From Agathobacter sp. (GTDB lineage: Bacteria; Bacillota; Clostridia; Lachnospirales; Lachnospiraceae), in assembly GCA_017481285.1 (NCBI GenBank), contig JAFUPI010000061.1, forward strand, positions 1 to 53,485: a DNA stretch of 53,485 nucleotides. Direction: 5' to 3'. The notes beneath the pieces were generated by a model. The model made no database searches. It saw only the letters and a list, made by a program, of their open reading frames with translations, and was not told the origin of the DNA. Of this stretch, positions 1 to 53,485 are shown one piece after another. Positions within the stretch are counted from its first letter, which is position 1. The number at the start of each line of letters is the position of its first letter. Position numbers and translations under genes: made by a program.

Positions 1-532
1 AATGAATTACTTCTCCACTATCTACATTGACAAAGTCAACATGTACATTGTCTACTTCGGTTCCATTAAACATATGATACATTCCTGAATACATATAAAA
101 TCCGAAACATGAAAAACTTTCTTCCAATGTTACACTTTCAGAGGATGTAGTAACTTTGAAATTCGTAAAATCATCATTGCATTCGATAGATACGATTGTC
201 TCACTTTCGTTTGCTAACTCATCACAACTATCTTGTATGCTTTGTACTATATCCTTCATATACTCTTTATGAACACTTTCTGTCATAACATATGTGACAC
301 TTCCGTCTTCATTTAAAATTGCATCTTTGAATCCATTTTCTTCTTTGATACTTGAGAGTTTTTCCTCTGTCATACCCTCTTCAAAAAAATCCGCAGGGAG
401 TGTTATCTCCACTTCTTTTTCTACTTCTTTCTTTGGTTCTGAATTGTTCCCTGATTGGTTTTCACTGCTGCTACCACAGCCAGCTAAAAAACACATACAG
501 AGAATTAAAAATAATACTAATTTTCTTCTCAT
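1..532 (-). CDS. Secreted lipoprotein A (3' end cut by window edge)
   Basis: The start ATG lies at 530-532 and the reading frame is open to the left edge, so about ten C-terminal residues are missing. The N-terminus MRRKLVLFLILCMCFLAGCG is a lipoprotein signal with lipobox LAGC, so the mature protein should be anchored outside the membrane. An Asn/Ser/Glu-rich linker is followed by an acidic domain that I do not recognise. It is nearly identical to the complete copy at 7906-8466, apart from a one-codon difference in the linker and a few substitutions. The two copies also share the upstream palindrome, so the gene was duplicated together with its promoter. It may belong to the phage-derived array; its function is unknown. 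Confidence 0.8.
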   Translation of the reverse strand, partial: MRRKLVLFLILCMCFLAGCGSSSENQSGNNSEPKKEVEKEVEITLPADFFEEGMTEEKLSSIKEENGFKDAILNEDGSVTYVMTESVHKEYMKDIVQSIQDSCDELANESETIVSIECNDDFTNFKVTTSSESVTLEESFSCFGFYMYSGMYHMFNGTEVDNVHVDFVNVDSGEVIH

Positions 533-559
533 AGGTATCTCGCCTTTGTCTTTTTTTTA

Positions 560-608
560 ATTATAGCATATTAAAAAAAACAACTACTACCATATATGGT
601 AGTAGTTG
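560..608 (-). promoter_or_regulatory. Lipoprotein A promoter with perfect 28-nt palindrome
   Basis: Reading leftward, a TATAAT -10 box (560-565) lies just upstream of lipoprotein A. No -35 hexamer is seen; that position is occupied by a perfect 28-nt palindrome (581-608) with core ACTACCATATATGGTAGT. The same palindrome with the same spacing recurs at 8516-8543. A weaker version, TACCAAATATGGTAGTA, is found before lipoproteins 1 and 2. The position fits an activator or repressor site. It is not followed by a T-run in the gene's direction, which argues against a terminator role for this gene. Confidence 0.6.
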
Positions 609-644
609 CATATTTTTTCATTTTCAATCATGGAGTGGGAAAAA

Positions 645-703
645 TATGGCTTTCTGTCGCTTTATAAATATCCTCCATCGCTTTTTAACATCTAGTAATC
701 TTT
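645..703 (-). pseudogene. Tape-measure gene fragment
   Basis: About 55 nt match the part of the tape measure gene near 4150-4195 that encodes the segment DIKKVMEDIYKATES. An indel breaks the frame. The left end of the homology (ATGGCTTTCTGTCG on the plus strand) is the same junction seen in the larger fragment at 5443, which suggests both remnants derive from one truncated ancestor. The rest of 533-764 holds the palindrome and no gene. Confidence 0.6.
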
Positions 704-764
704 CTAATGCATTCTGTATGTCCGACATGCTCTATTTATTAAAATCATTTTTATTTCTCGGAAC

Positions 765-1388
765 TTAATTAAATATCTTGCCGCAATCGTTGCAACAAAT
801 TTTAGATACTGTGTAATTCTTTATCTTTTGTTTTTTATTTGCAAATGTGAAAATTCTAAACGGATTTAGATTATAAGAATATCTAGCTTTTCCAAGCTTG
901 ATATTCTGCTCCTGAAAATACGAACAATTACTGCTTCCGCATCTAGGACAATATACTGGTATTTTTTCGCCGAACACATATTTATATATTCCGTCAAATG
1001 GTTCTTTTTCTCTCTGGGGAACTATAACTTGGTAGTCCTCTAACTTATAATCATGTCCACAAACTCCACATTTAAATAATCCTGTTTCATTTTTTTCACC
1101 ACATTTAGGACATATTGTATGTGGTCTTTTCGAAAAATCGACCTCATAACTAAATCCAACAGGCTTATCTGTCTTTATATAATCTGTCAATCGCAGTTCG
1201 CAATGTTCGCAATAATCGCTACCTATTTTATTCTGGAAACCGCAGACTTTACAAACATATTTTTCATTAAGTATTTTTTCTTCTTCCTCTTTTTCCAAGA
1301 ATTCACTTATTGGGAATCCACAATAAATGCAAGTTTTAGCTTTATCACTTACATTATTTCCGCATTCTGGACAAACAATTAATGCCAC
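765..1388 (-). CDS. Multi-zinc-ribbon protein
   Basis: A 207-residue soluble protein. It starts at GTG (1386-1388) behind a GAGGGG ribosome site; the GTG start is needed to include the first zinc-binding knuckle, CPECG. Pairs of CxxC knuckles follow along the chain (CIYCG, CKVCG with CEHCE, CPKCG with CGVCG, CPRCG, CCNDCG), making three to four zinc ribbons. The N-terminus MALIVCPECGNNVSDKA closely matches that of the gene at 8637-9464, so the two share an origin. There is no signal peptide or membrane segment. It lies 74 nt after the tape measure gene on the same strand and may be cotranscribed. The role is unknown. Confidence 0.7.
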   Translation of the reverse strand: MALIVCPECGNNVSDKAKTCIYCGFPISEFLEKEEEEKILNEKYVCKVCGFQNKIGSDYCEHCELRLTDYIKTDKPVGFSYEVDFSKRPHTICPKCGEKNETGLFKCGVCGHDYKLEDYQVIVPQREKEPFDGIYKYVFGEKIPVYCPRCGSSNCSYFQEQNIKLGKARYSYNLNPFRIFTFANKKQKIKNYTVSKICCNDCGKIFN

Positions 1389-1462
1389 TTATCCTACCCC
1401 TCTTTTGCAATTTTCTTACTTTTACTTTACTATATGTAGGTTATTCTGTAAACATCTTTTCA

Positions 1463-4400
1463 CTAAACAAAAGCTAATTCACCTGTTCTTCGCATATAAT
1501 TGCTTGATTCAGCTCTTACAGCTTCAAATACATCCCTGCTAGCAACAGTAAAGTCCTTGTTTGCAGTTCTTCTTGAGCTATCTGCAATATCCGCTAAGTA
1601 TGGAATTAAAACTCCCGAAACAGCCTCTCTTACACCTTGAGCGATACCCTCTGTAATCTGCATGTTATTGGCAACTACCGACTGACCATTATCGAATCTA
1701 CCCATGATTTCTCCATGGCTTGCACGGAACCAGCCGTCTTCTGGGAAACCACCGGTAGCAAATCTTGGGATTGAAATTTTCTCAATTTGTGGGATCGAAA
1801 TGTCTAGCCCAATAACAGCGCCAAAATTAGTGACCACTCCATCAAGATCTTTCAAGAAGTCATTTATACCATATACAATAATAAAGTTTACAACACCTTC
1901 TACAATAGATATGAGTCCGTTAAAAACACCTTTAAAAATGTCCTTTATTCCACTCCATGTTTTTTCCCAATCTTTCGAAAAAGAACCAGCTATAAAATCA
2001 ATTAGTCCACCAAAAGCTTTTGACAATCCATCAATTATTCCCCCCACAGATTCAAATGCCATTTCAAATGCTGGACCAAATACATCAACAAGTCCTTTTG
2101 CTATTGGAAGAAGAACCATATCCCACAAAAATTGAAGTGCAAAAATTAAAGCATCCAAAATTGGAAAAATAAAACCATTTAGTATTTCACAAAAACCTTC
2201 AAATGCTTTTCCTAGTATATTTCCTAATGCATTAGCAAGTGGAACAATTATATTTTCCCAAAGAACTGTTAAACCAGATGATAAAACTGCTATTATAGGG
2301 CTAAATATTGAACCAATAAATTCTCCAAATGGCACACAAACATTATTCCAAAGATTAGCTAAAGTTTCTGTCAGAATTGGTAACACTGTAGTTCCTAAGT
2401 ATTCCAATGCTGGATTTAACATATCTTGCCAAATACTAACAAACATTGTGTTCAAGAAGTCACCGAATGGTTTAAATATCTCTAAAAGACCATTCCAACC
2501 ATCTTGCAAATCTGGTAACAAATCATTTGTTAAAAATTCTAACATTGGTTGAAGTCCTGTTTTCATTGAATTGACAGCATCATCAAAACTTTTTCTTACT
2601 TCTTCATTCTTGGAAAAAACTATACCAAGTCCTACCACAAGTCCAGCTAATGCAACCGTAATAACTCCGCCTGCACCAAATACTGCCATAAATGATTCGC
2701 CAAGTGTACCTGCACCACCAGTCCACAATGCAAATACATTTCCTAATTTTGAAAAAAGTCCATTCTCTTCTAGTAATTGTCCAGAAAACAATGTTGCTAA
2801 ACTCTTAAATAAATCCCCTGATGTAATTGCTTTTTCTACGCCAGTCCATTTGATAAGTCCAATCGCAGCCACAATCCCAGTTTCCAATGGTGCAGTCTCA
2901 ATAACACCGCCTATGCCTTCAAATGCCGAGCCAATTACTTCACCTACTAACTCACTGATAGAAGAAAATACCTCCGTCCAATTTATGCCTTCAATGAACT
3001 CCCCTATCTTTTCTCCAACTGCATGCCAATCTACACTATCAATGGCTTTTTTCAAAAAGTCTGTAATGCTAATTACTAGTACTCCTACATTTTTTCCCAC
3101 ACTAAAATAATCACCAATTGCTAAGTTTGAGAAAATAGATCTCACAGGTTCTAAGAAAGCAGTTACTTTATCCGCCCATTCTTGAGATTTCTTGTCCATA
3201 TTTTCATAAGCCTGATTCCAAGCTTCTTCATATCGAGCAACTTCTTCCAAAATACCATCTGCCAGATTTACGCTCCCTCCTGTACCTAGTGAATAATTAT
3301 TCTCTGTTCCAGAATAATCTCCTACGCTAGTAGCTATATCGTCAGTTTCCATTCCCATGTTATCAATGTTAATTTCTATTCCGAAAAATCCAGCAATGCT
3401 CGTTAAAAGTGCCTTTATTCCAGCTACAATTCCACTCATCACTGGGAGGAGACTTTCTAAAACAGGCATAAACAACTGTCCAAATACAGAAACAACTTCT
3501 TTACAGTTATTTGTCAATTCACGGAATGAATTTGCTGGACTATTGATATTATCTGCCAGATTTCCCCATGTTTCTTCTGTTCCTCTTAATATTGCAATCA
3601 GGCTCAACTGCATTTTCTCTGCCTCAGTCATTTCATCCACAGACTTCTCAAGACCATAGGCATAAGCATATGTTTGTAATTTTGTATCTGAAAGGACGAC
3701 TTTATATTTAGATAAAGCATCATTCTGCCCTAATAAAGCATTTTTTAAATCGTTTACTACTGTTCCGTAGTCAACGTTATAGTAAGAGGACATATCCCCT
3801 GCCAACTTTGTAAATGCATCTGCCGTCGCTAAAGAAACATCTCCCGTCTGTCCCATTGCATTTGTAATGGAAGCCAACTCTGCAGCAAACTGTGTCACCT
3901 CCTGAGCATTTAAACCAAGGTCTTTCATGCCACTTTCTGTCAGAGTACCACTTTCCATATCAACCGACAGACTTACTTTCATTCCAGATAATTTACCAAG
4001 ACTTTCATTCATCTCCTGAATAAAGGTATTCGCATATCGTTTCGCATTTTCCGAACCATAGCTTTCGAAATCTTTATCCCATTTCGAGGCAATTTCTGCA
4101 AATGTATCTGTATAATAATTAAATGATTTGAAATATTCTTCCGTACTTTCTGTCGCCTTATAGATATCCTCCATCACTTTCTTGATATCTGGTAATTTTT
4201 TTGAAATTCCCTCAATTACTTTCTTGATATTTGGCACAGATTGTGTAATCTTTTCCACTGTGGAATTGATATTAGGCATCTTCTGACCGAGTTTTTCCAT
4301 AGCAGTAGCTAATCCTGAGGTATTCTTAGTTGCTTCTTTCGCTGCCTCTCCGCTTTTCTCTAAAGTTGCCGACACTTTATTTAGATTGCCCATATCTAAT

Positions 4401-4519
4401 TTTTTCAAGGCAGTATTTATATAACCTATTACCTTTTGTAATTTATTCGTTGCATCATATGCTTTTGTCGCTTCTGTTGTAATCTCTTTTAATTGCTTTT
4501 TTTCAATGTTTTCTGCCAT
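1463..4519 (-). CDS. Phage tail tape measure protein
   Basis: A protein of about 1018 residues. I place the start at ATG 4519, which has an AAGGAAGG ribosome site; a longer frame exists upstream but crosses a terminator hairpin. The N-terminal 130 residues are helical repeats, and the N-terminal half contains a helical region rich in Ala, Thr and Ser. Many hydrophobic helices follow (about 350-850), as in siphophage tape measure proteins that set tail length and enter the target membrane. The C-terminus (IPRFATGGFPEDGWFRASHG and an ESSNYMRRTG end) is typical of the family. It is separated from the tail chaperone genes at 9.5-10.4 kb by a 5-kb lipoprotein/zinc-ribbon array, whereas it normally follows them directly. 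No distal tail gene follows before the window edge. Confidence 0.85.
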   Translation of the reverse strand: MAENIEKKQLKEITTEATKAYDATNKLQKVIGYINTALKKLDMGNLNKVSATLEKSGEAAKEATKNTSGLATAMEKLGQKMPNINSTVEKITQSVPNIKKVIEGISKKLPDIKKVMEDIYKATESTEEYFKSFNYYTDTFAEIASKWDKDFESYGSENAKRYANTFIQEMNESLGKLSGMKVSLSVDMESGTLTESGMKDLGLNAQEVTQFAAELASITNAMGQTGDVSLATADAFTKLAGDMSSYYNVDYGTVVNDLKNALLGQNDALSKYKVVLSDTKLQTYAYAYGLEKSVDEMTEAEKMQLSLIAILRGTEETWGNLADNINSPANSFRELTNNCKEVVSVFGQLFMPVLESLLPVMSGIVAGIKALLTSIAGFFGIEINIDNMGMETDDIATSVGDYSGTENNYSLGTGGSVNLADGILEEVARYEEAWNQAYENMDKKSQEWADKVTAFLEPVRSIFSNLAIGDYFSVGKNVGVLVISITDFLKKAIDSVDWHAVGEKIGEFIEGINWTEVFSSISELVGEVIGSAFEGIGGVIETAPLETGIVAAIGLIKWTGVEKAITSGDLFKSLATLFSGQLLEENGLFSKLGNVFALWTGGAGTLGESFMAVFGAGGVITVALAGLVVGLGIVFSKNEEVRKSFDDAVNSMKTGLQPMLEFLTNDLLPDLQDGWNGLLEIFKPFGDFLNTMFVSIWQDMLNPALEYLGTTVLPILTETLANLWNNVCVPFGEFIGSIFSPIIAVLSSGLTVLWENIIVPLANALGNILGKAFEGFCEILNGFIFPILDALIFALQFLWDMVLLPIAKGLVDVFGPAFEMAFESVGGIIDGLSKAFGGLIDFIAGSFSKDWEKTWSGIKDIFKGVFNGLISIVEGVVNFIIVYGINDFLKDLDGVVTNFGAVIGLDISIPQIEKISIPRFATGGFPEDGWFRASHGEIMGRFDNGQSVVANNMQITEGIAQGVREAVSGVLIPYLADIADSSRRTANKDFTVASRDVFEAVRAESSNYMRRTGELAFV

Positions 4520-4552
4520 TTTTTCACCTTCCTTCTTAATTTTAAACATATA

Positions 4553-4581
4553 AAAAAAGACATCTAACAGATGTCTTTTTT
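4553..4581 (-). terminator. Terminator between lipoprotein 1 and tape measure gene
   Basis: A perfect hairpin (AAAAAAGACATCT, loop AAC, AGATGTCTTTTTT) with U-runs in both directions. Related sequences end lipoprotein 2 (5851-5880) and the unit at 6705-6735, so each cassette carries its own terminator. Transcription of the tape measure gene must therefore read through or begin locally. Confidence 0.75.
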
Positions 4582-4605
4582 CGTTCAACTTATTCTATCT
4601 CTAAC

Positions 4606-5235
4606 TTACTGCTGGTTTGAATCCATGCCTGGTATATCGATTTCTGTATGTTCAATATATTTTGGAATTACAAAAGGCCCACTCCAGCACTGAACAATTT
4701 CACCATATATGGTGATTTCATCCCCTTTCTTATACTCATAAATTGGTGAATCTTTTTCTTCTTCAAACAATAAATACATTGCTTTGCCTGAATAAATATA
4801 ACCAATCCTTATATTATTCACAATGTCCTCTTTAAACGCTGGACTAACGGAAATATACCTTTTACTTAAATCGTATTTTTTTGCAACATTATCTATTACA
4901 CATGCAAATGTATCATAAGCTACATATGACCCTATCCCATTAACGATTCCATATATTTTCACATGCTTTCCTTCTATTTCATTACTATCCAATAACTCCT
5001 TTGAATATATTACTTCACAAAATGCTTTATATTCTTCTTCTGTCATATTCGCAACTTTTTCTGCTTCTGTAATTTCTTCACGCTCCTGTTGTGTTTCAGT
5101 ATTTTTTTCTGTATCTACTTCACTCTCCTGCTGTGTTTCTGTATTTTTCCCCTTATCTTTTTCATCATCATTTCCGCCACAGCCTACTAAGAAGCACATG
5201 CAGAGAATGAAACAAAATATTAATTTTCTTTTCAT
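4606..5235 (-). CDS. Secreted lipoprotein 1
   Basis: A 209-residue lipoprotein starting MKRKLIFCFILCMCFLVGCG, with lipobox LVGC. A Lys/Glu/Thr/Gln-rich linker contains a duplicated TEKNTETQQE stretch (about residues 28-60). The C-terminal domain holds segments such as GKHVKIYGIV and YKKGDEITIYGEIV that resemble tRNA_anti-like OB-folds, which is an inference from pattern only. It is a paralogue of the gene at 5900-6487 within a tandem duplication that also copied the tape-measure 5' end. The promoter carries the TACCAAATATGGTAGTA site. It may be a membrane-surface partner of the tape measure protein, but no function is shown. Confidence 0.75.
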   Translation of the reverse strand: MKRKLIFCFILCMCFLVGCGGNDDEKDKGKNTETQQESEVDTEKNTETQQEREEITEAEKVANMTEEEYKAFCEVIYSKELLDSNEIEGKHVKIYGIVNGIGSYVAYDTFACVIDNVAKKYDLSKRYISVSPAFKEDIVNNIRIGYIYSGKAMYLLFEEEKDSPIYEYKKGDEITIYGEIVQCWSGPFVIPKYIEHTEIDIPGMDSNQQ

Positions 5236-5267
5236 GGGTATTACTCTCCTTTTCTTATTTTCTTAGA

Positions 5268-5312
5268 ATTATACCACATTCTATTCTTAAATGAGTACCA
5301 AATATGGTAGTA
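5268..5312 (-). promoter_or_regulatory. Lipoprotein 1 promoter with ACCAAATATGGT-type site
   Basis: A leftward TATAAT (5268-5273) sits upstream of lipoprotein 1. The imperfect palindrome TACCAAATATGGTAGTA (5296-5312) occupies the -35 region, as in the palindromes at 581 and 8516. The same arrangement recurs at 6546-6562. Confidence 0.5.
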
Positions 5313-5442
5313 ATTGTAAATTTTTTAATATTTTGCTTTTAGGAAGTAAAACCCGCAGATTCATGTGTTTCAACCGATAGGTTTGCATACTTTTTTACAC
5401 TATGTATTTTATCACATCTTAGTTGTGAATTGGGTGAAAACA

Positions 5443-5817
5443 TGGCTTTCTGTCGCCTTATAGATATCCTCCATCGCTTCCTTAACATCTGGTATTTTTT
5501 GAAATACCACCAATTACTGTCTTGATATTTGGCACAGATTGTGTAATCTTTTCCACTGCATTTTTAATATTCGGCATCTTTTGACCAAGTCTTTCCATAG
5601 CAGTAGCTAATCCTGATGAATTATTTGACGCTTCTTTTGCGGCATCCCTACTTTGTTTTAAAGCATCTGTCATATCATTTAGCTTACTCGTGTCTATTTT
5701 TTTCACAGTAGTATTTAAATCACTCACCTCTTCTTGCAATTTACTCGTTGCCTTGAGTGCATTTGTCATTTCTTCTGCAATCTCTTCTAATTCTTTTTTA
5801 TCCATACTTTCTGCCAT
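5443..5817 (-). pseudogene. Truncated, frameshifted copy of the tape measure 5' end
   Basis: The frame begins at ATG 5817 (MAESMDKKELEEIAEEMTNA) with an AAGGAAGG ribosome site. It aligns with the first 125 or so residues of the full tape measure protein. A two-base deletion near 5492 shifts the frame, giving an early stop at 5482. Homology continues in another frame (PDVKEAMEDIYKATES) to about 5443 and then joins the upstream region of lipoprotein 1 directly. It is the left part of a tandem duplication whose other copy is intact at 4150-4519. Confidence 0.8.
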
Positions 5818-5850
5818 TTCTTCACCTTCCTTCTTAATTTTAGACATACA

Positions 5851-5880
5851 AAAAAGACACCTACATAAGTAGATGTCTTT
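5851..5880 (-). terminator. Terminator after lipoprotein 2
   Basis: A hairpin (AAAGACACCTAC, ATAA, GTAGATGTCTTT) followed by a U-run in the leftward direction. It belongs to the same family as the hairpins at 4553-4581 and 6705-6735. Confidence 0.7.
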
Positions 5881-5899
5881 CAACTTACACTATTTTAAC

Positions 5900-6487
5900 T
5901 TACTGCTGAGTTGAATCATATTGTATAAGTATAGATTCTTCCGTATATTCAACATATTTAACAAGAACAAATGGACCATGTGCACACTGTACAATTTCAC
6001 CATATATAGTAATCCTCTCATAGTTCTTGTATTCATCAATTGCAGAATCTTTTCCCTCTTCAAACAATAAATACATCTGTTCCGAACCATTATATCTAAG
6101 ATCTCCTATCATATCTCCACGTTTCTCATAAGCAGGTTCAATTGAAATGTATCTATTACTCAACTCATACTTTTTCGTAAGATCTCGAATTGCACTTGCA
6201 AACATTGAACTATAAGAATAGCTTCCTTTACCACGTATAAATGCATATATTTTTACGTGTTTTCCTTCTAATGCTCTATCTCTTCCATACAATTTATCTT
6301 CATATATCAGTTCACAGTATGCTTTATATTCTTCTGTCATATTCGCAACTTTTTCTGCTTCTGTATCTACTTCACTCTCCTGCTGCGTTTCTGTATTTTT
6401 CCCCTTATCTTTTTCATCATCATTTCCGCCACAGCCGACTAAGAAGCACATGCTGAGAATGAAACAAAGTATTAATTTTCTTTTCAT
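5900..6487 (-). CDS. Secreted lipoprotein 2
   Basis: A 195-residue protein. The start is ATG 6487 (MKRKLILCFILSMCFLVGCG), aligned with its paralogue; an upstream in-frame ATG at 6529 lies in the promoter. It has a lipobox LVGC, a shorter acidic linker than lipoprotein 1, and the same C-terminal domain, including GKHVKIYAFIRGKGSYSY and a YERITIYGEIVQC segment. Divergence from lipoprotein 1 is strongest in the domain core, while the signal peptide and linker are nearly identical, as if the exposed domain were under diversifying pressure. The function is unknown. Confidence 0.75.
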   Translation of the reverse strand: MKRKLILCFILSMCFLVGCGGNDDEKDKGKNTETQQESEVDTEAEKVANMTEEYKAYCELIYEDKLYGRDRALEGKHVKIYAFIRGKGSYSYSSMFASAIRDLTKKYELSNRYISIEPAYEKRGDMIGDLRYNGSEQMYLLFEEGKDSAIDEYKNYERITIYGEIVQCAHGPFVLVKYVEYTEESILIQYDSTQQ

Positions 6488-6545
6488 GGGTATTACTCCT
6501 TTTCTTGTTTTCTTAGAATTATACCACACTCTTTTCTTGAATGCT

Positions 6546-6562
6546 TACCAAATATGGTAGTA
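6546..6562 (-). promoter_or_regulatory. ACCAAATATGGT-type site before lipoprotein 2
   Basis: TACCAAATATGGTAGTA is identical to the site at 5296-5312 and lies at the same distance from a leftward TATAAT box (about 6518-6523). Confidence 0.5.
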
Positions 6563-6704
6563 ATTGTTAATTTTTTGATATTTAGCTTTTGCGTAGAGTG
6601 AAAACCGTGGATTCATGTGTTTTAATTGAGGGGGTTGCATACTTTTTTACACTATGTATTTTATCACACCTTAGTTGTGAATTGGGTGAATATGATTTTG
6701 CATA

Positions 6705-6735
6705 CAAAAAAAGACACCTAGCTAAGTAGATGCCT
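6705..6735 (-). terminator. Imperfect terminator hairpin
   Basis: AAGACACCTA and TAAGTAGATGCCTT pair imperfectly, with a U-run leftward. It ends the unit with the small zinc-ribbon protein at 6756-7004. Confidence 0.45.
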
Positions 6736-6755
6736 TCTCTTATTTTTTATTTATT

Positions 6756-7004
6756 TTACATATTCCAAGAATAACCGCATCCTTGACATACCGCAGTCTT
6801 AACCTGCTTATTTACTACTTTCTGTTTTTTTCTTCCAAATAGCGCAAAAATTAAAGCTGGTATGGTAAATAATAACCATTTGGTAGGAATCCACCACCAT
6901 CCAATACAAAGCCACCATAGAAGTCCATGATGTTGTTTTTTTAGATATGTTTCATTTGTAATTTGGACATTAACATTTTCACTTCCGCATCTTGGGCATT
7001 TCAT
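6756..7004 (-). CDS. Small zinc-ribbon membrane protein
   Basis: An 82-residue protein. The start is ATG 7004 (MKCPRCGSENVNVQ) behind an AGAGGAAA ribosome site. One CxxC pair is at the N-terminus (CPRCG) and the other at the C-terminus (CQGCGYSW), so a zinc ribbon is interrupted by a very hydrophobic, Trp-rich middle segment (LLWWLCIGWWWIPTKW and IPALIFALFG) that probably spans or re-enters the membrane. Small proteins of this layout are common in Firmicutes prophages and accessory islands. Stop and start spacing suggest cotranscription with the Ltp-domain gene upstream. Confidence 0.65.
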   Translation of the reverse strand: MKCPRCGSENVNVQITNETYLKKQHHGLLWWLCIGWWWIPTKWLLFTIPALIFALFGRKKQKVVNKQVKTAVCQGCGYSWNM

Positions 7005-7043
7005 AAAATTTTCCTCTCTTTTAGCTTTTTTAGAGTTCAACAA

Positions 7044-7787
7044 TTAATAACCTATAGCTGTAACACCATATTCTGCTTCTTCCGTCGTAAAGCCTTCGTA
7101 TTCAAGCTGCTCAATTAATCCTTCTCTCGAAAAAGACATAATATCTAAATAATCCTGTGCCTTTTTAGCGGCCTGCTCCTTCCAGTTCGCACCACAGTTG
7201 TCCACACCATATGTAGCTTCCTCGTTTGTAAAGCCTTCATATTCTAACTGTCCTAACAATCCTTTATAGGAAAAAGGCATAGTGTCCAAATAATCTTTTG
7301 CTTTTTCTAATGCCTGTTTCTTCCAGTCTGCACCACAATTATCTACTGCAAAAGTCGCTTCTTCTGTCGTAAAGCCTTCATATTTCAACTGTTCAAACAA
7401 TCCCTTATAGGAAAAAGCCATAATTTGCAAATAACTTTTCGCTTTTTTCAAAGCATTTCTCTGACCCATTGTTAAACTTGGTTCATTTGTACTCTCTTCT
7501 TTGTCTGTCGCATTCTGATTGGAACTATTATTATCCGCCGCTTGGCTTTCACTGTTTTCATCTTCCATCTGGCTTTCACTATTTTTATCTACCACTTGGC
7601 TTTCACTATTTTTATCTTCCATTTGGCTTTCAGTATTTTTCGAAGTATTATCAGAAATCTGAGTATCCTTGTCATCTCCTGAATTTCCACATCTACCAAA
7701 TACAAGTGCTACAACGATTACCCAAAACCACCATTTTTTAAAAATTGGTTTTTTTGCACCATCTACTATTTCGTTTTTCTTACTCAT
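7044..7787 (-). CDS. Membrane-anchored protein with three Ltp-type repeats
   Basis: A 247-residue protein. A single membrane segment (about residues 17-33, WWFWVIVVALVFG) ends in GRC, a poor lipobox, so a membrane anchor is likelier than lipidation. A low-complexity linker repeats NSESQ (about 45-95). Three copies of a 48-residue motif follow (about 108-247), each with AKxYLxxMxFSxxGLxxQLxYEGFTxEEAxxxVD; this is the Ltp family (PF07553). In Streptococcus phage TP-J34, Ltp blocks DNA injection by binding the tape measure protein. Finding it inside an array that also carries a tape measure gene and its fragments makes a superinfection-exclusion role plausible, though Ltp repeats also occur in unrelated surface proteins. 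Confidence 0.8.
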   Translation of the reverse strand: MSKKNEIVDGAKKPIFKKWWFWVIVVALVFGRCGNSGDDKDTQISDNTSKNTESQMEDKNSESQVVDKNSESQMEDENSESQAADNNSSNQNATDKEESTNEPSLTMGQRNALKKAKSYLQIMAFSYKGLFEQLKYEGFTTEEATFAVDNCGADWKKQALEKAKDYLDTMPFSYKGLLGQLEYEGFTNEEATYGVDNCGANWKEQAAKKAQDYLDIMSFSREGLIEQLEYEGFTTEEAEYGVTAIGY

Positions 7788-7905
7788 ATTGAATTCCTCC
7801 TAAAAATTTGTATATTTTTATTTATCTCTTTTTATTTCAAACATTTCGTAATTTTCTCAATGTATACCCCAAATACTACATAAGTGGATGTCTTAGCTTC
7901 ATTAA

Positions 7906-8466
7906 CTATTCTTCAGTCAAATCCTTTGAGTCTATTGAATGAATTACTTCTCCACTATCTACATTGACAAAGTCAACATGTACATTGTCTACTTCGGTTC
8001 CATTAAACATATGATACATTCCTGAATACATATAAAATCCGAAACATGAAAAACTTTCTTCTAAGGTTACACTTTCAGAGGATGTAGTAACTTTGAAATT
8101 CGTAAAATCATCATTGCATTCGATAGATACGATTGTCTCACTTTCATTTACTAACTCATCACAACTATCCTGTATGCTCTGGGTTATATCCTTCATATAC
8201 TCTTTATGAACACTTTCTGTCATAACATATGTGACACTTCCGTCTTCATTTAAAATTGCATCTTTGAATCCATTTTCTTCTTTGATGCTTGAGAGTTTTT
8301 CCTCTGTCATACCCTCTTCAAAAAAATCCGCCGGAAGTGTTATCTCCACTTCTTTTTCTTCTTTCTTTGGTTCTGAATTGTTCCCTGATTGGTTTTCTCC
8401 GCCGCTACCACAGCCAGCTAGAAAACACATACAGAGCATTAAAAATAATACTAATTTTCTTCTCAT
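7906..8466 (-). CDS. Secreted lipoprotein B (complete paralogue of A)
   Basis: A 186-residue lipoprotein, MRRKLVLFLMLCMCFLAGCG, with lipobox LAGC and a short polar linker. Its unrecognised domain begins near ITLPADFFEEGMTEEKL. It is almost identical to the protein at 1-532 and gives that gene's expected C-terminus (HSIDSKDLTEE). Two Cys residues in the mature domain could form a disulfide outside the cell. The gene follows its own TATAAT and palindrome. Confidence 0.8.
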   Translation of the reverse strand: MRRKLVLFLMLCMCFLAGCGSGGENQSGNNSEPKKEEKEVEITLPADFFEEGMTEEKLSSIKEENGFKDAILNEDGSVTYVMTESVHKEYMKDITQSIQDSCDELVNESETIVSIECNDDFTNFKVTTSSESVTLEESFSCFGFYMYSGMYHMFNGTEVDNVHVDFVNVDSGEVIHSIDSKDLTEE

Positions 8467-8515
8467 AGGTATCTCTCCTTTGTCTTTTTTCTAAATTATA
8501 GCATATTAAAAAAAA

Positions 8516-8543
8516 CAACTACTACCATATATGGTAGTAGTTG
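8516..8543 (-). promoter_or_regulatory. Perfect 28-nt palindrome before lipoprotein B
   Basis: Identical to the palindrome at 581-608, core ACTACCATATATGGTAGT, again just upstream of a leftward TATAAT-like box (ATTATA at about 8496-8501 on the plus strand). It is probably a regulator binding site shared across the array. Confidence 0.6.
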
Positions 8544-8636
8544 CATATTTTTTTTATTTGACCTCTTTTATCACACCTAAACTGTGAATTGGATGAAACT
8601 AGTATAATTCAATGCACTTTCGCTATCTACTGTTTC

Positions 8637-9464
8637 TTATGGAAGGTTTATAACCCCAATAATAAATCCAACTAACAATATAATAATAGCTATCCATTTT
8701 GGATATTTTAAAGATTTAGAGCGAATAAATGTTCCAAACAGTGGATTAATCAAAATTGCTGTCACCAAGAATATGATAGCACTCAGCATTCTATCACTCA
8801 AAAAACTGCCCAAAGATAAAAGGGACATAAAACTAAACAGTACCCAGAAAATGATATTATATATTACGACACCTATTTTCTTAACGATTCCAAGATAATC
8901 AACTTTACCTATTTTTTCAGCAAATTGCTGCTTTTTTAATTCTAATTCTGCTCTCCTTTGAGCATTCTCCATTGCTTTTCTTTCAGATTCTTCTTCTCTT
9001 TGTTCATCTACAGAACCTTGATAGGTTATATTTTCACTAGTCTTACCATCCTGTGACTCAACTTGCATAGTGACATTCATTGTATCATCTACGATATCAA
9101 TATTAACCGTCTTTTTAGTCATGCTGGAAGTTTCAGGTATGTCCATATTCATAAGCTCTTCCATAGTATCATCCAGGAACTCTTCCATCTCGTCAAAACC
9201 CATTAGATTCTTCATCTTATCAAAATCCATAAGATTTTCAAATGCATCCCTATCTATATTTTTCTCTGTAGCAGTCTCCTCAAAACGAGCACCACAACTG
9301 GAGCAAATATCTTCATAAATCGCACTATAGGTTCCGCAATAACTACATTTCTTCTTTTCTATTGACCTGTTCACTTTCTTGTGAATTGGGAAACCACAGT
9401 ACATACATTTATCAGCCATCTCGCTAACCTGATTTCCGCATTCTGGACATTTGATCAAAGCCAT
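8637..9464 (-). CDS. Zinc-ribbon protein with C-terminal membrane domain
   Basis: A 275-residue protein. The start is ATG 9464 (MALIKCPECGNQVSEMADKC), eight bases from AAGGAG; an ATG six bases earlier is too close to the ribosome site. Two zinc ribbons lie at residues 6-65 (CPECG/CMYCG, CSYCG/CSSCG). An acidic, Met-rich middle and a charged coiled-coil stretch (about 145-185) follow. Three hydrophobic segments (about 195-225, 232-252, 257-272) form a C-terminal membrane domain. It is a likely parent or sibling of the soluble zinc-ribbon protein at 765-1388. It sits directly after the tail chaperone genes, where the tape measure gene would be expected. Confidence 0.7.
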   Translation of the reverse strand: MALIKCPECGNQVSEMADKCMYCGFPIHKKVNRSIEKKKCSYCGTYSAIYEDICSSCGARFEETATEKNIDRDAFENLMDFDKMKNLMGFDEMEEFLDDTMEELMNMDIPETSSMTKKTVNIDIVDDTMNVTMQVESQDGKTSENITYQGSVDEQREEESERKAMENAQRRAELELKKQQFAEKIGKVDYLGIVKKIGVVIYNIIFWVLFSFMSLLSLGSFLSDRMLSAIIFLVTAILINPLFGTFIRSKSLKYPKWIAIIILLVGFIIGVINLP

Positions 9465-9534
9465 TTTCATTCTCCTTAGTAAAATTCTATTATAGATTAT
9501 ACCATTTTGTTCCCTGCCGCTCAAGGCCGTCTTC

Positions 9535-10011
9535 TTATTTCAACTCCGTCTTCGGCAAATGCCCTCTATCCGCAGCTATCTGCCACTGTTTCTCAGCGAG
9601 GAGCATTTTGCGGAGTTCTCTTTCGTCAATCTCTTCCTGCGTCAATCCATCATATTCGCCCAACTTCGTTAGGACTGGTTCTTTGAGATACTCAGATTTC
9701 GCCTTGCTGCCTGCCAGGCAGTGTTCTAATGCGACAGTTATCGCACTGAGGACATAATTACCACAGTATACCCATGCCATGCTGTCATTTTCTTTCAGCT
9801 CCATCTTATGAGCCTGGGCATATGGTTCAAGTTCTGCTGGACATGCCCAATCGATGTCATCGATTGAGAGGCCGTAACCTTTTGTTACCATCAGCCAGTA
9901 GGGTCTGATTTCTGAAACATAGGTAGACCAGTTTAGTTCTGTGGAGTTTTCTTGGTATTCTTCTTGTTCGATTTCTTCTGTTCCGCCATCTCTCTCTGGA
10001 ACATGCTCTTT
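9535..10011 (-). CDS. Tail assembly chaperone, T part of the G-T frameshift product
   Basis: An in-frame ATG exists at 9891, but the frame is open and looks coding (NWSTYVSEIRPYWLM) well before it, back to the slippery site at 10011-10017. After a -1 shift at T TTT TTA, the fusion would be 121 residues of the upstream chaperone plus 158 from this frame, 279 in all. In lambda-like siphophages, G and G-T chaperones load onto the tape measure protein and tail tube. The ATG at 9891 lacks a good ribosome site. I am fairly sure it is made only by frameshifting. Confidence 0.75.
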   Translation of the reverse strand, partial: KEHVPERDGGTEEIEQEEYQENSTELNWSTYVSEIRPYWLMVTKGYGLSIDDIDWACPAELEPYAQAHKMELKENDSMAWVYCGNYVLSAITVALEHCLAGSKAKSEYLKEPVLTKLGEYDGLTQEEIDERELRKMLLAEKQWQIAADRGHLPKTELK

Positions 10012-10373
10012 AAAAAACCCTCACTCAACATCTCATTCTGCAAATCATTGTACAACTGGAGAATGTCTGCACTTTCTTCCTCGAAATAATCGTCCATCAT
10101 ATCGAAAACCTTATCTAAGGCAGTTGTCTTGCCTTCGTCGGTGTCATAGTCATACCCAAATTCGTCCCTGTGGTTTTTCTGCAATCCCACCAGAATGATT
10201 TCTGGAATGAGTAGCAGCATTTCTTCTACCTGCAAAAGAGTCTCACTACCTTCTCCCTGCTGGGAAACATTGCTACCTGCCTGAATCATTCGTGAAATCA
10301 GATTCGCCTTCAAAGTAGGCTTGTATCCGAATTTAATCTCGTATTCTGTGTCTTTCATTTTAAGCTTATACAT
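9933..10373 (-). CDS. Tail assembly chaperone (G-like)
   Basis: A 146-residue protein; start ATG 10373 (MYKLKMKDTEYEIKFGYKPT) behind AAGGAGGA. It begins with a beta-rich segment typical of siphophage chaperones, then a helical, acidic region (EEMLLLIPEIILVGLQKNHR), and ends in a Lys-rich tail. It lies between the tail tube gene (58 nt upstream) and the T frame, the standard siphophage order. The slippery heptamer falls at codons 120-121. Confidence 0.8.
   Translation of the reverse strand: MYKLKMKDTEYEIKFGYKPTLKANLISRMIQAGSNVSQQGEGSETLLQVEEMLLLIPEIILVGLQKNHRDEFGYDYDTDEGKTTALDKVFDMMDDYFEEESADILQLYNDLQNEMLSEGFLKSMFQREMAEQKKSNKKNTKKTPQN
10011..10017 (-). promoter_or_regulatory. Programmed -1 frameshift heptamer T TTT TTA
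   Basis: In the G reading frame the codons run GGT TTT TTA, giving T TTT TTA in register, a textbook -1 slippery site. Eight bases downstream, GTTCC and GGAAC could form a short stem. The -1 frame is open from here to 9535. Confidence 0.8.
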
Positions 10374-10431
10374 CGTATTTTCTCCTCCTTTTTGAGAAAA
10401 GGGAGACATTTCCTGTCTCCCTTATTCTGAT

Positions 10432-10926
10432 TTAAGCATTTGCTTTTGCTACGGTAAATGTGCCGTCTTTGTTGTCTGTTACGACATATTCGTCAGTACA
10501 TTCTACTGCTACTGTGTTTGGAATGATAGTAGCTGTCATGCCGATGATTTCATCGTTTCCACCGACTTCGTCTGGTGTAGCTACTACCTGTCCTACATAA
10601 GCGTATTTTGCTACGCCGCCGACACCGTCTGTACCATACATATGGATGATGTCGATTTTCTTGCCTGCCATTTCGTTGATTGCCTGCAAATATTCTTTTT
10701 CGAGATTTCCTTTGACTTCTCTCTTGTCAGATGTCTTGATACCCATTTCAAAGGTCTGTGTATCATCTTCGAGAGTAGTGCTCTCTACTGTGTTTGGTGC
10801 AGATACGGGTGCTGGAATTGATTTTGCTTTGATCAATAATTTGTAGTTTCCTGTAAAATCAGTTGCTGCTCCTGTGTCTGTATGCTCCTTAATAATTACT
10901 CTTGCTAAATAACTTGTACTTGCCAT
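10432..10926 (-). CDS. Phage major tail (tube) protein
   Basis: A 164-residue protein starting MASTSYLARVIIKE behind AGGAGG. The family signature is seen in the beta-rich body (TTLEDDTQTFEMGIKTSD, then a glycine-rich loop and a C-terminal KDGTFTVAKANA strand). Tail tube subunits stack as rings around the tape measure protein. Its place between the terminator-like gene and the chaperones is the normal siphophage order. No sheath gene is seen, so a flexible non-contractile tail is implied. Confidence 0.8.
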   Translation of the reverse strand: MASTSYLARVIIKEHTDTGAATDFTGNYKLLIKAKSIPAPVSAPNTVESTTLEDDTQTFEMGIKTSDKREVKGNLEKEYLQAINEMAGKKIDIIHMYGTDGVGGVAKYAYVGQVVATPDEVGGNDEIIGMTATIIPNTVAVECTDEYVVTDNKDGTFTVAKANA

Positions 10927-10956
10927 GTTAAATTACCTCCTAAATTTTGATTTATT

Positions 10957-11355
10957 TTATAAATTTTCAATATCTTCGTTTCCAAAGGTTCGGCGGAAAC
11001 GTGCCGATTTGGCGTGGTTTGTGTCTGATACATCTTCTGGGCCCTGAATCACTGCATAGCCCATGGCGATCATCACATCACCCGCTTTATCTAAAATCTC
11101 GTCTGCTTCATCAAGCGATGTATCTGAATATGCTTTTAATTCGATGGTCGAAATAATCGCATTCTGTTGTGTCTTCTCCAAATCATCTGCTGTACTGGTT
11201 TCACCGATAAAATCCACATTCAAGGCGGGAAACTCTGTGGGCACGCCCTTTTTCGTTTCCGCCATATGCAATGACGCTTCGGTATAAGGTGCACCCTCAT
11301 CTTCGAGCAGTTTTTGGGTTAATCGAGTGTATATTTTGTCCTTTACGCTAAGAAT
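10957..11355 (-). CDS. Probable tail terminator/completion protein, possible ATT start
   Basis: About 132 residues from a putative ATT at 11353-11355 (ILSVKDKIYTRLTQ), placed eight bases after a perfect AAGGAGG. The alternative ATG at 11379 lies upstream of that ribosome site and has no good site of its own. The alpha/beta sequence, with the IDxSTIELKAYS-like core (ISTIELKAYSDTSLDEADE), fits small phage proteins encoded just before the tail tube that cap the tail. The product name rests on gene order and size more than on a clear motif. Confidence 0.6.
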   Translation of the reverse strand: MLSVKDKIYTRLTQKLLEDEGAPYTEASLHMAETKKGVPTEFPALNVDFIGETSTADDLEKTQQNAIISTIELKAYSDTSLDEADEILDKAGDVMIAMGYAVIQGPEDVSDTNHAKSARFRRTFGNEDIENL

Positions 11356-11407
11356 ATATGTCACCTCCTTCCTGAACATAATTCTTTACAATACACATCC
11401 TAGCACA

Positions 11408-11860
11408 CTAGAAATGTGAAGTGGGGGAAACCTGTTTTTCCAGAAATCGGTCTATCTTTTTAGAAATGGTACTTCGGTCGTATCCTAGCAGCTCTCCGAT
11501 TTCCAAAATTGTCATCTCGTCTATGTATCTGTATTGGAATATCTGACGCATCTCCATATCTTCTATAGCTTCTATCGCTATGTCGATATCGAATTTGAGC
11601 TGTTCATACTCCTTCTTCCTGCTCGCGAGGCAAATCATGAGCTCCCTGACCTTCTGTTCCCGCTGCTTCGTATCGGCGATGCTGGGTGCACCTACCTCGA
11701 TACGACGTTCCGTGTATGGGAAGCCTTTGGTGGAACCTTTTACGATGCCATGGATGGCTTTCAATGGGGTGTTTGCGTAATAATCGATTTTTTTGTTGAT
11801 TCGTGCAATTTCACGCCCTAGTTTTTGATAGTCTTCTAATACTTGTCTTGTTAGAACCAT
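11408..11860 (-). CDS. ArpU/DUF1492-like phage transcription regulator
   Basis: A 150-residue protein. The N-terminal half is coiled coil; the C-terminal half has a sigma-70 region-4-like helix-turn-helix (MRQIFQYRYIDEMTILEIGE, then LLGYDRSTISKKIDRFLE). Proteins of this type switch on late genes in Firmicutes phages. It lies between the ssDNA-binding gene and the tail genes, 12 nt after the former, consistent with control of the structural genes. Confidence 0.75.
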   Translation of the reverse strand: MVLTRQVLEDYQKLGREIARINKKIDYYANTPLKAIHGIVKGSTKGFPYTERRIEVGAPSIADTKQREQKVRELMICLASRKKEYEQLKFDIDIAIEAIEDMEMRQIFQYRYIDEMTILEIGELLGYDRSTISKKIDRFLEKQVSPTSHF

Positions 11861-11872
11861 GTTCCCTCCGTT

Positions 11873-12493
11873 CTAAGGCAGGTTGACCTTACTTACGGAT
11901 ACTTCATAGGCGATACGTGGTTCTGCCTCGTTTTCTCCCAGCTTCTTCACATAGCCTCTACTCTGCACTCTGCCCCAGAGCTGTACGCGGGTTCCTACTG
12001 GGAAGTTGGCGATGTACTGTGCATTTCTGCCCCAAAGAATACATGGGATATAATCTGACTTGCCATAGGAACGATTTACAGCGACTAACACATCTGCAAT
12101 CTCTCTTTCCTGTGGTGTCTTTCGGTAAAGAACCTCTTTGCAGATATATCCGTCCAGGAAAATCTGATTCTGTTCTTCTGACGCCTCTGCCTTTTCCAAA
12201 AATAGAAATTCTCTCGCAAAGACATACAACATGAGGTGTTTCCTGCTCTCTCCCTGTTGATTAAATGAGCGAAACTGTCCTGTCAAATATACGGCCTCCC
12301 CACAATACTCCTGACTCACATCTACCAGGCGTTCCGAAACCATGACTGGAATCCTATCCACTGTACCGGATAACCGCTTTACGTCCACCTCTAGCATGTA
12401 AAACCCTTCACCATATACTTCATGACTGAAGGTGAAACCTGATACGATATGCCCGATCAGTGTAACCTGATTGTTTTCTGTTTGATTGTTCAC
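11873..12493 (-). CDS. OB-fold single-stranded DNA-binding protein
   Basis: About 206 residues from GTG 12493 (VNNQTENNQVTLIGHIVSG), which follows GGAAGGAG; an earlier in-frame ATG at 12625 lies across the operators. Two OB-like repeats are visible: VTLIGHIVSGFTFSHE with FYMLEVDVKRLSG, and IFLDGYICKEVLYRK with IPCILWGRNAQYIAN. The second resembles the PriB/SSB pattern. It would coat ssDNA in replication or recombination. It is the first gene of the leftward phage-like operon, the only one with a replication character, and is odd in a tail-only element. Confidence 0.7.
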   Translation of the reverse strand: MNNQTENNQVTLIGHIVSGFTFSHEVYGEGFYMLEVDVKRLSGTVDRIPVMVSERLVDVSQEYCGEAVYLTGQFRSFNQQGESRKHLMLYVFAREFLFLEKAEASEEQNQIFLDGYICKEVLYRKTPQEREIADVLVAVNRSYGKSDYIPCILWGRNAQYIANFPVGTRVQLWGRVQSRGYVKKLGENEAEPRIAYEVSVSKVNLP

Positions 12494-12507
12494 CAAATTC
12501 ACTCTCC

Positions 12508-12620
12508 TTCCGAACTTTTTCTTGATATAAGTTCGGAAATCAGTTATAATATATTTGCTAGATAGATTTGTTTTGATTTCCGAACTTTGTATCTCTATAA
12601 TGGTTTGGTTTTCAGAACTT
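12508..12620. promoter_or_regulatory. Divergent operator region: four AAGTTCNGAA sites
   Basis: Four near-identical palindromic sites with core TTC-N-GAA lie at 12508-12517, 12529-12538, 12578-12587 and 12611-12620. Centre spacings are about 24, 46 and 33 bp. They lie between the divergent repressor and ssDNA-binding genes. One sits in the repressor promoter spacer and one overlaps a leftward TTGACA (12620-12625), so the repressor probably controls both directions. Confidence 0.7.
12573..12601 (+). promoter_or_regulatory. Repressor promoter
   Basis: TTGATT (12573-12578), 17-bp spacer, TATAAT (12596-12601). Operator 3 fills the start of the spacer, suggesting autoregulation. Confidence 0.65.
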
Positions 12621-12672
12621 GTCAATGATTTTTTGTACGGATTTTAAAACTTTTATTCAATAGGTGACTATC

Positions 12673-13041
12673 ATGTATGAAATTTATTGCAAGATACGAG
12701 ATGCAAAAGGATTCAAAGATGCCGATGTAGTAAGGGCTACTGGCATTACGAAGTCTACTTTTTCCGATTGGAAATCTGGAAGAAGCAATCCTAAGAATGA
12801 TAAACTTACAAAAATCGCTGATTTTTTAGGTGTTTCTGTGGAATACTTAAGAACTGGCGAAGAAGAATCTGAACCATATTATTTTAACGACGAAACTGCG
12901 AAAATGGCCCAGGCTATTTTTGAAAACAAAGAGCTTCGTATACTGTTTGATGCGGCCAGAGACTCTAGCCCTGAGGATTTACAGACTGTTCACAGTATGT
13001 TGCTCGCCTTAAAGAGAAAGGAACAAGGGAACATCGATTAA
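12673..13041 (+). CDS. C1/Cro-type repressor
   Basis: A 122-residue protein from ATG 12673 (MYEIYCKIRDAKGFKDADVV) behind AGGTG. Residues 3-60 form an HTH_3 fold; the recognition region is GITKSTFSDWKSGRSNPK, followed by LTKIADFLGVSVEYLRTG. The remainder is a short helical tail that probably dimerises. It has no peptidase or RecA-cleavage domain, so induction would need another factor, fitting the ImmA-like gene that overlaps its stop codon. The four AAGTTCNGAA sites upstream are its likely operators. Confidence 0.85.
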   Translation: MYEIYCKIRDAKGFKDADVVRATGITKSTFSDWKSGRSNPKNDKLTKIADFLGVSVEYLRTGEEESEPYYFNDETAKMAQAIFENKELRILFDAARDSSPEDLQTVHSMLLALKRKEQGNID

Positions 13042-13271
13042 TGCTACTCTATAATGTCGATTACCAGGTTCGTCTGATTGAATTTCACGGATCTGTAAAG
13101 GAAGCGGTAGTGCCAAACGAGGATGGCAGCTACACGATTTTCATTGAATCTACATTATCGCGGGAAGAACAGCAGCAGAAATTCATACACGCTATGGCTC
13201 ATATTTGTAATAACGATTTTGAGAAGGAATGCTCTGTGAACCTGTTAGAAAGAGAGGCACATTTTACCTAG
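13041..13271 (+). CDS. Small ImmA/IrrE-like protein with degenerate HExxH
   Basis: A 76-residue protein; its ATG overlaps the repressor stop (TAATG), so the two are translationally coupled. The only recognisable segment is KFIHAMAHICNNDFEKE, which matches the HExxH-(I)-xNDDF helix of short ImmA-like proteins in Firmicutes prophages, but the catalytic Glu is Ala (HAMAH). ImmA proteases cleave phage repressors after DNA damage. Here the protein may be inactive, act as a binding partner only, or be a decayed copy. Confidence 0.6.
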   Translation: MLLYNVDYQVRLIEFHGSVKEAVVPNEDGSYTIFIESTLSREEQQQKFIHAMAHICNNDFEKECSVNLLEREAHFT

Positions 13272-13287
13272 CCAAAACTAGATATTG

Positions 13288-13326
13288 TACCACCATATTT
13301 GATAGTACATGATACAGTAGTATAAT
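13288..13326 (+). promoter_or_regulatory. Possible promoter with an ACCATATTTG site
   Basis: TACCACCATATTTGATA (13288-13304) matches the reverse complement of the TACCAAATATGGTAGTA lipoprotein sites at 15 of 17 positions. A TATAAT follows at 13321-13326, reading toward the long hairpin element at 13351. This links the array regulator to the repressor end of the island and could start a transcript through the hairpin element. Confidence 0.4.
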
Positions 13327-13350
13327 ATATGATTTTATTTCATAAAAAGG

Positions 13351-13721
13351 GGCTGTCACAAATATAAATTTGTGACAGCCTTATTTTTATATTTCGAAAT
13401 AAATATGTCTCTGTATTTTGTGTGCATTTTCTCTCGGTTAAGAAAAACGCTTTATTTCTAAGAAGCACTCTGCTTGCTTGTATGATTTATTCTGTCTGTC
13501 AAAAGTTTTACAATCTGCACCGCTTTGTCCGGTGTCTGTTGCACAACGGACAAAGCGGTGCAGATAGTAAAAGCTATGCCAGACACAAAATTTAAGCAAG
13601 CAGAGTGCTTCCAGAAATAATAGCATTTTCCTTAAAAGTTCGAAAATGCACACAAAATACAGAGACATATTTATTTCAAGACATGAAGAAAGGCTACCAC
13701 AAATTTATATTTGTGACAGCC
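13351..13721. repeat. Long-hairpin element, copy 1 (short form)
   Basis: The intergenic stretch between two convergent genes is one long inverted repeat. Each end has its own small hairpin (13351-13380, perfect 13-bp stem; 13692-13721). An outer stem pairs 13396-13431 with 13642-13677, perfect over 36 bp. Imperfect middle stems follow, then a perfect 19-bp apical stem (13513-13531 with 13547-13565) closed by a 15-nt loop. Asymmetric internal loops (TTTTACAATCTGC against GCAGATAGTAAAA; AACGCTTTATTTCTAAG against AATAATAGCATTTTCC) recur in copy 2. No protein is encoded. It could be a structured RNA or a MITE-like element. Confidence 0.75.
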
Positions 13722-13729
13722 CTCTTTTT

Positions 13730-14998
13730 CTATTTTTCAAATTTGTACTGTTCAAAACAATCAAATGTCGCAAAATAATCTGCTGGTGTTTCCGCACGAC
13801 GAATCATTTTCACACTACCATCTTCCTGCAAAAGAAGCTCCGCGGATTTCAGCTTGCCGTTGTAGCTATAACCCATAGCGAAACCGTGTGCCCCTGTGTC
13901 ATGGATAACCAGGTAGTCTCCCTTGTCAATCTTAGGCAGCTTGCGGTCGATGGCGAACTTGTCGTTGTTTTCACAGAGGGAACCTACGATGTCATAGGTT
14001 TCTGTGCATGGTGCATCTTCTTTTCCAAGCACCGTAATATGATGGTAAGAGCCATACATGGCTGGTCGCATGAGGTTTACCGCACAGGCATCTACACCAA
14101 TGTATTCCTTGTAGATGTGTTTTTCATGAATCGCCTGTGTTACGAGGCAACCGTATGGTGCCATCATGAAACGTCCCATTTCCGCATAAATCGCTACATC
14201 ACCCATACCTGCTGGCACTAATACCTCTTCAAATGCCTGACGAACCCCTTCGCCGATGGCGTGGATATCATTTGGCTCCTGATCTGGTGTATAAGGTACG
14301 CCCACACCGCCAGAAAGGTTTACAAATGCGATATGACAGCCGGTTTCCTTCTGAAGCTCTACCACGAGTTCAAAGAGCTGACGTGCCAGCTTTGGATAGT
14401 ACTCGTTGGTTACAGTGTTGCTGGCAAGGAATGCATGGATACCGAAATTTTTGGCTCCTTTTTCCTTCAAAAGCTTGTACGCATCAAAGAGCTGCTCTCT
14501 TGTCATACCGTACTTAGAATCGCCAGGGTTGTCCATAATGCCATTGCTCATAGCAAACACACCGCCTGGATTGTAACGGCAGCTAATGGTTTCTGGGATA
14601 TATCCCAAGGTATCTTCCAAGCACTGGATGTGAGTAAAGTCATCCAAATTGATGATAGCACCTAATTCATTTGCATAAGCAAATTCTTCTAAAGGTGTCT
14701 CATTGGATGAGAACATGATATGCTCTCCATCCATCCCACATGCCTTTGCCATCATAAGCTCTGTCATGGAGGAACAGTCGCATCCGAAGTCATATTCCTT
14801 CAAAATATCAATCAAAAATGGGTTTGGCGTCGCCTTTACCGCAAAATATTCACGAAATCCTTTGTTCCACGCGAAGGCTTCCTGCACTGCTTTCGCATTG
14901 GCACGAATCCCTGCTTCATCATAGAGATGAAATGGAGTGGGATATGTTTTTACAATTTCTTCCACCTGTTCTTTTGTTACAAAAGGTAATTTCTTCAT
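13730..14998 (-). CDS. lysA: Diaminopimelate decarboxylase
   Basis: A 422-residue fold-III PLP enzyme that makes lysine from meso-diaminopimelate. The PLP lysine is in EYFAVKATPNP (about residue 54). Also visible are the glycine-rich NLSGGVGVPY phosphate-binding segment, EMGRFMMAPYG, and the C-terminal DACAVNLMRPAMYGSYHH and CENNDKFA (catalytic Cys) motifs. Length fits the family. It stands alone, between hairpin element 1 and a divergent transglycosylase gene; the element's right hairpin probably serves as its terminator. Confidence 0.9.
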   Translation of the reverse strand: MKKLPFVTKEQVEEIVKTYPTPFHLYDEAGIRANAKAVQEAFAWNKGFREYFAVKATPNPFLIDILKEYDFGCDCSSMTELMMAKACGMDGEHIMFSSNETPLEEFAYANELGAIINLDDFTHIQCLEDTLGYIPETISCRYNPGGVFAMSNGIMDNPGDSKYGMTREQLFDAYKLLKEKGAKNFGIHAFLASNTVTNEYYPKLARQLFELVVELQKETGCHIAFVNLSGGVGVPYTPDQEPNDIHAIGEGVRQAFEEVLVPAGMGDVAIYAEMGRFMMAPYGCLVTQAIHEKHIYKEYIGVDACAVNLMRPAMYGSYHHITVLGKEDAPCTETYDIVGSLCENNDKFAIDRKLPKIDKGDYLVIHDTGAHGFAMGYSYNGKLKSAELLLQEDGSVKMIRRAETPADYFATFDCFEQYKFEK

Positions 14999-15195
14999 TT
15001 ATCTTTCTCCTTAAATTATAATGATTCAGAGCCACATTCGCAAAATAATACTTTCTTAGACTACAACAACTTGGCGTTTATTTCAAGAGACTTTTATGTT
15101 ATACTTTCTATAATTATTGGGTATAATCTCAAATCTTGTTTGTGCCGATATAAATTATGGTACAGATTGACTTTTTTTACAGAAAGAGAAAAATT

Positions 15196-16008
15196 ATGGC
15201 AATTAAAGTAAGTACATATACTCCAACTTCATCCATAGATACCAGCGGTAAGACCACCATTACCGATATCCCAGAGGAACAATCCTTCCAGGATGTTTTG
15301 GTGCTGAACCAAACCGCCTTGAAAGCTATGACCATCGATGCCATGGTAAAACAAAGTGCCACTGGCTCCGTAAATCCAGATGCTGTAGATGCTGCTGCCA
15401 TTATGCGCTTCCGCAGTACCCTGGGTGCCAATATCCAGGCACCTATCCCAACAGATGAATGGGATGCAGGCACACCTATCAAGGTGCATGTACCGCCAGC
15501 GACACCTACGATTACGAAGCCTGCGACTAGTACGACTCCTAGTGGAAATACACCGATTACAAATGAATCTGTGAACAACAAAAATAACACTTCCACAGAC
15601 GAGGTTCCAAATGATGGTGTCTTGGCATGCAGCGAAGAACTCAACCAGTACTTCGCAAAAGCCGCAGAAACCTATGGTGTAGATGCGAAACTGCTCAAAT
15701 GCGTGGCTTATGCAGAGTCACGATTCCGTCCTGATGTCACCAGCAAGTCTGGTGCTATGGGTGTGATGCAGCTCATGCCAAAATCAGCGGAATATTTAGG
15801 CGTTACCGATGCCTATGATGCAGAACAGAATATTATGGGCGGTGCCAAATTCCTCGCTTCTCTCTTGAAGCAATTCGATGGAAATATCGAGTACGCTCTC
15901 GCTGGCTACAATGCTGGACCAAACCGCGTAGAAGAATATGGTGGTATCCCACCTTACGAAGAAACACAGAACTACGTAAAACAGATTATGTCTATTTATA
16001 ATTCATAA
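15196..16008 (+). CDS. Lytic transglycosylase (SLT domain)
   Basis: About 270 residues from ATG 15196 (MAIKVSTYTPTSSID). The first 150 residues are low-complexity, rich in Thr, Pro, Asn and Ser, with no clear signal peptide. The C-terminal 115 residues are an SLT lysozyme-like fold: catalytic Glu in CVAYAESRFRPDVTS, then GAMGVMQLMPKSAEYLG, and the AGYNAGPNRVEEYGGIPPY end. It would cleave peptidoglycan with 1,6-anhydro product formation. Transglycosylases lacking a signal often belong to flagellar or phage systems; no flagellar genes other than chemotaxis ones are seen here. Confidence 0.85.
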   Translation: MAIKVSTYTPTSSIDTSGKTTITDIPEEQSFQDVLVLNQTALKAMTIDAMVKQSATGSVNPDAVDAAAIMRFRSTLGANIQAPIPTDEWDAGTPIKVHVPPATPTITKPATSTTPSGNTPITNESVNNKNNTSTDEVPNDGVLACSEELNQYFAKAAETYGVDAKLLKCVAYAESRFRPDVTSKSGAMGVMQLMPKSAEYLGVTDAYDAEQNIMGGAKFLASLLKQFDGNIEYALAGYNAGPNRVEEYGGIPPYEETQNYVKQIMSIYNS

Positions 16009-16086
16009 TTCCAAATAAATTTCAGTTGACATTTTGGATTACTCATAGTATGATTTAACAGTTGACGCAGTCAACTTCATACGAAT

Positions 16087-16159
16087 GCTACTATAGCTCA
16101 GGTGGTAGAGCGCTACATTGGTAATGTAGAGGTCACGGGTCCGACTCCCGTTAGTAGCT
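16087..16159 (+). tRNA. tRNA-Thr (GGT)
   Basis: A 73-nt cloverleaf. The acceptor arms GCTACTA and TAGTAGC pair, the D-arm is AGCTCAGGTGGTAGAGC, the anticodon stem CTACA/TGTAG holds GGT (16120-16122), and the T-arm reads CGGGTCCGACTCCCG. CCA is not encoded. Confidence 0.92.
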
Positions 16160-16160
16160 T

Positions 16161-16190
16161 AAAAAGCCCTCGATTTTCGGGGGCTTTTTT
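16161..16190 (+). terminator. tRNA-Thr terminator
   Basis: AAAAAGCCC and GGGCTTTTTT pair around a short loop directly after the tRNA; U-run rightward. Confidence 0.85.
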
Positions 16191-16204
16191 ATATCTGAAA
16201 TCGC

Positions 16205-16233
16205 TTGACTTTCGAACAAACGTTCTGTATAAT
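16205..16233 (+). promoter_or_regulatory. Toxin promoter with LexA/DinR-type box
   Basis: TTGACT (16205-16210), 17-bp spacer, TATAAT (16228-16233). The spacer holds CGAACAAACGTTCT (16213-16226), which matches the Firmicutes SOS box CGAACRNRYGTTYC at all but the last base. A bound LexA would cover both promoter boxes, so the toxin mRNA should be DNA-damage inducible. Confidence 0.75.
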
Positions 16234-16315
16234 CTTTTCACGGAGTAATCGTGTACAAGGTGGTAGCCTCCCATATGATATGAGCCAAGGCTCGCATAGA
16301 GGGGAGGTGGTGTCA

Positions 16316-16411
16316 ATGACTACATATGAAGCAATATCCTTGATGATAGCGTTTGGAATGTTAATCATAACACTGCTTGCCTATATTGATAGGAACAACA
16401 AGCGAAAATAA
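16316..16411 (+). CDS. Type I holin-like toxin peptide
   Basis: A 31-residue peptide beginning MTTYEAISLMIAFGMLI and ending in RNNKRK. It starts at ATG 16316 behind GGGGAGG. One hydrophobic helix followed by a basic tail matches the Firmicutes Hol-Tox (putative holin-like toxin) family, small membrane-damaging type I toxins kept silent by antisense RNA. The promoter carries a LexA-type box, and an antisense transcript converges on the 3' end. Confidence 0.8.
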   Translation: MTTYEAISLMIAFGMLIITLLAYIDRNNKRK

Positions 16412-16503
16412 AAAATAAGCCTACCTTTGTACTTGGCGGTCGAAGGTAGGCTTAAAAACTTATATTCGAGGCTAACCACCATGTGGGCGGTTGCTCCATT
16501 CCT
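16405..16503 (-). ncRNA. Predicted antitoxin RNA, antisense to the toxin mRNA 3' end
   Basis: A leftward promoter, TTTACA (16533-16538), 17 bp, TAATAT (16510-16515), predicts a start near 16503. A strong hairpin (AAGCCTACC with GGTAGGCTT, 16417-16453) followed by a U-run leftward would end the RNA beside the toxin stop codon. The roughly 100-nt RNA would pair with the toxin 3' UTR. This is the layout of TxpA/RatA-type systems. The boundaries are inferred. Confidence 0.65.
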
Positions 16504-16558
16504 ATTACTATATTATCACCATTACTTTTAAATGTAAAGGTTTAATATATCATTATTC

Positions 16559-17149
16559 TTACAACTCCACTACATAATGATGAAAGGCATTAATCACCTT
16601 GGTCTCTCCGACTTTATCCTCTCTCGGATACTGACGACCGTAATTCATATGTACATGTCCATGAACGAAATATTTGGGATTATATTTTTGGATGAGCTCA
16701 CCAAAGGTTTCAAACCCTCTATGTGGCAAATCCTCCCCATCATTTACGCCATAGGCTGGTGCATGGGTAACCAGCACATCAAAGCCCTTCTTGCGTAGCA
16801 ATTTGAACCAGAGACGGCGAGCTCTCCTTCTCATCTCCTCTTCTGTAAACTGATTACCACCTTCTTTGTATCGGTAAGAACCTCCCAATCCTAAGAAACG
16901 CACCCCTTCATATTCATAGATATCATCTTCAATACAGATACAGCCTTCTGGTGGACGATTCTCATATTTATAGTCGTGGTTGCCTTTAATATACAAAACC
17001 GGAATAGAGGTCATCGTAGTAAGAAAGCTTAGATACTCTGCCTCCAAATCTCCACAGGAAACAATCAGGTCGATTCCTTCAAAAGCTTCTCTACGAAAGA
17101 AATCCCAATATTCTTTTGACTCCTCATCAGAAATAAATAATATTTTCAT
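16559..17149 (-). CDS. Metallophosphoesterase
   Basis: A 196-residue calcineurin-like phosphoesterase. Metal-binding motifs appear in order: ISDEES near the N-terminus (the usual DxH has E in place of H), SCGDLEAEY, KGNHDYK, THAP and HGHVHMNYG. Length fits the small MPP class. It lies 3 nt after the ParB-like/BMP gene on the same strand, so the two are one operon. The substrate cannot be told. Confidence 0.8.
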   Translation of the reverse strand: MKILFISDEESKEYWDFFRREAFEGIDLIVSCGDLEAEYLSFLTTMTSIPVLYIKGNHDYKYENRPPEGCICIEDDIYEYEGVRFLGLGGSYRYKEGGNQFTEEEMRRRARRLWFKLLRKKGFDVLVTHAPAYGVNDGEDLPHRGFETFGELIQKYNPKYFVHGHVHMNYGRQYPREDKVGETKVINAFHHYVVEL

Positions 17150-17152
17150 TCC

Positions 17153-19063
17153 CTAATCTTCCTTTTGTTCCTCTACACCCTTCAACTCTACAATCGGTTT
17201 CGCTTTTTCATTCAGTAAATCGATGGATGGAATATCACCTTCCACATTTTCTACCAAATAGTCCATTTTCATAATATCTTCAGGACGCATTGCTTCTCCT
17301 GCGTTATTTTTGATCGTACCATCCTGTGCACGAATCTCACCAAAGAATGGAACTACATCGCCGACGCTGATATCATATTCAATATGTTCCGCGAGACGTT
17401 TGATGCCAATTGGCACATGTTTGGAGTAAACTAAATCAATTACCCCTGCTGACATGCCCCACCAGTAATTGATGGCCTTCGCTTCGCCCTCATCTTCGGA
17501 CTTGTAGGTACCTGCCAAAATTCCCTGAATCAGTTTCTCATAGTAAATTCCCCAGTTCCAAACCGGCATTACAATATTTGTGGCTTCACCATTTTCATAC
17601 TTGTATAAGCCATATTCTCTCGTCGGATTGATTGGTCGAATCATATCCTGATTTGACACATAATGAATGTCATTCATCGTCAGGAAATAATCCAGGTCAT
17701 GGTCTTTTCTCGTAGACCAGTCCAAATACACTTTTGCACGAGGATTTACACAGGCTGCGCCAAGAGCAAATGCATTGATATTAGCTATCATACCGTAAAT
17801 CGGATAATCCGCTACATAGGCAATCCTATCGTTTTCTGCCATCGCACCTGCAATCATTCCCGAAATAAATTTCGCCTCATACATACGTGCATAATAGGTA
17901 CGGATATTTTTGTGCGGTGTATTTAACGAGCAGTTCAATATGGTTATCTCCGGATGTTCCACTGCGAATTTCAAGGATGGCTCCATCATTTCCACACCGA
18001 CCTCGAACACAATACTCGCACCCTTTTCCACCACATCCGTCAATACTTCTTCTATATTTTCCGCATCTACATGATTCACACATATCGTACTAATCTGCTC
18101 TGGGAAAGTTTCCTCCAGATAGCTACGCCCCAAATCATGTGCATAGGTCCAATTCGATTCTTCTGCAGACTTTGGATACAGGAATGCAACCGTAAACTTC
18201 TTGGAAGAACTTGGCATCAAATAGTGAAACAGCGATTTTCTTGCGTTGGCTTCCTTTGGATCCAGTACGAGGTCCACACGATTTTTCTCCGTAAGCACCA
18301 GGAATTCCTTCCAGCATTTCGACACATTAGAACTGTATTCCTGTGGTGTCATAGCCAAAACCTCTTCATAGCTATATACCTTTAAGAAAGCATTCAGTGC
18401 GTCTCCGACTGTAATTGGCAGTTGATTGCCACCACACTGCTCATATGCCTTCGAAAAACGGAAGTGTACTCCTCTGAAATCTTCTTTTGTTCTGTCATCC
18501 CATGGTATCTCTGCGCCGACCAGGTCCAAAAGCTTATTCGCACAGCCCAATCTGGTAAATTCTACTGTGTTAAGTCCTGTCGCTTCATTGAATTTCATAA
18601 ACTCGTAGTAGAGCTTAATATCCAAATCTTCAGAAGGTGCAGGTATCTTTCGTGTTACATAAGCAGCAATCTTATCTGCTCCGTAGAATTTCAAAACGCT
18701 GACACGTTTATTTCCTTCCACTACATAAAAACGATTCATGAATTCATATACTTTGATTGGGTCACGAATCCCTTCGTGGAGCTGGGCATCTGCCAAAGCT
18801 TCCCATTTGCAGGCAAATTCGGATTGCTCATCCAAAATAGGCATAAAATTCGCCGCAAACGCATAGGTTCTTCCCTTCGTACTAGTTCCAACCACGTGAT
18901 CCAGTGGAATATGAACCAAACCAAGATTCTGTTCTGTCAAAATATTCTGCTGTGTGAGAATCTCGTCCAAAACTGGCAAATATGGAAATCTTCCCAAAAG
19001 CAGACATTTTTTCTGCTCTTTCTTTCCACGTCGTAATGCTTCTAAATATGTTAATTCACCCAT
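17153..19063 (-). CDS. ParB-like domain fused to a BMP/Med-type binding domain
   Basis: A 636-residue protein; ATG 19063 (MGELTYLEALRRGKKEQ) lies at ideal distance from AAGGAG. No signal peptide or lipobox is present, so it should be cytoplasmic. Residues about 45-140 resemble the ParB/sulfiredoxin-like fold: IPLDHVVGTSTKGRTYAF, then YVVEGNKRVSVLKFYGAD in place of the usual VVDGxHR motif. Residues about 290-600 look like the BMP (PnrA/Med) periplasmic-binding fold: KFTVAFLYPKSAEESNW, then GASIVFEVGVE, MIAGAMAENDRIAYVADYP. This layout suggests an intracellular sensor of a nucleoside-like ligand. It is cotranscribed with a metallophosphoesterase. Confidence 0.7.
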   Translation of the reverse strand: MGELTYLEALRRGKKEQKKCLLLGRFPYLPVLDEILTQQNILTEQNLGLVHIPLDHVVGTSTKGRTYAFAANFMPILDEQSEFACKWEALADAQLHEGIRDPIKVYEFMNRFYVVEGNKRVSVLKFYGADKIAAYVTRKIPAPSEDLDIKLYYEFMKFNEATGLNTVEFTRLGCANKLLDLVGAEIPWDDRTKEDFRGVHFRFSKAYEQCGGNQLPITVGDALNAFLKVYSYEEVLAMTPQEYSSNVSKCWKEFLVLTEKNRVDLVLDPKEANARKSLFHYLMPSSSKKFTVAFLYPKSAEESNWTYAHDLGRSYLEETFPEQISTICVNHVDAENIEEVLTDVVEKGASIVFEVGVEMMEPSLKFAVEHPEITILNCSLNTPHKNIRTYYARMYEAKFISGMIAGAMAENDRIAYVADYPIYGMIANINAFALGAACVNPRAKVYLDWSTRKDHDLDYFLTMNDIHYVSNQDMIRPINPTREYGLYKYENGEATNIVMPVWNWGIYYEKLIQGILAGTYKSEDEGEAKAINYWWGMSAGVIDLVYSKHVPIGIKRLAEHIEYDISVGDVVPFFGEIRAQDGTIKNNAGEAMRPEDIMKMDYLVENVEGDIPSIDLLNEKAKPIVELKGVEEQKED

Positions 19064-19152
19064 AAGCAAACTCCTTTTATTGGTGTATTGTAATCTTTTT
19101 TCTATTGTATCACATTCAGAACAAAAAATAGAGAAAAATAAAAATAATTTTC

Positions 19153-19181
19153 TTCCATATTTTGCACTTGTTTGCTATAAT
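19153..19181 (+). promoter_or_regulatory. cheC-cheY promoter
   Basis: TTCCAT (19153-19158), 17 bp, then an extended -10, TGCTATAAT (TATAAT at 19176-19181). Confidence 0.55.
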
Positions 19182-19215
19182 GTAGGTTAGGATAAAGGTA
19201 CTATGGAGGATTACA

Positions 19216-19794
19216 ATGGAAGGGATAACTAAAAAACAAGCAGATGTCATTGGTGAAGTAGCCAATATCTGTACAGGTAATGCTGCTACTGCACTTAGTA
19301 TGATTATCAATCGACCAACAAATATTACTACGCCTCAGGTCGAAGTTCTCGACAAAGAAGAGAATCTTATCAAACCAGAGCGTATCTTGGTTAAGGTTCC
19401 ATACACCAAAGGCTTGGACGGAACCAATCTCATGATCCTGAAAGAACAGGATGCACTTATCATTGCAAACCTTATGATGGGTGGCAATGGAGACACCACA
19501 GGAATGGAATTTGACGAAATTACCATCTCAGCAATTTCAGAAGCCATGAATCAGATGTGCGGTCGAATTGCTACATCTATGTCTGAACTCTTACACAGAC
19601 CTACAGACATTGGTTTTCCACTGATCAATTCGCAGTATAAAACCACATTCGTTATTCCTGACGAATTATGCAATGGAACTGACATTGTAAAAGTAACTTT
19701 CCGTTTAACAGTAGACGGACTTATCAATAGTACAATTTGGCAATTATACCCATTAAGTATTGTAAAACAGATTTTAGACCAGGAGGGCATATAA
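19216..19794 (+). CDS. cheC: CheC-type CheY-P phosphatase
   Basis: A 192-residue protein with the two-fold CheC/FliY/CheX layout. The first helix motif is DVIGEVANICTGNAATALSM, carrying the E and N residues that attack CheY-P; the second, related helix is ITISAISEAMNQMCGRIATS. The rest is beta strands (RILVKVPYTKGLDGTNLMI, DIVKVTFRLTVDGLIN). It lacks the FliN C-terminal domain of FliY, which fits CheC. The cheY gene starts one base after its stop, so it probably resets that response regulator. Confidence 0.8.
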   Translation: MEGITKKQADVIGEVANICTGNAATALSMIINRPTNITTPQVEVLDKEENLIKPERILVKVPYTKGLDGTNLMILKEQDALIIANLMMGGNGDTTGMEFDEITISAISEAMNQMCGRIATSMSELLHRPTDIGFPLINSQYKTTFVIPDELCNGTDIVKVTFRLTVDGLINSTIWQLYPLSIVKQILDQEGI

Positions 19795-19795
19795 A

Positions 19796-20158
19796 ATGGC
19801 ACAGAGAATTTTAGTAGTAGACGACGCAGCATTTATGAGAATGATGCTCAAAGATATCCTTACAAAAGGTGGTTACGAAGTTTGTGGCGAAGCAGCCGAC
19901 GGTGTAGAAGCTCTTGCAAAATACAATGAATTAAAACCAGACCTTGTAACACTCGACATCACCATGCCAAACAAAGATGGTATCGCAGCATTGAAGGATA
20001 TCAAAGCAGCTGACCCAGGTGCATTGTGTATCATGTGTTCTGCTATGGGACAGCAGTCAATGGTTATCGAAGCTATCCAGTCCGGAGCAAAGGACTTCAT
20101 CGTAAAACCATTCCAGGCTGACCGTGTAATCGAATCCATCAAAAAAGTTTTAGGCTAA
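19796..20158 (+). CDS. cheY: CheY response regulator
   Basis: A 120-residue single receiver domain. The acidic pocket is in LVVDDAAFMRMM, the phospho-acceptor Asp is in LVTLDITMPNKDG (about residue 54), the switch Ser/Thr is in CIMCSAMGQQ, and the Lys is in FIVKPF. There is no output domain, so it acts on flagellar motor switch proteins or another target. It is translated with cheC; no kinase, receptor or flagellar genes are nearby. Confidence 0.88.
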   Translation: MAQRILVVDDAAFMRMMLKDILTKGGYEVCGEAADGVEALAKYNELKPDLVTLDITMPNKDGIAALKDIKAADPGALCIMCSAMGQQSMVIEAIQSGAKDFIVKPFQADRVIESIKKVLG

Positions 20159-20183
20159 TCTAATATCTAACACTACATAATAA

Positions 20184-20731
20184 GGCTGTCACAAATATAC
20201 ATTTGTGGCAGCCTTTTTTATATTTTGGAATAAATATGTCGCTGTGTCTTCTAAAGAATTTCTTTCGTTAAGCAAAACGCTTATTTTCTAAGAAACACAC
20301 TTCCGACTCTTGTGATTTTTTATGTCTTTCAAATATTTTACAATCTGCGAAAGTATATCCGTGTGAGAAAAGACACCATTACAGACTTTTCACGTGTCTC
20401 TTAGTACGACGGATTTATATAATGTCATATGCATGCTCGACTGTCTGAGATGCTGTTTTTGCATCGAGTTTCGAGCATGCATATGTAATATCAACTATAT
20501 AAAGACGTCGTACTTAGAGACACTAGGAAAGGATGTACCAGTGTCTTTTTCACATCGGAGCATACTTCGCAGATAGTAAAATAGATGAAAGACATAAAAC
20601 TTAAGTCGGAAGTGTGTTTCGAGAAAATATAGCGTTTTCCTTCAATGCTCGAAATTCCTTAGAAGACACAGCGACATATTTATTTCCAATTCTAAGAAAA
20701 AGGCTGCCGCAAATGTATATTTGCGACAGCC
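20184..20731. repeat. Long-hairpin element, copy 2 (long form)
   Basis: It fills the space between convergent cheY and mecA. Small hairpins bound it (20184-20213 and 20702-20731). The outer stem pairs about 20226-20262 with 20651-20687 (35 of 37). Middle stems pair around 20300-20345 and 20570-20625. An apical domain (about 20345-20580), absent from copy 1, ends in a perfect 15-bp stem (20426-20440 with 20471-20485). Internal loops AACGCTTATTTTCTAAGAA/AAAATATAGCGTTTTCC and TTTTACAATCTGC/GCAGATAGTAAAA match copy 1, although the flanking helices have different sequences that still pair. Confidence 0.75.
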
Positions 20732-20749
20732 ATATTATACTTTATGATA

Positions 20750-21421
20750 TTAGATTATGCGTAACTGCTCTATTGCTTGTTCGTGCAGGATTTCTTTTCC
20801 ATGTTCATAGATAAAGGCTCTCTTCTCTGCTCCCACGAAAATATCTGCTGCATATTCATCGGTAAGTGCAGAAAGTTTCTTCACATCTTCCTCTTTGCTA
20901 TCGGTCATATCCATCATGAGGAAGTATATGCCATCGAATTTGTATAACTGGTTGAAAGGAATATTCTCTACCTTTACCTGTTTCGCATACCGCATCAGAG
21001 TATCCAATTCTTCGAATGCAAATAGTACGATGATCTTTAAGGTCTTATCCTGTTTGCTTTCTGTAATATTGTCTCCTGAATCTTTTATCGCCTTGATTTC
21101 ATCCCATTTTTGTTTCGGAATGGTATTCAGCAAACCATTTACAATATCCTTGATATGGTCCATAACACCTTCCGTTCCTGGATGTTCAGAAAAGGTCAGC
21201 GATATTGTGTGATCTGGCATAATGTCGGCACGCACGGATTTTATGCCTAATTCGAATTTAGTATTGAATTCCTGCTCTGCCAAATCGAAAATCTGGTTCA
21301 TAAACTGCTGTGTACGAGCACCATTGCTAATAATATCATCAATGGTATAGCCTAATTCTTCAATTTCTTCTTCCGAAATCACGCAGCGAATAATGTTGTT
21401 TCCTTCACGGCTAAATTCCAT
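20750..21421 (-). CDS. mecA: MecA-family adaptor protein
   Basis: A 223-residue protein with the MecA N-terminal domain (MEFSREGNNIIRCVISEEEIEELG, then GYTIDDIISN and QQFMNQIFDLAEQEF), an acidic linker (about 95-125) and a C-terminal ClpC-binding alpha/beta domain (KIIVLFAFEELDTLMRYAKQ). MecA feeds substrates to ClpCP. It is the last gene of the T-box-led operon, 43 nt after sigH. Confidence 0.85.
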   Translation of the reverse strand: MEFSREGNNIIRCVISEEEIEELGYTIDDIISNGARTQQFMNQIFDLAEQEFNTKFELGIKSVRADIMPDHTISLTFSEHPGTEGVMDHIKDIVNGLLNTIPKQKWDEIKAIKDSGDNITESKQDKTLKIIVLFAFEELDTLMRYAKQVKVENIPFNQLYKFDGIYFLMMDMTDSKEEDVKKLSALTDEYAADIFVGAEKRAFIYEHGKEILHEQAIEQLRII

Positions 21422-21464
21422 GTTCGCTCCCCCTTTCTTCTAAGATATCTTATATATCGACACT

Positions 21465-22064
21465 TTACATGTCATCCTTTAATAATTTAATTTTTGCACG
21501 AATCCTCTGCAGTGTATTATCAATGGATTTCGGTGTTTTCTTCATATTTTCAGCAATTTGGATATAATTGTTTCCTTCCAAATATAAGTATAACACTTTT
21601 CTCTCCATTGGACTCAATTTTTCTTCTAATTTGTCGAAAAATTCTTTTTTTCCTTCCTGCTCAATCAACATCTGCTCCGGACTAATGGTCTGCTCTGTAA
21701 TCATCTGCTCCAGATTTACACCATCGGTATCCTCCTGATTGGAAAATGAAATATAGGTATTCAATGGAATATGCTTTTTTCGATTTGAAGCCTCCAATGC
21801 AGAATACAACTGACGACTGATACAGATTTCAGCAAAAGCAAAGAAACTTACCTCTTTTTCAGGATTGTAATCTCTTACTGCCTTAAACAGCCCTATCATG
21901 CCTTCCTGTATCAAATCCTCTGGCTCCCCGCCAATTAAATACATCGCATTGGTCTTCTTACGAACCAATGGCTTATATTTTTCCATAATGTAATCTGTGA
22001 TTTCGGCGTCTCCCTCACGAAGCTTTTCTATCAATTCTTCATCTGAGAAATTGTTGTAATTCAT
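21465..22064 (-). CDS. sigH: Sporulation-type sigma factor SigH
   Basis: A 199-residue sigma-70 family factor. ATG 22064 (MNYNNFSDEELIEKLREGD) follows GAGG at good distance; a longer frame overlaps rlmB. Region 2 reads DYIMEKYKPLVRKKTNAMYL, then EPEDLIQEGMIGLFKAVRDY and SFFAFAEICISRQLYSALEA. Region 4 reads LSPMERKVLYLYLEGNNYIQ, then IAENMKKTPKSIDNTLQRIR. The gene order cysE-cysS-mrnC-rlmB-sigH matches that in Bacillus, which supports SigH over other sigma factors. Confidence 0.85.
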   Translation of the reverse strand: MNYNNFSDEELIEKLREGDAEITDYIMEKYKPLVRKKTNAMYLIGGEPEDLIQEGMIGLFKAVRDYNPEKEVSFFAFAEICISRQLYSALEASNRKKHIPLNTYISFSNQEDTDGVNLEQMITEQTISPEQMLIEQEGKKEFFDKLEEKLSPMERKVLYLYLEGNNYIQIAENMKKTPKSIDNTLQRIRAKIKLLKDDM

Positions 22065-22095
22065 CTGTTTCCTCACACTTTCATGCGTTTCAGTG

Positions 22096-22839
22096 TTATT
22101 TACTAAGTCTCTGGCGTACGATTTCATATGCCAAAACGCCTGTCGCTACCGACGCGTTCAGGGAATCGATATCCCCTTTCATTGGAATCGTTGCAATCAT
22201 GTCACAATTCTCTTTTACAAGCTTGCTGACACCATCACCTTCGTTACCAATGACAAGACCGATGGAACCGGTCAGATTCAAATCGTACATTGGTGTTCCA
22301 TCCATGTCTGCACAGACAAACCACATACCTTTGTCCTTCAAATCCTTGATGGTCTGGGTAATATTAGTTACCTTCGCAACCGGTGTATAATTAATCGCAC
22401 CTGCTGAGGTTCTGGCAACTGTTGGTGTAAGACCTACCGCACGACGTTTTGGAATAATAATACCATGAGCACCCGCCTGATTTGCAGTACGGATAATCGC
22501 ACCTAAATTGTGTGGGTCTTCGATTCCATCCAAAATAATGATGAATGGTGCTTCGCCCTTCTTCTCAGCATTTGCCAAAATATCATCTACTTCTGCATAG
22601 TCATATGCTGCAGAAATTGCAATTACGCCCTGGTGCTTTCCTGTTTCAGAAATCTGATCCAGGCGTTCCTTGTTTACATAATTGATGATGGTGTCACCTT
22701 TTCTAGCTTCTCTGGTGATGGACTTGATTGGTCCATCCTGACAGCCATCTAATACAAATAATTTATCAATGGTTTTCCCTGAACGAAATGCTTCTAATAC
22801 CGCGTTACGTCCTTCGATTTTGTTTTCTTCGTATCCCAT
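22096..22839 (-). CDS. rlmB: 23S rRNA Gm2251 methyltransferase RlmB (SpoU family)
   Basis: About 247 residues from ATG 22839 (MGYEENKIEGRNAVLEAFRS), just after GGAGG. An N-terminal substrate-binding domain (about 1-75) precedes the SpoU knot: FIIILDGIEDPHNLGAIIRT, KRRAVGLTPTVARTSAGA, GLVIGNEGDGVSKLV and IPMKGDIDSLNASVATGVLA. It would methylate the 2'-O of a 23S rRNA guanosine using SAM. It sits between mrnC and sigH in a conserved operon. Confidence 0.88.
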   Translation of the reverse strand: MGYEENKIEGRNAVLEAFRSGKTIDKLFVLDGCQDGPIKSITREARKGDTIINYVNKERLDQISETGKHQGVIAISAAYDYAEVDDILANAEKKGEAPFIIILDGIEDPHNLGAIIRTANQAGAHGIIIPKRRAVGLTPTVARTSAGAINYTPVAKVTNITQTIKDLKDKGMWFVCADMDGTPMYDLNLTGSIGLVIGNEGDGVSKLVKENCDMIATIPMKGDIDSLNASVATGVLAYEIVRQRLSK

Positions 22840-22926
22840 TTTTCCTCCAAATTTGTGCACAAACCACGAATAAACATAATTTGAACACCGTTCGAAAACT
22901 ATCTCTTTGTTATAATTCACTAATTT

Positions 22927-23394
22927 TTATATAGATATTCCAGCACGTTCCAAGCCAATCCTTGTAAGCTCCACCACTCGAGGAAATTCATCCTTCAAAT
23001 ACAGATAGCCCATAAGTGCTTCAAAGCCTGTGGCTTTTCTATAATCCGCCATACTGGCATTTTTTGCCATGGTTGGCGATTTGGCATTGCGTCCTCTGCG
23101 ATACACATCCGCTTCTTCCTCTGTCAAATCATGCTCCAAAGCTTCTATAATTTTCGCCTGTGTCTCCGCCTTTACGATATGGCTGGTCTGATAATGGAGC
23201 TGACTGGCTTTGGTATTTCCTTTCCCTACAATAAGGGAACGAATAACCAAATCGAATATACCATCTCCAATATATGCCAAAGCCAATGGTGAGTATGTGC
23301 GGATATCTACATTTTCAATACCGAACTGTTCTTTGATATAAGAATCAATCTTCATTTCCATAAACTGTATATCCTCTTCTAAACGAGTTCCCAC
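22927..23394 (-). CDS. mrnC: Mini-ribonuclease 3 (23S rRNA maturation)
   Basis: A 155-residue RNase III-fold enzyme without a dsRNA-binding domain. Motifs: SPLALAYIGDGIFDLVIRSL near the N-terminus, YRRGRNAKSPTMAKNASMAD, and FEALMGYLYL with the conserved Glu. The frame overlaps the end of cysS by 16 nt. Either the GTG at 23394 or an ATG at 23361 could be the start; the latter follows AGAGGA. Mini-III trims 23S precursor rRNA. The operon place matches Bacillus. Confidence 0.85.
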   Translation of the reverse strand: MGTRLEEDIQFMEMKIDSYIKEQFGIENVDIRTYSPLALAYIGDGIFDLVIRSLIVGKGNTKASQLHYQTSHIVKAETQAKIIEALEHDLTEEEADVYRRGRNAKSPTMAKNASMADYRKATGFEALMGYLYLKDEFPRVVELTRIGLERAGISI

Positions 23395-24812
23395 TTTACG
23401 CCTTCTCTTGTGTCCTTGATTGCTACACCTTTTGCAAGAAGTTCGTCACGAATCGCATCTGCAGTCGCGAAATCTTTTGCTTTCTTCGCTGCTGCACGTT
23501 CTTCAATCTTTGCAAGTACGAAAGCTTCTAATTCTGCATCTACACCTGCGTTTGCTGGTGTTTCTGAGAGTTTCTTGCCTTCTTCATAAAGATTTAAAGA
23601 TAATACATAATCAAAATCATTGATTAAGGCTAATTTTGTAGCATCGTTTGTATCTGCTTTTACTACATCATAAAGCACGGTAATCGCCATAGATGTATTT
23701 AAGTCGTTGCAAAGTGCGTCTTCAAATTTCGCTCTATACTGAGCAAATACTTCCTGGTCCACTTCTCCTTCATTCTTAAGCTCTGCTACTTTCTTTGCCA
23801 GCTTATTATATGCAGCAACCATGTTATCCAATGCTTCATACGAGAATACCAATGGCTTGCGATAATGTGACTGCAAACAGAACATTCTATAAACCAGTGG
23901 ATTGTATCCTTTACTTTCAATTAAGGAAACTGTGAGGAAATCCCCTTTGGATTTACTCATTTTACCAGACTGGTCATTTAAGTGGTTTACATGGAACCAG
24001 TGATTACACCATTTGTGTCCGGTAAAGCTTTCCGACTGTGCGATTTCATTGGTGTGGTGTGGGAAAATATTGTCTACACCACCACAGTGAATATCCATAT
24101 ATTCGCCCAAATGCTTCATACTGATGCAGGAACATTCAATATGCCATCCTGGGTATCCTACGCCCCATGGACTATCCCATTTCAGTGCCTGATCTTCGAA
24201 TTTGGATTTGGTGAACCAAAGTACGAAGTCATTGCTGTTTTTCTTATTGTCATCCACGTCTACATCTGCACGAACGCCTTCTAAAAGCTGTTCTTTTTCT
24301 ACAGCCGAAGAAAATACATAGTAATCCTCTAATTTGCTGGTGTCAAAGTATACGTTTCCACCAGCTTCGTATGCATAACCTTTGTCTAATAATACGGAAA
24401 CCATGTGAATGAATTCTGGAATGCAGTTAGTCGCTGGTTCTACTACGTCTGGACGTTTGATATTTAACTTTTCACAATCGCTAAAGAACGCATCTGTGTA
24501 GAACTGCGCAATTTCCATAACGGTCTTGTTTTCACGTTTTGCACCCTTAAGCATCTTATCTTCACCAGTATCTGCATCGCTGGAAAGGTGTCCAACGTCT
24601 GTGATATTCATAACACGTTTTACATCATAGCCAACATAGCGCAAAGATTTTTCCAATACGTCTTCCATAATGTAGCTGCGAAGATTTCCGATATGTGCAA
24701 AATGATAAACAGTTGGTCCGCAGGTGTACATAGAGATTTTACCCTCTACGTTCGGGATGACTGTATCAATATTTCTCGTTAATGTGTTATAAAACTTAAA
24801 TTTGTTTTCCAT
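23379..24812 (-). CDS. cysS: Cysteinyl-tRNA synthetase
   Basis: A 477-residue class I synthetase. Zinc-binding and HIGH-region motif: MYTCGPTVYHFAHIGNLRSY. Further zinc ligands lie in WHIECSCISMKHLG and HCGGVDNIFPHHTNE; the KMSKS loop is SGKMSKSKGDFL. The C-terminal anticodon-binding end includes AKKAKDFATADAIRDELLAK. Length is typical. It lies 36 nt after cysE and is under the Cys T-box. Confidence 0.93.
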   Translation of the reverse strand: MENKFKFYNTLTRNIDTVIPNVEGKISMYTCGPTVYHFAHIGNLRSYIMEDVLEKSLRYVGYDVKRVMNITDVGHLSSDADTGEDKMLKGAKRENKTVMEIAQFYTDAFFSDCEKLNIKRPDVVEPATNCIPEFIHMVSVLLDKGYAYEAGGNVYFDTSKLEDYYVFSSAVEKEQLLEGVRADVDVDDNKKNSNDFVLWFTKSKFEDQALKWDSPWGVGYPGWHIECSCISMKHLGEYMDIHCGGVDNIFPHHTNEIAQSESFTGHKWCNHWFHVNHLNDQSGKMSKSKGDFLTVSLIESKGYNPLVYRMFCLQSHYRKPLVFSYEALDNMVAAYNKLAKKVAELKNEGEVDQEVFAQYRAKFEDALCNDLNTSMAITVLYDVVKADTNDATKLALINDFDYVLSLNLYEEGKKLSETPANAGVDAELEAFVLAKIEERAAAKKAKDFATADAIRDELLAKGVAIKDTREGVKWELV

Positions 24813-24848
24813 GGGGTTCTCCTTTTTCTATCTCAAAGTTTTTCTATA

Positions 24849-25544
24849 CTAATTCACATTTGCACCAGCAGTCACGGCCAGCAAGGTCTTAAGCTGCTCG
24901 ATTTCCTGTTCCAAAGAATCTACTCGGTTGCCGAGTTCTGCTTCATTTAATTCTAAGCAGCCGATTTCTTCTTGAATTGGGTCAGGTAAATCATTGTGGT
25001 CCAAAAGCTCCTGTGGCATATCGGTCTTTACTCGCTTTACGATACGACCTGGAATACCTACTACGGTACAGTTTGGTGGTACTTCTTCCAATACGACACT
25101 ACCTGCACCAATTTTACAATTATCGCCGATGGTAAAAGAACCAAGTACCTTTGCCCCCGCACTTACCATAACATTGTTGCCTAGGGTAGGGTGACGTTTC
25201 CCTTGTTCCTTACCTGTACCGCCCAGAGTCACACCCTGATACAGTGTACAGTTGTCGCCAATAATCGTTGTTTCTCCTATTATAACACCAGAACCGTGGT
25301 CAATAAACAGTCCTTTTCCAATTTGTGCCCCTGGATGAATCTCAATACCAGTCTTACGCACAGCCTTCTGGGATAGCCATCTCGCCCAGAAATAATGACC
25401 ATTTACATACCATTTATGTGCAGTTCTGTACATCATAACGGCTTTAAAGCTTGGGTATAAAAACACTTCCCAGTTAGAGTGAATTGCAGGGTCTCTTTCG
25501 CGTATAATATTAATTTCTTCTTTTACGTTTTGAATAAATCCCAT
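24849..25544 (-). CDS. cysE: Serine O-acetyltransferase
   Basis: A 231-residue CysE. The N-terminal helical part (about 1-70) is followed by a left-handed beta helix of hexapeptide repeats: IEIHPGAQIGKGLFIDHGSG, then VIIGETTIIGDNCTLYQGVT with the conserved LGGTG and GKRHPTLGNNVMVSAGAKVL. It makes O-acetylserine, the cysteine precursor. A C-terminal coiled-coil extension (about 195-225) is slightly longer than usual. First gene after the Cys T-box. Confidence 0.92.
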   Translation of the reverse strand: MGFIQNVKEEINIIRERDPAIHSNWEVFLYPSFKAVMMYRTAHKWYVNGHYFWARWLSQKAVRKTGIEIHPGAQIGKGLFIDHGSGVIIGETTIIGDNCTLYQGVTLGGTGKEQGKRHPTLGNNVMVSAGAKVLGSFTIGDNCKIGAGSVVLEEVPPNCTVVGIPGRIVKRVKTDMPQELLDHNDLPDPIQEEIGCLELNEAELGNRVDSLEQEIEQLKTLLAVTAGANVN

Positions 25545-25586
25545 ATGCGACCTCCTGGTTCGATTCTTCTCTGCTTATTCGCGGAA

Positions 25587-25875
25587 AATAAAAAGGATTA
25601 CTTCCTCTCCTAGAGACGAAGTAATCCGTGGTTCCACTCTAATTTGAAATATATACCTGCGTCGAAAGTTCTAATCTCATATCGTATATATTTCCTCAAA
25701 ACACGTAACATGTGTCAATCGTACTCAGCTAGGTAAGTTGAAACTCTCGTCACAGACTACTTCACCAAGTCAGCTCCCGGATGCACTTTCGAAATATAAA
25801 ACCAAAGCGGCTTTCAGCCGGTGACCGCTTCTCTCTTTTGCTTTACGTTACTTTCTACTCTTTCCGTTCAAAGCC
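25587..25875 (-). promoter_or_regulatory. Cysteine T-box riboswitch
   Basis: On the leftward strand, the T-box core AGAGTGGAACCACGG (about 25620-25645) precedes a terminator that pairs GGATTACTTC with GAAGTAATCC and ends in U5. The Stem I region contains GAAAGTGCATCC, in which TGC (complement 25783-25785) sits where the specifier codon is expected, matching tRNA-Cys. Uncharged tRNA-Cys would stabilise the antiterminator and switch on the whole operon. The rest of 25545-25951 holds no gene. Confidence 0.9.
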
Positions 25876-25881
25876 TTTTGT

Positions 25882-25910
25882 AATATATTTTTATAAAACA
25901 AAACTTACAA
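25882..25910 (-). promoter_or_regulatory. Promoter of the T-box operon
   Basis: Leftward TTGTAA (25905-25910), 17 bp, TATATT (25882-25887), a few bases before the T-box leader. Confidence 0.6.
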
Positions 25911-25951
25911 TATAGTTTATGCAGAAATTGCAATTTTGTCAAGGAAAAGTA

Positions 25952-27031
25952 CTACTTCATTACTTCTGTAGAACCTTCTATAAAATCTTCTGTAGAAGTT
26001 TCTGTATCTAAAACCTCTCCATTTTCTCTGTAGGAATTCAATGTGTCCCAAACACCCTTCATGTCCACTTTTGACCCTACCCAGCCAATCAATGCCATCA
26101 TAGCAATTACAACAGCAATCGTACAACCGATTTTAACCTTTTTCCAAATAGGGTTTTTCCAATGCAATTCATCCTGGAAGGCCTTCTTTTCTTCCCTGCG
26201 GCGTTCATTAATCTCTTTTGCCTGAGCCAGAACTTTTTCCTCTGCTTCAAAACGTTCTTTTACCTCTGGATTACACTCATGGTAAAACTGCTCTGTCTCT
26301 GCCTCCAACTCCTCTGGAACCTTCGTCATATATAATGGCATAAGCATATATCCCATAAGCGAGTTGAGAATCGTATATGTACCTAAAAAGATAAGAGGTA
26401 CCAGTAAAACAAACAATGAATTGCTAAAGTATGGAGAAATCGTATTCGAATAATACAACATCATAAGTTCCATTAGTTTCTCCATATCATTTACAGCAAT
26501 CAACTCCATTATAAAGCCAGTCAAGTATACCATGATGCCAAAGATAAAGATAACATTACAAGCAAAGGAAGTTGCGGGAATTGGATTAGCTGCTCTAATT
26601 TTTGCAATGCGAGCCATTTTATATAATGTTGCGGAATCCTCTGCAATATTTTCTGTCATACTATACTTGCTCTTTGGCTGATAAAGGAACCAAAGTAATG
26701 CAAAAACAATTCCACTGGCAATTGCTACAAGAACATAAACTGGCAAAATATAAATCAATGCCTGAACTGCCCAATGCATCTTAGGATGATGTAACACTGG
26801 TTCTACTGCATTCCAAACATCTGCAAACACTGGTGCCTTATCCAAATATGCTAAAAACTTATCATCCTTTAATTCATGCAACAGACCAAATGCTATTAAT
26901 GAATAATACAATAAAAATACAATATTTCCTACGAAACTAACTGCTTTGCGAATGACCTTTCTCTTCGCAATCAAGTCTAATTTATGATTTACAAAATCCC
27001 ATTTTTCTTTAAAGTTATCATTAGTGATCAC
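25952..27031 (-). CDS. Multi-pass membrane protein of unknown function
   Basis: About 359 residues from GTG 27031, which overlaps the ispF stop; an ATG at 27049 is the alternative. Five or six membrane segments are visible: [80 protein letters not shown] and a late [19 protein letters not shown] long charged helical loop (about 245-290) lies between the last two. The C-terminal tail is rich in Glu, Thr and Ser. I do not recognise a family. Coupling to ispF is by position only. Confidence 0.65.
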
Positions 27032-27548
27032 AGTTTCCACAACCTCCATTACAGCCAACCTGAATACTCGCTTCATACATGGTAGCAAGAGAACAAATCG
27101 CCTGTGCCGCCATACCTTCTTCACGACCGGTAAAACCAAGTCGTTCTTCGGTAGTTGCTTTTACATTAATCTGGTCTCTTTCGATACGAAGCACCTTCGC
27201 AATATTTTCTTCCATCTGGTCGATATATGGGCGAAGCTTTGGTTTCTGTGCGATAACCGTCGCATCGATATTTTCGATGACATATCCTTTTTCTTCGATT
27301 AAATCACGCACATGAGCCATCAGTTTCATACTGTCTGCACCCTTGTATTCAGGGTCAGTATCTGGGAAATGCTTTCCAATATCACCAAGTGCTGCTGCAC
27401 CAAGCAATGCATCCATAATCGCATGTACCAATACATCTGCATCCGAATGCCCCAAAAGGCCTAATGTATGTGGTATCTCCACTCCGCCTAAAATCAATTT
27501 TCTGTCTTCTACTAATTTGTGAACATCATATCCTAATCCTACGCGCAT
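27021..27548 (-). CDS. ispF: 2-C-methyl-D-erythritol 2,4-cyclodiphosphate synthase
   Basis: A 175-residue IspF of the MEP isoprenoid pathway. Metal ligands are in [20 protein letters not shown] (D-x-H) and [20 protein letters not shown]; further motifs are [18 protein letters not shown] and [20 protein letters not shown]. The family usually ends soon after this at about 155-160. Here an extra tail carries a Cys/His cluster, [13 protein letters not shown], which could bind a metal. The stop overlaps the next gene. Confidence 0.9.
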
Positions 27549-27609
27549 ACTTTGTATTCCTGCCTTTCAAAAATTTAGTTACAAATTATCTTTCCTTAGT
27601 ATACCAAAA

Positions 27610-27643
27610 AAGACCCGATAAAACAATCGTCCTATCGGGTCTT
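27610..27643 (-). terminator. Terminator hairpin between the cytidylate-kinase-like gene and ispF
   Basis: AAGACCCGATA pairs with TATCGGGTCTT; A/T runs on both sides. It ends transcription from the cytidylate-kinase-like gene and isolates ispF. Confidence 0.8.
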
Positions 27644-27658
27644 ACTCTTATAAACTAT

Positions 27659-28255
27659 TTACTTATTATGCTTTTTGTCAATGAAATCGATTAAAACGTT
27701 TACAGTCTCTTCAATGCCAAGCACGCTGCTGTTAATAGAAATATCGTAGTTTCTGGAATCGCCCCATTTACCTTCGCAGAAGCTATTGTGATAACGTTTG
27801 CGTTCGGTATCTTTCTCATGCATAAGACGTTCTGCCATAACCTCGTTCTTATCATAGAGACGCATGATGCGTTCTTTTTTGGTCTCTTTATCACCTAAAA
27901 CGAAAATAGAGACTAATGCATCATATTCTTTTAATACCGCCTCGCCACATCTACCAACGATTACAAATGATTCGCCAGCTTTTGCCTTTTGCTGCAAATA
28001 TTCAAATTGCATCAAAAACATATTTTCCTGTATAGAGCTGCTAAATCCGCGAACCGTTCTCTTAAATAATGGCGTAACGTATTTCTTGTCAATCTCTTTC
28101 AGGTCTGTAGCATCTACATTTTTTTGCTCAGCAATTTCTTCCAGGATGTTTTTGTCCAGGAGTGGGATATTGTAGTGTTTCGCCAGCATTTCTGCAATCT
28201 CATGTCCACCACTACCAACTTCTCTACCAACAGAAACAATTAACTGTTTTCCCAT
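27659..28255 (-). CDS. Cytidylate kinase-like family protein
   Basis: A 198-residue P-loop NTPase of the Cmk-like type common in Clostridia. The nucleotide loop is unusual: VSVGREVGSGGHEIAEMLAK lacks the final Lys-Ser/Thr of a standard Walker A. Other motifs are PLLDKNILEEIAEQ, FVIVGRCGEAVLKEYD and a C-terminal DISINSSVLGIEETVNVLID. It is not the housekeeping CMP kinase; the substrate is unknown. 15 nt after an anion permease. Confidence 0.75.
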   Translation of the reverse strand: MGKQLIVSVGREVGSGGHEIAEMLAKHYNIPLLDKNILEEIAEQKNVDATDLKEIDKKYVTPLFKRTVRGFSSSIQENMFLMQFEYLQQKAKAGESFVIVGRCGEAVLKEYDALVSIFVLGDKETKKERIMRLYDKNEVMAERLMHEKDTERKRYHNSFCEGKWGDSRNYDISINSSVLGIEETVNVLIDFIDKKHNK

Positions 28256-28270
28256 ATAAATGTCCCCCTC

Positions 28271-29623
28271 TTATAAGTATCTCATATAGATAATTACCAT
28301 TGAAATCAGGACTACAATCACTGTGGCTGGCACCATCTTCTTGAGATAAGGTCCCCATTTAATAACATAACCTTCTCTCGCCGCTGTCGCAATACCTACT
28401 ACGTTTGCAGATGCACCGATAGGAGTTGCACTACCACCAATATCTGTTCCCATAGCTAATGTCCATGCTAATACGGATAAATCTACACCATATGCTGCAG
28501 ATAAAGCCTTGATAATTGGAATCATAGTAGTCGCAAATGGGATGTTATCAACGATAGCACTCGCAATTGCAGATAACCAAAGGATAATCGCAAGCATAAC
28601 CATGATGTTTCCACCACTTACTTCACCAATAAATCCTGCTACGATTTCCAATACACCAGTCTGCTCCAATCCACCGATTACTACGAAAAGTCCAATGAAA
28701 AAGCCGATAGTCTTGTAGTCTACTTTCTTTAATAACATTATAGCATTTTTTCCAGAGAAAGCCAATGTAACAATTGAAACTAAAACACCAATCGTTGAAA
28801 CTGTAAGTCCAGTCTGTGCATGAGTTACTAATAATACTACTGTTACACCGAAAATGACACTGCTAATTATAAAGCCTTTTTTATCTGTAATCGCAGATTC
28901 TGGAGTTGGCAATGTGCTGTAATCCATGTTTTCAGCTTTGCTTACCAGATCTTTTTTGAATACAAGGTAAAAATAAACCAATACAAAAATTAAAGAAACA
29001 AGTGCCATTACACCTGTATTTGTTACGAAATCCATAAAAGAATATCCTAATGATGTACCAATAATAATGTTTGGTGGATCACCACACATGGTTGCAGAAC
29101 CACCTAAGTTCGCGCAGAAAATTTCTGCCAGAATCATTGGTACTGGATTAAATTTCAAAAGTACTGCCAGTTCAATGGTTACTGCCGCCAAGAATAAGAT
29201 AACTGTAATACTATCGATAAACATAGCTAAAACGAAAGAAAGTACCATAAATGTAAAGAAAATAGGTACAATCTGGTATTTAACCATCTTCGCAATGCGC
29301 ATACACAACCAACGGAAAAATCCTACGTGTGCCATACCTTCTACCATAACCATCATACCAAAGATGAATACGATAGTTTCCCAGTTGATTCCGGCTGCAC
29401 TACCATGAGATTCTGCCCCTGCATACCAGAACCCTGGCGAAAAGAAACTACTAATATTGAGTGTTTCCCAGACAGCCTCGAAACTGTGCATACCAACTCC
29501 AAAAACAAGAATCATGGTAAGCAAAGCACTGACCAAGGAAACAATGTGTCTTTCAACAATTTCTGTTACGATGAAGACAAACATCGCAATAAAAATAACT
29601 ACTGCAAAAATTTGTGCTAACAT
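28271..29623 (-). CDS. ArsB/NhaD/SLC13-type anion or citrate permease
   Basis: About 450 residues from ATG 29623 (MLAQIFAVVIFIAMFVF), nine bases after AAAGGG. Eleven or so membrane segments form two repeats, each with a family hairpin signature: FCANLGGSATMCGDPPNIII in the first half and AMGTDIGGSATPIGASANVV in the second. Ion-transporter superfamily members with this pattern carry citrate, Na+/H+ or arsenite. The substrate is open; no ars or cit genes lie nearby. Confidence 0.8.
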   Translation of the reverse strand: MLAQIFAVVIFIAMFVFIVTEIVERHIVSLVSALLTMILVFGVGMHSFEAVWETLNISSFFSPGFWYAGAESHGSAAGINWETIVFIFGMMVMVEGMAHVGFFRWLCMRIAKMVKYQIVPIFFTFMVLSFVLAMFIDSITVILFLAAVTIELAVLLKFNPVPMILAEIFCANLGGSATMCGDPPNIIIGTSLGYSFMDFVTNTGVMALVSLIFVLVYFYLVFKKDLVSKAENMDYSTLPTPESAITDKKGFIISSVIFGVTVVLLVTHAQTGLTVSTIGVLVSIVTLAFSGKNAIMLLKKVDYKTIGFFIGLFVVIGGLEQTGVLEIVAGFIGEVSGGNIMVMLAIILWLSAIASAIVDNIPFATTMIPIIKALSAAYGVDLSVLAWTLAMGTDIGGSATPIGASANVVGIATAAREGYVIKWGPYLKKMVPATVIVVLISMVIIYMRYL

Positions 29624-29751
29624 AATTTTCATCCCTTTCAAATGTATATTAATGGTGTCAAATTTTGCAGTTTTACCACAAAATTTCTAGACCAACAGCA
29701 AGTATAGACCTCTCATTTTTGAAAGTCAATGCCATGTTTTGTACAAAATAA

Positions 29752-29784
29752 AACGCACCATAGACTTTTCGCCTATGATGCGTT
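29752..29784 (-). terminator. pta terminator
   Basis: AACGCACCATAG pairs with CTATGATGCGTT with one mismatch; a U-run follows leftward. Confidence 0.75.
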
Positions 29785-29818
29785 GTTTTTGGACTTTTCT
29801 TAACTATTTCTTTGCCTT

Positions 29819-30796
29819 TTATGCAAGAGCTGCTGTAATGATAGCCATTGCGTAAACTTCTTCTGCGTTACATCCACGAGATAAGTCGTTGATTGGTGCG
29901 TTTAAGCCTAAAAGGATTGGGCCGTAAGCATCGAATCCACCAAGTCTCTGTGCAATCTTGTAACCGATGTTACCAGCGTTGATGTCTGGGAATACAAATG
30001 TATTAGCCTGTCCTGCAACTTTGCTGTCTGGACATTTGGTCTTAGCAACTGTTGGAGAAACTGCAGCATCAAACTGTAATTCGCCATCGATAGCAAGTTC
30101 TGGATATCTTTCTTTTGCTTTGTTAGCTGCTGAACGAACTTTGTCAACTGCTTCGCCTTTTCCTGAGCCAAGTGTAGAGTAGCTTAAGAATGCAACCTTA
30201 GGATCGATACCGAAGATTTCAGCACATTTTGCTGTTTCGCCAGCGATTTCTACTAATTCGTCATCTGTTGGGAATAAGTTGATAGCACAGTCACCCATTG
30301 CTAATAATTCATTTCCACCATTGCCATCTGGACGAGCCAGGATGAAGCATGAAGATACGATTGTATTGCCTGGTTTTGTTTTGATAAGCTGTAATGCTGG
30401 ACGTACGGTATCAGCTGTAGAGTATGTAGCTCCACCAAGTAAGCTTTCTGCTTTGCCCATTTTTACAAGCATTGTTCCGAAGTAGTTAGAAGCTGATAAT
30501 ACTTTACGAGCTTCTTCTGGTGTAACACCTTTTTTCTTACGAAGTTCACAGTACATATCAACCATTTCTTCAAATCCGTCATAGTTTGCTGGATCGATGA
30601 TTTCTGCGCCTGTTACATCAAAGCCGCCAGCTGCTGCAGCTGCTTCGATTTCTTCTTTGTTTCCTACTAAGATAGGAGTAAGAATGCCTTCTGCAAGCAA
30701 TTTAGCAGATGCTTCCAAGATACGTGGATCGCTTCCTTCTGGGAAAACGATTTTTCTTGGGTTTTCTTTTAAGATGTTAATCATTTTTGTAAACAT
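29819..30796 (-). CDS. pta: Phosphate acetyltransferase
   Basis: About 325 residues from ATG 30796 (MFTKMINILKENPRKIVFPE), behind AAAGGAG. The single-domain class I Pta signature is seen: PEGSDPRILEASAKLL, GGATYSTADTVRPALQLIKT, FLSYSTLGSGKGEAVDKVRS, DGELQFDAAVSPTVAKTKCP, ANTFVFPDINAGNIGYKIAQ. It exchanges acetyl-CoA and acetyl phosphate for acetate formation. The usual partner ackA is not adjacent; a terminator follows at once. Confidence 0.92.
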   Translation of the reverse strand: MFTKMINILKENPRKIVFPEGSDPRILEASAKLLAEGILTPILVGNKEEIEAAAAAGGFDVTGAEIIDPANYDGFEEMVDMYCELRKKKGVTPEEARKVLSASNYFGTMLVKMGKAESLLGGATYSTADTVRPALQLIKTKPGNTIVSSCFILARPDGNGGNELLAMGDCAINLFPTDDELVEIAGETAKCAEIFGIDPKVAFLSYSTLGSGKGEAVDKVRSAANKAKERYPELAIDGELQFDAAVSPTVAKTKCPDSKVAGQANTFVFPDINAGNIGYKIAQRLGGFDAYGPILLGLNAPINDLSRGCNAEEVYAMAIITAALA

Positions 30797-30974
30797 AATA
30801 TACACTTCTCCTTTTTGGTATTTATTTACTAGTTACTTATAATTTTATACCTGTTTGACTAGAAAAACAAGTTGTAATTATGCGAAAACAGTTGCCAAGT
30901 GACACAAAATTATCTAAAATGTCTTAGTTGACTTTTATATCATCAAATTCAAAACCAATAAGGAACATTAACAT

Positions 30975-31928
30975 ATGAACAAACACTCATGGAAAGGGGC
31001 TTCCCTTTTACTCATAGCCGCCTTTATCTGGGGCACCGCCTTTGTGGCACAAAGTGTTGGAAGCAATGATTTAAATGCACTCGCCTTCAACTGTATCCGA
31101 AACTTTATCGGAGTCCTAGCACTCATTCCCGTATTATTATGGCAAATATTCACAACGAAAGCAGATGTGAACAGTGTTCAAACTCCAGTTTCTAGTGACA
31201 ATTCACTACATACGAGATTAAAAAGCATTTTTACCCGCGATTTGTTTCTTGGCGGGCTGATTTGCGGAACCGCTCTCTGCATCGCCTCAAACTTCCAGCA
31301 AATGGGCATTGAGCAATCCACGGTAGGGAAATCTGCATTTATCACCGCTCTTTATATCGTACTCGTTCCTATTTCTGGGCTCTTCTTTAAAAAGAAAGTC
31401 TCTTTACGCGTATGGTTTTGTGTTATCCTTTCGGTAATCGGTCTCTACCTGCTTTGTCTGAAAGATGAAGCTTTTGTGCTTACTACTGGAGATATTTATC
31501 TTCTGCTATGTGCATTTTTCTTTACCATCCAGATTACAGCGGTAGATTACTTTGCCCAAAAGGTCAACTGTGTTGCCCTTAGCATGATGCAGTTTCTCGT
31601 AACTGCGATTTTGTCTGGTATTGGAATGTTAGTTACAGAAATCCCTAGCTGGACTCAGATTATGTCCGCAATGATTCCACTGCTTTATGCAGGTGTTATG
31701 TCCAGCGGAATTGCCTATACCTTCCAAATTATCGGGCAGAAACACCTCTCTGCCACTGTAGCTACACTCATCATGAGTTTAGAATCTGTCTTTGCAACCT
31801 TGGCTGGATGGATCATTTTGAAAGAAATATTGTCTACGAAGGAATTAATCGGTTGTGGACTGGTGTTTACAGCAGTGATTTGGTCCCAATTGCCTAATCC
31901 AAAGAAAAAGGGCTGCCGCAATATATAA
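30975..31928 (+). CDS. EamA/DMT-family transporter
   Basis: A 317-residue membrane protein with ten predicted helices in two EamA halves. The first starts LLLIAAFIWGTAFVAQSVGS, the second DIYLLLCAFFFTIQITAVDY; the C-terminal hairpin reads IGQKHLSATVATLIMSLESV and FATLAGWIILKEILSTKELI, the family's most conserved part. A polar loop (about 60-85) is longer than usual. The substrate is unknown. Its stop codon lies inside the bidirectional terminator. Confidence 0.88.
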   Translation: MNKHSWKGASLLLIAAFIWGTAFVAQSVGSNDLNALAFNCIRNFIGVLALIPVLLWQIFTTKADVNSVQTPVSSDNSLHTRLKSIFTRDLFLGGLICGTALCIASNFQQMGIEQSTVGKSAFITALYIVLVPISGLFFKKKVSLRVWFCVILSVIGLYLLCLKDEAFVLTTGDIYLLLCAFFFTIQITAVDYFAQKVNCVALSMMQFLVTAILSGIGMLVTEIPSWTQIMSAMIPLLYAGVMSSGIAYTFQIIGQKHLSATVATLIMSLESVFATLAGWIILKEILSTKELIGCGLVFTAVIWSQLPNPKKKGCRNI

Positions 31929-31948
31929 ACTTGTCGGCAGCCCTTTTT
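31905..31948. terminator. Bidirectional terminator
   Basis: AAAAAGGGCTGCCG and CGGCAGCCCTTTTT pair; it serves both the EamA gene and the convergent nucleotidase-kinase gene. The EamA stop lies in the hairpin. Confidence 0.85.
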
Positions 31949-31951
31949 ACT

Positions 31952-33007
31952 TTATTCGAAGATTAGATTCATAATCTGTTCCGCACCATCGCCCTTGGTA
32001 TTATTAATCACATAGTCACAAATCTCACGATTACGTTTTTCTGCATCGATGGAAAGAAGACGAAGTGTCTTTTCTTCTGTGGTATAATCCTCTTCGATAA
32101 TATCTTTGATTAAGTATTCCTTATCCTTATTGATATATATAATCGCGGTTGGGAAATGACGTTTCATCGCAATCGCTCCACACATATCCAGTGGCATTAC
32201 CGCGAAATGTCCGCGATCCAAAACAGCCTGAATATCTTCTTTTTTCGTTCCATACTGAATACCTGCATAACGGGTTTTCTCAAAGAAATTCTGCTGAGCA
32301 AATTCTTCTTCGGTAAGGTAGTTATGTTTGTTGGATTTCTTGGTACAATACGTCAGAGGACTTTCAAAACGGTCATCCTGGCGAAGTTCCTTGGCAATAC
32401 GGCTTTTGCCTGAGCCAGAAGGACCTACCAAAGCTAAGACTGAAGGCACCTTGATTTCCTGTGTTTTATGCATTGCTGCATTCATAATCTGCTTTACCAT
32501 CAGTACAAATTCACTCATATTATTTACGGATAAAAGTCCCGTCATTTTCCAATTCCAAGGCTTACGCATCAATACAGGATAAGTGGCTGGTGACTCCAAC
32601 ACATTGTGAATCGCATCATCCAAAATAATGTCAAACTGAACCAGATTCTTCGCATTTCCCAAAATGATATTTTCCGGTGGCAATTCTGGAAAAGCTTCCA
32701 AAATCTGTTTTGCACGAATTCCCATAAACTGTGGATACACTGCTGTGATAAAGTACACATCTGCAATCCCCATCAACTGACGAATGCATTTCTTGGTCTT
32801 TTCTGGCACTACCTGTCTATGATACAGTTCCTCGGTCTGGTAAAATTCCTTGATAACACTAGTACGTCCTGTGTTTTCCCAACTGGTAATCTCCTCCAGC
32901 TTCAATGGTGGATTAAACTGATATTTTTCATTTGCCATTGCTATGGCCTGACTATTGAATGGGGCTGTTACATCGTCCCAATCCAAACCAATCTTAGGTC
33001 TAAGCAT
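31952..33007 (-). CDS. Fusion: 5'-nucleotidase (HAD) plus guanylate kinase-like domain
   Basis: A 351-residue protein with two domains. Residues 1-180 are an NT5C-type HAD fold: KIGLDWDDVTAPFNSQAIAM carries the DxD motif, then VYFITAVYPQFMGIRAKQIL, and FDIILDDAIHNVLE. Residues about 185-350 are a guanylate-kinase-like P-loop domain: LALVGPSGSGKSRIAKELR, then SPLTYCTKKSN and a lid region with arginines. One chain would both remove and add phosphate on nucleotides. The partner HD gene lies upstream. Confidence 0.75.
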   Translation of the reverse strand: MLRPKIGLDWDDVTAPFNSQAIAMANEKYQFNPPLKLEEITSWENTGRTSVIKEFYQTEELYHRQVVPEKTKKCIRQLMGIADVYFITAVYPQFMGIRAKQILEAFPELPPENIILGNAKNLVQFDIILDDAIHNVLESPATYPVLMRKPWNWKMTGLLSVNNMSEFVLMVKQIMNAAMHKTQEIKVPSVLALVGPSGSGKSRIAKELRQDDRFESPLTYCTKKSNKHNYLTEEEFAQQNFFEKTRYAGIQYGTKKEDIQAVLDRGHFAVMPLDMCGAIAMKRHFPTAIIYINKDKEYLIKDIIEEDYTTEEKTLRLLSIDAEKRNREICDYVINNTKGDGAEQIMNLIFE

Positions 33008-33051
33008 AATTTCTTCCTCGTATTTCTAACTTATTCTTTTGCACAAACTGC

Positions 33052-33705
33052 CTATAAAATCTTCACACCGTTTGCTTTCAACTTAAACTGTGCACCCAGC
33101 ATATCTGCTGCACTGCGACACATCATCATACGTCCCAGGAAAATCTCAAAGTATTCATACATGGTACAGATACTTTCATCAATCTGCAGGTTGAGAGAAA
33201 TCGTTTTCTCCTCTACATTTACCTTTAAATTCGAGCCTGTAACGGCGTAATTTACACGGTCATGAATATCAAAAGCCGCTATTTCATCACGCACACGATT
33301 GCGACGCACATCGGTTTTGTCGGCAATGATAAGTGCCGCAGAAATGGCATCCATGGCACGTCCTGTGGATTCATCGTGATTGCTAATGGCAGATACAATA
33401 GTCACTCGATCTTCTATAGAAAGGTCATAAGCTTTCAAAATATCATTCGCTAACAATCCACCATATTCTGCATGATTTTTGCGGTTTATAGCATTTCCAA
33501 TATCATGCATAAATCCAGCGATTTTCGCCAATTCCTGTTCATGGGCACTATAGCCAAACTTATCCAAAATCATAGCAGCACGCTCTGCCACAAGAGCTGT
33601 ATGGGCTTCCGAATGGTCTGTAAAACCTAATACATGCAAATTCGCATTTCCCTTTTGAATAAGAGCCCGCACTTCTTCATTTTTTTTGATATCTTCATAT
33701 GTCAT
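33052..33705 (-). CDS. HD-domain phosphohydrolase
   Basis: About 217 residues from ATG 33705 (MTYEDIKKNEEVRALIQKGN), after AGAGGA. The metal ligands are in LGFTDHSEAHTALVAERAAM, AGFMHDIGNAINRKNHAEYG and SAISNHDESTGRAMDAISAA, with ADKTDVRRNRV further on. It starts two bases after the DUF4422 gene stops. It is a nucleotide or nucleic-acid-derived phosphohydrolase by family; the substrate is unknown. Confidence 0.8.
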   Translation of the reverse strand: MTYEDIKKNEEVRALIQKGNANLHVLGFTDHSEAHTALVAERAAMILDKFGYSAHEQELAKIAGFMHDIGNAINRKNHAEYGGLLANDILKAYDLSIEDRVTIVSAISNHDESTGRAMDAISAALIIADKTDVRRNRVRDEIAAFDIHDRVNYAVTGSNLKVNVEEKTISLNLQIDESICTMYEYFEIFLGRMMMCRSAADMLGAQFKLKANGVKIL

Positions 33706-33707
33706 AT

Positions 33708-34817
33708 TTATTTCCTCTTTTCCCAAAATTCAGGTGCACACTCTCTGGCTCTTGCAATGGATGCATATACCGCTTCTGCAGTCTCTTGTGCCACTTCTGA
33801 AATCTCATTCTCTTTCAAAAAATCTGCATCTGCAAGGTTTGTCCCACCATGATGCTTACGATAGGTCAGATTGTTAAGCTCTGTAAACAATGCTATAAGT
33901 CTGCGGAAATCATTTTCCTGATCCAGCACACTATGTCCATACAACGCCTGCTCTTTTCCCGCTGTCGCAATAATCTGCATGCATAGGCGTAACTCTCCCG
34001 TCACATCGGAAGCTTCCATCATTACATCCGGACGCGCTGTTTTCACCTGCATAAAATACTGCATTGCACCTTCAATATCTTTCTTTTTGAAATACTCTGC
34101 CAAGGTCTCTTTTAACTCTCGGGTCTCTGCTTTTTCACCCAGCATACCAACCTTACACTCATAAACCTTTAATCGATTTACTCGCACCCATACGAGCAGC
34201 AAAAACTCAGAAATAAATCCCAGTACACGCTTATGATATGCATCCTCGTCTGTGTCCAAATCGATGCGATTGGATACTTCCGCAAAAATAGTAAACAACC
34301 ACTCACAATACTGGTCAAATAATCCCTTGCTGGTGACAAACATATTTCCAAAGTATGTCTCATTCTCATGTACCAGGGTAATAAACGTATCATAATACTC
34401 CGGATACAAATCTCGAATTACCTCTCCCGTGCAATCCAGTGCCTTTATATTATGATTTGCAGAAAAACCATAGTGATACGAATTATTCAGAATCACTCGC
34501 TTCGTCGTAATCAAGTCATAGTCTTTCAGCAAATACTCATATTCCTTTTTCGTCAAAACCTTTTCCTGTTCATTAATCAAATACCTGCGATAATGACAGG
34601 TTCCAATATAATCTACATCATTACAGTTTTTCCATAACCAGTAATGGCCGGTCAATTCACTGTAATAACAGTTCAAGTGGGAAATATTATCCCCCACATC
34701 ATCTCCCGGATAACCCAAATCCGCAGCACAGATATGTCCCACATGCAAAGGCTGATACAATGAGTCCTGCGGCACCTCAAACTGCTTATGGGTCATGGCA
34801 TAAATTTGTAATCTCAT
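33708..34817 (-). CDS. DUF4422 glycosyltransferase-like protein
   Basis: About 369 residues from ATG 34817 (MRLQIYAMTHKQFEVPQDSL). The DUF4422 pattern is clear: GHICAADLGYPGDDVGDNIS, LNCYYSELTGHYWLWKNC, YIGTCHYRRYL, YDLITTKRVILNNSYHYGFS and GNMFVTSKGLFDQYCEWLFT. Members of this family usually sit in capsule or glycan clusters and are likely glycosyltransferases. The C-terminal 130 residues are helical and not part of the DUF. Here it is paired with an HD protein rather than glycan genes. Confidence 0.75.
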   Translation of the reverse strand: MRLQIYAMTHKQFEVPQDSLYQPLHVGHICAADLGYPGDDVGDNISHLNCYYSELTGHYWLWKNCNDVDYIGTCHYRRYLINEQEKVLTKKEYEYLLKDYDLITTKRVILNNSYHYGFSANHNIKALDCTGEVIRDLYPEYYDTFITLVHENETYFGNMFVTSKGLFDQYCEWLFTIFAEVSNRIDLDTDEDAYHKRVLGFISEFLLLVWVRVNRLKVYECKVGMLGEKAETRELKETLAEYFKKKDIEGAMQYFMQVKTARPDVMMEASDVTGELRLCMQIIATAGKEQALYGHSVLDQENDFRRLIALFTELNNLTYRKHHGGTNLADADFLKENEISEVAQETAEAVYASIARARECAPEFWEKRK

Positions 34818-34840
34818 ATACAATACCCTTTGTTTAAATT

Positions 34841-34863
34841 CGGGCGGAGAACCTCTCCGCCCG
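34841..34863 (-). terminator. Terminator after the alpha-glucosidase gene
   Basis: CGGGCGGAGA pairs with TCTCCGCCCG, followed leftward by a short A/T-rich tract. Confidence 0.65.
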
Positions 34864-34871
34864 ATAAAAGT

Positions 34872-36722
34872 TTATTTCTTACGCCAAATACGTACTTCAT
34901 ATGGTGATAACTCATGGCAGATACTATTCTTAGAAAGATAAACTGCCTTATATCCTTCTGGAATATATGCCTTCTGCTGTTTCTTTCCTAAGTTGCAGTC
35001 TACAATATATGTTGTCCCATTAAGTGTACGGCTATAAACAAATCTGTCTTTTTTGTCATTCAGCACTTCAAAATCACCATATATCAAAGCTTTGTCACTC
35101 TTACGAAGTGCAATAAGCTCCTTATAGGTCTTTGTGATTTTTTCATTGATACTCTGACGTAAACCATCACGGAAATCTTCTGGATATTCATTCCATGGAA
35201 GTAAGATACGGGTATGCTCTCTCGTACCTGCATTAATCGTCTTAAGGATTTCCTCTTCTGATTTGCCTTTTTCGCGAAGCTCAGCCACAAGACCTTTTGC
35301 TTCCACATCCGTAGGTTCATCCGGACTGATAAACTCATAATTTACAAGTCCCATTTCATCTCCCTGGAAAATGAACGGTGTTCCTTTTAATGTCATCTGC
35401 ATTACCGCAAGGAGTTTTTCAATCGCTTCAGTATATTTAGGGTCCAGACTGATTTTGCTAACCATACGTGGATTGTCGTGATTGTTGTAGAACAAGGACA
35501 TCCAGCAGTTGTTACCATAGTTGAGCATCCAGTCTGTAATATATTTCTTGTAATAATTCAAATCATATTCATAATCATCCCAGCGTACATGACCTGGTGT
35601 TTCCAGATTATCAAAAGAGAATACCATATCCAGCTCTTTACGCTCTTCACCAGTGAGCATCTGTGCCATCTTCATACCAACACCTGGTGTTTCTCCTACG
35701 GAAAATGCCCCATGAAGGTCGAATGCTTTGGTACGCACTTCGTGCAAATATTTGTGGAGATTTGGACCATAGTAATAGGTTTCAATACCTGGATATCCCA
35801 TCAACTCACCGATGGTTTCATCGCCATTTGGAAGTCCTTCTGATTTGGAAATATAGTTGATAACGTCCATTCGGAAGCCATCTACACCTTTTTCCAACCA
35901 CCAGTTAATCATCTCGATTAAGTTTTCACGAACCTTTGGATTATCCCAGTTCAAATCCATCTGCTTCTTTGAGAACAAATGAAGGGCATGTTTATCGATA
36001 TTTTCGTAATAATTCCATGCTGGTCCTGAAAAGAAGCTGGTCCAGTTATTTGGATATGCTTTACCACCATTGCCATCGCGGAAGAAATAGTAATCCCCAT
36101 ATTCTCCGTCTGGGTCTTCCAATGCTTTCTGGAACCATTCATGCTCATCGGATGTATGGTTAATTACAAGGTCCATAATAACCTTCATACCCTTTGCATG
36201 TGTTTTTTCCAAAAGCTCATCGAAGTCTTCCATCGTGCCAAATTCGGTCATAATCTTGCGATAATCACGAATATCATAGCCATTGTCATCGTTTGGAGAA
36301 TCATAGATAGGTGACATCCAAATCGCTGTCACACCTAAATCCTCCAAATAATCCAATTTCTCAATAATACCACGAAGGTCACCGATTCCGTCGCCATTGG
36401 TATCATAGAAGCTTCTAGGATAAATCTGATAGATTACCGCTTCCTTCCACCATTTCTCTGTCACAGGTTCTTTGCTCACAAATGGTACTTCTGTATCTGA
36501 ATTTACCAAATTCAGTATAGAATCAAAGAAACCTTCTCCAAATTGCTTGCCGATTACCTTTTCCAAACCTTCGATTTTGATGTTCGAAACGATTGGATTC
36601 GTAATGGCTGTAGTAGGAATATTCAGCTGTAAAAGCACCTTTTCCAAGGCATCATGCCCTACTGTTGTGCTGTATAATTCACCAATTTTACTCTGTTTTG
36701 TAATCTTGTTTACTGTACTCAT
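34872..36722 (-). CDS. Oligo-1,6-/alpha-glucosidase (GH13) with N-terminal extension
   Basis: About 616 residues from ATG 36722 (MSTVNKITKQSKIGELYSTT), just after GGAGGG. The GH13 catalytic part starts only at about residue 83 (EKWWKEAVIYQIYPRSFYDT). Region I is VIMDLVINHTSDEH, region II GFRMDVINYIS with the nucleophile Asp, the acid Glu is in FSVGETPGVG, and region IV is YNNHDNPRM. The first 80 residues, containing GHDALEKVLLQLNIP and a GEGFFDSILNLVNS helix, are not part of normal GH13_31 enzymes. No signal peptide; it would cleave imported isomalto- or maltooligosaccharides. Confidence 0.88.
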   Translation of the reverse strand: MSTVNKITKQSKIGELYSTTVGHDALEKVLLQLNIPTTAITNPIVSNIKIEGLEKVIGKQFGEGFFDSILNLVNSDTEVPFVSKEPVTEKWWKEAVIYQIYPRSFYDTNGDGIGDLRGIIEKLDYLEDLGVTAIWMSPIYDSPNDDNGYDIRDYRKIMTEFGTMEDFDELLEKTHAKGMKVIMDLVINHTSDEHEWFQKALEDPDGEYGDYYFFRDGNGGKAYPNNWTSFFSGPAWNYYENIDKHALHLFSKKQMDLNWDNPKVRENLIEMINWWLEKGVDGFRMDVINYISKSEGLPNGDETIGELMGYPGIETYYYGPNLHKYLHEVRTKAFDLHGAFSVGETPGVGMKMAQMLTGEERKELDMVFSFDNLETPGHVRWDDYEYDLNYYKKYITDWMLNYGNNCWMSLFYNNHDNPRMVSKISLDPKYTEAIEKLLAVMQMTLKGTPFIFQGDEMGLVNYEFISPDEPTDVEAKGLVAELREKGKSEEEILKTINAGTREHTRILLPWNEYPEDFRDGLRQSINEKITKTYKELIALRKSDKALIYGDFEVLNDKKDRFVYSRTLNGTTYIVDCNLGKKQQKAYIPEGYKAVYLSKNSICHELSPYEVRIWRKK

Positions 36723-36744
36723 TTTTCCCTCCAAAAATGAATGA

Positions 36745-38214
36745 TTATGCCTGTTTTCTAGCCTCTAACTCTTTACAGATACGTTCATATTCTGCTTCAT
36801 CTAATTTGTACTTCTTCTGGTATAAGAAATTAGAAAGCAGCATCATACCGTATGAAACTACTACCATGAGAATGAGCAATCCCCATGTCTGACCCTGATC
36901 CACACCACTGATTACTTTTTCGATATCCGCTAATTTATCTGCTTCTGAAATTGCACCTGCTGCAGCTTTACTCTCTAAATCCGAAATCTGGTTGGTGTAA
37001 TTCGTCACACCGAAAATCATATAGGTTGCTGTTGTCATCATTACAACAAGTGCTGAACTCATCTTTGTAACAAGTGGACGTACCGATGCAATAATCGCTT
37101 CATTACGTTCACCCGTTTTGTATTCATTGTATTCTACTGTATTGATGATAGAAATCATCATAATGAGATAGTAAGAATACAAACCAAAGTTAGAAACCAT
37201 GTAACCAATTGTAAGTAATACAAATCCGATACCTGGAATAATTCTTGATAAAATCATCAAAACGTAGCCGACAGTAGAAATTACAATCATGATATTCATC
37301 AGCGGTTTTCTATTAATTCTTTTTGAAATTGCAGGATAGAAAATCATGAGGAAAGCAGTAGCAGCAACGCCTACCGTAGAGAAAAGGGAATACAATCCAC
37401 CTTCATATCCATACTGCAAATAAATATATGTAGAACCAATTCCACCTAATATGAAATTGTTACCAATCTGCTGAATCAGGAAGATTACTGCAATCCAACG
37501 AAACTGGTCATTATTTTTTACAGCACTAATCATCTTCTTGAAAATACCACCTTCTACCTTTTTAGGCTTTTCCGTTTCTCTGTGTTCTTTTACACCTAAA
37601 ATAGTGAAAAGGAAGAAAGCTGGCATTACAATACAGATACCTAATGCCACGATTCTATATGCTGTATTTGCATTACCTCCAATCGCTGTTGCACCTGTGG
37701 TAAACATAGGAATAACGATAGATGCCAAGGTTCCACCGATACCTGCAAAAAGTGTTGCGCGTGAAGTAAATGCATCTCTGGCACCTGCATCAGAGCTAAG
37801 TGCTGGTACAATACCCCAGTAAGAAATATCATGCATCGTGTATGCAATACTATAACAAAAGTAGAATACACCAAATAAAACGACGAATTCCCATCCTTTT
37901 AAACTAGTTGCAAATACCATATAAACAACGGCACAAGAAAAAATAGTACCTGCAATCATCCAAGGTTTAAATTTTCCCCATTTTGTATGTGTCATTTCGA
38001 TAATGTTACCCATAATAGGGTCATTTGCTGCATCAAACACACGTGCAGCTACCATGATCGCAGTAATTGCTGCAAGCTGTGCAGCATCGAGTCCTTTTGT
38101 AAAAAGAATATAGGTCAACAGGAAGTTTGTAACCAAACTGTACATCATGTCACGTCCTACGGTTCCCAGTGGGAAAAACCACAGATTTCTTTTCAATGTC
38201 TTTTGTTCATCCAT
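36745..38214 (-). CDS. GPH-family sugar:cation symporter
   Basis: A 489-residue MelB-like transporter with 12 helices. Near the N-terminus, FDAANDPIMGNIIEMTHTKW holds the family cation-site Asp residues; NTVEYNEYKTGERNEAIIAS is the second signature. An insert rich in Ala/Glu/Asp (about 425-450) lies between helices 11 and 12. It sits 22 nt before the glucosidase gene, so the two form an operon, and follows the amylopullulanase gene; it is the probable importer of the released oligosaccharides. Confidence 0.85.
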   Translation of the reverse strand: MDEQKTLKRNLWFFPLGTVGRDMMYSLVTNFLLTYILFTKGLDAAQLAAITAIMVAARVFDAANDPIMGNIIEMTHTKWGKFKPWMIAGTIFSCAVVYMVFATSLKGWEFVVLFGVFYFCYSIAYTMHDISYWGIVPALSSDAGARDAFTSRATLFAGIGGTLASIVIPMFTTGATAIGGNANTAYRIVALGICIVMPAFFLFTILGVKEHRETEKPKKVEGGIFKKMISAVKNNDQFRWIAVIFLIQQIGNNFILGGIGSTYIYLQYGYEGGLYSLFSTVGVAATAFLMIFYPAISKRINRKPLMNIMIVISTVGYVLMILSRIIPGIGFVLLTIGYMVSNFGLYSYYLIMMISIINTVEYNEYKTGERNEAIIASVRPLVTKMSSALVVMMTTATYMIFGVTNYTNQISDLESKAAAGAISEADKLADIEKVISGVDQGQTWGLLILMVVVSYGMMLLSNFLYQKKYKLDEAEYERICKELEARKQA

Positions 38215-38276
38215 TGTAAAAACTCCTTTTCCAATATATTTAAAATCTAAATAAAATTATAACATATTTCCAAAAG

Positions 38277-38302
38277 AAAAGCGACTCCTTCGAGTCGCTT
38301 TC
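38277..38302 (-). terminator. Amylopullulanase terminator
   Basis: GCGACTC and GAGTCGC pair around CTTC, with A and T runs on both sides. Confidence 0.75.
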
Positions 38303-38318
38303 CCAAACAAATTATGTT

Positions 38319-41300
38319 TTATTTTACATTTTTTCTTCTAGAAACTGTCATACCAGTCATTGCCATAGCAAATCCTACAAGTAATACGAGGAAATATACG
38401 CCTGGCATGCTGCTATCTCCAGTATCTGGAGTTACTGGTGGTGTAGGAGTGATATCTTCATTCTCTTCTACATCTGTGTAAATCAATGCATAGGTTGAGA
38501 AACGGTCTGTCTTAAATGATAAGGTTCCATCTTCATTTTCCCATACATCCAATACATCTGTCTGACCTTCATGAATACGAACAACACCGAACGTTCTTCC
38601 TTCTTTCTTCCATTCTTCTGGAATTTCAAAGGTCAAAGTAATTTCTTCAGAAAGTTTATTTAATGTACCTAATTCCTCTCCAGATTCTTCTGTCTTCAAT
38701 ACTACCTTAATATCTAAGTACTGAGCGATTACAGATAATCCTTCATCTAAAAGTTCTACTGCTGATTCTACTAATTCTTTCGCAGCCTCATCAACCTCTA
38801 CTTCTTTCAAGTTTTCAATGATGAGTTCTGTAATGATTGCTTCATCATTTTCAATTGCTTCCTGTACTTTTTCTAAGGTTTCTTCGGAAACAACGCCTTC
38901 TTCAAGTTCGTCGTTTGCGATCTTATCTGTCAGCTTACCAGCTTCATCTTTCACCTGTTCCTGGATATCTTCCTCTGGAACGTAAACCACATCTTCTTCC
39001 TCTGGATCAACCGGTGGGTCTACCGGATCTTCTGGGTCTACCGGTGGAACCTCTGGGTCCTCTGGATCTTCTGGATCTACTGGTGGGTCTACTGGATCCT
39101 CTGGTTCCTCTGGATCTTCTGGCTGTAACTGTCCAAGTGTTACATCTGCAAGAGTAGTTTCCTGTTTACCTTCTGCATCTAAGAAGAGCTTACCGCATTC
39201 TTCACATACATAGTATTCTTTATTACCAGTTGCTTCTGTAGTAGGTGCTTTTGCATCTACCTTGGTAAGGTCGTGGCCTAATGCATCGATGGTAACATCT
39301 GTAAGTGTAGTTTCCTGTGTGCCTTCTGCATCTAAGAAAAGCTTATCACAAGCATCACATACATAATGTGCTTCATTTCCTGTTTCAGTACAGGTTGGAG
39401 CGTTTGCTTCTACTTCTGTAAGAACATGTTTTACAGTTACTGTACAGCTTGCTGTTAAACCTTCTTCTGTAGACACTGTAATAACTGCTGTTCCTGCGCC
39501 CACTGCTGTCACTTTACCTGTTGCATCTACTGTTGCTACTTTTGCATCACTTGTAGTCCATGATAACTGTGTATCTGCTGGAACTGCTGTTGCTGTAAGT
39601 GTTGCAGTTTCTTCTTCCTTCAAGGTAAGTGTTTCTTTGTCTAAGCTTACGGAATCTTTTTCGCCTACTGTTACTTCACATGTAGCACTTACACCATGCA
39701 ATGTACTTACTGTGATTGTAGCTTCACCTACACCAACAGCTGTTACCTTTCCATCTGCATCTACTGTTGCTACATTTTCATGTGATGAAGTCCAGATCAA
39801 TGTACTATCTGCTGGATTTACAGTTGCTGTAAGGTTTGCTGTAGCACCTTCTTTAATAGAAAGTGTTTCGTCTACTGTGATGGTTACGTTGTTGTTTAAA
39901 GTATATACAGAATTTGTATCTACTGTTTCACCCTTTACGAGTACCAATACAGAGTGAGCTTCTACGGTTGGCCATGAAGCACTTTCGTTTACATTAATTG
40001 TTCCAAGCACCTCAGCACCTGCATCTTCTGCATTTACACAAATTTTCCATGTACCTGTAGATGCACCGAGATTTTCTATAATGTTTACGCCTCTCTCTTC
40101 ATCGGAAGCATTGTAAATAATAACGATTTCATCGGCTACTTCGCCTTCGACTTTTGTACCATCTAACTTATATGCAAGTAAGTAGTTGTCATAAGAATAT
40201 GTGGTTAATACTTCGCTTACTTGTGCATCTGTTGTCAGACGAAGTGCTTCGTGGTTCTTACGGAACTCGATTAAGCCCTTATAGTACTCTACGGTATCTG
40301 CGTACAATGCATAATTTCCTTCTGTTCCATCCAGATTATACCAACGTAATGTGTTTACATAATCAGATGCATTGTAACTATTGTGGATAACTGTTCCATC
40401 TGTATCCAATTTCGTTCTTAAGAATTCTTCTCCTGCATGAATGAATGGGATACCCTGTGCAAACATATAGTATGCTGCGGATAAATTGTTCAATTTAACC
40501 TGATATTCACCAGGTGCATCATCATAACTATCATATTCTGCATTCGATACTTCATTGATCTTGTCCATCAAAGTATAGTTGTCATGACAAGATGCATAGT
40601 TAATGGTCTGTGTTGGTTCTGGACACCATGAAGAATTTCCTGCAAAAGCATATTTCAGAGTGTCAGCATTGCCGGTAATCCAAATGAAGCCCTGTCCATT
40701 TGTGTTATTTCCTGCTAAATTATCGCGAAGTGTATCGCTAAAGTATGCAAAACCAGGTGTCAGGTTTGCATTTGCCTGTGTAGCCATGTAGTAACCATCT
40801 TTGCTTAATGCTGTGCCTAAAGTCCAGCCTTCGCCGTAGAAAATAATATCTGGGTCAAGTTTATGTACTTCTTCAACAATCTTGTTGATGGTTACAGTAT
40901 CTAATAAACCTACCAAGTCGAAACGGAAGCCGTCGATATGGTATTCTTCGTGCCAGTAAAGAATAGATTCTACTACATATTTGTGAACCATAGAACGTTC
41001 GGTTGCAGTATCATTACCACAGCCTGAACCATTGGAGAAGGTTCCGTCTGCATTGGTTCTAGAGAAGTAGCTTGGTACAATCTGGTTGAAACCAAATGTA
41101 CCTGCATCGTATACGTGGTTGTAAACTACGTCCATGATAACGTTGATATTGTTGTCATGTAATGCTTTTACCATCTGTTTCATTTCGCTTACTCTGCTTG
41201 CACCATCGTATGGGTTAGTAGAGTAAGAACCTTCTGGTACGTTATAGTTTAATGGATCATAACCCCAGTTGAACTGTGGTTCGTCTAATTTGGTTTCATC

Positions 41301-44300
41301 TACAGATGCATAGTCATATACTGGTAATAAGTGTACATGCGTTACACCCAAATCAATGATGTGGTCCAAACCAGTAGACTGACCGCCTGGTGTAGTTGTG
41401 CCAGTTTCAGTAAGTCCAAGGAATTTGCCCTGATACTCTTCTGATACACCAGAACTATCATCGCTTGAAAGGTCTCTTACATGCAATTCATAGATGATTG
41501 CATCTGTGTAAGACATTCCATTATTTGGCATCTTATCCTTGTCTTCTTCCCATCCTTCTGGATCGGTGCTGTCTAAGTCAAGAATCATCGCACGGTTACC
41601 ATTTACACCAGTAGTTCTAGCGTAAGGGTCACATACTTCGTTTGTTTCATTATTTACGGAAACAGAGTAGGTATAGTATTTACCATTCCAGTCTCCTGTT
41701 AATTCGTAAGTCCATACACCTTTTTCGCCATAGGTCATTTCATAAGAGCCAATCTTATCGTCTGTTCCCTTGGTACCGCTTGTGTATACATTCAATACTA
41801 CCTTTTCTGCAGTTGGAGCCCATACTTTAAATGTAGATTTAACATCTGTGTATGTAAGACCTAAATCATCGCCATCATAGGTGTAAGCATCTTCAAACTC
41901 TTTGGTAGAATAGATATTTGGCATAACGAGCTTATAGTCGTTACCTTCAAATGTAAGCTGGTAAGACTTCAATACTTCGCTCATAGATGTCAAATCTTTG
42001 TTAATTGTTAAAGTATAAGTAGATCCGTTTACAACTACGTTTTCGATTGTAATAGGAGTATTGGTTGTAGTACATTCAATCTCAAACGCTGTCAATGGAT
42101 TACCTGAAATTGGACGAGAGGTTGTGATTTGGAATGTATTATTAATTCTGTCATAGCTTGTGCTTACAATCTTGTTTCCAATGATTGCATCACTACCAAG
42201 TGATCTTGTACCACCCCAAACACCTTGCTCTACATAATAATGCACTGTACCAGAAACGATATCAGAAATATCAATTGCCTGGTCTTTTGCATCATGGTCA
42301 TTTTCCTTCCAATCGCCTTTACGCATACGGAAGTTAATAGTTGTATTGCTACGTCCATCTACTGTGATAGAAGTAACCATGTCACCATTTGCATCTTCTT
42401 CAAAGTCGTATCTTGCACCGCCTGCGGTATCAGCCCATAACCAAGCGTTCCAATCTGTATAGTCGTTATTCGTTCTCTTGTAGTGGATTACTACAGTTAC
42501 TTCATTGGTATCTTCGATATCCAAAGAAGCACCTTCTGTCTGTACTAATACAACTGTACCACCCGTTCTTGCACCAGGAATACCAACAACGATAGAACCA
42601 TCGCTACCTACTGTATAAGTATTTCCGCTGTATTCATCTGTGTAAATGCTGCCTACAGCACCATCTACGTAGATTCTTACTGTCTGTGTTTCATCCCATA
42701 CGTTGGTTCCTACATAAATGGTTTCACCTTCATAGCTTCTTGCGAATACTTCGTATCCACTTTCTTTGAGTGTACCATTTCTATCAGACTGACGTTCTGG
42801 AAGGATTACGCTGTAACGTTCACCTTTTGCAAAAACTTCTGAATATTTTGCACGGATGTTGAGCATCTTCTGGTAATGAGCAAGCATTGCATTATCGCCG
42901 CTTTCTACTTCACTCCAGTCGAAGTCATAACGATTATCCTGTGCAGGATAGTTGTTTGCACCAGTCTGGCCAATTTCCTCGCCATAATAAATAACTGGCT
43001 GGCCTTTGGCTGTAATCTGGTATGTAGCAGCTACCTTCATCAACTCATATGCCCAATCACCTTTTGTCTGCATCATGTCATATAAGAAACCATTTTCATC
43101 GTGGCTGCTTAAGAAAGAGCCCATAGTAGCTGTGTTGTTTAACATTAAATTACGATTCTGTAATGCTTCTTCAAGTGCTGCAAAATCCTGTGTTAAAAGG
43201 CTTGTTAAAATATCATTAAAGTGGAAGTCCAAAATGGAATCCATCATGCCTGTGCCAAGCTGATCATAATCATTGTAGCAACCAGCATCATAATATTCGC
43301 CAATTAACTTAAATCTAGAATTAATTTTTACAATTTCATTCTTGAATTCCATCCATGTAGTATCATCTACATGTTTTACGGTATCTACACGATAGTAGTC
43401 GATATCATAATTTGTAATCCATGCTTTCTGCCATGCAATCAAAAGTGCACGTACTTCTGGATCTTCTGTCTCGAAATCTGGTAAACCGGAAAGAGACATC
43501 TTTTCATCATCATCTTCTACTGGTTCATCACGGAACATATCTTCATAAATCTTGTTTCCGCCGCCATCTACGAATCCAGTATCCATCTGGAACTCTTCGC
43601 TATCCTGAGTTTCATAACCACTGTGGTTAAGAACCACGTCAACCATGATCTTCATGCCTCTTGCATGAGCTTCCTCAATCAAGGTCTCTAATTCTGCTTC
43701 TGTACCAAGATGTGGGTTTAATTCAGTGAAGTCTTCTGCCCAATATCCATGGTAAGCATATGAATTGTTGGTTCCATCTACTGCTTCGTCAATATTGTCA
43801 ACGATAGGTGTAATCCAGATTGTGTTTACGCCTAAGTCTTCCAAGTAATCTAATTTCTGTGTTAAACCAGCAAAGTCACCACCGTGAACGCCAAGTGAGT
43901 TGTCCTTGTCGTAAGCTGTAGTAGTTTCTTCATCGTCTGTTACTGTATTGTTTGATTCGTTTCCGTCATAGAAACGGTCTGTTACTGCAAAGTAAATAAC
44001 TGCTTCATCCCAGTCGAAGTCACCTTCTACTTTCACTCTTTCTGCTACAGTTACAGTCACTTCACCAACATATTCCATATCGCAGTCGTCTACCAAAATA
44101 GCCTTAACTACATAATCCCCTGGTTCTACTGTGTCTGCGCATCCGATTGAAATCTGAAGTTTTCTTTCATCTGCTTTTGCATCTAAATACTGTTTGCTTA
44201 CTTCTACTTTGCTTCCCAATCCAAGTTCGGATAAATCCAAATATACCTGTTCTAACTTGAATCCATCCATGCTATCCATTGCTGTTTTTGGACCATATTC

Positions 44301-46166
44301 GATCGTAATAAGGTTGTTCATGTCATAGTCCATGGTTTCATACCATGCACCTACATTAACTGCAATGTTGTATACCTTATTTCTATTGTAGCTGTATTCT
44401 ACGTCTTCTAATGTTGCTTTCTTGGTAGTGTTAAGATCATCTACCTTTGCACCGTTTACTGTATAGTAATAGTAGTAATCGGTATCATCTGTTAAATCTA
44501 ATTCATAGGTATATGCACTCAATGATGCATTGTATGTCATCGCATAAGTTGCTACTTCAGATGTAGCTTCATCTGTCTTTTCAATTACATTTACTACTAC
44601 CTGTGCACTTTCGCCCAGATATCCGATACCTTCTGTTGCAAAAACGGTATTGTCTCTGTAGTTGAATGCAATGTAACCATCTTTACGATGAATTTCGCTA
44701 CTCTTAACAGTAGTCATGTCTTTTACAATGCTTCCACCAGAGAACATAATCTTGCCATATCCTACTTCTGCATCAACTGCACAGAAAAGGTCGCCGCCTT
44801 CTTTGGTATTATTTTCCCATCTAGGACAAGAGTTTACCAAGAAGCCAAGTTTTCTATCATTTTCTCCATCAAATTTTACTGGAACCTTTGCAATATAAGT
44901 TCCATCTTCGGTTTCTTTGAAAGGTACGAAGAATCCACTTTCACTATATCCGTTTGCCCATGAATATACACATTTGCCCGCAGATGGTGTTCCTGCATAT
45001 TCCACGAACATATAGCCACCCTCACTCAAATCAGGTACGTCATTCAAATCGGTATATAAAGTACCATTCATGTAGTAAAGAGTCTGGTCTCCGCCAGATG
45101 TATTTGTATGTTTAATATCTGCAGTCTGCCAAGCCCAATCTCCCTTACTCTTAATAAGGAATCCGATAGATGACGCAGCTTCCTTCACTTCTGCCTTAAG
45201 CCAGTTTTCTCCTTTGAATGTTCCACCGTCCGTCAACGTAACATCTGCACCAGCTCCGCCATCACTCCAAGCATAGATTGCTGATTTATCTACATCCCAA
45301 TCGTCCTGGATGTAGATGGTGTAATCATAGGTAGCAGTACCAGACGCGCCACCGCCTAATAATTCATCAATCTTATCTGGATTATCAATACTGTTATACA
45401 AAACATAATTGTTCATGTCAGCGATAAATTTAATTTCGCTAACGCCAGCTGGAATTGTATAATTAATATCTCCGCCACTATTATTAATACCATCCCAGGT
45501 TCCATTACATGTAACTTTATATGAAATCTCAACAGCACTAGCCGTTTCATCAAAAGTCATATGCTTATAGTAAAATCCATTTCCCAAATGTTCCATTCTT
45601 GGGGTTCCATTGCTAGTATTTGCCCATTCTTCTGTAATTGAACAATTACCAAGTACACTGGCAAAATTACCAGCCATATTAACATAGATTCCAGCCAATT
45701 TATCATCTACTGTCGTATCATCACCGATACTATAGTAAACATAAGACTCATCTGTTAAAACCTTTAACTGCGTTGTACCACTTGGAAGAGTAACTGCAAT
45801 GTTAGAGGTACCACCATTTGCACCAATACTCCAATCCCAACTTCCATTAAACGCAACTTTGAACTCTATAGCTACATCAGATGGAAGTGCATCAAATGTA
45901 ATCAACTTATAATGATATTTCATGCCGAGGCTTTCCATCTTGCCCCCAGCATCTCCTGGAGTCCAGCTTGCTGTTACATTACTGTTGTAATTTTGCAAAT
46001 TTTCAAACGATCCTACGACTGTTGCATAATTTGAACTAGCCGCCTTAAATGTGTCCGCAGGAATATAGATCCCCATCATAGTAAAAAGCATCACTACTAC
46101 AAGCAGCATACTTGTTACTCTTTTGAGCATCTTCTTTCCAAGTTTCTTGAAACTCGTCCCTTTCAT
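38319..46166 (-). CDS. Giant cell-wall-anchored amylase-pullulanase
   Basis: A 2615-residue exoprotein. Signal peptide about 1-42. Two repeated X25-like modules (about 45-145, 170-265) and CBM41-like modules (about 280-370 and 1220-1320) should bind starch. The first GH13 domain has DVVLNHSGYE (about 845), YRVDTVKHV with the nucleophile (about 924), GEYYD (957) and SSHDENG (1022). The second follows a CBM48-like stretch (1425-1520): pullulanase signature FNWGYDP (1633), DVVYNH (1680), FRFDLVG (1747), GEGW (1778), CHDN (1860). Two BIG2 domains (2090-2240), a Cys-bearing duplicated stretch, a Pro/Glu linker (2347-2395), then PDTGD plus a membrane helix and Arg/Lys tail, a sortase signal. It would debranch and cut starch at the cell surface. 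Confidence 0.93.
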   Translation of the reverse strand: MKGTSFKKLGKKMLKRVTSMLLVVVMLFTMMGIYIPADTFKAASSNYATVVGSFENLQNYNSNVTASWTPGDAGGKMESLGMKYHYKLITFDALPSDVAIEFKVAFNGSWDWSIGANGGTSNIAVTLPSGTTQLKVLTDESYVYYSIGDDTTVDDKLAGIYVNMAGNFASVLGNCSITEEWANTSNGTPRMEHLGNGFYYKHMTFDETASAVEISYKVTCNGTWDGINNSGGDINYTIPAGVSEIKFIADMNNYVLYNSIDNPDKIDELLGGGASGTATYDYTIYIQDDWDVDKSAIYAWSDGGAGADVTLTDGGTFKGENWLKAEVKEAASSIGFLIKSKGDWAWQTADIKHTNTSGGDQTLYYMNGTLYTDLNDVPDLSEGGYMFVEYAGTPSAGKCVYSWANGYSESGFFVPFKETEDGTYIAKVPVKFDGENDRKLGFLVNSCPRWENNTKEGGDLFCAVDAEVGYGKIMFSGGSIVKDMTTVKSSEIHRKDGYIAFNYRDNTVFATEGIGYLGESAQVVVNVIEKTDEATSEVATYAMTYNASLSAYTYELDLTDDTDYYYYYTVNGAKVDDLNTTKKATLEDVEYSYNRNKVYNIAVNVGAWYETMDYDMNNLITIEYGPKTAMDSMDGFKLEQVYLDLSELGLGSKVEVSKQYLDAKADERKLQISIGCADTVEPGDYVVKAILVDDCDMEYVGEVTVTVAERVKVEGDFDWDEAVIYFAVTDRFYDGNESNNTVTDDEETTTAYDKDNSLGVHGGDFAGLTQKLDYLEDLGVNTIWITPIVDNIDEAVDGTNNSYAYHGYWAEDFTELNPHLGTEAELETLIEEAHARGMKIMVDVVLNHSGYETQDSEEFQMDTGFVDGGGNKIYEDMFRDEPVEDDDEKMSLSGLPDFETEDPEVRALLIAWQKAWITNYDIDYYRVDTVKHVDDTTWMEFKNEIVKINSRFKLIGEYYDAGCYNDYDQLGTGMMDSILDFHFNDILTSLLTQDFAALEEALQNRNLMLNNTATMGSFLSSHDENGFLYDMMQTKGDWAYELMKVAATYQITAKGQPVIYYGEEIGQTGANNYPAQDNRYDFDWSEVESGDNAMLAHYQKMLNIRAKYSEVFAKGERYSVILPERQSDRNGTLKESGYEVFARSYEGETIYVGTNVWDETQTVRIYVDGAVGSIYTDEYSGNTYTVGSDGSIVVGIPGARTGGTVVLVQTEGASLDIEDTNEVTVVIHYKRTNNDYTDWNAWLWADTAGGARYDFEEDANGDMVTSITVDGRSNTTINFRMRKGDWKENDHDAKDQAIDISDIVSGTVHYYVEQGVWGGTRSLGSDAIIGNKIVSTSYDRINNTFQITTSRPISGNPLTAFEIECTTTNTPITIENVVVNGSTYTLTINKDLTSMSEVLKSYQLTFEGNDYKLVMPNIYSTKEFEDAYTYDGDDLGLTYTDVKSTFKVWAPTAEKVVLNVYTSGTKGTDDKIGSYEMTYGEKGVWTYELTGDWNGKYYTYSVSVNNETNEVCDPYARTTGVNGNRAMILDLDSTDPEGWEEDKDKMPNNGMSYTDAIIYELHVRDLSSDDSSGVSEEYQGKFLGLTETGTTTPGGQSTGLDHIIDLGVTHVHLLPVYDYASVDETKLDEPQFNWGYDPLNYNVPEGSYSTNPYDGASRVSEMKQMVKALHDNNINVIMDVVYNHVYDAGTFGFNQIVPSYFSRTNADGTFSNGSGCGNDTATERSMVHKYVVESILYWHEEYHIDGFRFDLVGLLDTVTINKIVEEVHKLDPDIIFYGEGWTLGTALSKDGYYMATQANANLTPGFAYFSDTLRDNLAGNNTNGQGFIWITGNADTLKYAFAGNSSWCPEPTQTINYASCHDNYTLMDKINEVSNAEYDSYDDAPGEYQVKLNNLSAAYYMFAQGIPFIHAGEEFLRTKLDTDGTVIHNSYNASDYVNTLRWYNLDGTEGNYALYADTVEYYKGLIEFRKNHEALRLTTDAQVSEVLTTYSYDNYLLAYKLDGTKVEGEVADEIVIIYNASDEERGVNIIENLGASTGTWKICVNAEDAGAEVLGTINVNESASWPTVEAHSVLVLVKGETVDTNSVYTLNNNVTITVDETLSIKEGATANLTATVNPADSTLIWTSSHENVATVDADGKVTAVGVGEATITVSTLHGVSATCEVTVGEKDSVSLDKETLTLKEEETATLTATAVPADTQLSWTTSDAKVATVDATGKVTAVGAGTAVITVSTEEGLTASCTVTVKHVLTEVEANAPTCTETGNEAHYVCDACDKLFLDAEGTQETTLTDVTIDALGHDLTKVDAKAPTTEATGNKEYYVCEECGKLFLDAEGKQETTLADVTLGQLQPEDPEEPEDPVDPPVDPEDPEDPEVPPVDPEDPVDPPVDPEEEDVVYVPEEDIQEQVKDEAGKLTDKIANDELEEGVVSEETLEKVQEAIENDEAIITELIIENLKEVEVDEAAKELVESAVELLDEGLSVIAQYLDIKVVLKTEESGEELGTLNKLSEEITLTFEIPEEWKKEGRTFGVVRIHEGQTDVLDVWENEDGTLSFKTDRFSTYALIYTDVEENEDITPTPPVTPDTGDSSMPGVYFLVLLVGFAMAMTGMTVSRRKNVK

Positions 46167-46216
46167 AAAATCCTACCTTCCCGTATCGCTCCTCACGATA
46201 CATTTTCGCATATTTT

Positions 46217-46280
46217 CGTAACAATATTGTATCGTAAAAAATACAAAAAATAAATTGGAATAACTTTACGAAACTTTTCG
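46217..46280 (-). promoter_or_regulatory. Two dyads in the amylopullulanase promoter region
   Basis: CGTAACAATATTGTATCG (46217-46234; 16 of 18 symmetric, overlapping a leftward TACAAT -10) and CGAAACTTTTCG (46269-46280; fully symmetric). Starch operons of Firmicutes are often ruled by LacI-type MalR repressors with sites of this kind, so these are candidate operators. The long leader also has a GTATCG/CGATAC hairpin just before the ribosome site. Confidence 0.45.
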
Positions 46281-46349
46281 ATAGTTTTTGTTCAAAATTC
46301 CCTTTTTTAAAATTTAATTACTTTTCTTAAATTTTTTCAAAAAAAGTTG

Positions 46350-46378
46350 TTGACATTTCCATTCGGACAAGTTATACT
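46350..46378 (+). promoter_or_regulatory. tRNA promoter
   Basis: TTGACA (46350-46355), 17 bp, TATACT (46373-46378), about 30 nt before tRNA-Val. Confidence 0.8.
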
Positions 46379-46408
46379 AATCAAGTCGCTGGCAAGCAGT
46401 GACACCTT

Positions 46409-46481
46409 GGGATCATAGCTCAGCTGGGAGAGCACCTGCCTTACAAGCAGGGGGTCACAGGTTCGAGCCCTGTTGGTCCCA
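46409..46481 (+). tRNA. tRNA-Val (TAC)
   Basis: A 73-nt cloverleaf. Acceptor GGGATCA/TGGTCCC pairs, the anticodon stem CCTGC/GCAGG holds TAC, and the T-arm is CAGGTTCGAGCCCTG. Confidence 0.93.
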
Positions 46482-46497
46482 CTTAACTAAATAATAT

Positions 46498-46571
46498 GGC
46501 GAGATAGCTCAGTTGGCTAGAGCACACGGTTCATACCCGTGGTGTCGAGGGTTCGAATCCCCCTCTCGCTA
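46498..46571 (+). tRNA. tRNA-Met (CAT), elongator type
   Basis: A 74-nt cloverleaf. Acceptor GGCGAGA pairs with TCTCGCT (first pair G-U), the anticodon loop TTCATAC holds CAT, and the T-arm is GAGGGTTCGAATCCCCC. The anticodon stem lacks the three G-C pairs of initiator tRNA. A tRNA-Ile with modified CAT cannot be excluded. Confidence 0.88.
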
Positions 46572-46573
46572 CT

Positions 46574-46601
46574 AACCCATCTGAATAGAATCAGGTGGGT
46601 T
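46574..46601 (+). terminator. tRNA operon terminator
   Basis: AACCCATCTGA pairs with TCAGGTGGGTT; a U-rich tract follows. Confidence 0.75.
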
Positions 46602-46637
46602 TTCTATTTTCCTATTTATTATTTTTGTAAAACTGTG

Positions 46638-46783
46638 TATAATATAAATAGAAAACAACGTATTGTTGCCGGGACTGCATATCGGCATAATAAAAAGGTG
46701 CAGATTCAAATATTCCTCGCTCCCCAGCATGCGGCTTATAAATGGCTGGGATTCTTATATTCGCCCTACATTAAGTATAGGGC
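46638..46783 (+). ncRNA. CptI-like type III antitoxin RNA locus
   Basis: A TATAAT (46638-46643) precedes two degenerate 47-nt tandem repeats (46669-46715 and 46716-46762). Each has a stem (CTGCA/TGCAG in the first, CCCAGC/GCTGGG in the second) and ends in ATTC-N-N-ATATTC. A hairpin GCCCTA/TAGGGC (46763-46783) with a partial U-run follows and should let only some transcripts reach the toxin gene. This is the layout of type III toxin-antitoxin loci, where the toxin cuts the repeat RNA and is bound by it. Confidence 0.7.
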
Positions 46784-46815
46784 ATTCTATTTATTCCGAA
46801 CACTAAGGAGAACCT

Positions 46816-47286
46816 ATGGTCACTGGAAATTTCTATTATTTAAAGGCTTCATATTATGATAAATTCCCTAACTGTAATTTAATCGGAAATAAAAGCAGCG
46901 ATACGGAAGGAAAACATGACTGACCTTGTTTCTATTGTTTTGAAAAAGACGGAATATATTGGATGATTCCAATATCATCACAGATAGAAAAATATGAGAA
47001 GTTATATAACGACAAAATGCACCGGTATAATGGACATTTTGATGGAATTCGTTTTGGATATGTTAACGGTAAAAAAAGAGCTTTTCTCATTCAAAATATG
47101 TGTCCAGTAACTGAAGAGTACATTGATTACGAATATCCTATTGAGAACAATACAAAAGTAGTTAGAATTAATGAATCATTGGCGAAAGAACTACACTCCA
47201 TTGCCAGAAAAGTACTACGGTTTTACTATGATCGCGGAATAAAAATTATTCTCACTGACTTAGACACTATCCTCAGAGCTCTATGA
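46816..47286 (+). pseudogene. CptN/TenpN-like type III toxin gene with in-frame TGA
   Basis: ATG 46816 lies five bases after AAGGAG. The frame reads MVTGNFYYLKASYYDKFPNC through GKHD, then TGA at 46921-46923 (codon 36), then continues PCFYCFEKDGIYWMIPISSQ and IRFGYVNGKKRAFLIQNMCP to 47286. The whole, about 156 codons, matches the CptN endoribonuclease family in order and length. The stop falls where the family has Arg, so a CGA to TGA change is the simplest cause. The second part also has internal ATGs (46963) but would lack the N-terminal strands. It is probably inactive. Confidence 0.8.
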
Positions 47287-47354
47287 TAACACATCCGCGC
47301 GAGCCCAAAAAATATAATCACGATATAATTTTCACAAGAAAGGCAGTTCACTAC

Positions 47355-48200
47355 ATGAAAGATATCAAACTCATCGCCCTCGACTTAGACGGCACTCTTT
47401 TTAATAAGGATGGCATCATCACACCAATGACAAAAGCAGAACTCAATCGTGCGGCTGCTCAAGGTGTAAAAATTGTTATTTCTACTGGCAGACCTTTTAA
47501 TGGTCTTCCTTTTGACCAGATTAAGGATACTGCTATTGAATATGCGCTTACCACAAACGGAGCCTCTATTTACCGCATCGACGGAAAGGAATGTCTCCAC
47601 GAAGATGGCATGGATGCAGAAACCATACAACCAATTTTGGAATGGATATTAGCTAGGGAAATTCATATTGATATTTATACCGATGGGGTTGGATTTACTC
47701 CGATTCGATGTAGAGAAAACATCGGACGTCTGGACGTACCAGAGTCTTTAAGAAACTATATGATTGCCACTCGTACTACTGTTGAAGATTTGATGGGCTA
47801 TGTAAATGACTGTGGCAAAAAGATTCAAAAAATTAATCTGAATTTCTATCCACAGCCAGACGGAACCTTCCTTCACCGCGATGAAACATTACGATTCCTG
47901 AAAGCGAACCCTGATATTGAAGTTGTTTGCGGCGGTTTCAACAACTTTGAGATTAGTAAAGCGGGCGTTACCAAAAAAGAAGGTCTGGCATTCCTCGCCT
48001 CTTATCTTGGCACCGACCTTGAACACACCATGGCAATGGGCGATTCCGAAAATGATTTTTCTATGATAAACGCCGCTGGCATAGGGGTTGCTATGGGAAA
48101 TGCTTCCGATGACATCAAATCAATCGCAGATTATATTACCGCCTCAAACAATGAAGACGGTGTCGGAGCAGCCATACGAAACTTCATCCCTACTCTATAA
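47355..48200 (+). CDS. Cof-type HAD phosphatase
   Basis: About 281 residues from ATG 47355 (MKDIKLIALDLDGTLFNKDG). HAD motif I is DLDGT, motif II VISTGRPFNGLP, motif III lies in GVTKKEGLAFLASYLG, and motif IV is MAMGDSENDFSMI. The large C2-type cap lies between motifs II and III. Such enzymes dephosphorylate sugar phosphates or flavin cofactors. Confidence 0.87.
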   Translation: MKDIKLIALDLDGTLFNKDGIITPMTKAELNRAAAQGVKIVISTGRPFNGLPFDQIKDTAIEYALTTNGASIYRIDGKECLHEDGMDAETIQPILEWILAREIHIDIYTDGVGFTPIRCRENIGRLDVPESLRNYMIATRTTVEDLMGYVNDCGKKIQKINLNFYPQPDGTFLHRDETLRFLKANPDIEVVCGGFNNFEISKAGVTKKEGLAFLASYLGTDLEHTMAMGDSENDFSMINAAGIGVAMGNASDDIKSIADYITASNNEDGVGAAIRNFIPTL

Positions 48201-48208
48201 TATGCATT

Positions 48209-49384
48209 TTATTCTTCCTGGCGAAGAATTTTCACAGATTTTTTCAAAACGCTTATGGTTTTATCCAGTTCCTCCCGCGTGTTGTCGCGACCGAGGGTGA
48301 AACGGATGGTGCCATAGGCATATTCTTTTGGTACTTCTATCGCTTTTATCACATGAGAAAGACTCGTGGAGCCTGCACTGCAGGCAGAACCTGCGGAAGC
48401 AAATATTCCTTCTTCCTCCAGCAAAACCAGCAGTGCCGTTCCCGACACCCCATAAAAAGAAAAATTCGCGTTTCCAGGCAGCCTTTTCTTGCTATGTCCA
48501 TTCAGACGAACCTCCGGTATTTCCTGCATTACCCTTTTTACGAAATAATTTCGCATACCGGTTATTTCCTTAGACCTTTTTTCCATTTCCTTTGTGGCTA
48601 TAGACAATGCTTTCGCCATCCCTACAATACCTGCCACATTCTCAGTTCCTGCTCTTTTTCCACTTTCCTGTCCTCCACCATGAATAAAGGATGGTAGCTT
48701 CACCCCTTCTCTCACATACAAAAAGCCAACCCCTTTAGGGCCATGAAATTTGTGTGCACTCGAGCTTAGCATATCCACGGGCAGACGCTTCACGGAAAGC
48801 GGCACCTGTCCGACTGCCTGCACCGCATCTGTATGAAATGCAATATGATGTTTTCTTGCCAAAGCACCTATCATCTCGACTGGTTGCAGAGTTCCGATTT
48901 CATTATTTCCATACATAATCGAAATCAAGGATATTTTATCCTGCACCCTGCTACTTCTTTCTCCTTCCTGTATCAGTCGCTCCAAATCCTCCACTTTTAC
49001 GATGCCATCTCTATTTACATCCAGATACGATACACGGTATCCCAATTTTTCCAGATGTTCACAGGAATGTAATATCGCATGATGCTCTATTTGGGATGTA
49101 ACCACATGTTTTCCTAGCATTTTTTGCTCGCCCGCCATGCCTTTTACCGCCCAATTATCCGCTTCGCTGCCTCCCGATGTAAAGAAAATTTCATTCGGTT
49201 TTGCATGAATGCTTGCAGAAATAACCTCTCTTGCAAGTTCAATTGCACGTTTCGCCTCTGCCCCTAACTCATATGTGGCGGATGCATTTCCATATTTCTT
49301 GACATAATATGGCTCCATGGCATAGGCGACCTCTGGTAACATATCGGTTGTTGCTGCATGATCCAGATAAATTCGATTGTTCAT
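48209..49384 (-). CDS. Cysteine desulfurase (NifS/IscS-like)
   Basis: About 391 residues from ATG 49384 (MNNRIYLDHAATTDMLPEVA) after AGAGG. The PLP Lys is in LSSSAHKFHGPKGVGFLYVR, PLP-contact residues are in FTSGGSEADNWAV, and the active-site Cys loop is FASAGSACSAGSTSLSH. It supplies sulfur from cysteine. No IscU or thiI is adjacent. It is divergent from the flippase gene. Confidence 0.88.
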   Translation of the reverse strand: MNNRIYLDHAATTDMLPEVAYAMEPYYVKKYGNASATYELGAEAKRAIELAREVISASIHAKPNEIFFTSGGSEADNWAVKGMAGEQKMLGKHVVTSQIEHHAILHSCEHLEKLGYRVSYLDVNRDGIVKVEDLERLIQEGERSSRVQDKISLISIMYGNNEIGTLQPVEMIGALARKHHIAFHTDAVQAVGQVPLSVKRLPVDMLSSSAHKFHGPKGVGFLYVREGVKLPSFIHGGGQESGKRAGTENVAGIVGMAKALSIATKEMEKRSKEITGMRNYFVKRVMQEIPEVRLNGHSKKRLPGNANFSFYGVSGTALLVLLEEEGIFASAGSACSAGSTSLSHVIKAIEVPKEYAYGTIRFTLGRDNTREELDKTISVLKKSVKILRQEE

Positions 49385-49440
49385 ACAATTCACCTCTCCA
49401 CATATACTAATACAAAAGCCCCTTTTCGGAGGTATTCGTT

Positions 49441-50772
49441 ATTCTTTCTCAAATTAAAAAACACCCCTTAATCCTTGGCACCGCATTGCTCACCGGTGCA
49501 GGTATCATAAGCAGAATACTGGGCTTCTTTTATAGAATATTCTTATCACAAACCATTGGTGCCAGCGGACTAGGCTTATATCAACTGATTTTTCCTGTTT
49601 TCACCCTTTGTTTAGCAATATCTGCAAGCGGTATCCAAACCGCCATCTCGCGTTATGTTGCATCGGAAAAAGCCTCTCGCAGATATTTGTTCAGCGGTAT
49701 GATTTTATCCGTGACTCTAGCTGGGCTTTTGGCTATTTTCGTACACACTTTGGCCCCTTGGATTGCTTCTGATATTTTAAAGGAAGCTCGTACCACAGAA
49801 TTACTCCAGCTCATGAGCTATTCTCTGATTCCCGCTGCCATCCACGCCTGTTTCAACGGTTATTACTATGGCAAAAAGAATTCTATCCCACCTGCCCTCT
49901 GCCAAATCATCGAGCAGCTGGCAAGGGTTTTCGGCACTTTATTGATTTATCAGGTCTTACTGGAAGAAGGACGTCCTTTGGAGCCGATTCATGCGGTTTG
50001 GGGCTTAGTCATCAGTGAACTGGCAGGCCTTTTGGTAAATATCACAGCATATCTTATTACAGATACTATCTCGATTGCCCGTACAGCAGCTGGCACAACC
50101 ATAAAAACAGCTTTATGGAACAAGTTCTCGCAACCATTAAAAAACTTGAGTATTATGGCCATTCCTCTGACCTTAAACCACATTTTGATGACCTTAAGTC
50201 ACAGTTTGGAAAATCTATTACTTCCACAACAATTGATGGCATTTGGCTACAGTTCGGACGAAGCACTTGCACACTTTGGAATTTTGACCGGCATGGCGCT
50301 TTCGGTTATATTTTTTCCTTCTGCCATCACCAACTCACTTTCCGTCCTCCTGCTACCACGCATTTCTGAGACCAAATCCAGAGGCGATATGTGTGCTGTT
50401 TTAGACACAATAAAAGGAGCCATGTGCTGTGGTGTAGCATTAGGCTCCTTATGTACCTTCCTTTTCTTATTGTCTGCGGATTGGTTCGGTATCTACATAT
50501 TTGATAACACTCTGGCAGGATTCTATATCCGCACACTAAGTATACTCTGTCCGTTTATGTATACCTCTAGTCTGCTCAGTAGCATTGTAAATGGATTGGG
50601 TTATGCTTCGCTGACACTGGCCTGCAATCTATCTGGATGTTTCGTACGTATCCTTGCCATCTGGTTTCTGGTACCAGTATACGGGATGTATGCGTATATT
50701 ATTTCGATGATTGTCGCGGCTGTTGTAGTGACTGGAGAACTGATGATCGTGGTGAAGAGGAAGTGTGGGTAG
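49441..50772 (+). CDS. SpoVB/MurJ-like lipid flippase, possible ATT start
   Basis: About 443 residues if started at ATT 49441, eight bases after a perfect GGAGG (49428-49432); reading begins ILSQIKKHPLILGTALLTGA. The next usable start is TTG 49486, which has no ribosome site and would cut into the first helix. Twelve or more membrane helices; the family start LLTGAGIISRILGFFYRIFL and ASGIQTAISRYVASEKASRR are clear. It belongs to the MOP superfamily polysaccharide-biosynthesis/SpoVB branch. Confidence 0.8.
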   Translation: MLSQIKKHPLILGTALLTGAGIISRILGFFYRIFLSQTIGASGLGLYQLIFPVFTLCLAISASGIQTAISRYVASEKASRRYLFSGMILSVTLAGLLAIFVHTLAPWIASDILKEARTTELLQLMSYSLIPAAIHACFNGYYYGKKNSIPPALCQIIEQLARVFGTLLIYQVLLEEGRPLEPIHAVWGLVISELAGLLVNITAYLITDTISIARTAAGTTIKTALWNKFSQPLKNLSIMAIPLTLNHILMTLSHSLENLLLPQQLMAFGYSSDEALAHFGILTGMALSVIFFPSAITNSLSVLLLPRISETKSRGDMCAVLDTIKGAMCCGVALGSLCTFLFLLSADWFGIYIFDNTLAGFYIRTLSILCPFMYTSSLLSSIVNGLGYASLTLACNLSGCFVRILAIWFLVPVYGMYAYIISMIVAAVVVTGELMIVVKRKCG

Positions 50773-50871
50773 TCAAGCAAGCTCGACCCACGTCACACCG
50801 TGACTTTCCGTCGCTTTACAAGCGACTCGGCTCTCGCTTTTTGGCTGGCGCCAAACTACAGATAAAAAATA

Positions 50872-50904
50872 GAGCGATATTGCAAGTAAACTTACATATC
50901 GCTC
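50872..50904. terminator. Bidirectional terminator
   Basis: GAGCGATAT pairs with ATATCGCTC, with A6 and T6 runs on either side; shared by the flippase gene and convergent efp. Confidence 0.85.
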
Positions 50905-50923
50905 ATTTTTTATCTTTGCTTGA

Positions 50924-51481
50924 CTATACGCGGCTGAGATATTCTCCAGTACGTGTATCAATTTTAATTACGTTTCCAATTTCAACGAATAATGGAACCA
51001 TAACTTTTGCACCAGTTTCAACGATAGCTGGCTTTGTAGCACCTGTTGCTGTATCGCCTTTGAAGCCTGGTTCTGTATCTGTAATTTCTAATTCTACGAA
51101 CAATGGTGGTTCTACTGCGAAAACGTTACCATTGTGTGAACAGATTTTGCACATTTCGTTTTCTTTTACGAATTTAAGAGCATCACCAACAGATTCCTTT
51201 GTTAAGCTAATCTGGTCATATGTTTCTACGTCCATGAAGTTGTAGAAATCATCATCACCATATAAGTACTGCATATCTTTTCTATCGATACGAGCCTGTG
51301 GGAATTTTTCTGTAGGACGGAAACTTGTTTCTACGATACCGCCACTGATGATATTACGTAATTTTGTTCTAACGAATGCTGCACCTTTACCAGGTTTTAC
51401 ATGCTGGAATTCAATAACCTGACAGATATTTCCATCATATTCGATGGTCATACCATTTCTAAAATCGCCTGCTGTTACCAT
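50924..51481 (-). CDS. efp: Translation elongation factor P
   Basis: A 185-residue EF-P with three beta domains. The N-terminal KOW-like domain reads [20 protein letters not shown] and [17 protein letters not shown]: the loop tip residue is Lys in KPGKGAAF. Then the OB domains ([20 protein letters not shown], and [20 protein letters not shown]). It rescues ribosomes at polyproline stretches, which the giant amylase linker contains only as PP pairs. Confidence 0.95.
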
Positions 51482-51598
51482 TTACGATCTTCCTCCTTAA
51501 ATTTTGTGTTTGCACAATTCTTTGACTATTCTACTATAAAACAGCCTATATTTCAACTTGTTTTTCCTTGAAAAGCACGGAAAATACAAGTTTTTTCC

Positions 51599-52036
51599 TT
51601 ATTTTTCTAAGTCAGATATCATATCTACACGCATCTGGTGTCTTCCACCCATGAATTCTGCTTCTAAATATGCTTTTACGATATCTTTTGCAAGTTCACT
51701 GCCTACAATACGTGCACCAAACGCAATGATATTTGCGTTATTGTGTTCTTTGATTAAATGTGCTGTTGCAACATCGGAACAAACTCCTGCACGCACACCT
51801 TTTACTTTGTTTGCTGCGATAGAGATACCTACACCAGTACCACAAATAAGGATACCACAGTCAAAACCTTCTTCTACAACTGCATGTCCCACACGTGCAC
51901 CGATTTCTGGATAGTTGCAGCTGTCATTTGTATCTGTACCAAAGTTTACTACTTCATGTCCTAATTCTTTTACATACTCCATAATTTCAAATTTAAGAGC
52001 TGTAGCTGCGTGATCATTACCAATTGCGATTCTCAT
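51599..52036 (-). CDS. rpiB: Ribose-5-phosphate isomerase B
   Basis: A 145-residue RpiB/LacAB-family isomerase. It begins MRIAIGNDHAATALKFEIME; the catalytic Cys is in GILICGTGVGISIAANKV, and the phosphate-binding end is NIIAFGARIVGSELAKDIVK. It links ribose- and ribulose-5-phosphate. Its C-terminus is short, as in RpiB rather than LacA/B. It lies 14 nt after the YqeG gene. Confidence 0.9.
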   Translation of the reverse strand: MRIAIGNDHAATALKFEIMEYVKELGHEVVNFGTDTNDSCNYPEIGARVGHAVVEEGFDCGILICGTGVGISIAANKVKGVRAGVCSDVATAHLIKEHNNANIIAFGARIVGSELAKDIVKAYLEAEFMGGRHQMRVDMISDLEK

Positions 52037-52050
52037 AATCTATTCTCCTT

Positions 52051-52590
52051 TTATTTATCGAAAGACTTTGCAGAACTTTCATATTTCTCACCAAATACTT
52101 TACGTGCAATCTTGTAGAAAAACAAGATTAATTTCTCAGGTATTCGTTTTAATACAATCTGAATTTCTTCCTTTGGATGAATTGGTTTTACTAAAATGGT
52201 ACGAATTCCTGCCAAATTAGCTCCCATAACATCTGTAAAAATCTGATCCCCTACGAACAAAGTGTTGTCTGTTGTAGTTCCCATGATTTCCATTGCCTTC
52301 TTATAATTGCCCGGCATCGGTTTGTTTGCTTTGAAAATGTAGTTTACCTGCACCACATCGTTAAACATCTTCACACGAGGCTCTTTATTATTGGAAAGGA
52401 GCATGCAGGAATATCCCAATTCCTTCAAATGTGCAAACAATTCCTTCGCTCTTTCATCCGCAGGAGCTCCATGTGGCACCAAGGTATTATCTACATCAAA
52501 GATAACTGCACGATAGCCGTCCTTATACAATTTATCAAAATCAATCACATAGGTGGAGTCTAAATACTCTCCTGGGAAAAATATAGCCAT
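52051..52590 (-). CDS. YqeG-family HAD-IIIA phosphatase
   Basis: About 179 residues from ATG 52590 (MAIFFPGEYLDSTYVIDFDK), after AAGGAG. HAD motif I is AVIFDVDNTLVPHG, motif II CMLLSNNKEPR, and motif IV LFVGDQIFTDVMGANLAG. It resembles YqeG (mitochondrial PTPMT-like GEP4 relatives), implicated in phosphatidylglycerophosphate dephosphorylation; that role is known only for the family. Confidence 0.87.
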   Translation of the reverse strand: MAIFFPGEYLDSTYVIDFDKLYKDGYRAVIFDVDNTLVPHGAPADERAKELFAHLKELGYSCMLLSNNKEPRVKMFNDVVQVNYIFKANKPMPGNYKKAMEIMGTTTDNTLFVGDQIFTDVMGANLAGIRTILVKPIHPKEEIQIVLKRIPEKLILFFYKIARKVFGEKYESSAKSFDK

Positions 52591-52611
52591 CTTCCAATTC
52601 TCCTTAAAAAA

Positions 52612-52640
52612 GGAAAGAATCTCGACGGGAGATTCTTTCC
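52612..52640 (-). terminator. nrdR terminator
   Basis: GAAAGAATCTC pairs with GAGATTCTTTC (loop GACGG region), U-run leftward. Confidence 0.8.
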
Positions 52641-52650
52641 CCAATGAATG

Positions 52651-53100
52651 CTAACCTAACATTTTCTTCAATTCGTTCATAAATGTATTTACATCTTTAA
52701 ATTCACGATATACAGATGCAAAACGAACATATGCAACAGAATCCAAGTCTTTTAATTTATCCATAAGGATTTCACCGATTACTGTACTTGGAATTTCTTT
52801 TTCTTCTCTGTTGAAGATTTCTACTTCTACTTCATCTACCAATTTAGTAATCTGATCTGCAGAAATAGGACGTTTATGACATGCACGAAGTACGCCAGCT
52901 TCAATCTTAGAACGATCATACTGTTCACGAATATTGTCTTTTTTAATGACAATGAGTGGAATAGTTTCCACTTTTTCATAAGTGGTAAAACGTTTGCCAC
53001 AATCATCACAAAGACGACGACGTCTGATAGAATTGTTGTCATCTGCTGGACGTGAGTCAATTACTCTAGTGTTTTCACTGCTACAAAAAGGACATTTCAT
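52651..53100 (-). CDS. nrdR: Transcriptional repressor NrdR
   Basis: A 149-residue NrdR. Zinc ribbon: MKCPFCSSENTRVIDSRPAD and RRRRLCDDCGKRFTTYEKVE. The ATP-cone follows: VIKKDNIREQYDRSKIEAGV, CHKRPIS. It senses (d)ATP and represses ribonucleotide reductase genes. It is first of a short leftward group with yqeG and rpiB, partly separated by a terminator. Confidence 0.95.
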   Translation of the reverse strand: MKCPFCSSENTRVIDSRPADDNNSIRRRRLCDDCGKRFTTYEKVETIPLIVIKKDNIREQYDRSKIEAGVLRACHKRPISADQITKLVDEVEVEIFNREEKEIPSTVIGEILMDKLKDLDSVAYVRFASVYREFKDVNTFMNELKKMLG

Positions 53101-53146
53101 AATGCCACCTCCGATTCTGCCAATTTACGCATAATAATATACTGTA

Positions 53147-53176
53147 AGTATACCCTTATCTTGCGGTTTTTGTCAA
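53147..53176 (-). promoter_or_regulatory. nrdR promoter
   Basis: Leftward TTGACA (53171-53176), 18 bp, TATACT (53147-53152). Confidence 0.65.
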
Positions 53177-53260
53177 TAAATTCCACCAAATTCCACTAAA
53201 TATTCAGTTTATAAAGTTGGCTCTCCCTAAATTCCGAGTTGGCGACCCCTTATGTTTATT

Positions 53261-53485
53261 TTGAAATAAAATATGTCGCTGTGTCTTCTAGGGAATTTCG
53301 AACCTTTAAGGGAAACGCGTTTATTTTCTTGAAACACTCTGCTGGCTTAAATTTTGTGTCTGGCATAGCTTTTACTATCTGCACCGCTTTGTCCGTGTGC
53401 AACAGACACCGTACTCCTATTTCTGTTTCTCTAATGTGGGCAGTCTTATAAAGTTGATATTACATGAGCCATGCAAAAACTCGGT
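53261..53485. repeat. Long-hairpin element, copy 3 (cut by window edge)
   Basis: It begins near TTGAAATAAAATATGTCGCTG and follows the reversed right arm of copy 1 (AACACTCTGCTGGCTTAAATT, then TTTTACTATCTGCACCGC). From about 53410 it switches to match the apical domain of copy 2: CTCTAA and GTTGATATTACAT, the latter also at 20484-20496 in reverse. So it is the long form in the opposite orientation, and only its first half is present. The rest of 53101-53260 holds the nrdR promoter. Confidence 0.7.

Follow-up and report, generated by a model that had tools for sequence, protein, structure and literature searches.

Hairpin elements in the window

The window, the whole 53,485-nucleotide stretch of Agathobacter sp. 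DNA analysed here, contains three members of a family of long imperfect hairpins, W1, W2 and W3. W1 (13,351–13,721, plus strand) lies between the 3′ ends of genes, and W2 (20,184–20,731, plus strand) is a complete copy of 548 bp between convergent response regulator and MecA-like genes. W3 (53,204–53,485, minus strand) is cut by the contig end, and its NrdR-like neighbour gene points away from it. No ORF of at least 80 amino acids was found within W1 or W2; one ORF (13,646–14,221) overlaps the end of W1.

The first-pass annotation described the first two copies as hairpins with a small hairpin at either end. The hairpin nature is real, as both fold end to end and near-perfectly, with RNA minimum free energies of -215.7 kcal/mol for W1 (computed over 13,345–13,730; z -25.6) and -305.7 kcal/mol for W2 (z -31.4), and no shuffle out of 100 folding as well in either case. 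The small end hairpins can be read directly in both sequences, all on the plus strand. The 5′ one of W1 (13,351–13,380) is perfect, is followed by TTATTTTTA and looks terminator-like, and the 3′ one (13,692–13,721) is followed by CTCTTTTTCT. Both end hairpins of W2 (20,184–20,213 and 20,702–20,731) belong to the terminator-type ends, termed type A below.

The apical core of W2 (20,397–20,523, plus strand) scores 134.8 bits with model R2, a score that is not independent, as this tip (via locus L001) was among the 19 that built the model. Its conserved internal-loop segments, AATGTC on the 5′ side (20,421–20,426) and TAATATCAAC on the 3′ side (20,486–20,495), enclose the two halves of the tip loop motif, CTGTCTGA (20,441–20,448) and GAGTT (20,466–20,470), all on the plus strand. 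The outer arms of W1 are complete, and what had been called a short apical part is a deletion: the tip motif is absent and R2 finds no tip match. W3 retains a single arm and part of the tip (R2 match at 53,425–53,485, minus strand, 28.1 bits, cut off). The existence of this third copy and its truncation at the contig edge were correctly noted, but it starts near 53,204 and not at 53,261, lies on the minus strand and has the other end type, type B. Nor is TTTTACAATCTGC against GCAGATAGTAAAA a fixed loop, since some copies have GCAGATTGTAAAA and are fully paired there.

Copy number and distribution

Three copies had been claimed; the draft genome has at least 54 element pieces, 16 with flanking sequence at either side and 38 that reach the end of a contig, so that the family probably breaks draft assemblies. 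As two end pieces may come from the same element, the 54 pieces do not amount to 54 elements. The assembly searched (1.96 Mb) is 71% complete and broken at the copies, and 40 of 82 and 40 of 84 first-look candidates were scored, which makes the counts lower bounds. An extra tip, at C7:6429, comes on top of the 54 pieces. The unit measures about 280–600 bp, typically around 500 bases.

A second species has a related expansion, and the expansion is species-specific. A blastn search of a first set of relatives gave a match in 0 of 59; G070 and G065, outside that set, do have elements that blastn matched in a later comparison. With the covariance-model search proposed in the first-pass annotation, diverged homologues turned up in genomes of the genus (9 of 62), the family (11 of 299) and the class (6 of 391), each count including the own genome and being a lower bound, with at most 5 to 56 candidates scored per genome. 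Hairpin shape alone scores 40–54 bits, as seen in antisense rows, and weak matches were therefore counted only with the motif, which the model itself favours. At family level, G205 and G152 give only partial or weak matches; the one in G152 (L269) is identical to the window-type tip and may be contamination. L079 looks like a chance match. G060 and G070 appear to be one genome. The own locus C76 is matched by L085 and L090 in two roe deer MAGs, which are probably of the window's species.

Conserved tip loops and covarying helices

TGTNYGA together with GAGTT is present in 27 of 27 aligned tips from 17 genomes (27 of 33 rows kept, six antisense rows removed by hand), 24 of them in the form TGTYTGA, and the usual form is CTGTYTGA. 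Of 13 class-level loci fetched, 10 were inspected, and all of these have the pair as well. Two complete copies, W1 and C54_10629, have no tip. Judged from these alignments, the tip is the conserved core, around which the helices change freely. Near-fixed loops amid wholly changing stems suggest that the folded strand is recognised by something.

The earlier statement that the arms change jointly while the loops stay was upheld, and extends across species. Among 19 tips kept by threshold, 40 of 45 tip pairs change on both sides (0 of 500 shuffles). The covariation score is 0.877, against 0.194 when shuffled (0 of 500) and 0.09–0.16 when slid, in an alignment that was fitted to the model and so leans towards structure; a MAFFT alignment gave double changes at 29 of 45 pairs. 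Covariation thus exceeds the background set by shuffles and slides, controls that do not include phylogeny. Together with the near-invariant loops, this makes a selected folded structure well supported.

Covariation alone does not show RNA, because the changes are almost all from one Watson-Crick pair to another. The pairs comprise 738 Watson-Crick pairs out of 776, with 11 G·U, 9 A·C and 18 others. Further counts of G·U against A·C gave 113 v 135, 94 v 74, 86 v 73 and, in one count, 43 v 16 (26 v 16 without one loop position). There is no clear preference for G·U, which is at most slightly commoner.

Arm-to-arm conversion, raised earlier as an alternative, appears to have left its footprints: mirrored loops, inversions and mirrored copy-specific blocks. 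In the end hairpins, the unpaired loop of one arm mirrors that of the other. Copy-specific blocks are mirrored too; the block inside type B ends is missing from the three empty sites. One tip (C64:49730) is inverted relative to its own arms; it lies at a contig end, where misassembly is possible. Furthermore, compared with the ortholog in L091, the whole element at C72_27159 is inverted relative to its flanks. Almost pure Watson-Crick pairing and homogenised-looking arms are better accounted for by DNA template switching than by ordinary selection on RNA.

The covariation and fixed loops behind the first-pass suggestion of a structured RNA stand, but pair statistics and homogenised-looking arms favour a cause other than RNA. 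We consider it rather improbable that the elements belong to a spreading family of genes for large structured non-coding RNAs, with the RNA fold and its internal loops as the product. Such a family would explain the near-invariant asymmetric loops on one strand, the strand-specific motif, helices that covary throughout, the wide distribution across genus, family and class genomes and the small leads of G·U in some counts (94 v 74, 86 v 73, 43 v 16 or 26 v 16). It is harder to reconcile with the counts that show no clear preference (11 v 9, 113 v 135), with dozens of copies per genome of which two complete ones lack the tip, with the terminator positions described below and with the Rfam results. 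As the first-pass annotation recognised no named RNA, so no Rfam family reaches its gathering score: Rfam found only a T-box and three tRNAs in the window, and E-value searches of L229, L237 and six further loci returned sub-threshold matches only, mostly to miRNA hairpin models, the strongest being MIR1437 on L263, which scores 70.9 bits where the gathering score is 168.

Element ends and genomic sites

Type A ends face the 3′ end of a gene in 38 of 44 cases, at a median of 15 bp past the stop, compared with 9 of 38 other ends (Fisher 8e-9; classes set by eye before counting, ends not all independent). Of 20 type B ends, 16 point away from genes. By position and sequence, a hairpin with a T-run just after stop codons, type A ends match intrinsic terminators, and we regard them as terminator-like.

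All nine queried loci with both flanks aligned in the sister genome G060 lack the element. The W2 site is empty in G070 (apparently the same genome as G060) and in G023, and carries a terminator-like hairpin instead. At C52 the sister likewise has one such hairpin alone, and the own copy has it at both ends, mirrored. This locus and L286, L241, L237 and L297 would fit a possible step of terminator mirroring. The solo hairpins of G060 could equally well be remnants of element deletions that left one end hairpin. For G000, the idea that elements insert into a host terminator's loop was dropped, as the outer type A arms there are family-specific and not locus-specific. Two loci, C83 and C72_27159, are occupied in both species.

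Target duplications together with a lack of transcription had been named as a sign of a mobile element. Short direct repeats do occur at three type B sites (alignment overlaps of 9, 5 and 2 bp), but none were noticed at type A sites, where the old terminator seems gone, which is unlike ordinary transposition. Being short and AT-rich, the repeats may have arisen by chance. From these comparisons the copies look mobile.

A still less likely account is a palindromic MITE mobilised by an ordinary DDE transposase, in which the conserved loops are nothing but ancestral sequence still untouched by homogenisation. The elements are short and multicopy, have long inverted repeats at their ends and no coding capacity as judged by ORFs in W1 and W2, and the type B repeats would suit such an origin. 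However, the helices are saturated with change across 17 genomes while all 27 tips keep the motif, so neutral inheritance fails; no duplication was seen at type A sites, and no half-element beside a gene was noticed among the matches listed. Host-selected bidirectional terminators or insulators, grown by template switching and not mobile, would suit the orientation of type A ends and the terminator-like hairpins of relatives at such places, but are very improbable given that 16 of 20 type B ends face away from genes and that local growth could hardly produce an identical conserved tip at unrelated loci.

Proposed mobilisation and comparison with known systems

We lean towards a family of non-autonomous mobile elements in which a single long imperfect hairpin forms the unit and is mobilised via its folded strand by a factor acting in trans. 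This rests on the many copies per genome in some species, the empty orthologous sites, the near-fixed tip loops and the terminator-placed ends. Movement would depend on the folded single strand, its loops being read by the putative factor. Template switching between the arms during replication would keep them complementary, and could also invert tips and extend the mirror symmetry. Copies would be tolerated, and perhaps kept, at gene 3′ ends because their ends would terminate transcription. The two loci occupied in both species and the mirrored type B block sit less well with this explanation, and the fixed loops would be just as useful to an RNA.

Mobilisation by a Y1 transposase was set aside, as Y1_Tnp was not found in six of eight bearer genomes (G000, G065 and G009, 71–84% complete; G174, 100%; G254, 98%; and G060); G012 and G103 have one each. 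This search of eight bearers yielded no mobilising enzyme, and no autonomous transposon with the same ends was noticed among the matches listed from the 71%-complete genome, broken at the copies. A phage or plasmid origin was set aside: blastn gave no match for W1 in phages, for W2, L237, L330 and L333 in plasmids, or for L310 and L263 in both, and L330 matched one unannotated phage record over 52% of the query.

Like REP/RAYT and IS200/IS605 systems, the elements are imperfect hairpins, intergenic and repeated, with no duplication seen at type A sites, but they are much longer, the whole element is the folded unit and Y1_Tnp was not found in six of the eight bearers. They share with MITEs small size, non-autonomy, inverted repeats, high copy number and intergenic position, and differ in their conserved internal loops, saturated covariation, mirrored copy-specific blocks and apparent terminator replacement. 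Integron attC sites may be similar in folding a strand into a hairpin with variable stems and conserved unpaired bases, but the present elements are longer and no cassette array was noticed. OLE, ROOL and GOLLD RNAs are comparable in size, covariation, conserved loops and bacterial origin; this family is instead one rod-like hairpin, multicopy, apparently mobile, almost purely Watson-Crick and without an Rfam match at gathering score.

Template-switch hairpins, as described in two reports (PMC8794818, PMC8604942), show multiple simultaneous compensations, stem extension and loop or spacer inversion, all of which have counterparts here. The cases there are rRNA, microRNA or yeast repeats, and ours is an apparently mobile family.

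We met no description of such elements in the titles and abstract starts of the open-access papers listed, which does not prove absence, and the family is apparently undescribed. Covariation usually counts as strong evidence for a functional RNA; in this family it is almost total, and yet the statistics of the pairs and the inversions indicate template switching in DNA. As its loops are truly conserved, the family allows a direct test between RNA selection and arm copying. It would further add a terminator-occupying mobile element, without a known mobilising enzyme, to gut Lachnospiraceae. More tentatively, and with considerable doubt, the elements might form a new mobile class of their own, spread widely through Clostridia and perhaps further, whose members move as a folded single strand recognised by the loop code CTGTYTGA/GAGTT, land at terminators and take their place, and have a mirrored copy-specific block close to their ends. 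A first search pattern gave no matches in viral contigs; in 7 of 10 viral stretches that match the motif, this tip sits at the apex of a long hairpin.

Copies and anatomy of the hairpin elements

The three hairpin copies reported in the first-pass annotation proved to be real. Copies 1 (W1, 13351-13721) and 2 (W2, 20184-20731) form hairpins along their whole length (z-scores -25.6 and -31.4), and copy 3 (W3, 53204-53485, minus strand) is truncated by the contig end. Searching the host genome (G000), a draft assembly of 1.96 Mb in 100 contigs that is 71% complete, gave 84 matches to copy 2 and 103 to copy 1, which merged into at least 54 pieces (51 fetched and three in the window). Sequence on both sides is present for 16 of these, and the other 38 touch a contig end, so that some of the 54 may be halves of one element. 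A further tip was found beyond these pieces, at C7:6429.

Complete copies consist of outer arms and asymmetric loops, and 14 of 16 carry an apical core, here called the tip (TGTNYGA on the 5' side, GAGTT on the 3' side), which is absent from W1 and C54_10629. The family includes short elements, of about 300 bp or less, in which the tip is the main shared part. Two end types were named by eye. Type A, approximately GGGCTGTCGCAAAT-NNNN-ATTTGTCGACGCCC, is itself hairpin-like and terminator-like, with A-rich sequence flanking it on the left and T-rich sequence following it; type B consists of approximately AATTCGYAAAGT, then a block differing between most copies, then AATTCCGATTTGGCGACGCC. The opposite arm carries mirror images of this block and of the end hairpins' unpaired loops. 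Similarly, aligned blocks of four copies from genome G009 (L234, L243, L250 and L254) are 85–97% identical, and stretches of 12–35 bp near their ends vary from copy to copy, each time with a mirror image in the same copy, as judged by eye.

Four loci (L286, L241, L237 and L297) have the same locus-specific terminator-like hairpin at both ends, in mirror image. In L267 (genome G279) a minus-strand tip (1501-1612) and a plus-strand tip (1909-2016) are separated by about 300 bp, and in L008, L243 and L250 an additional side hairpin is inserted in one arm only.

Distribution and covariation of the tip

The covariance model search of relatives that had been proposed from the sequence revealed homologues in genus, family and class genomes. 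With the host genome counted each time, tips matching model R1 came from 9 of the 62 genomes searched at genus level and 11 of the 299 at family level (two of the 11 weak or partial). Model R2, for which 19 tips were used, matched tips in 6 of 391 class-level genomes, including three from other families: G502 is the best (6e-9, three matches), and G386 and G689 are weak. True elements score 40–54 bits on their antisense strand from shape alone; weak matches were therefore accepted only with the motif.

After six antisense rows were dropped, TGTNYGA and GAGTT occur in all 27 remaining tips from 17 genomes (24 read TGTYTGA) and in all 10 class-level loci inspected (13 fetched), a motif that the covariance model itself rewards. 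Ten tip-loop columns are fixed in 27/27 (T61, G62, T63, G66, A67, G123, A124, G125, T126 and T127), and the mean frequency of the commonest base is 0.58 in paired and 0.76 in unpaired columns. RNAalifold predicted 45 pairs from 18 tips, and in 29 of these both sides change. With 19 tips, both sides change at 40 of 45 pairs, 96.7% of cells pair, and the covariation score is 0.877 versus 0.194 (sd 0.016) for shuffled and 0.09–0.16 for slid alignments.

Genomic position and empty sites

Among the 82 ends whose flanks were long enough (those of G000 pieces and of six copies from G060), 38 of 44 type A ends face a gene 3' end, at a median of 15 bp (Fisher p = 8e-9 versus all other ends), in classes whose patterns were written only after inspecting the ends. 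Facing away from a gene are 16 of 20 type B ends, at a median of 90 bp, and 13 of 18 unclassified ends.

A blastn search of 59 other relatives in the first set gave no match to the element. Matches in G070 and G065 came from a later genus set, and a pattern scan of named genomes revealed a second expansion of the element in G060, the sister species Agathobacter sp. RGIG2097 (a goat MAG). We prepared 26 flank segments and ran searches with 22 of them; a total of 27 comparisons against fetched relatives then covered 20 loci. Both flanks align in G060 at nine loci (W1, C72_24471, C43_9143, C1, C52, C75_74462, C55, C75_37882 and C36), and the element is absent from all nine. By eye, unrelated terminator-like hairpins occupy four of the six empty type A sites (W1, C43, C1, C75_74462), and the remaining two each have a hairpin matching the end type of the element itself (C52, C72_24471). 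At C52 this is a single 29-bp hairpin, equal to the right end in G000 except for one base; the left end in G000 is its near mirror image. Where relatives have a terminator, the one formerly present in G000 seems to be missing. The empty type B sites show overlaps of 9 bp (C36), 2 bp (C55) and 5 bp (C75_37882). The W2 site is also empty in G070 and G023, with a terminator-like hairpin there. Two loci run counter to this pattern: C83, where only the right flank aligned, is occupied in both species, as is C72_27159, outside this set of comparisons, where the element has opposite orientations relative to its flanks in the two.

The mirrored 10–35 bp blocks of G009 and of G000 type B ends were not seen in the three empty sites examined. 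Five G060 loci (L199, L200, L203, L213 and L206) carry solo end-type hairpins in terminator position where G000 has an element, possibly scars of element deletion. Contigs of two roe deer MAGs (L085, L090) match the G000 C76 locus, and L269, at the end of a contig of G152, is identical to a W2-type tip; same species or contamination is the likely source.

Structured RNA or mobile DNA

The first-pass annotation had already named both live explanations, a structured RNA and arm homogenisation in a mobile element. An RNA maintained by stepwise compensation is expected to show a clear G.U excess; the excess here is at most slight. Isolated arm mismatches number 94 G.U-type versus 74 A.C-type in 21 G000/G060 copies and 86 versus 73 in 20 distant elements, counts that carry less weight because they may come from neutral decay of individual copies. 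Over all mismatches of the 21 copies the numbers are 113 versus 135. The structure alignment, two loop pairs excluded, holds 738 Watson-Crick, 11 G.U, 9 A.C and 18 other pairs; a larger tip set gave 43 G.U versus 16 A.C, with a single loop position accounting for 17 of the 43.

The evidence favours a family of mobile hairpins whose loop code is selected and whose arms stay similar through DNA copying; a role as RNA is possible but less likely. Covariation would then be produced by template switching between the arms and not by stepwise selection. Template-switch footprints, as reported in PMC8794818 and PMC8604942, match the mirrored loops, the inverted element and an inverted tip (C64:49730, minus strand with its arms on plus, at a contig end). 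Because template switching would erase any asymmetric loop not under selection, it is probably in the loops that the function of the element lies.

Known families and viral sequences

Neither the copies in the window nor the further element loci searched gave an Rfam match at gathering score. A Y1 transposase was not found in six of eight bearer genomes tested, three of the six being incomplete. Searches by blastn with W1, W2, L237, L263, L310, L330 and L333 against phages, plasmids or both detected no copy, except one unannotated phage record resembling half of L330. The motif ACTGTYTGAGC-gap-GCGAGTTT occurs in 10 viral stretches, capping a long hairpin in seven of them (our reading of the folds; L327, L328, L330, L331, L332, L333 and L336), hinting at a spread beyond Clostridia. 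The viral sequences with these hairpins differ greatly in GC content, and the family may thus cross phyla.

Other features of the window

A 2615-aa open reading frame (38319-46166, minus) with alpha-amylase, pullulanase-associated and Ig-like domains is a candidate cell-surface amylopullulanase, and a T-box leader lies at 25609-25880 on the minus strand.
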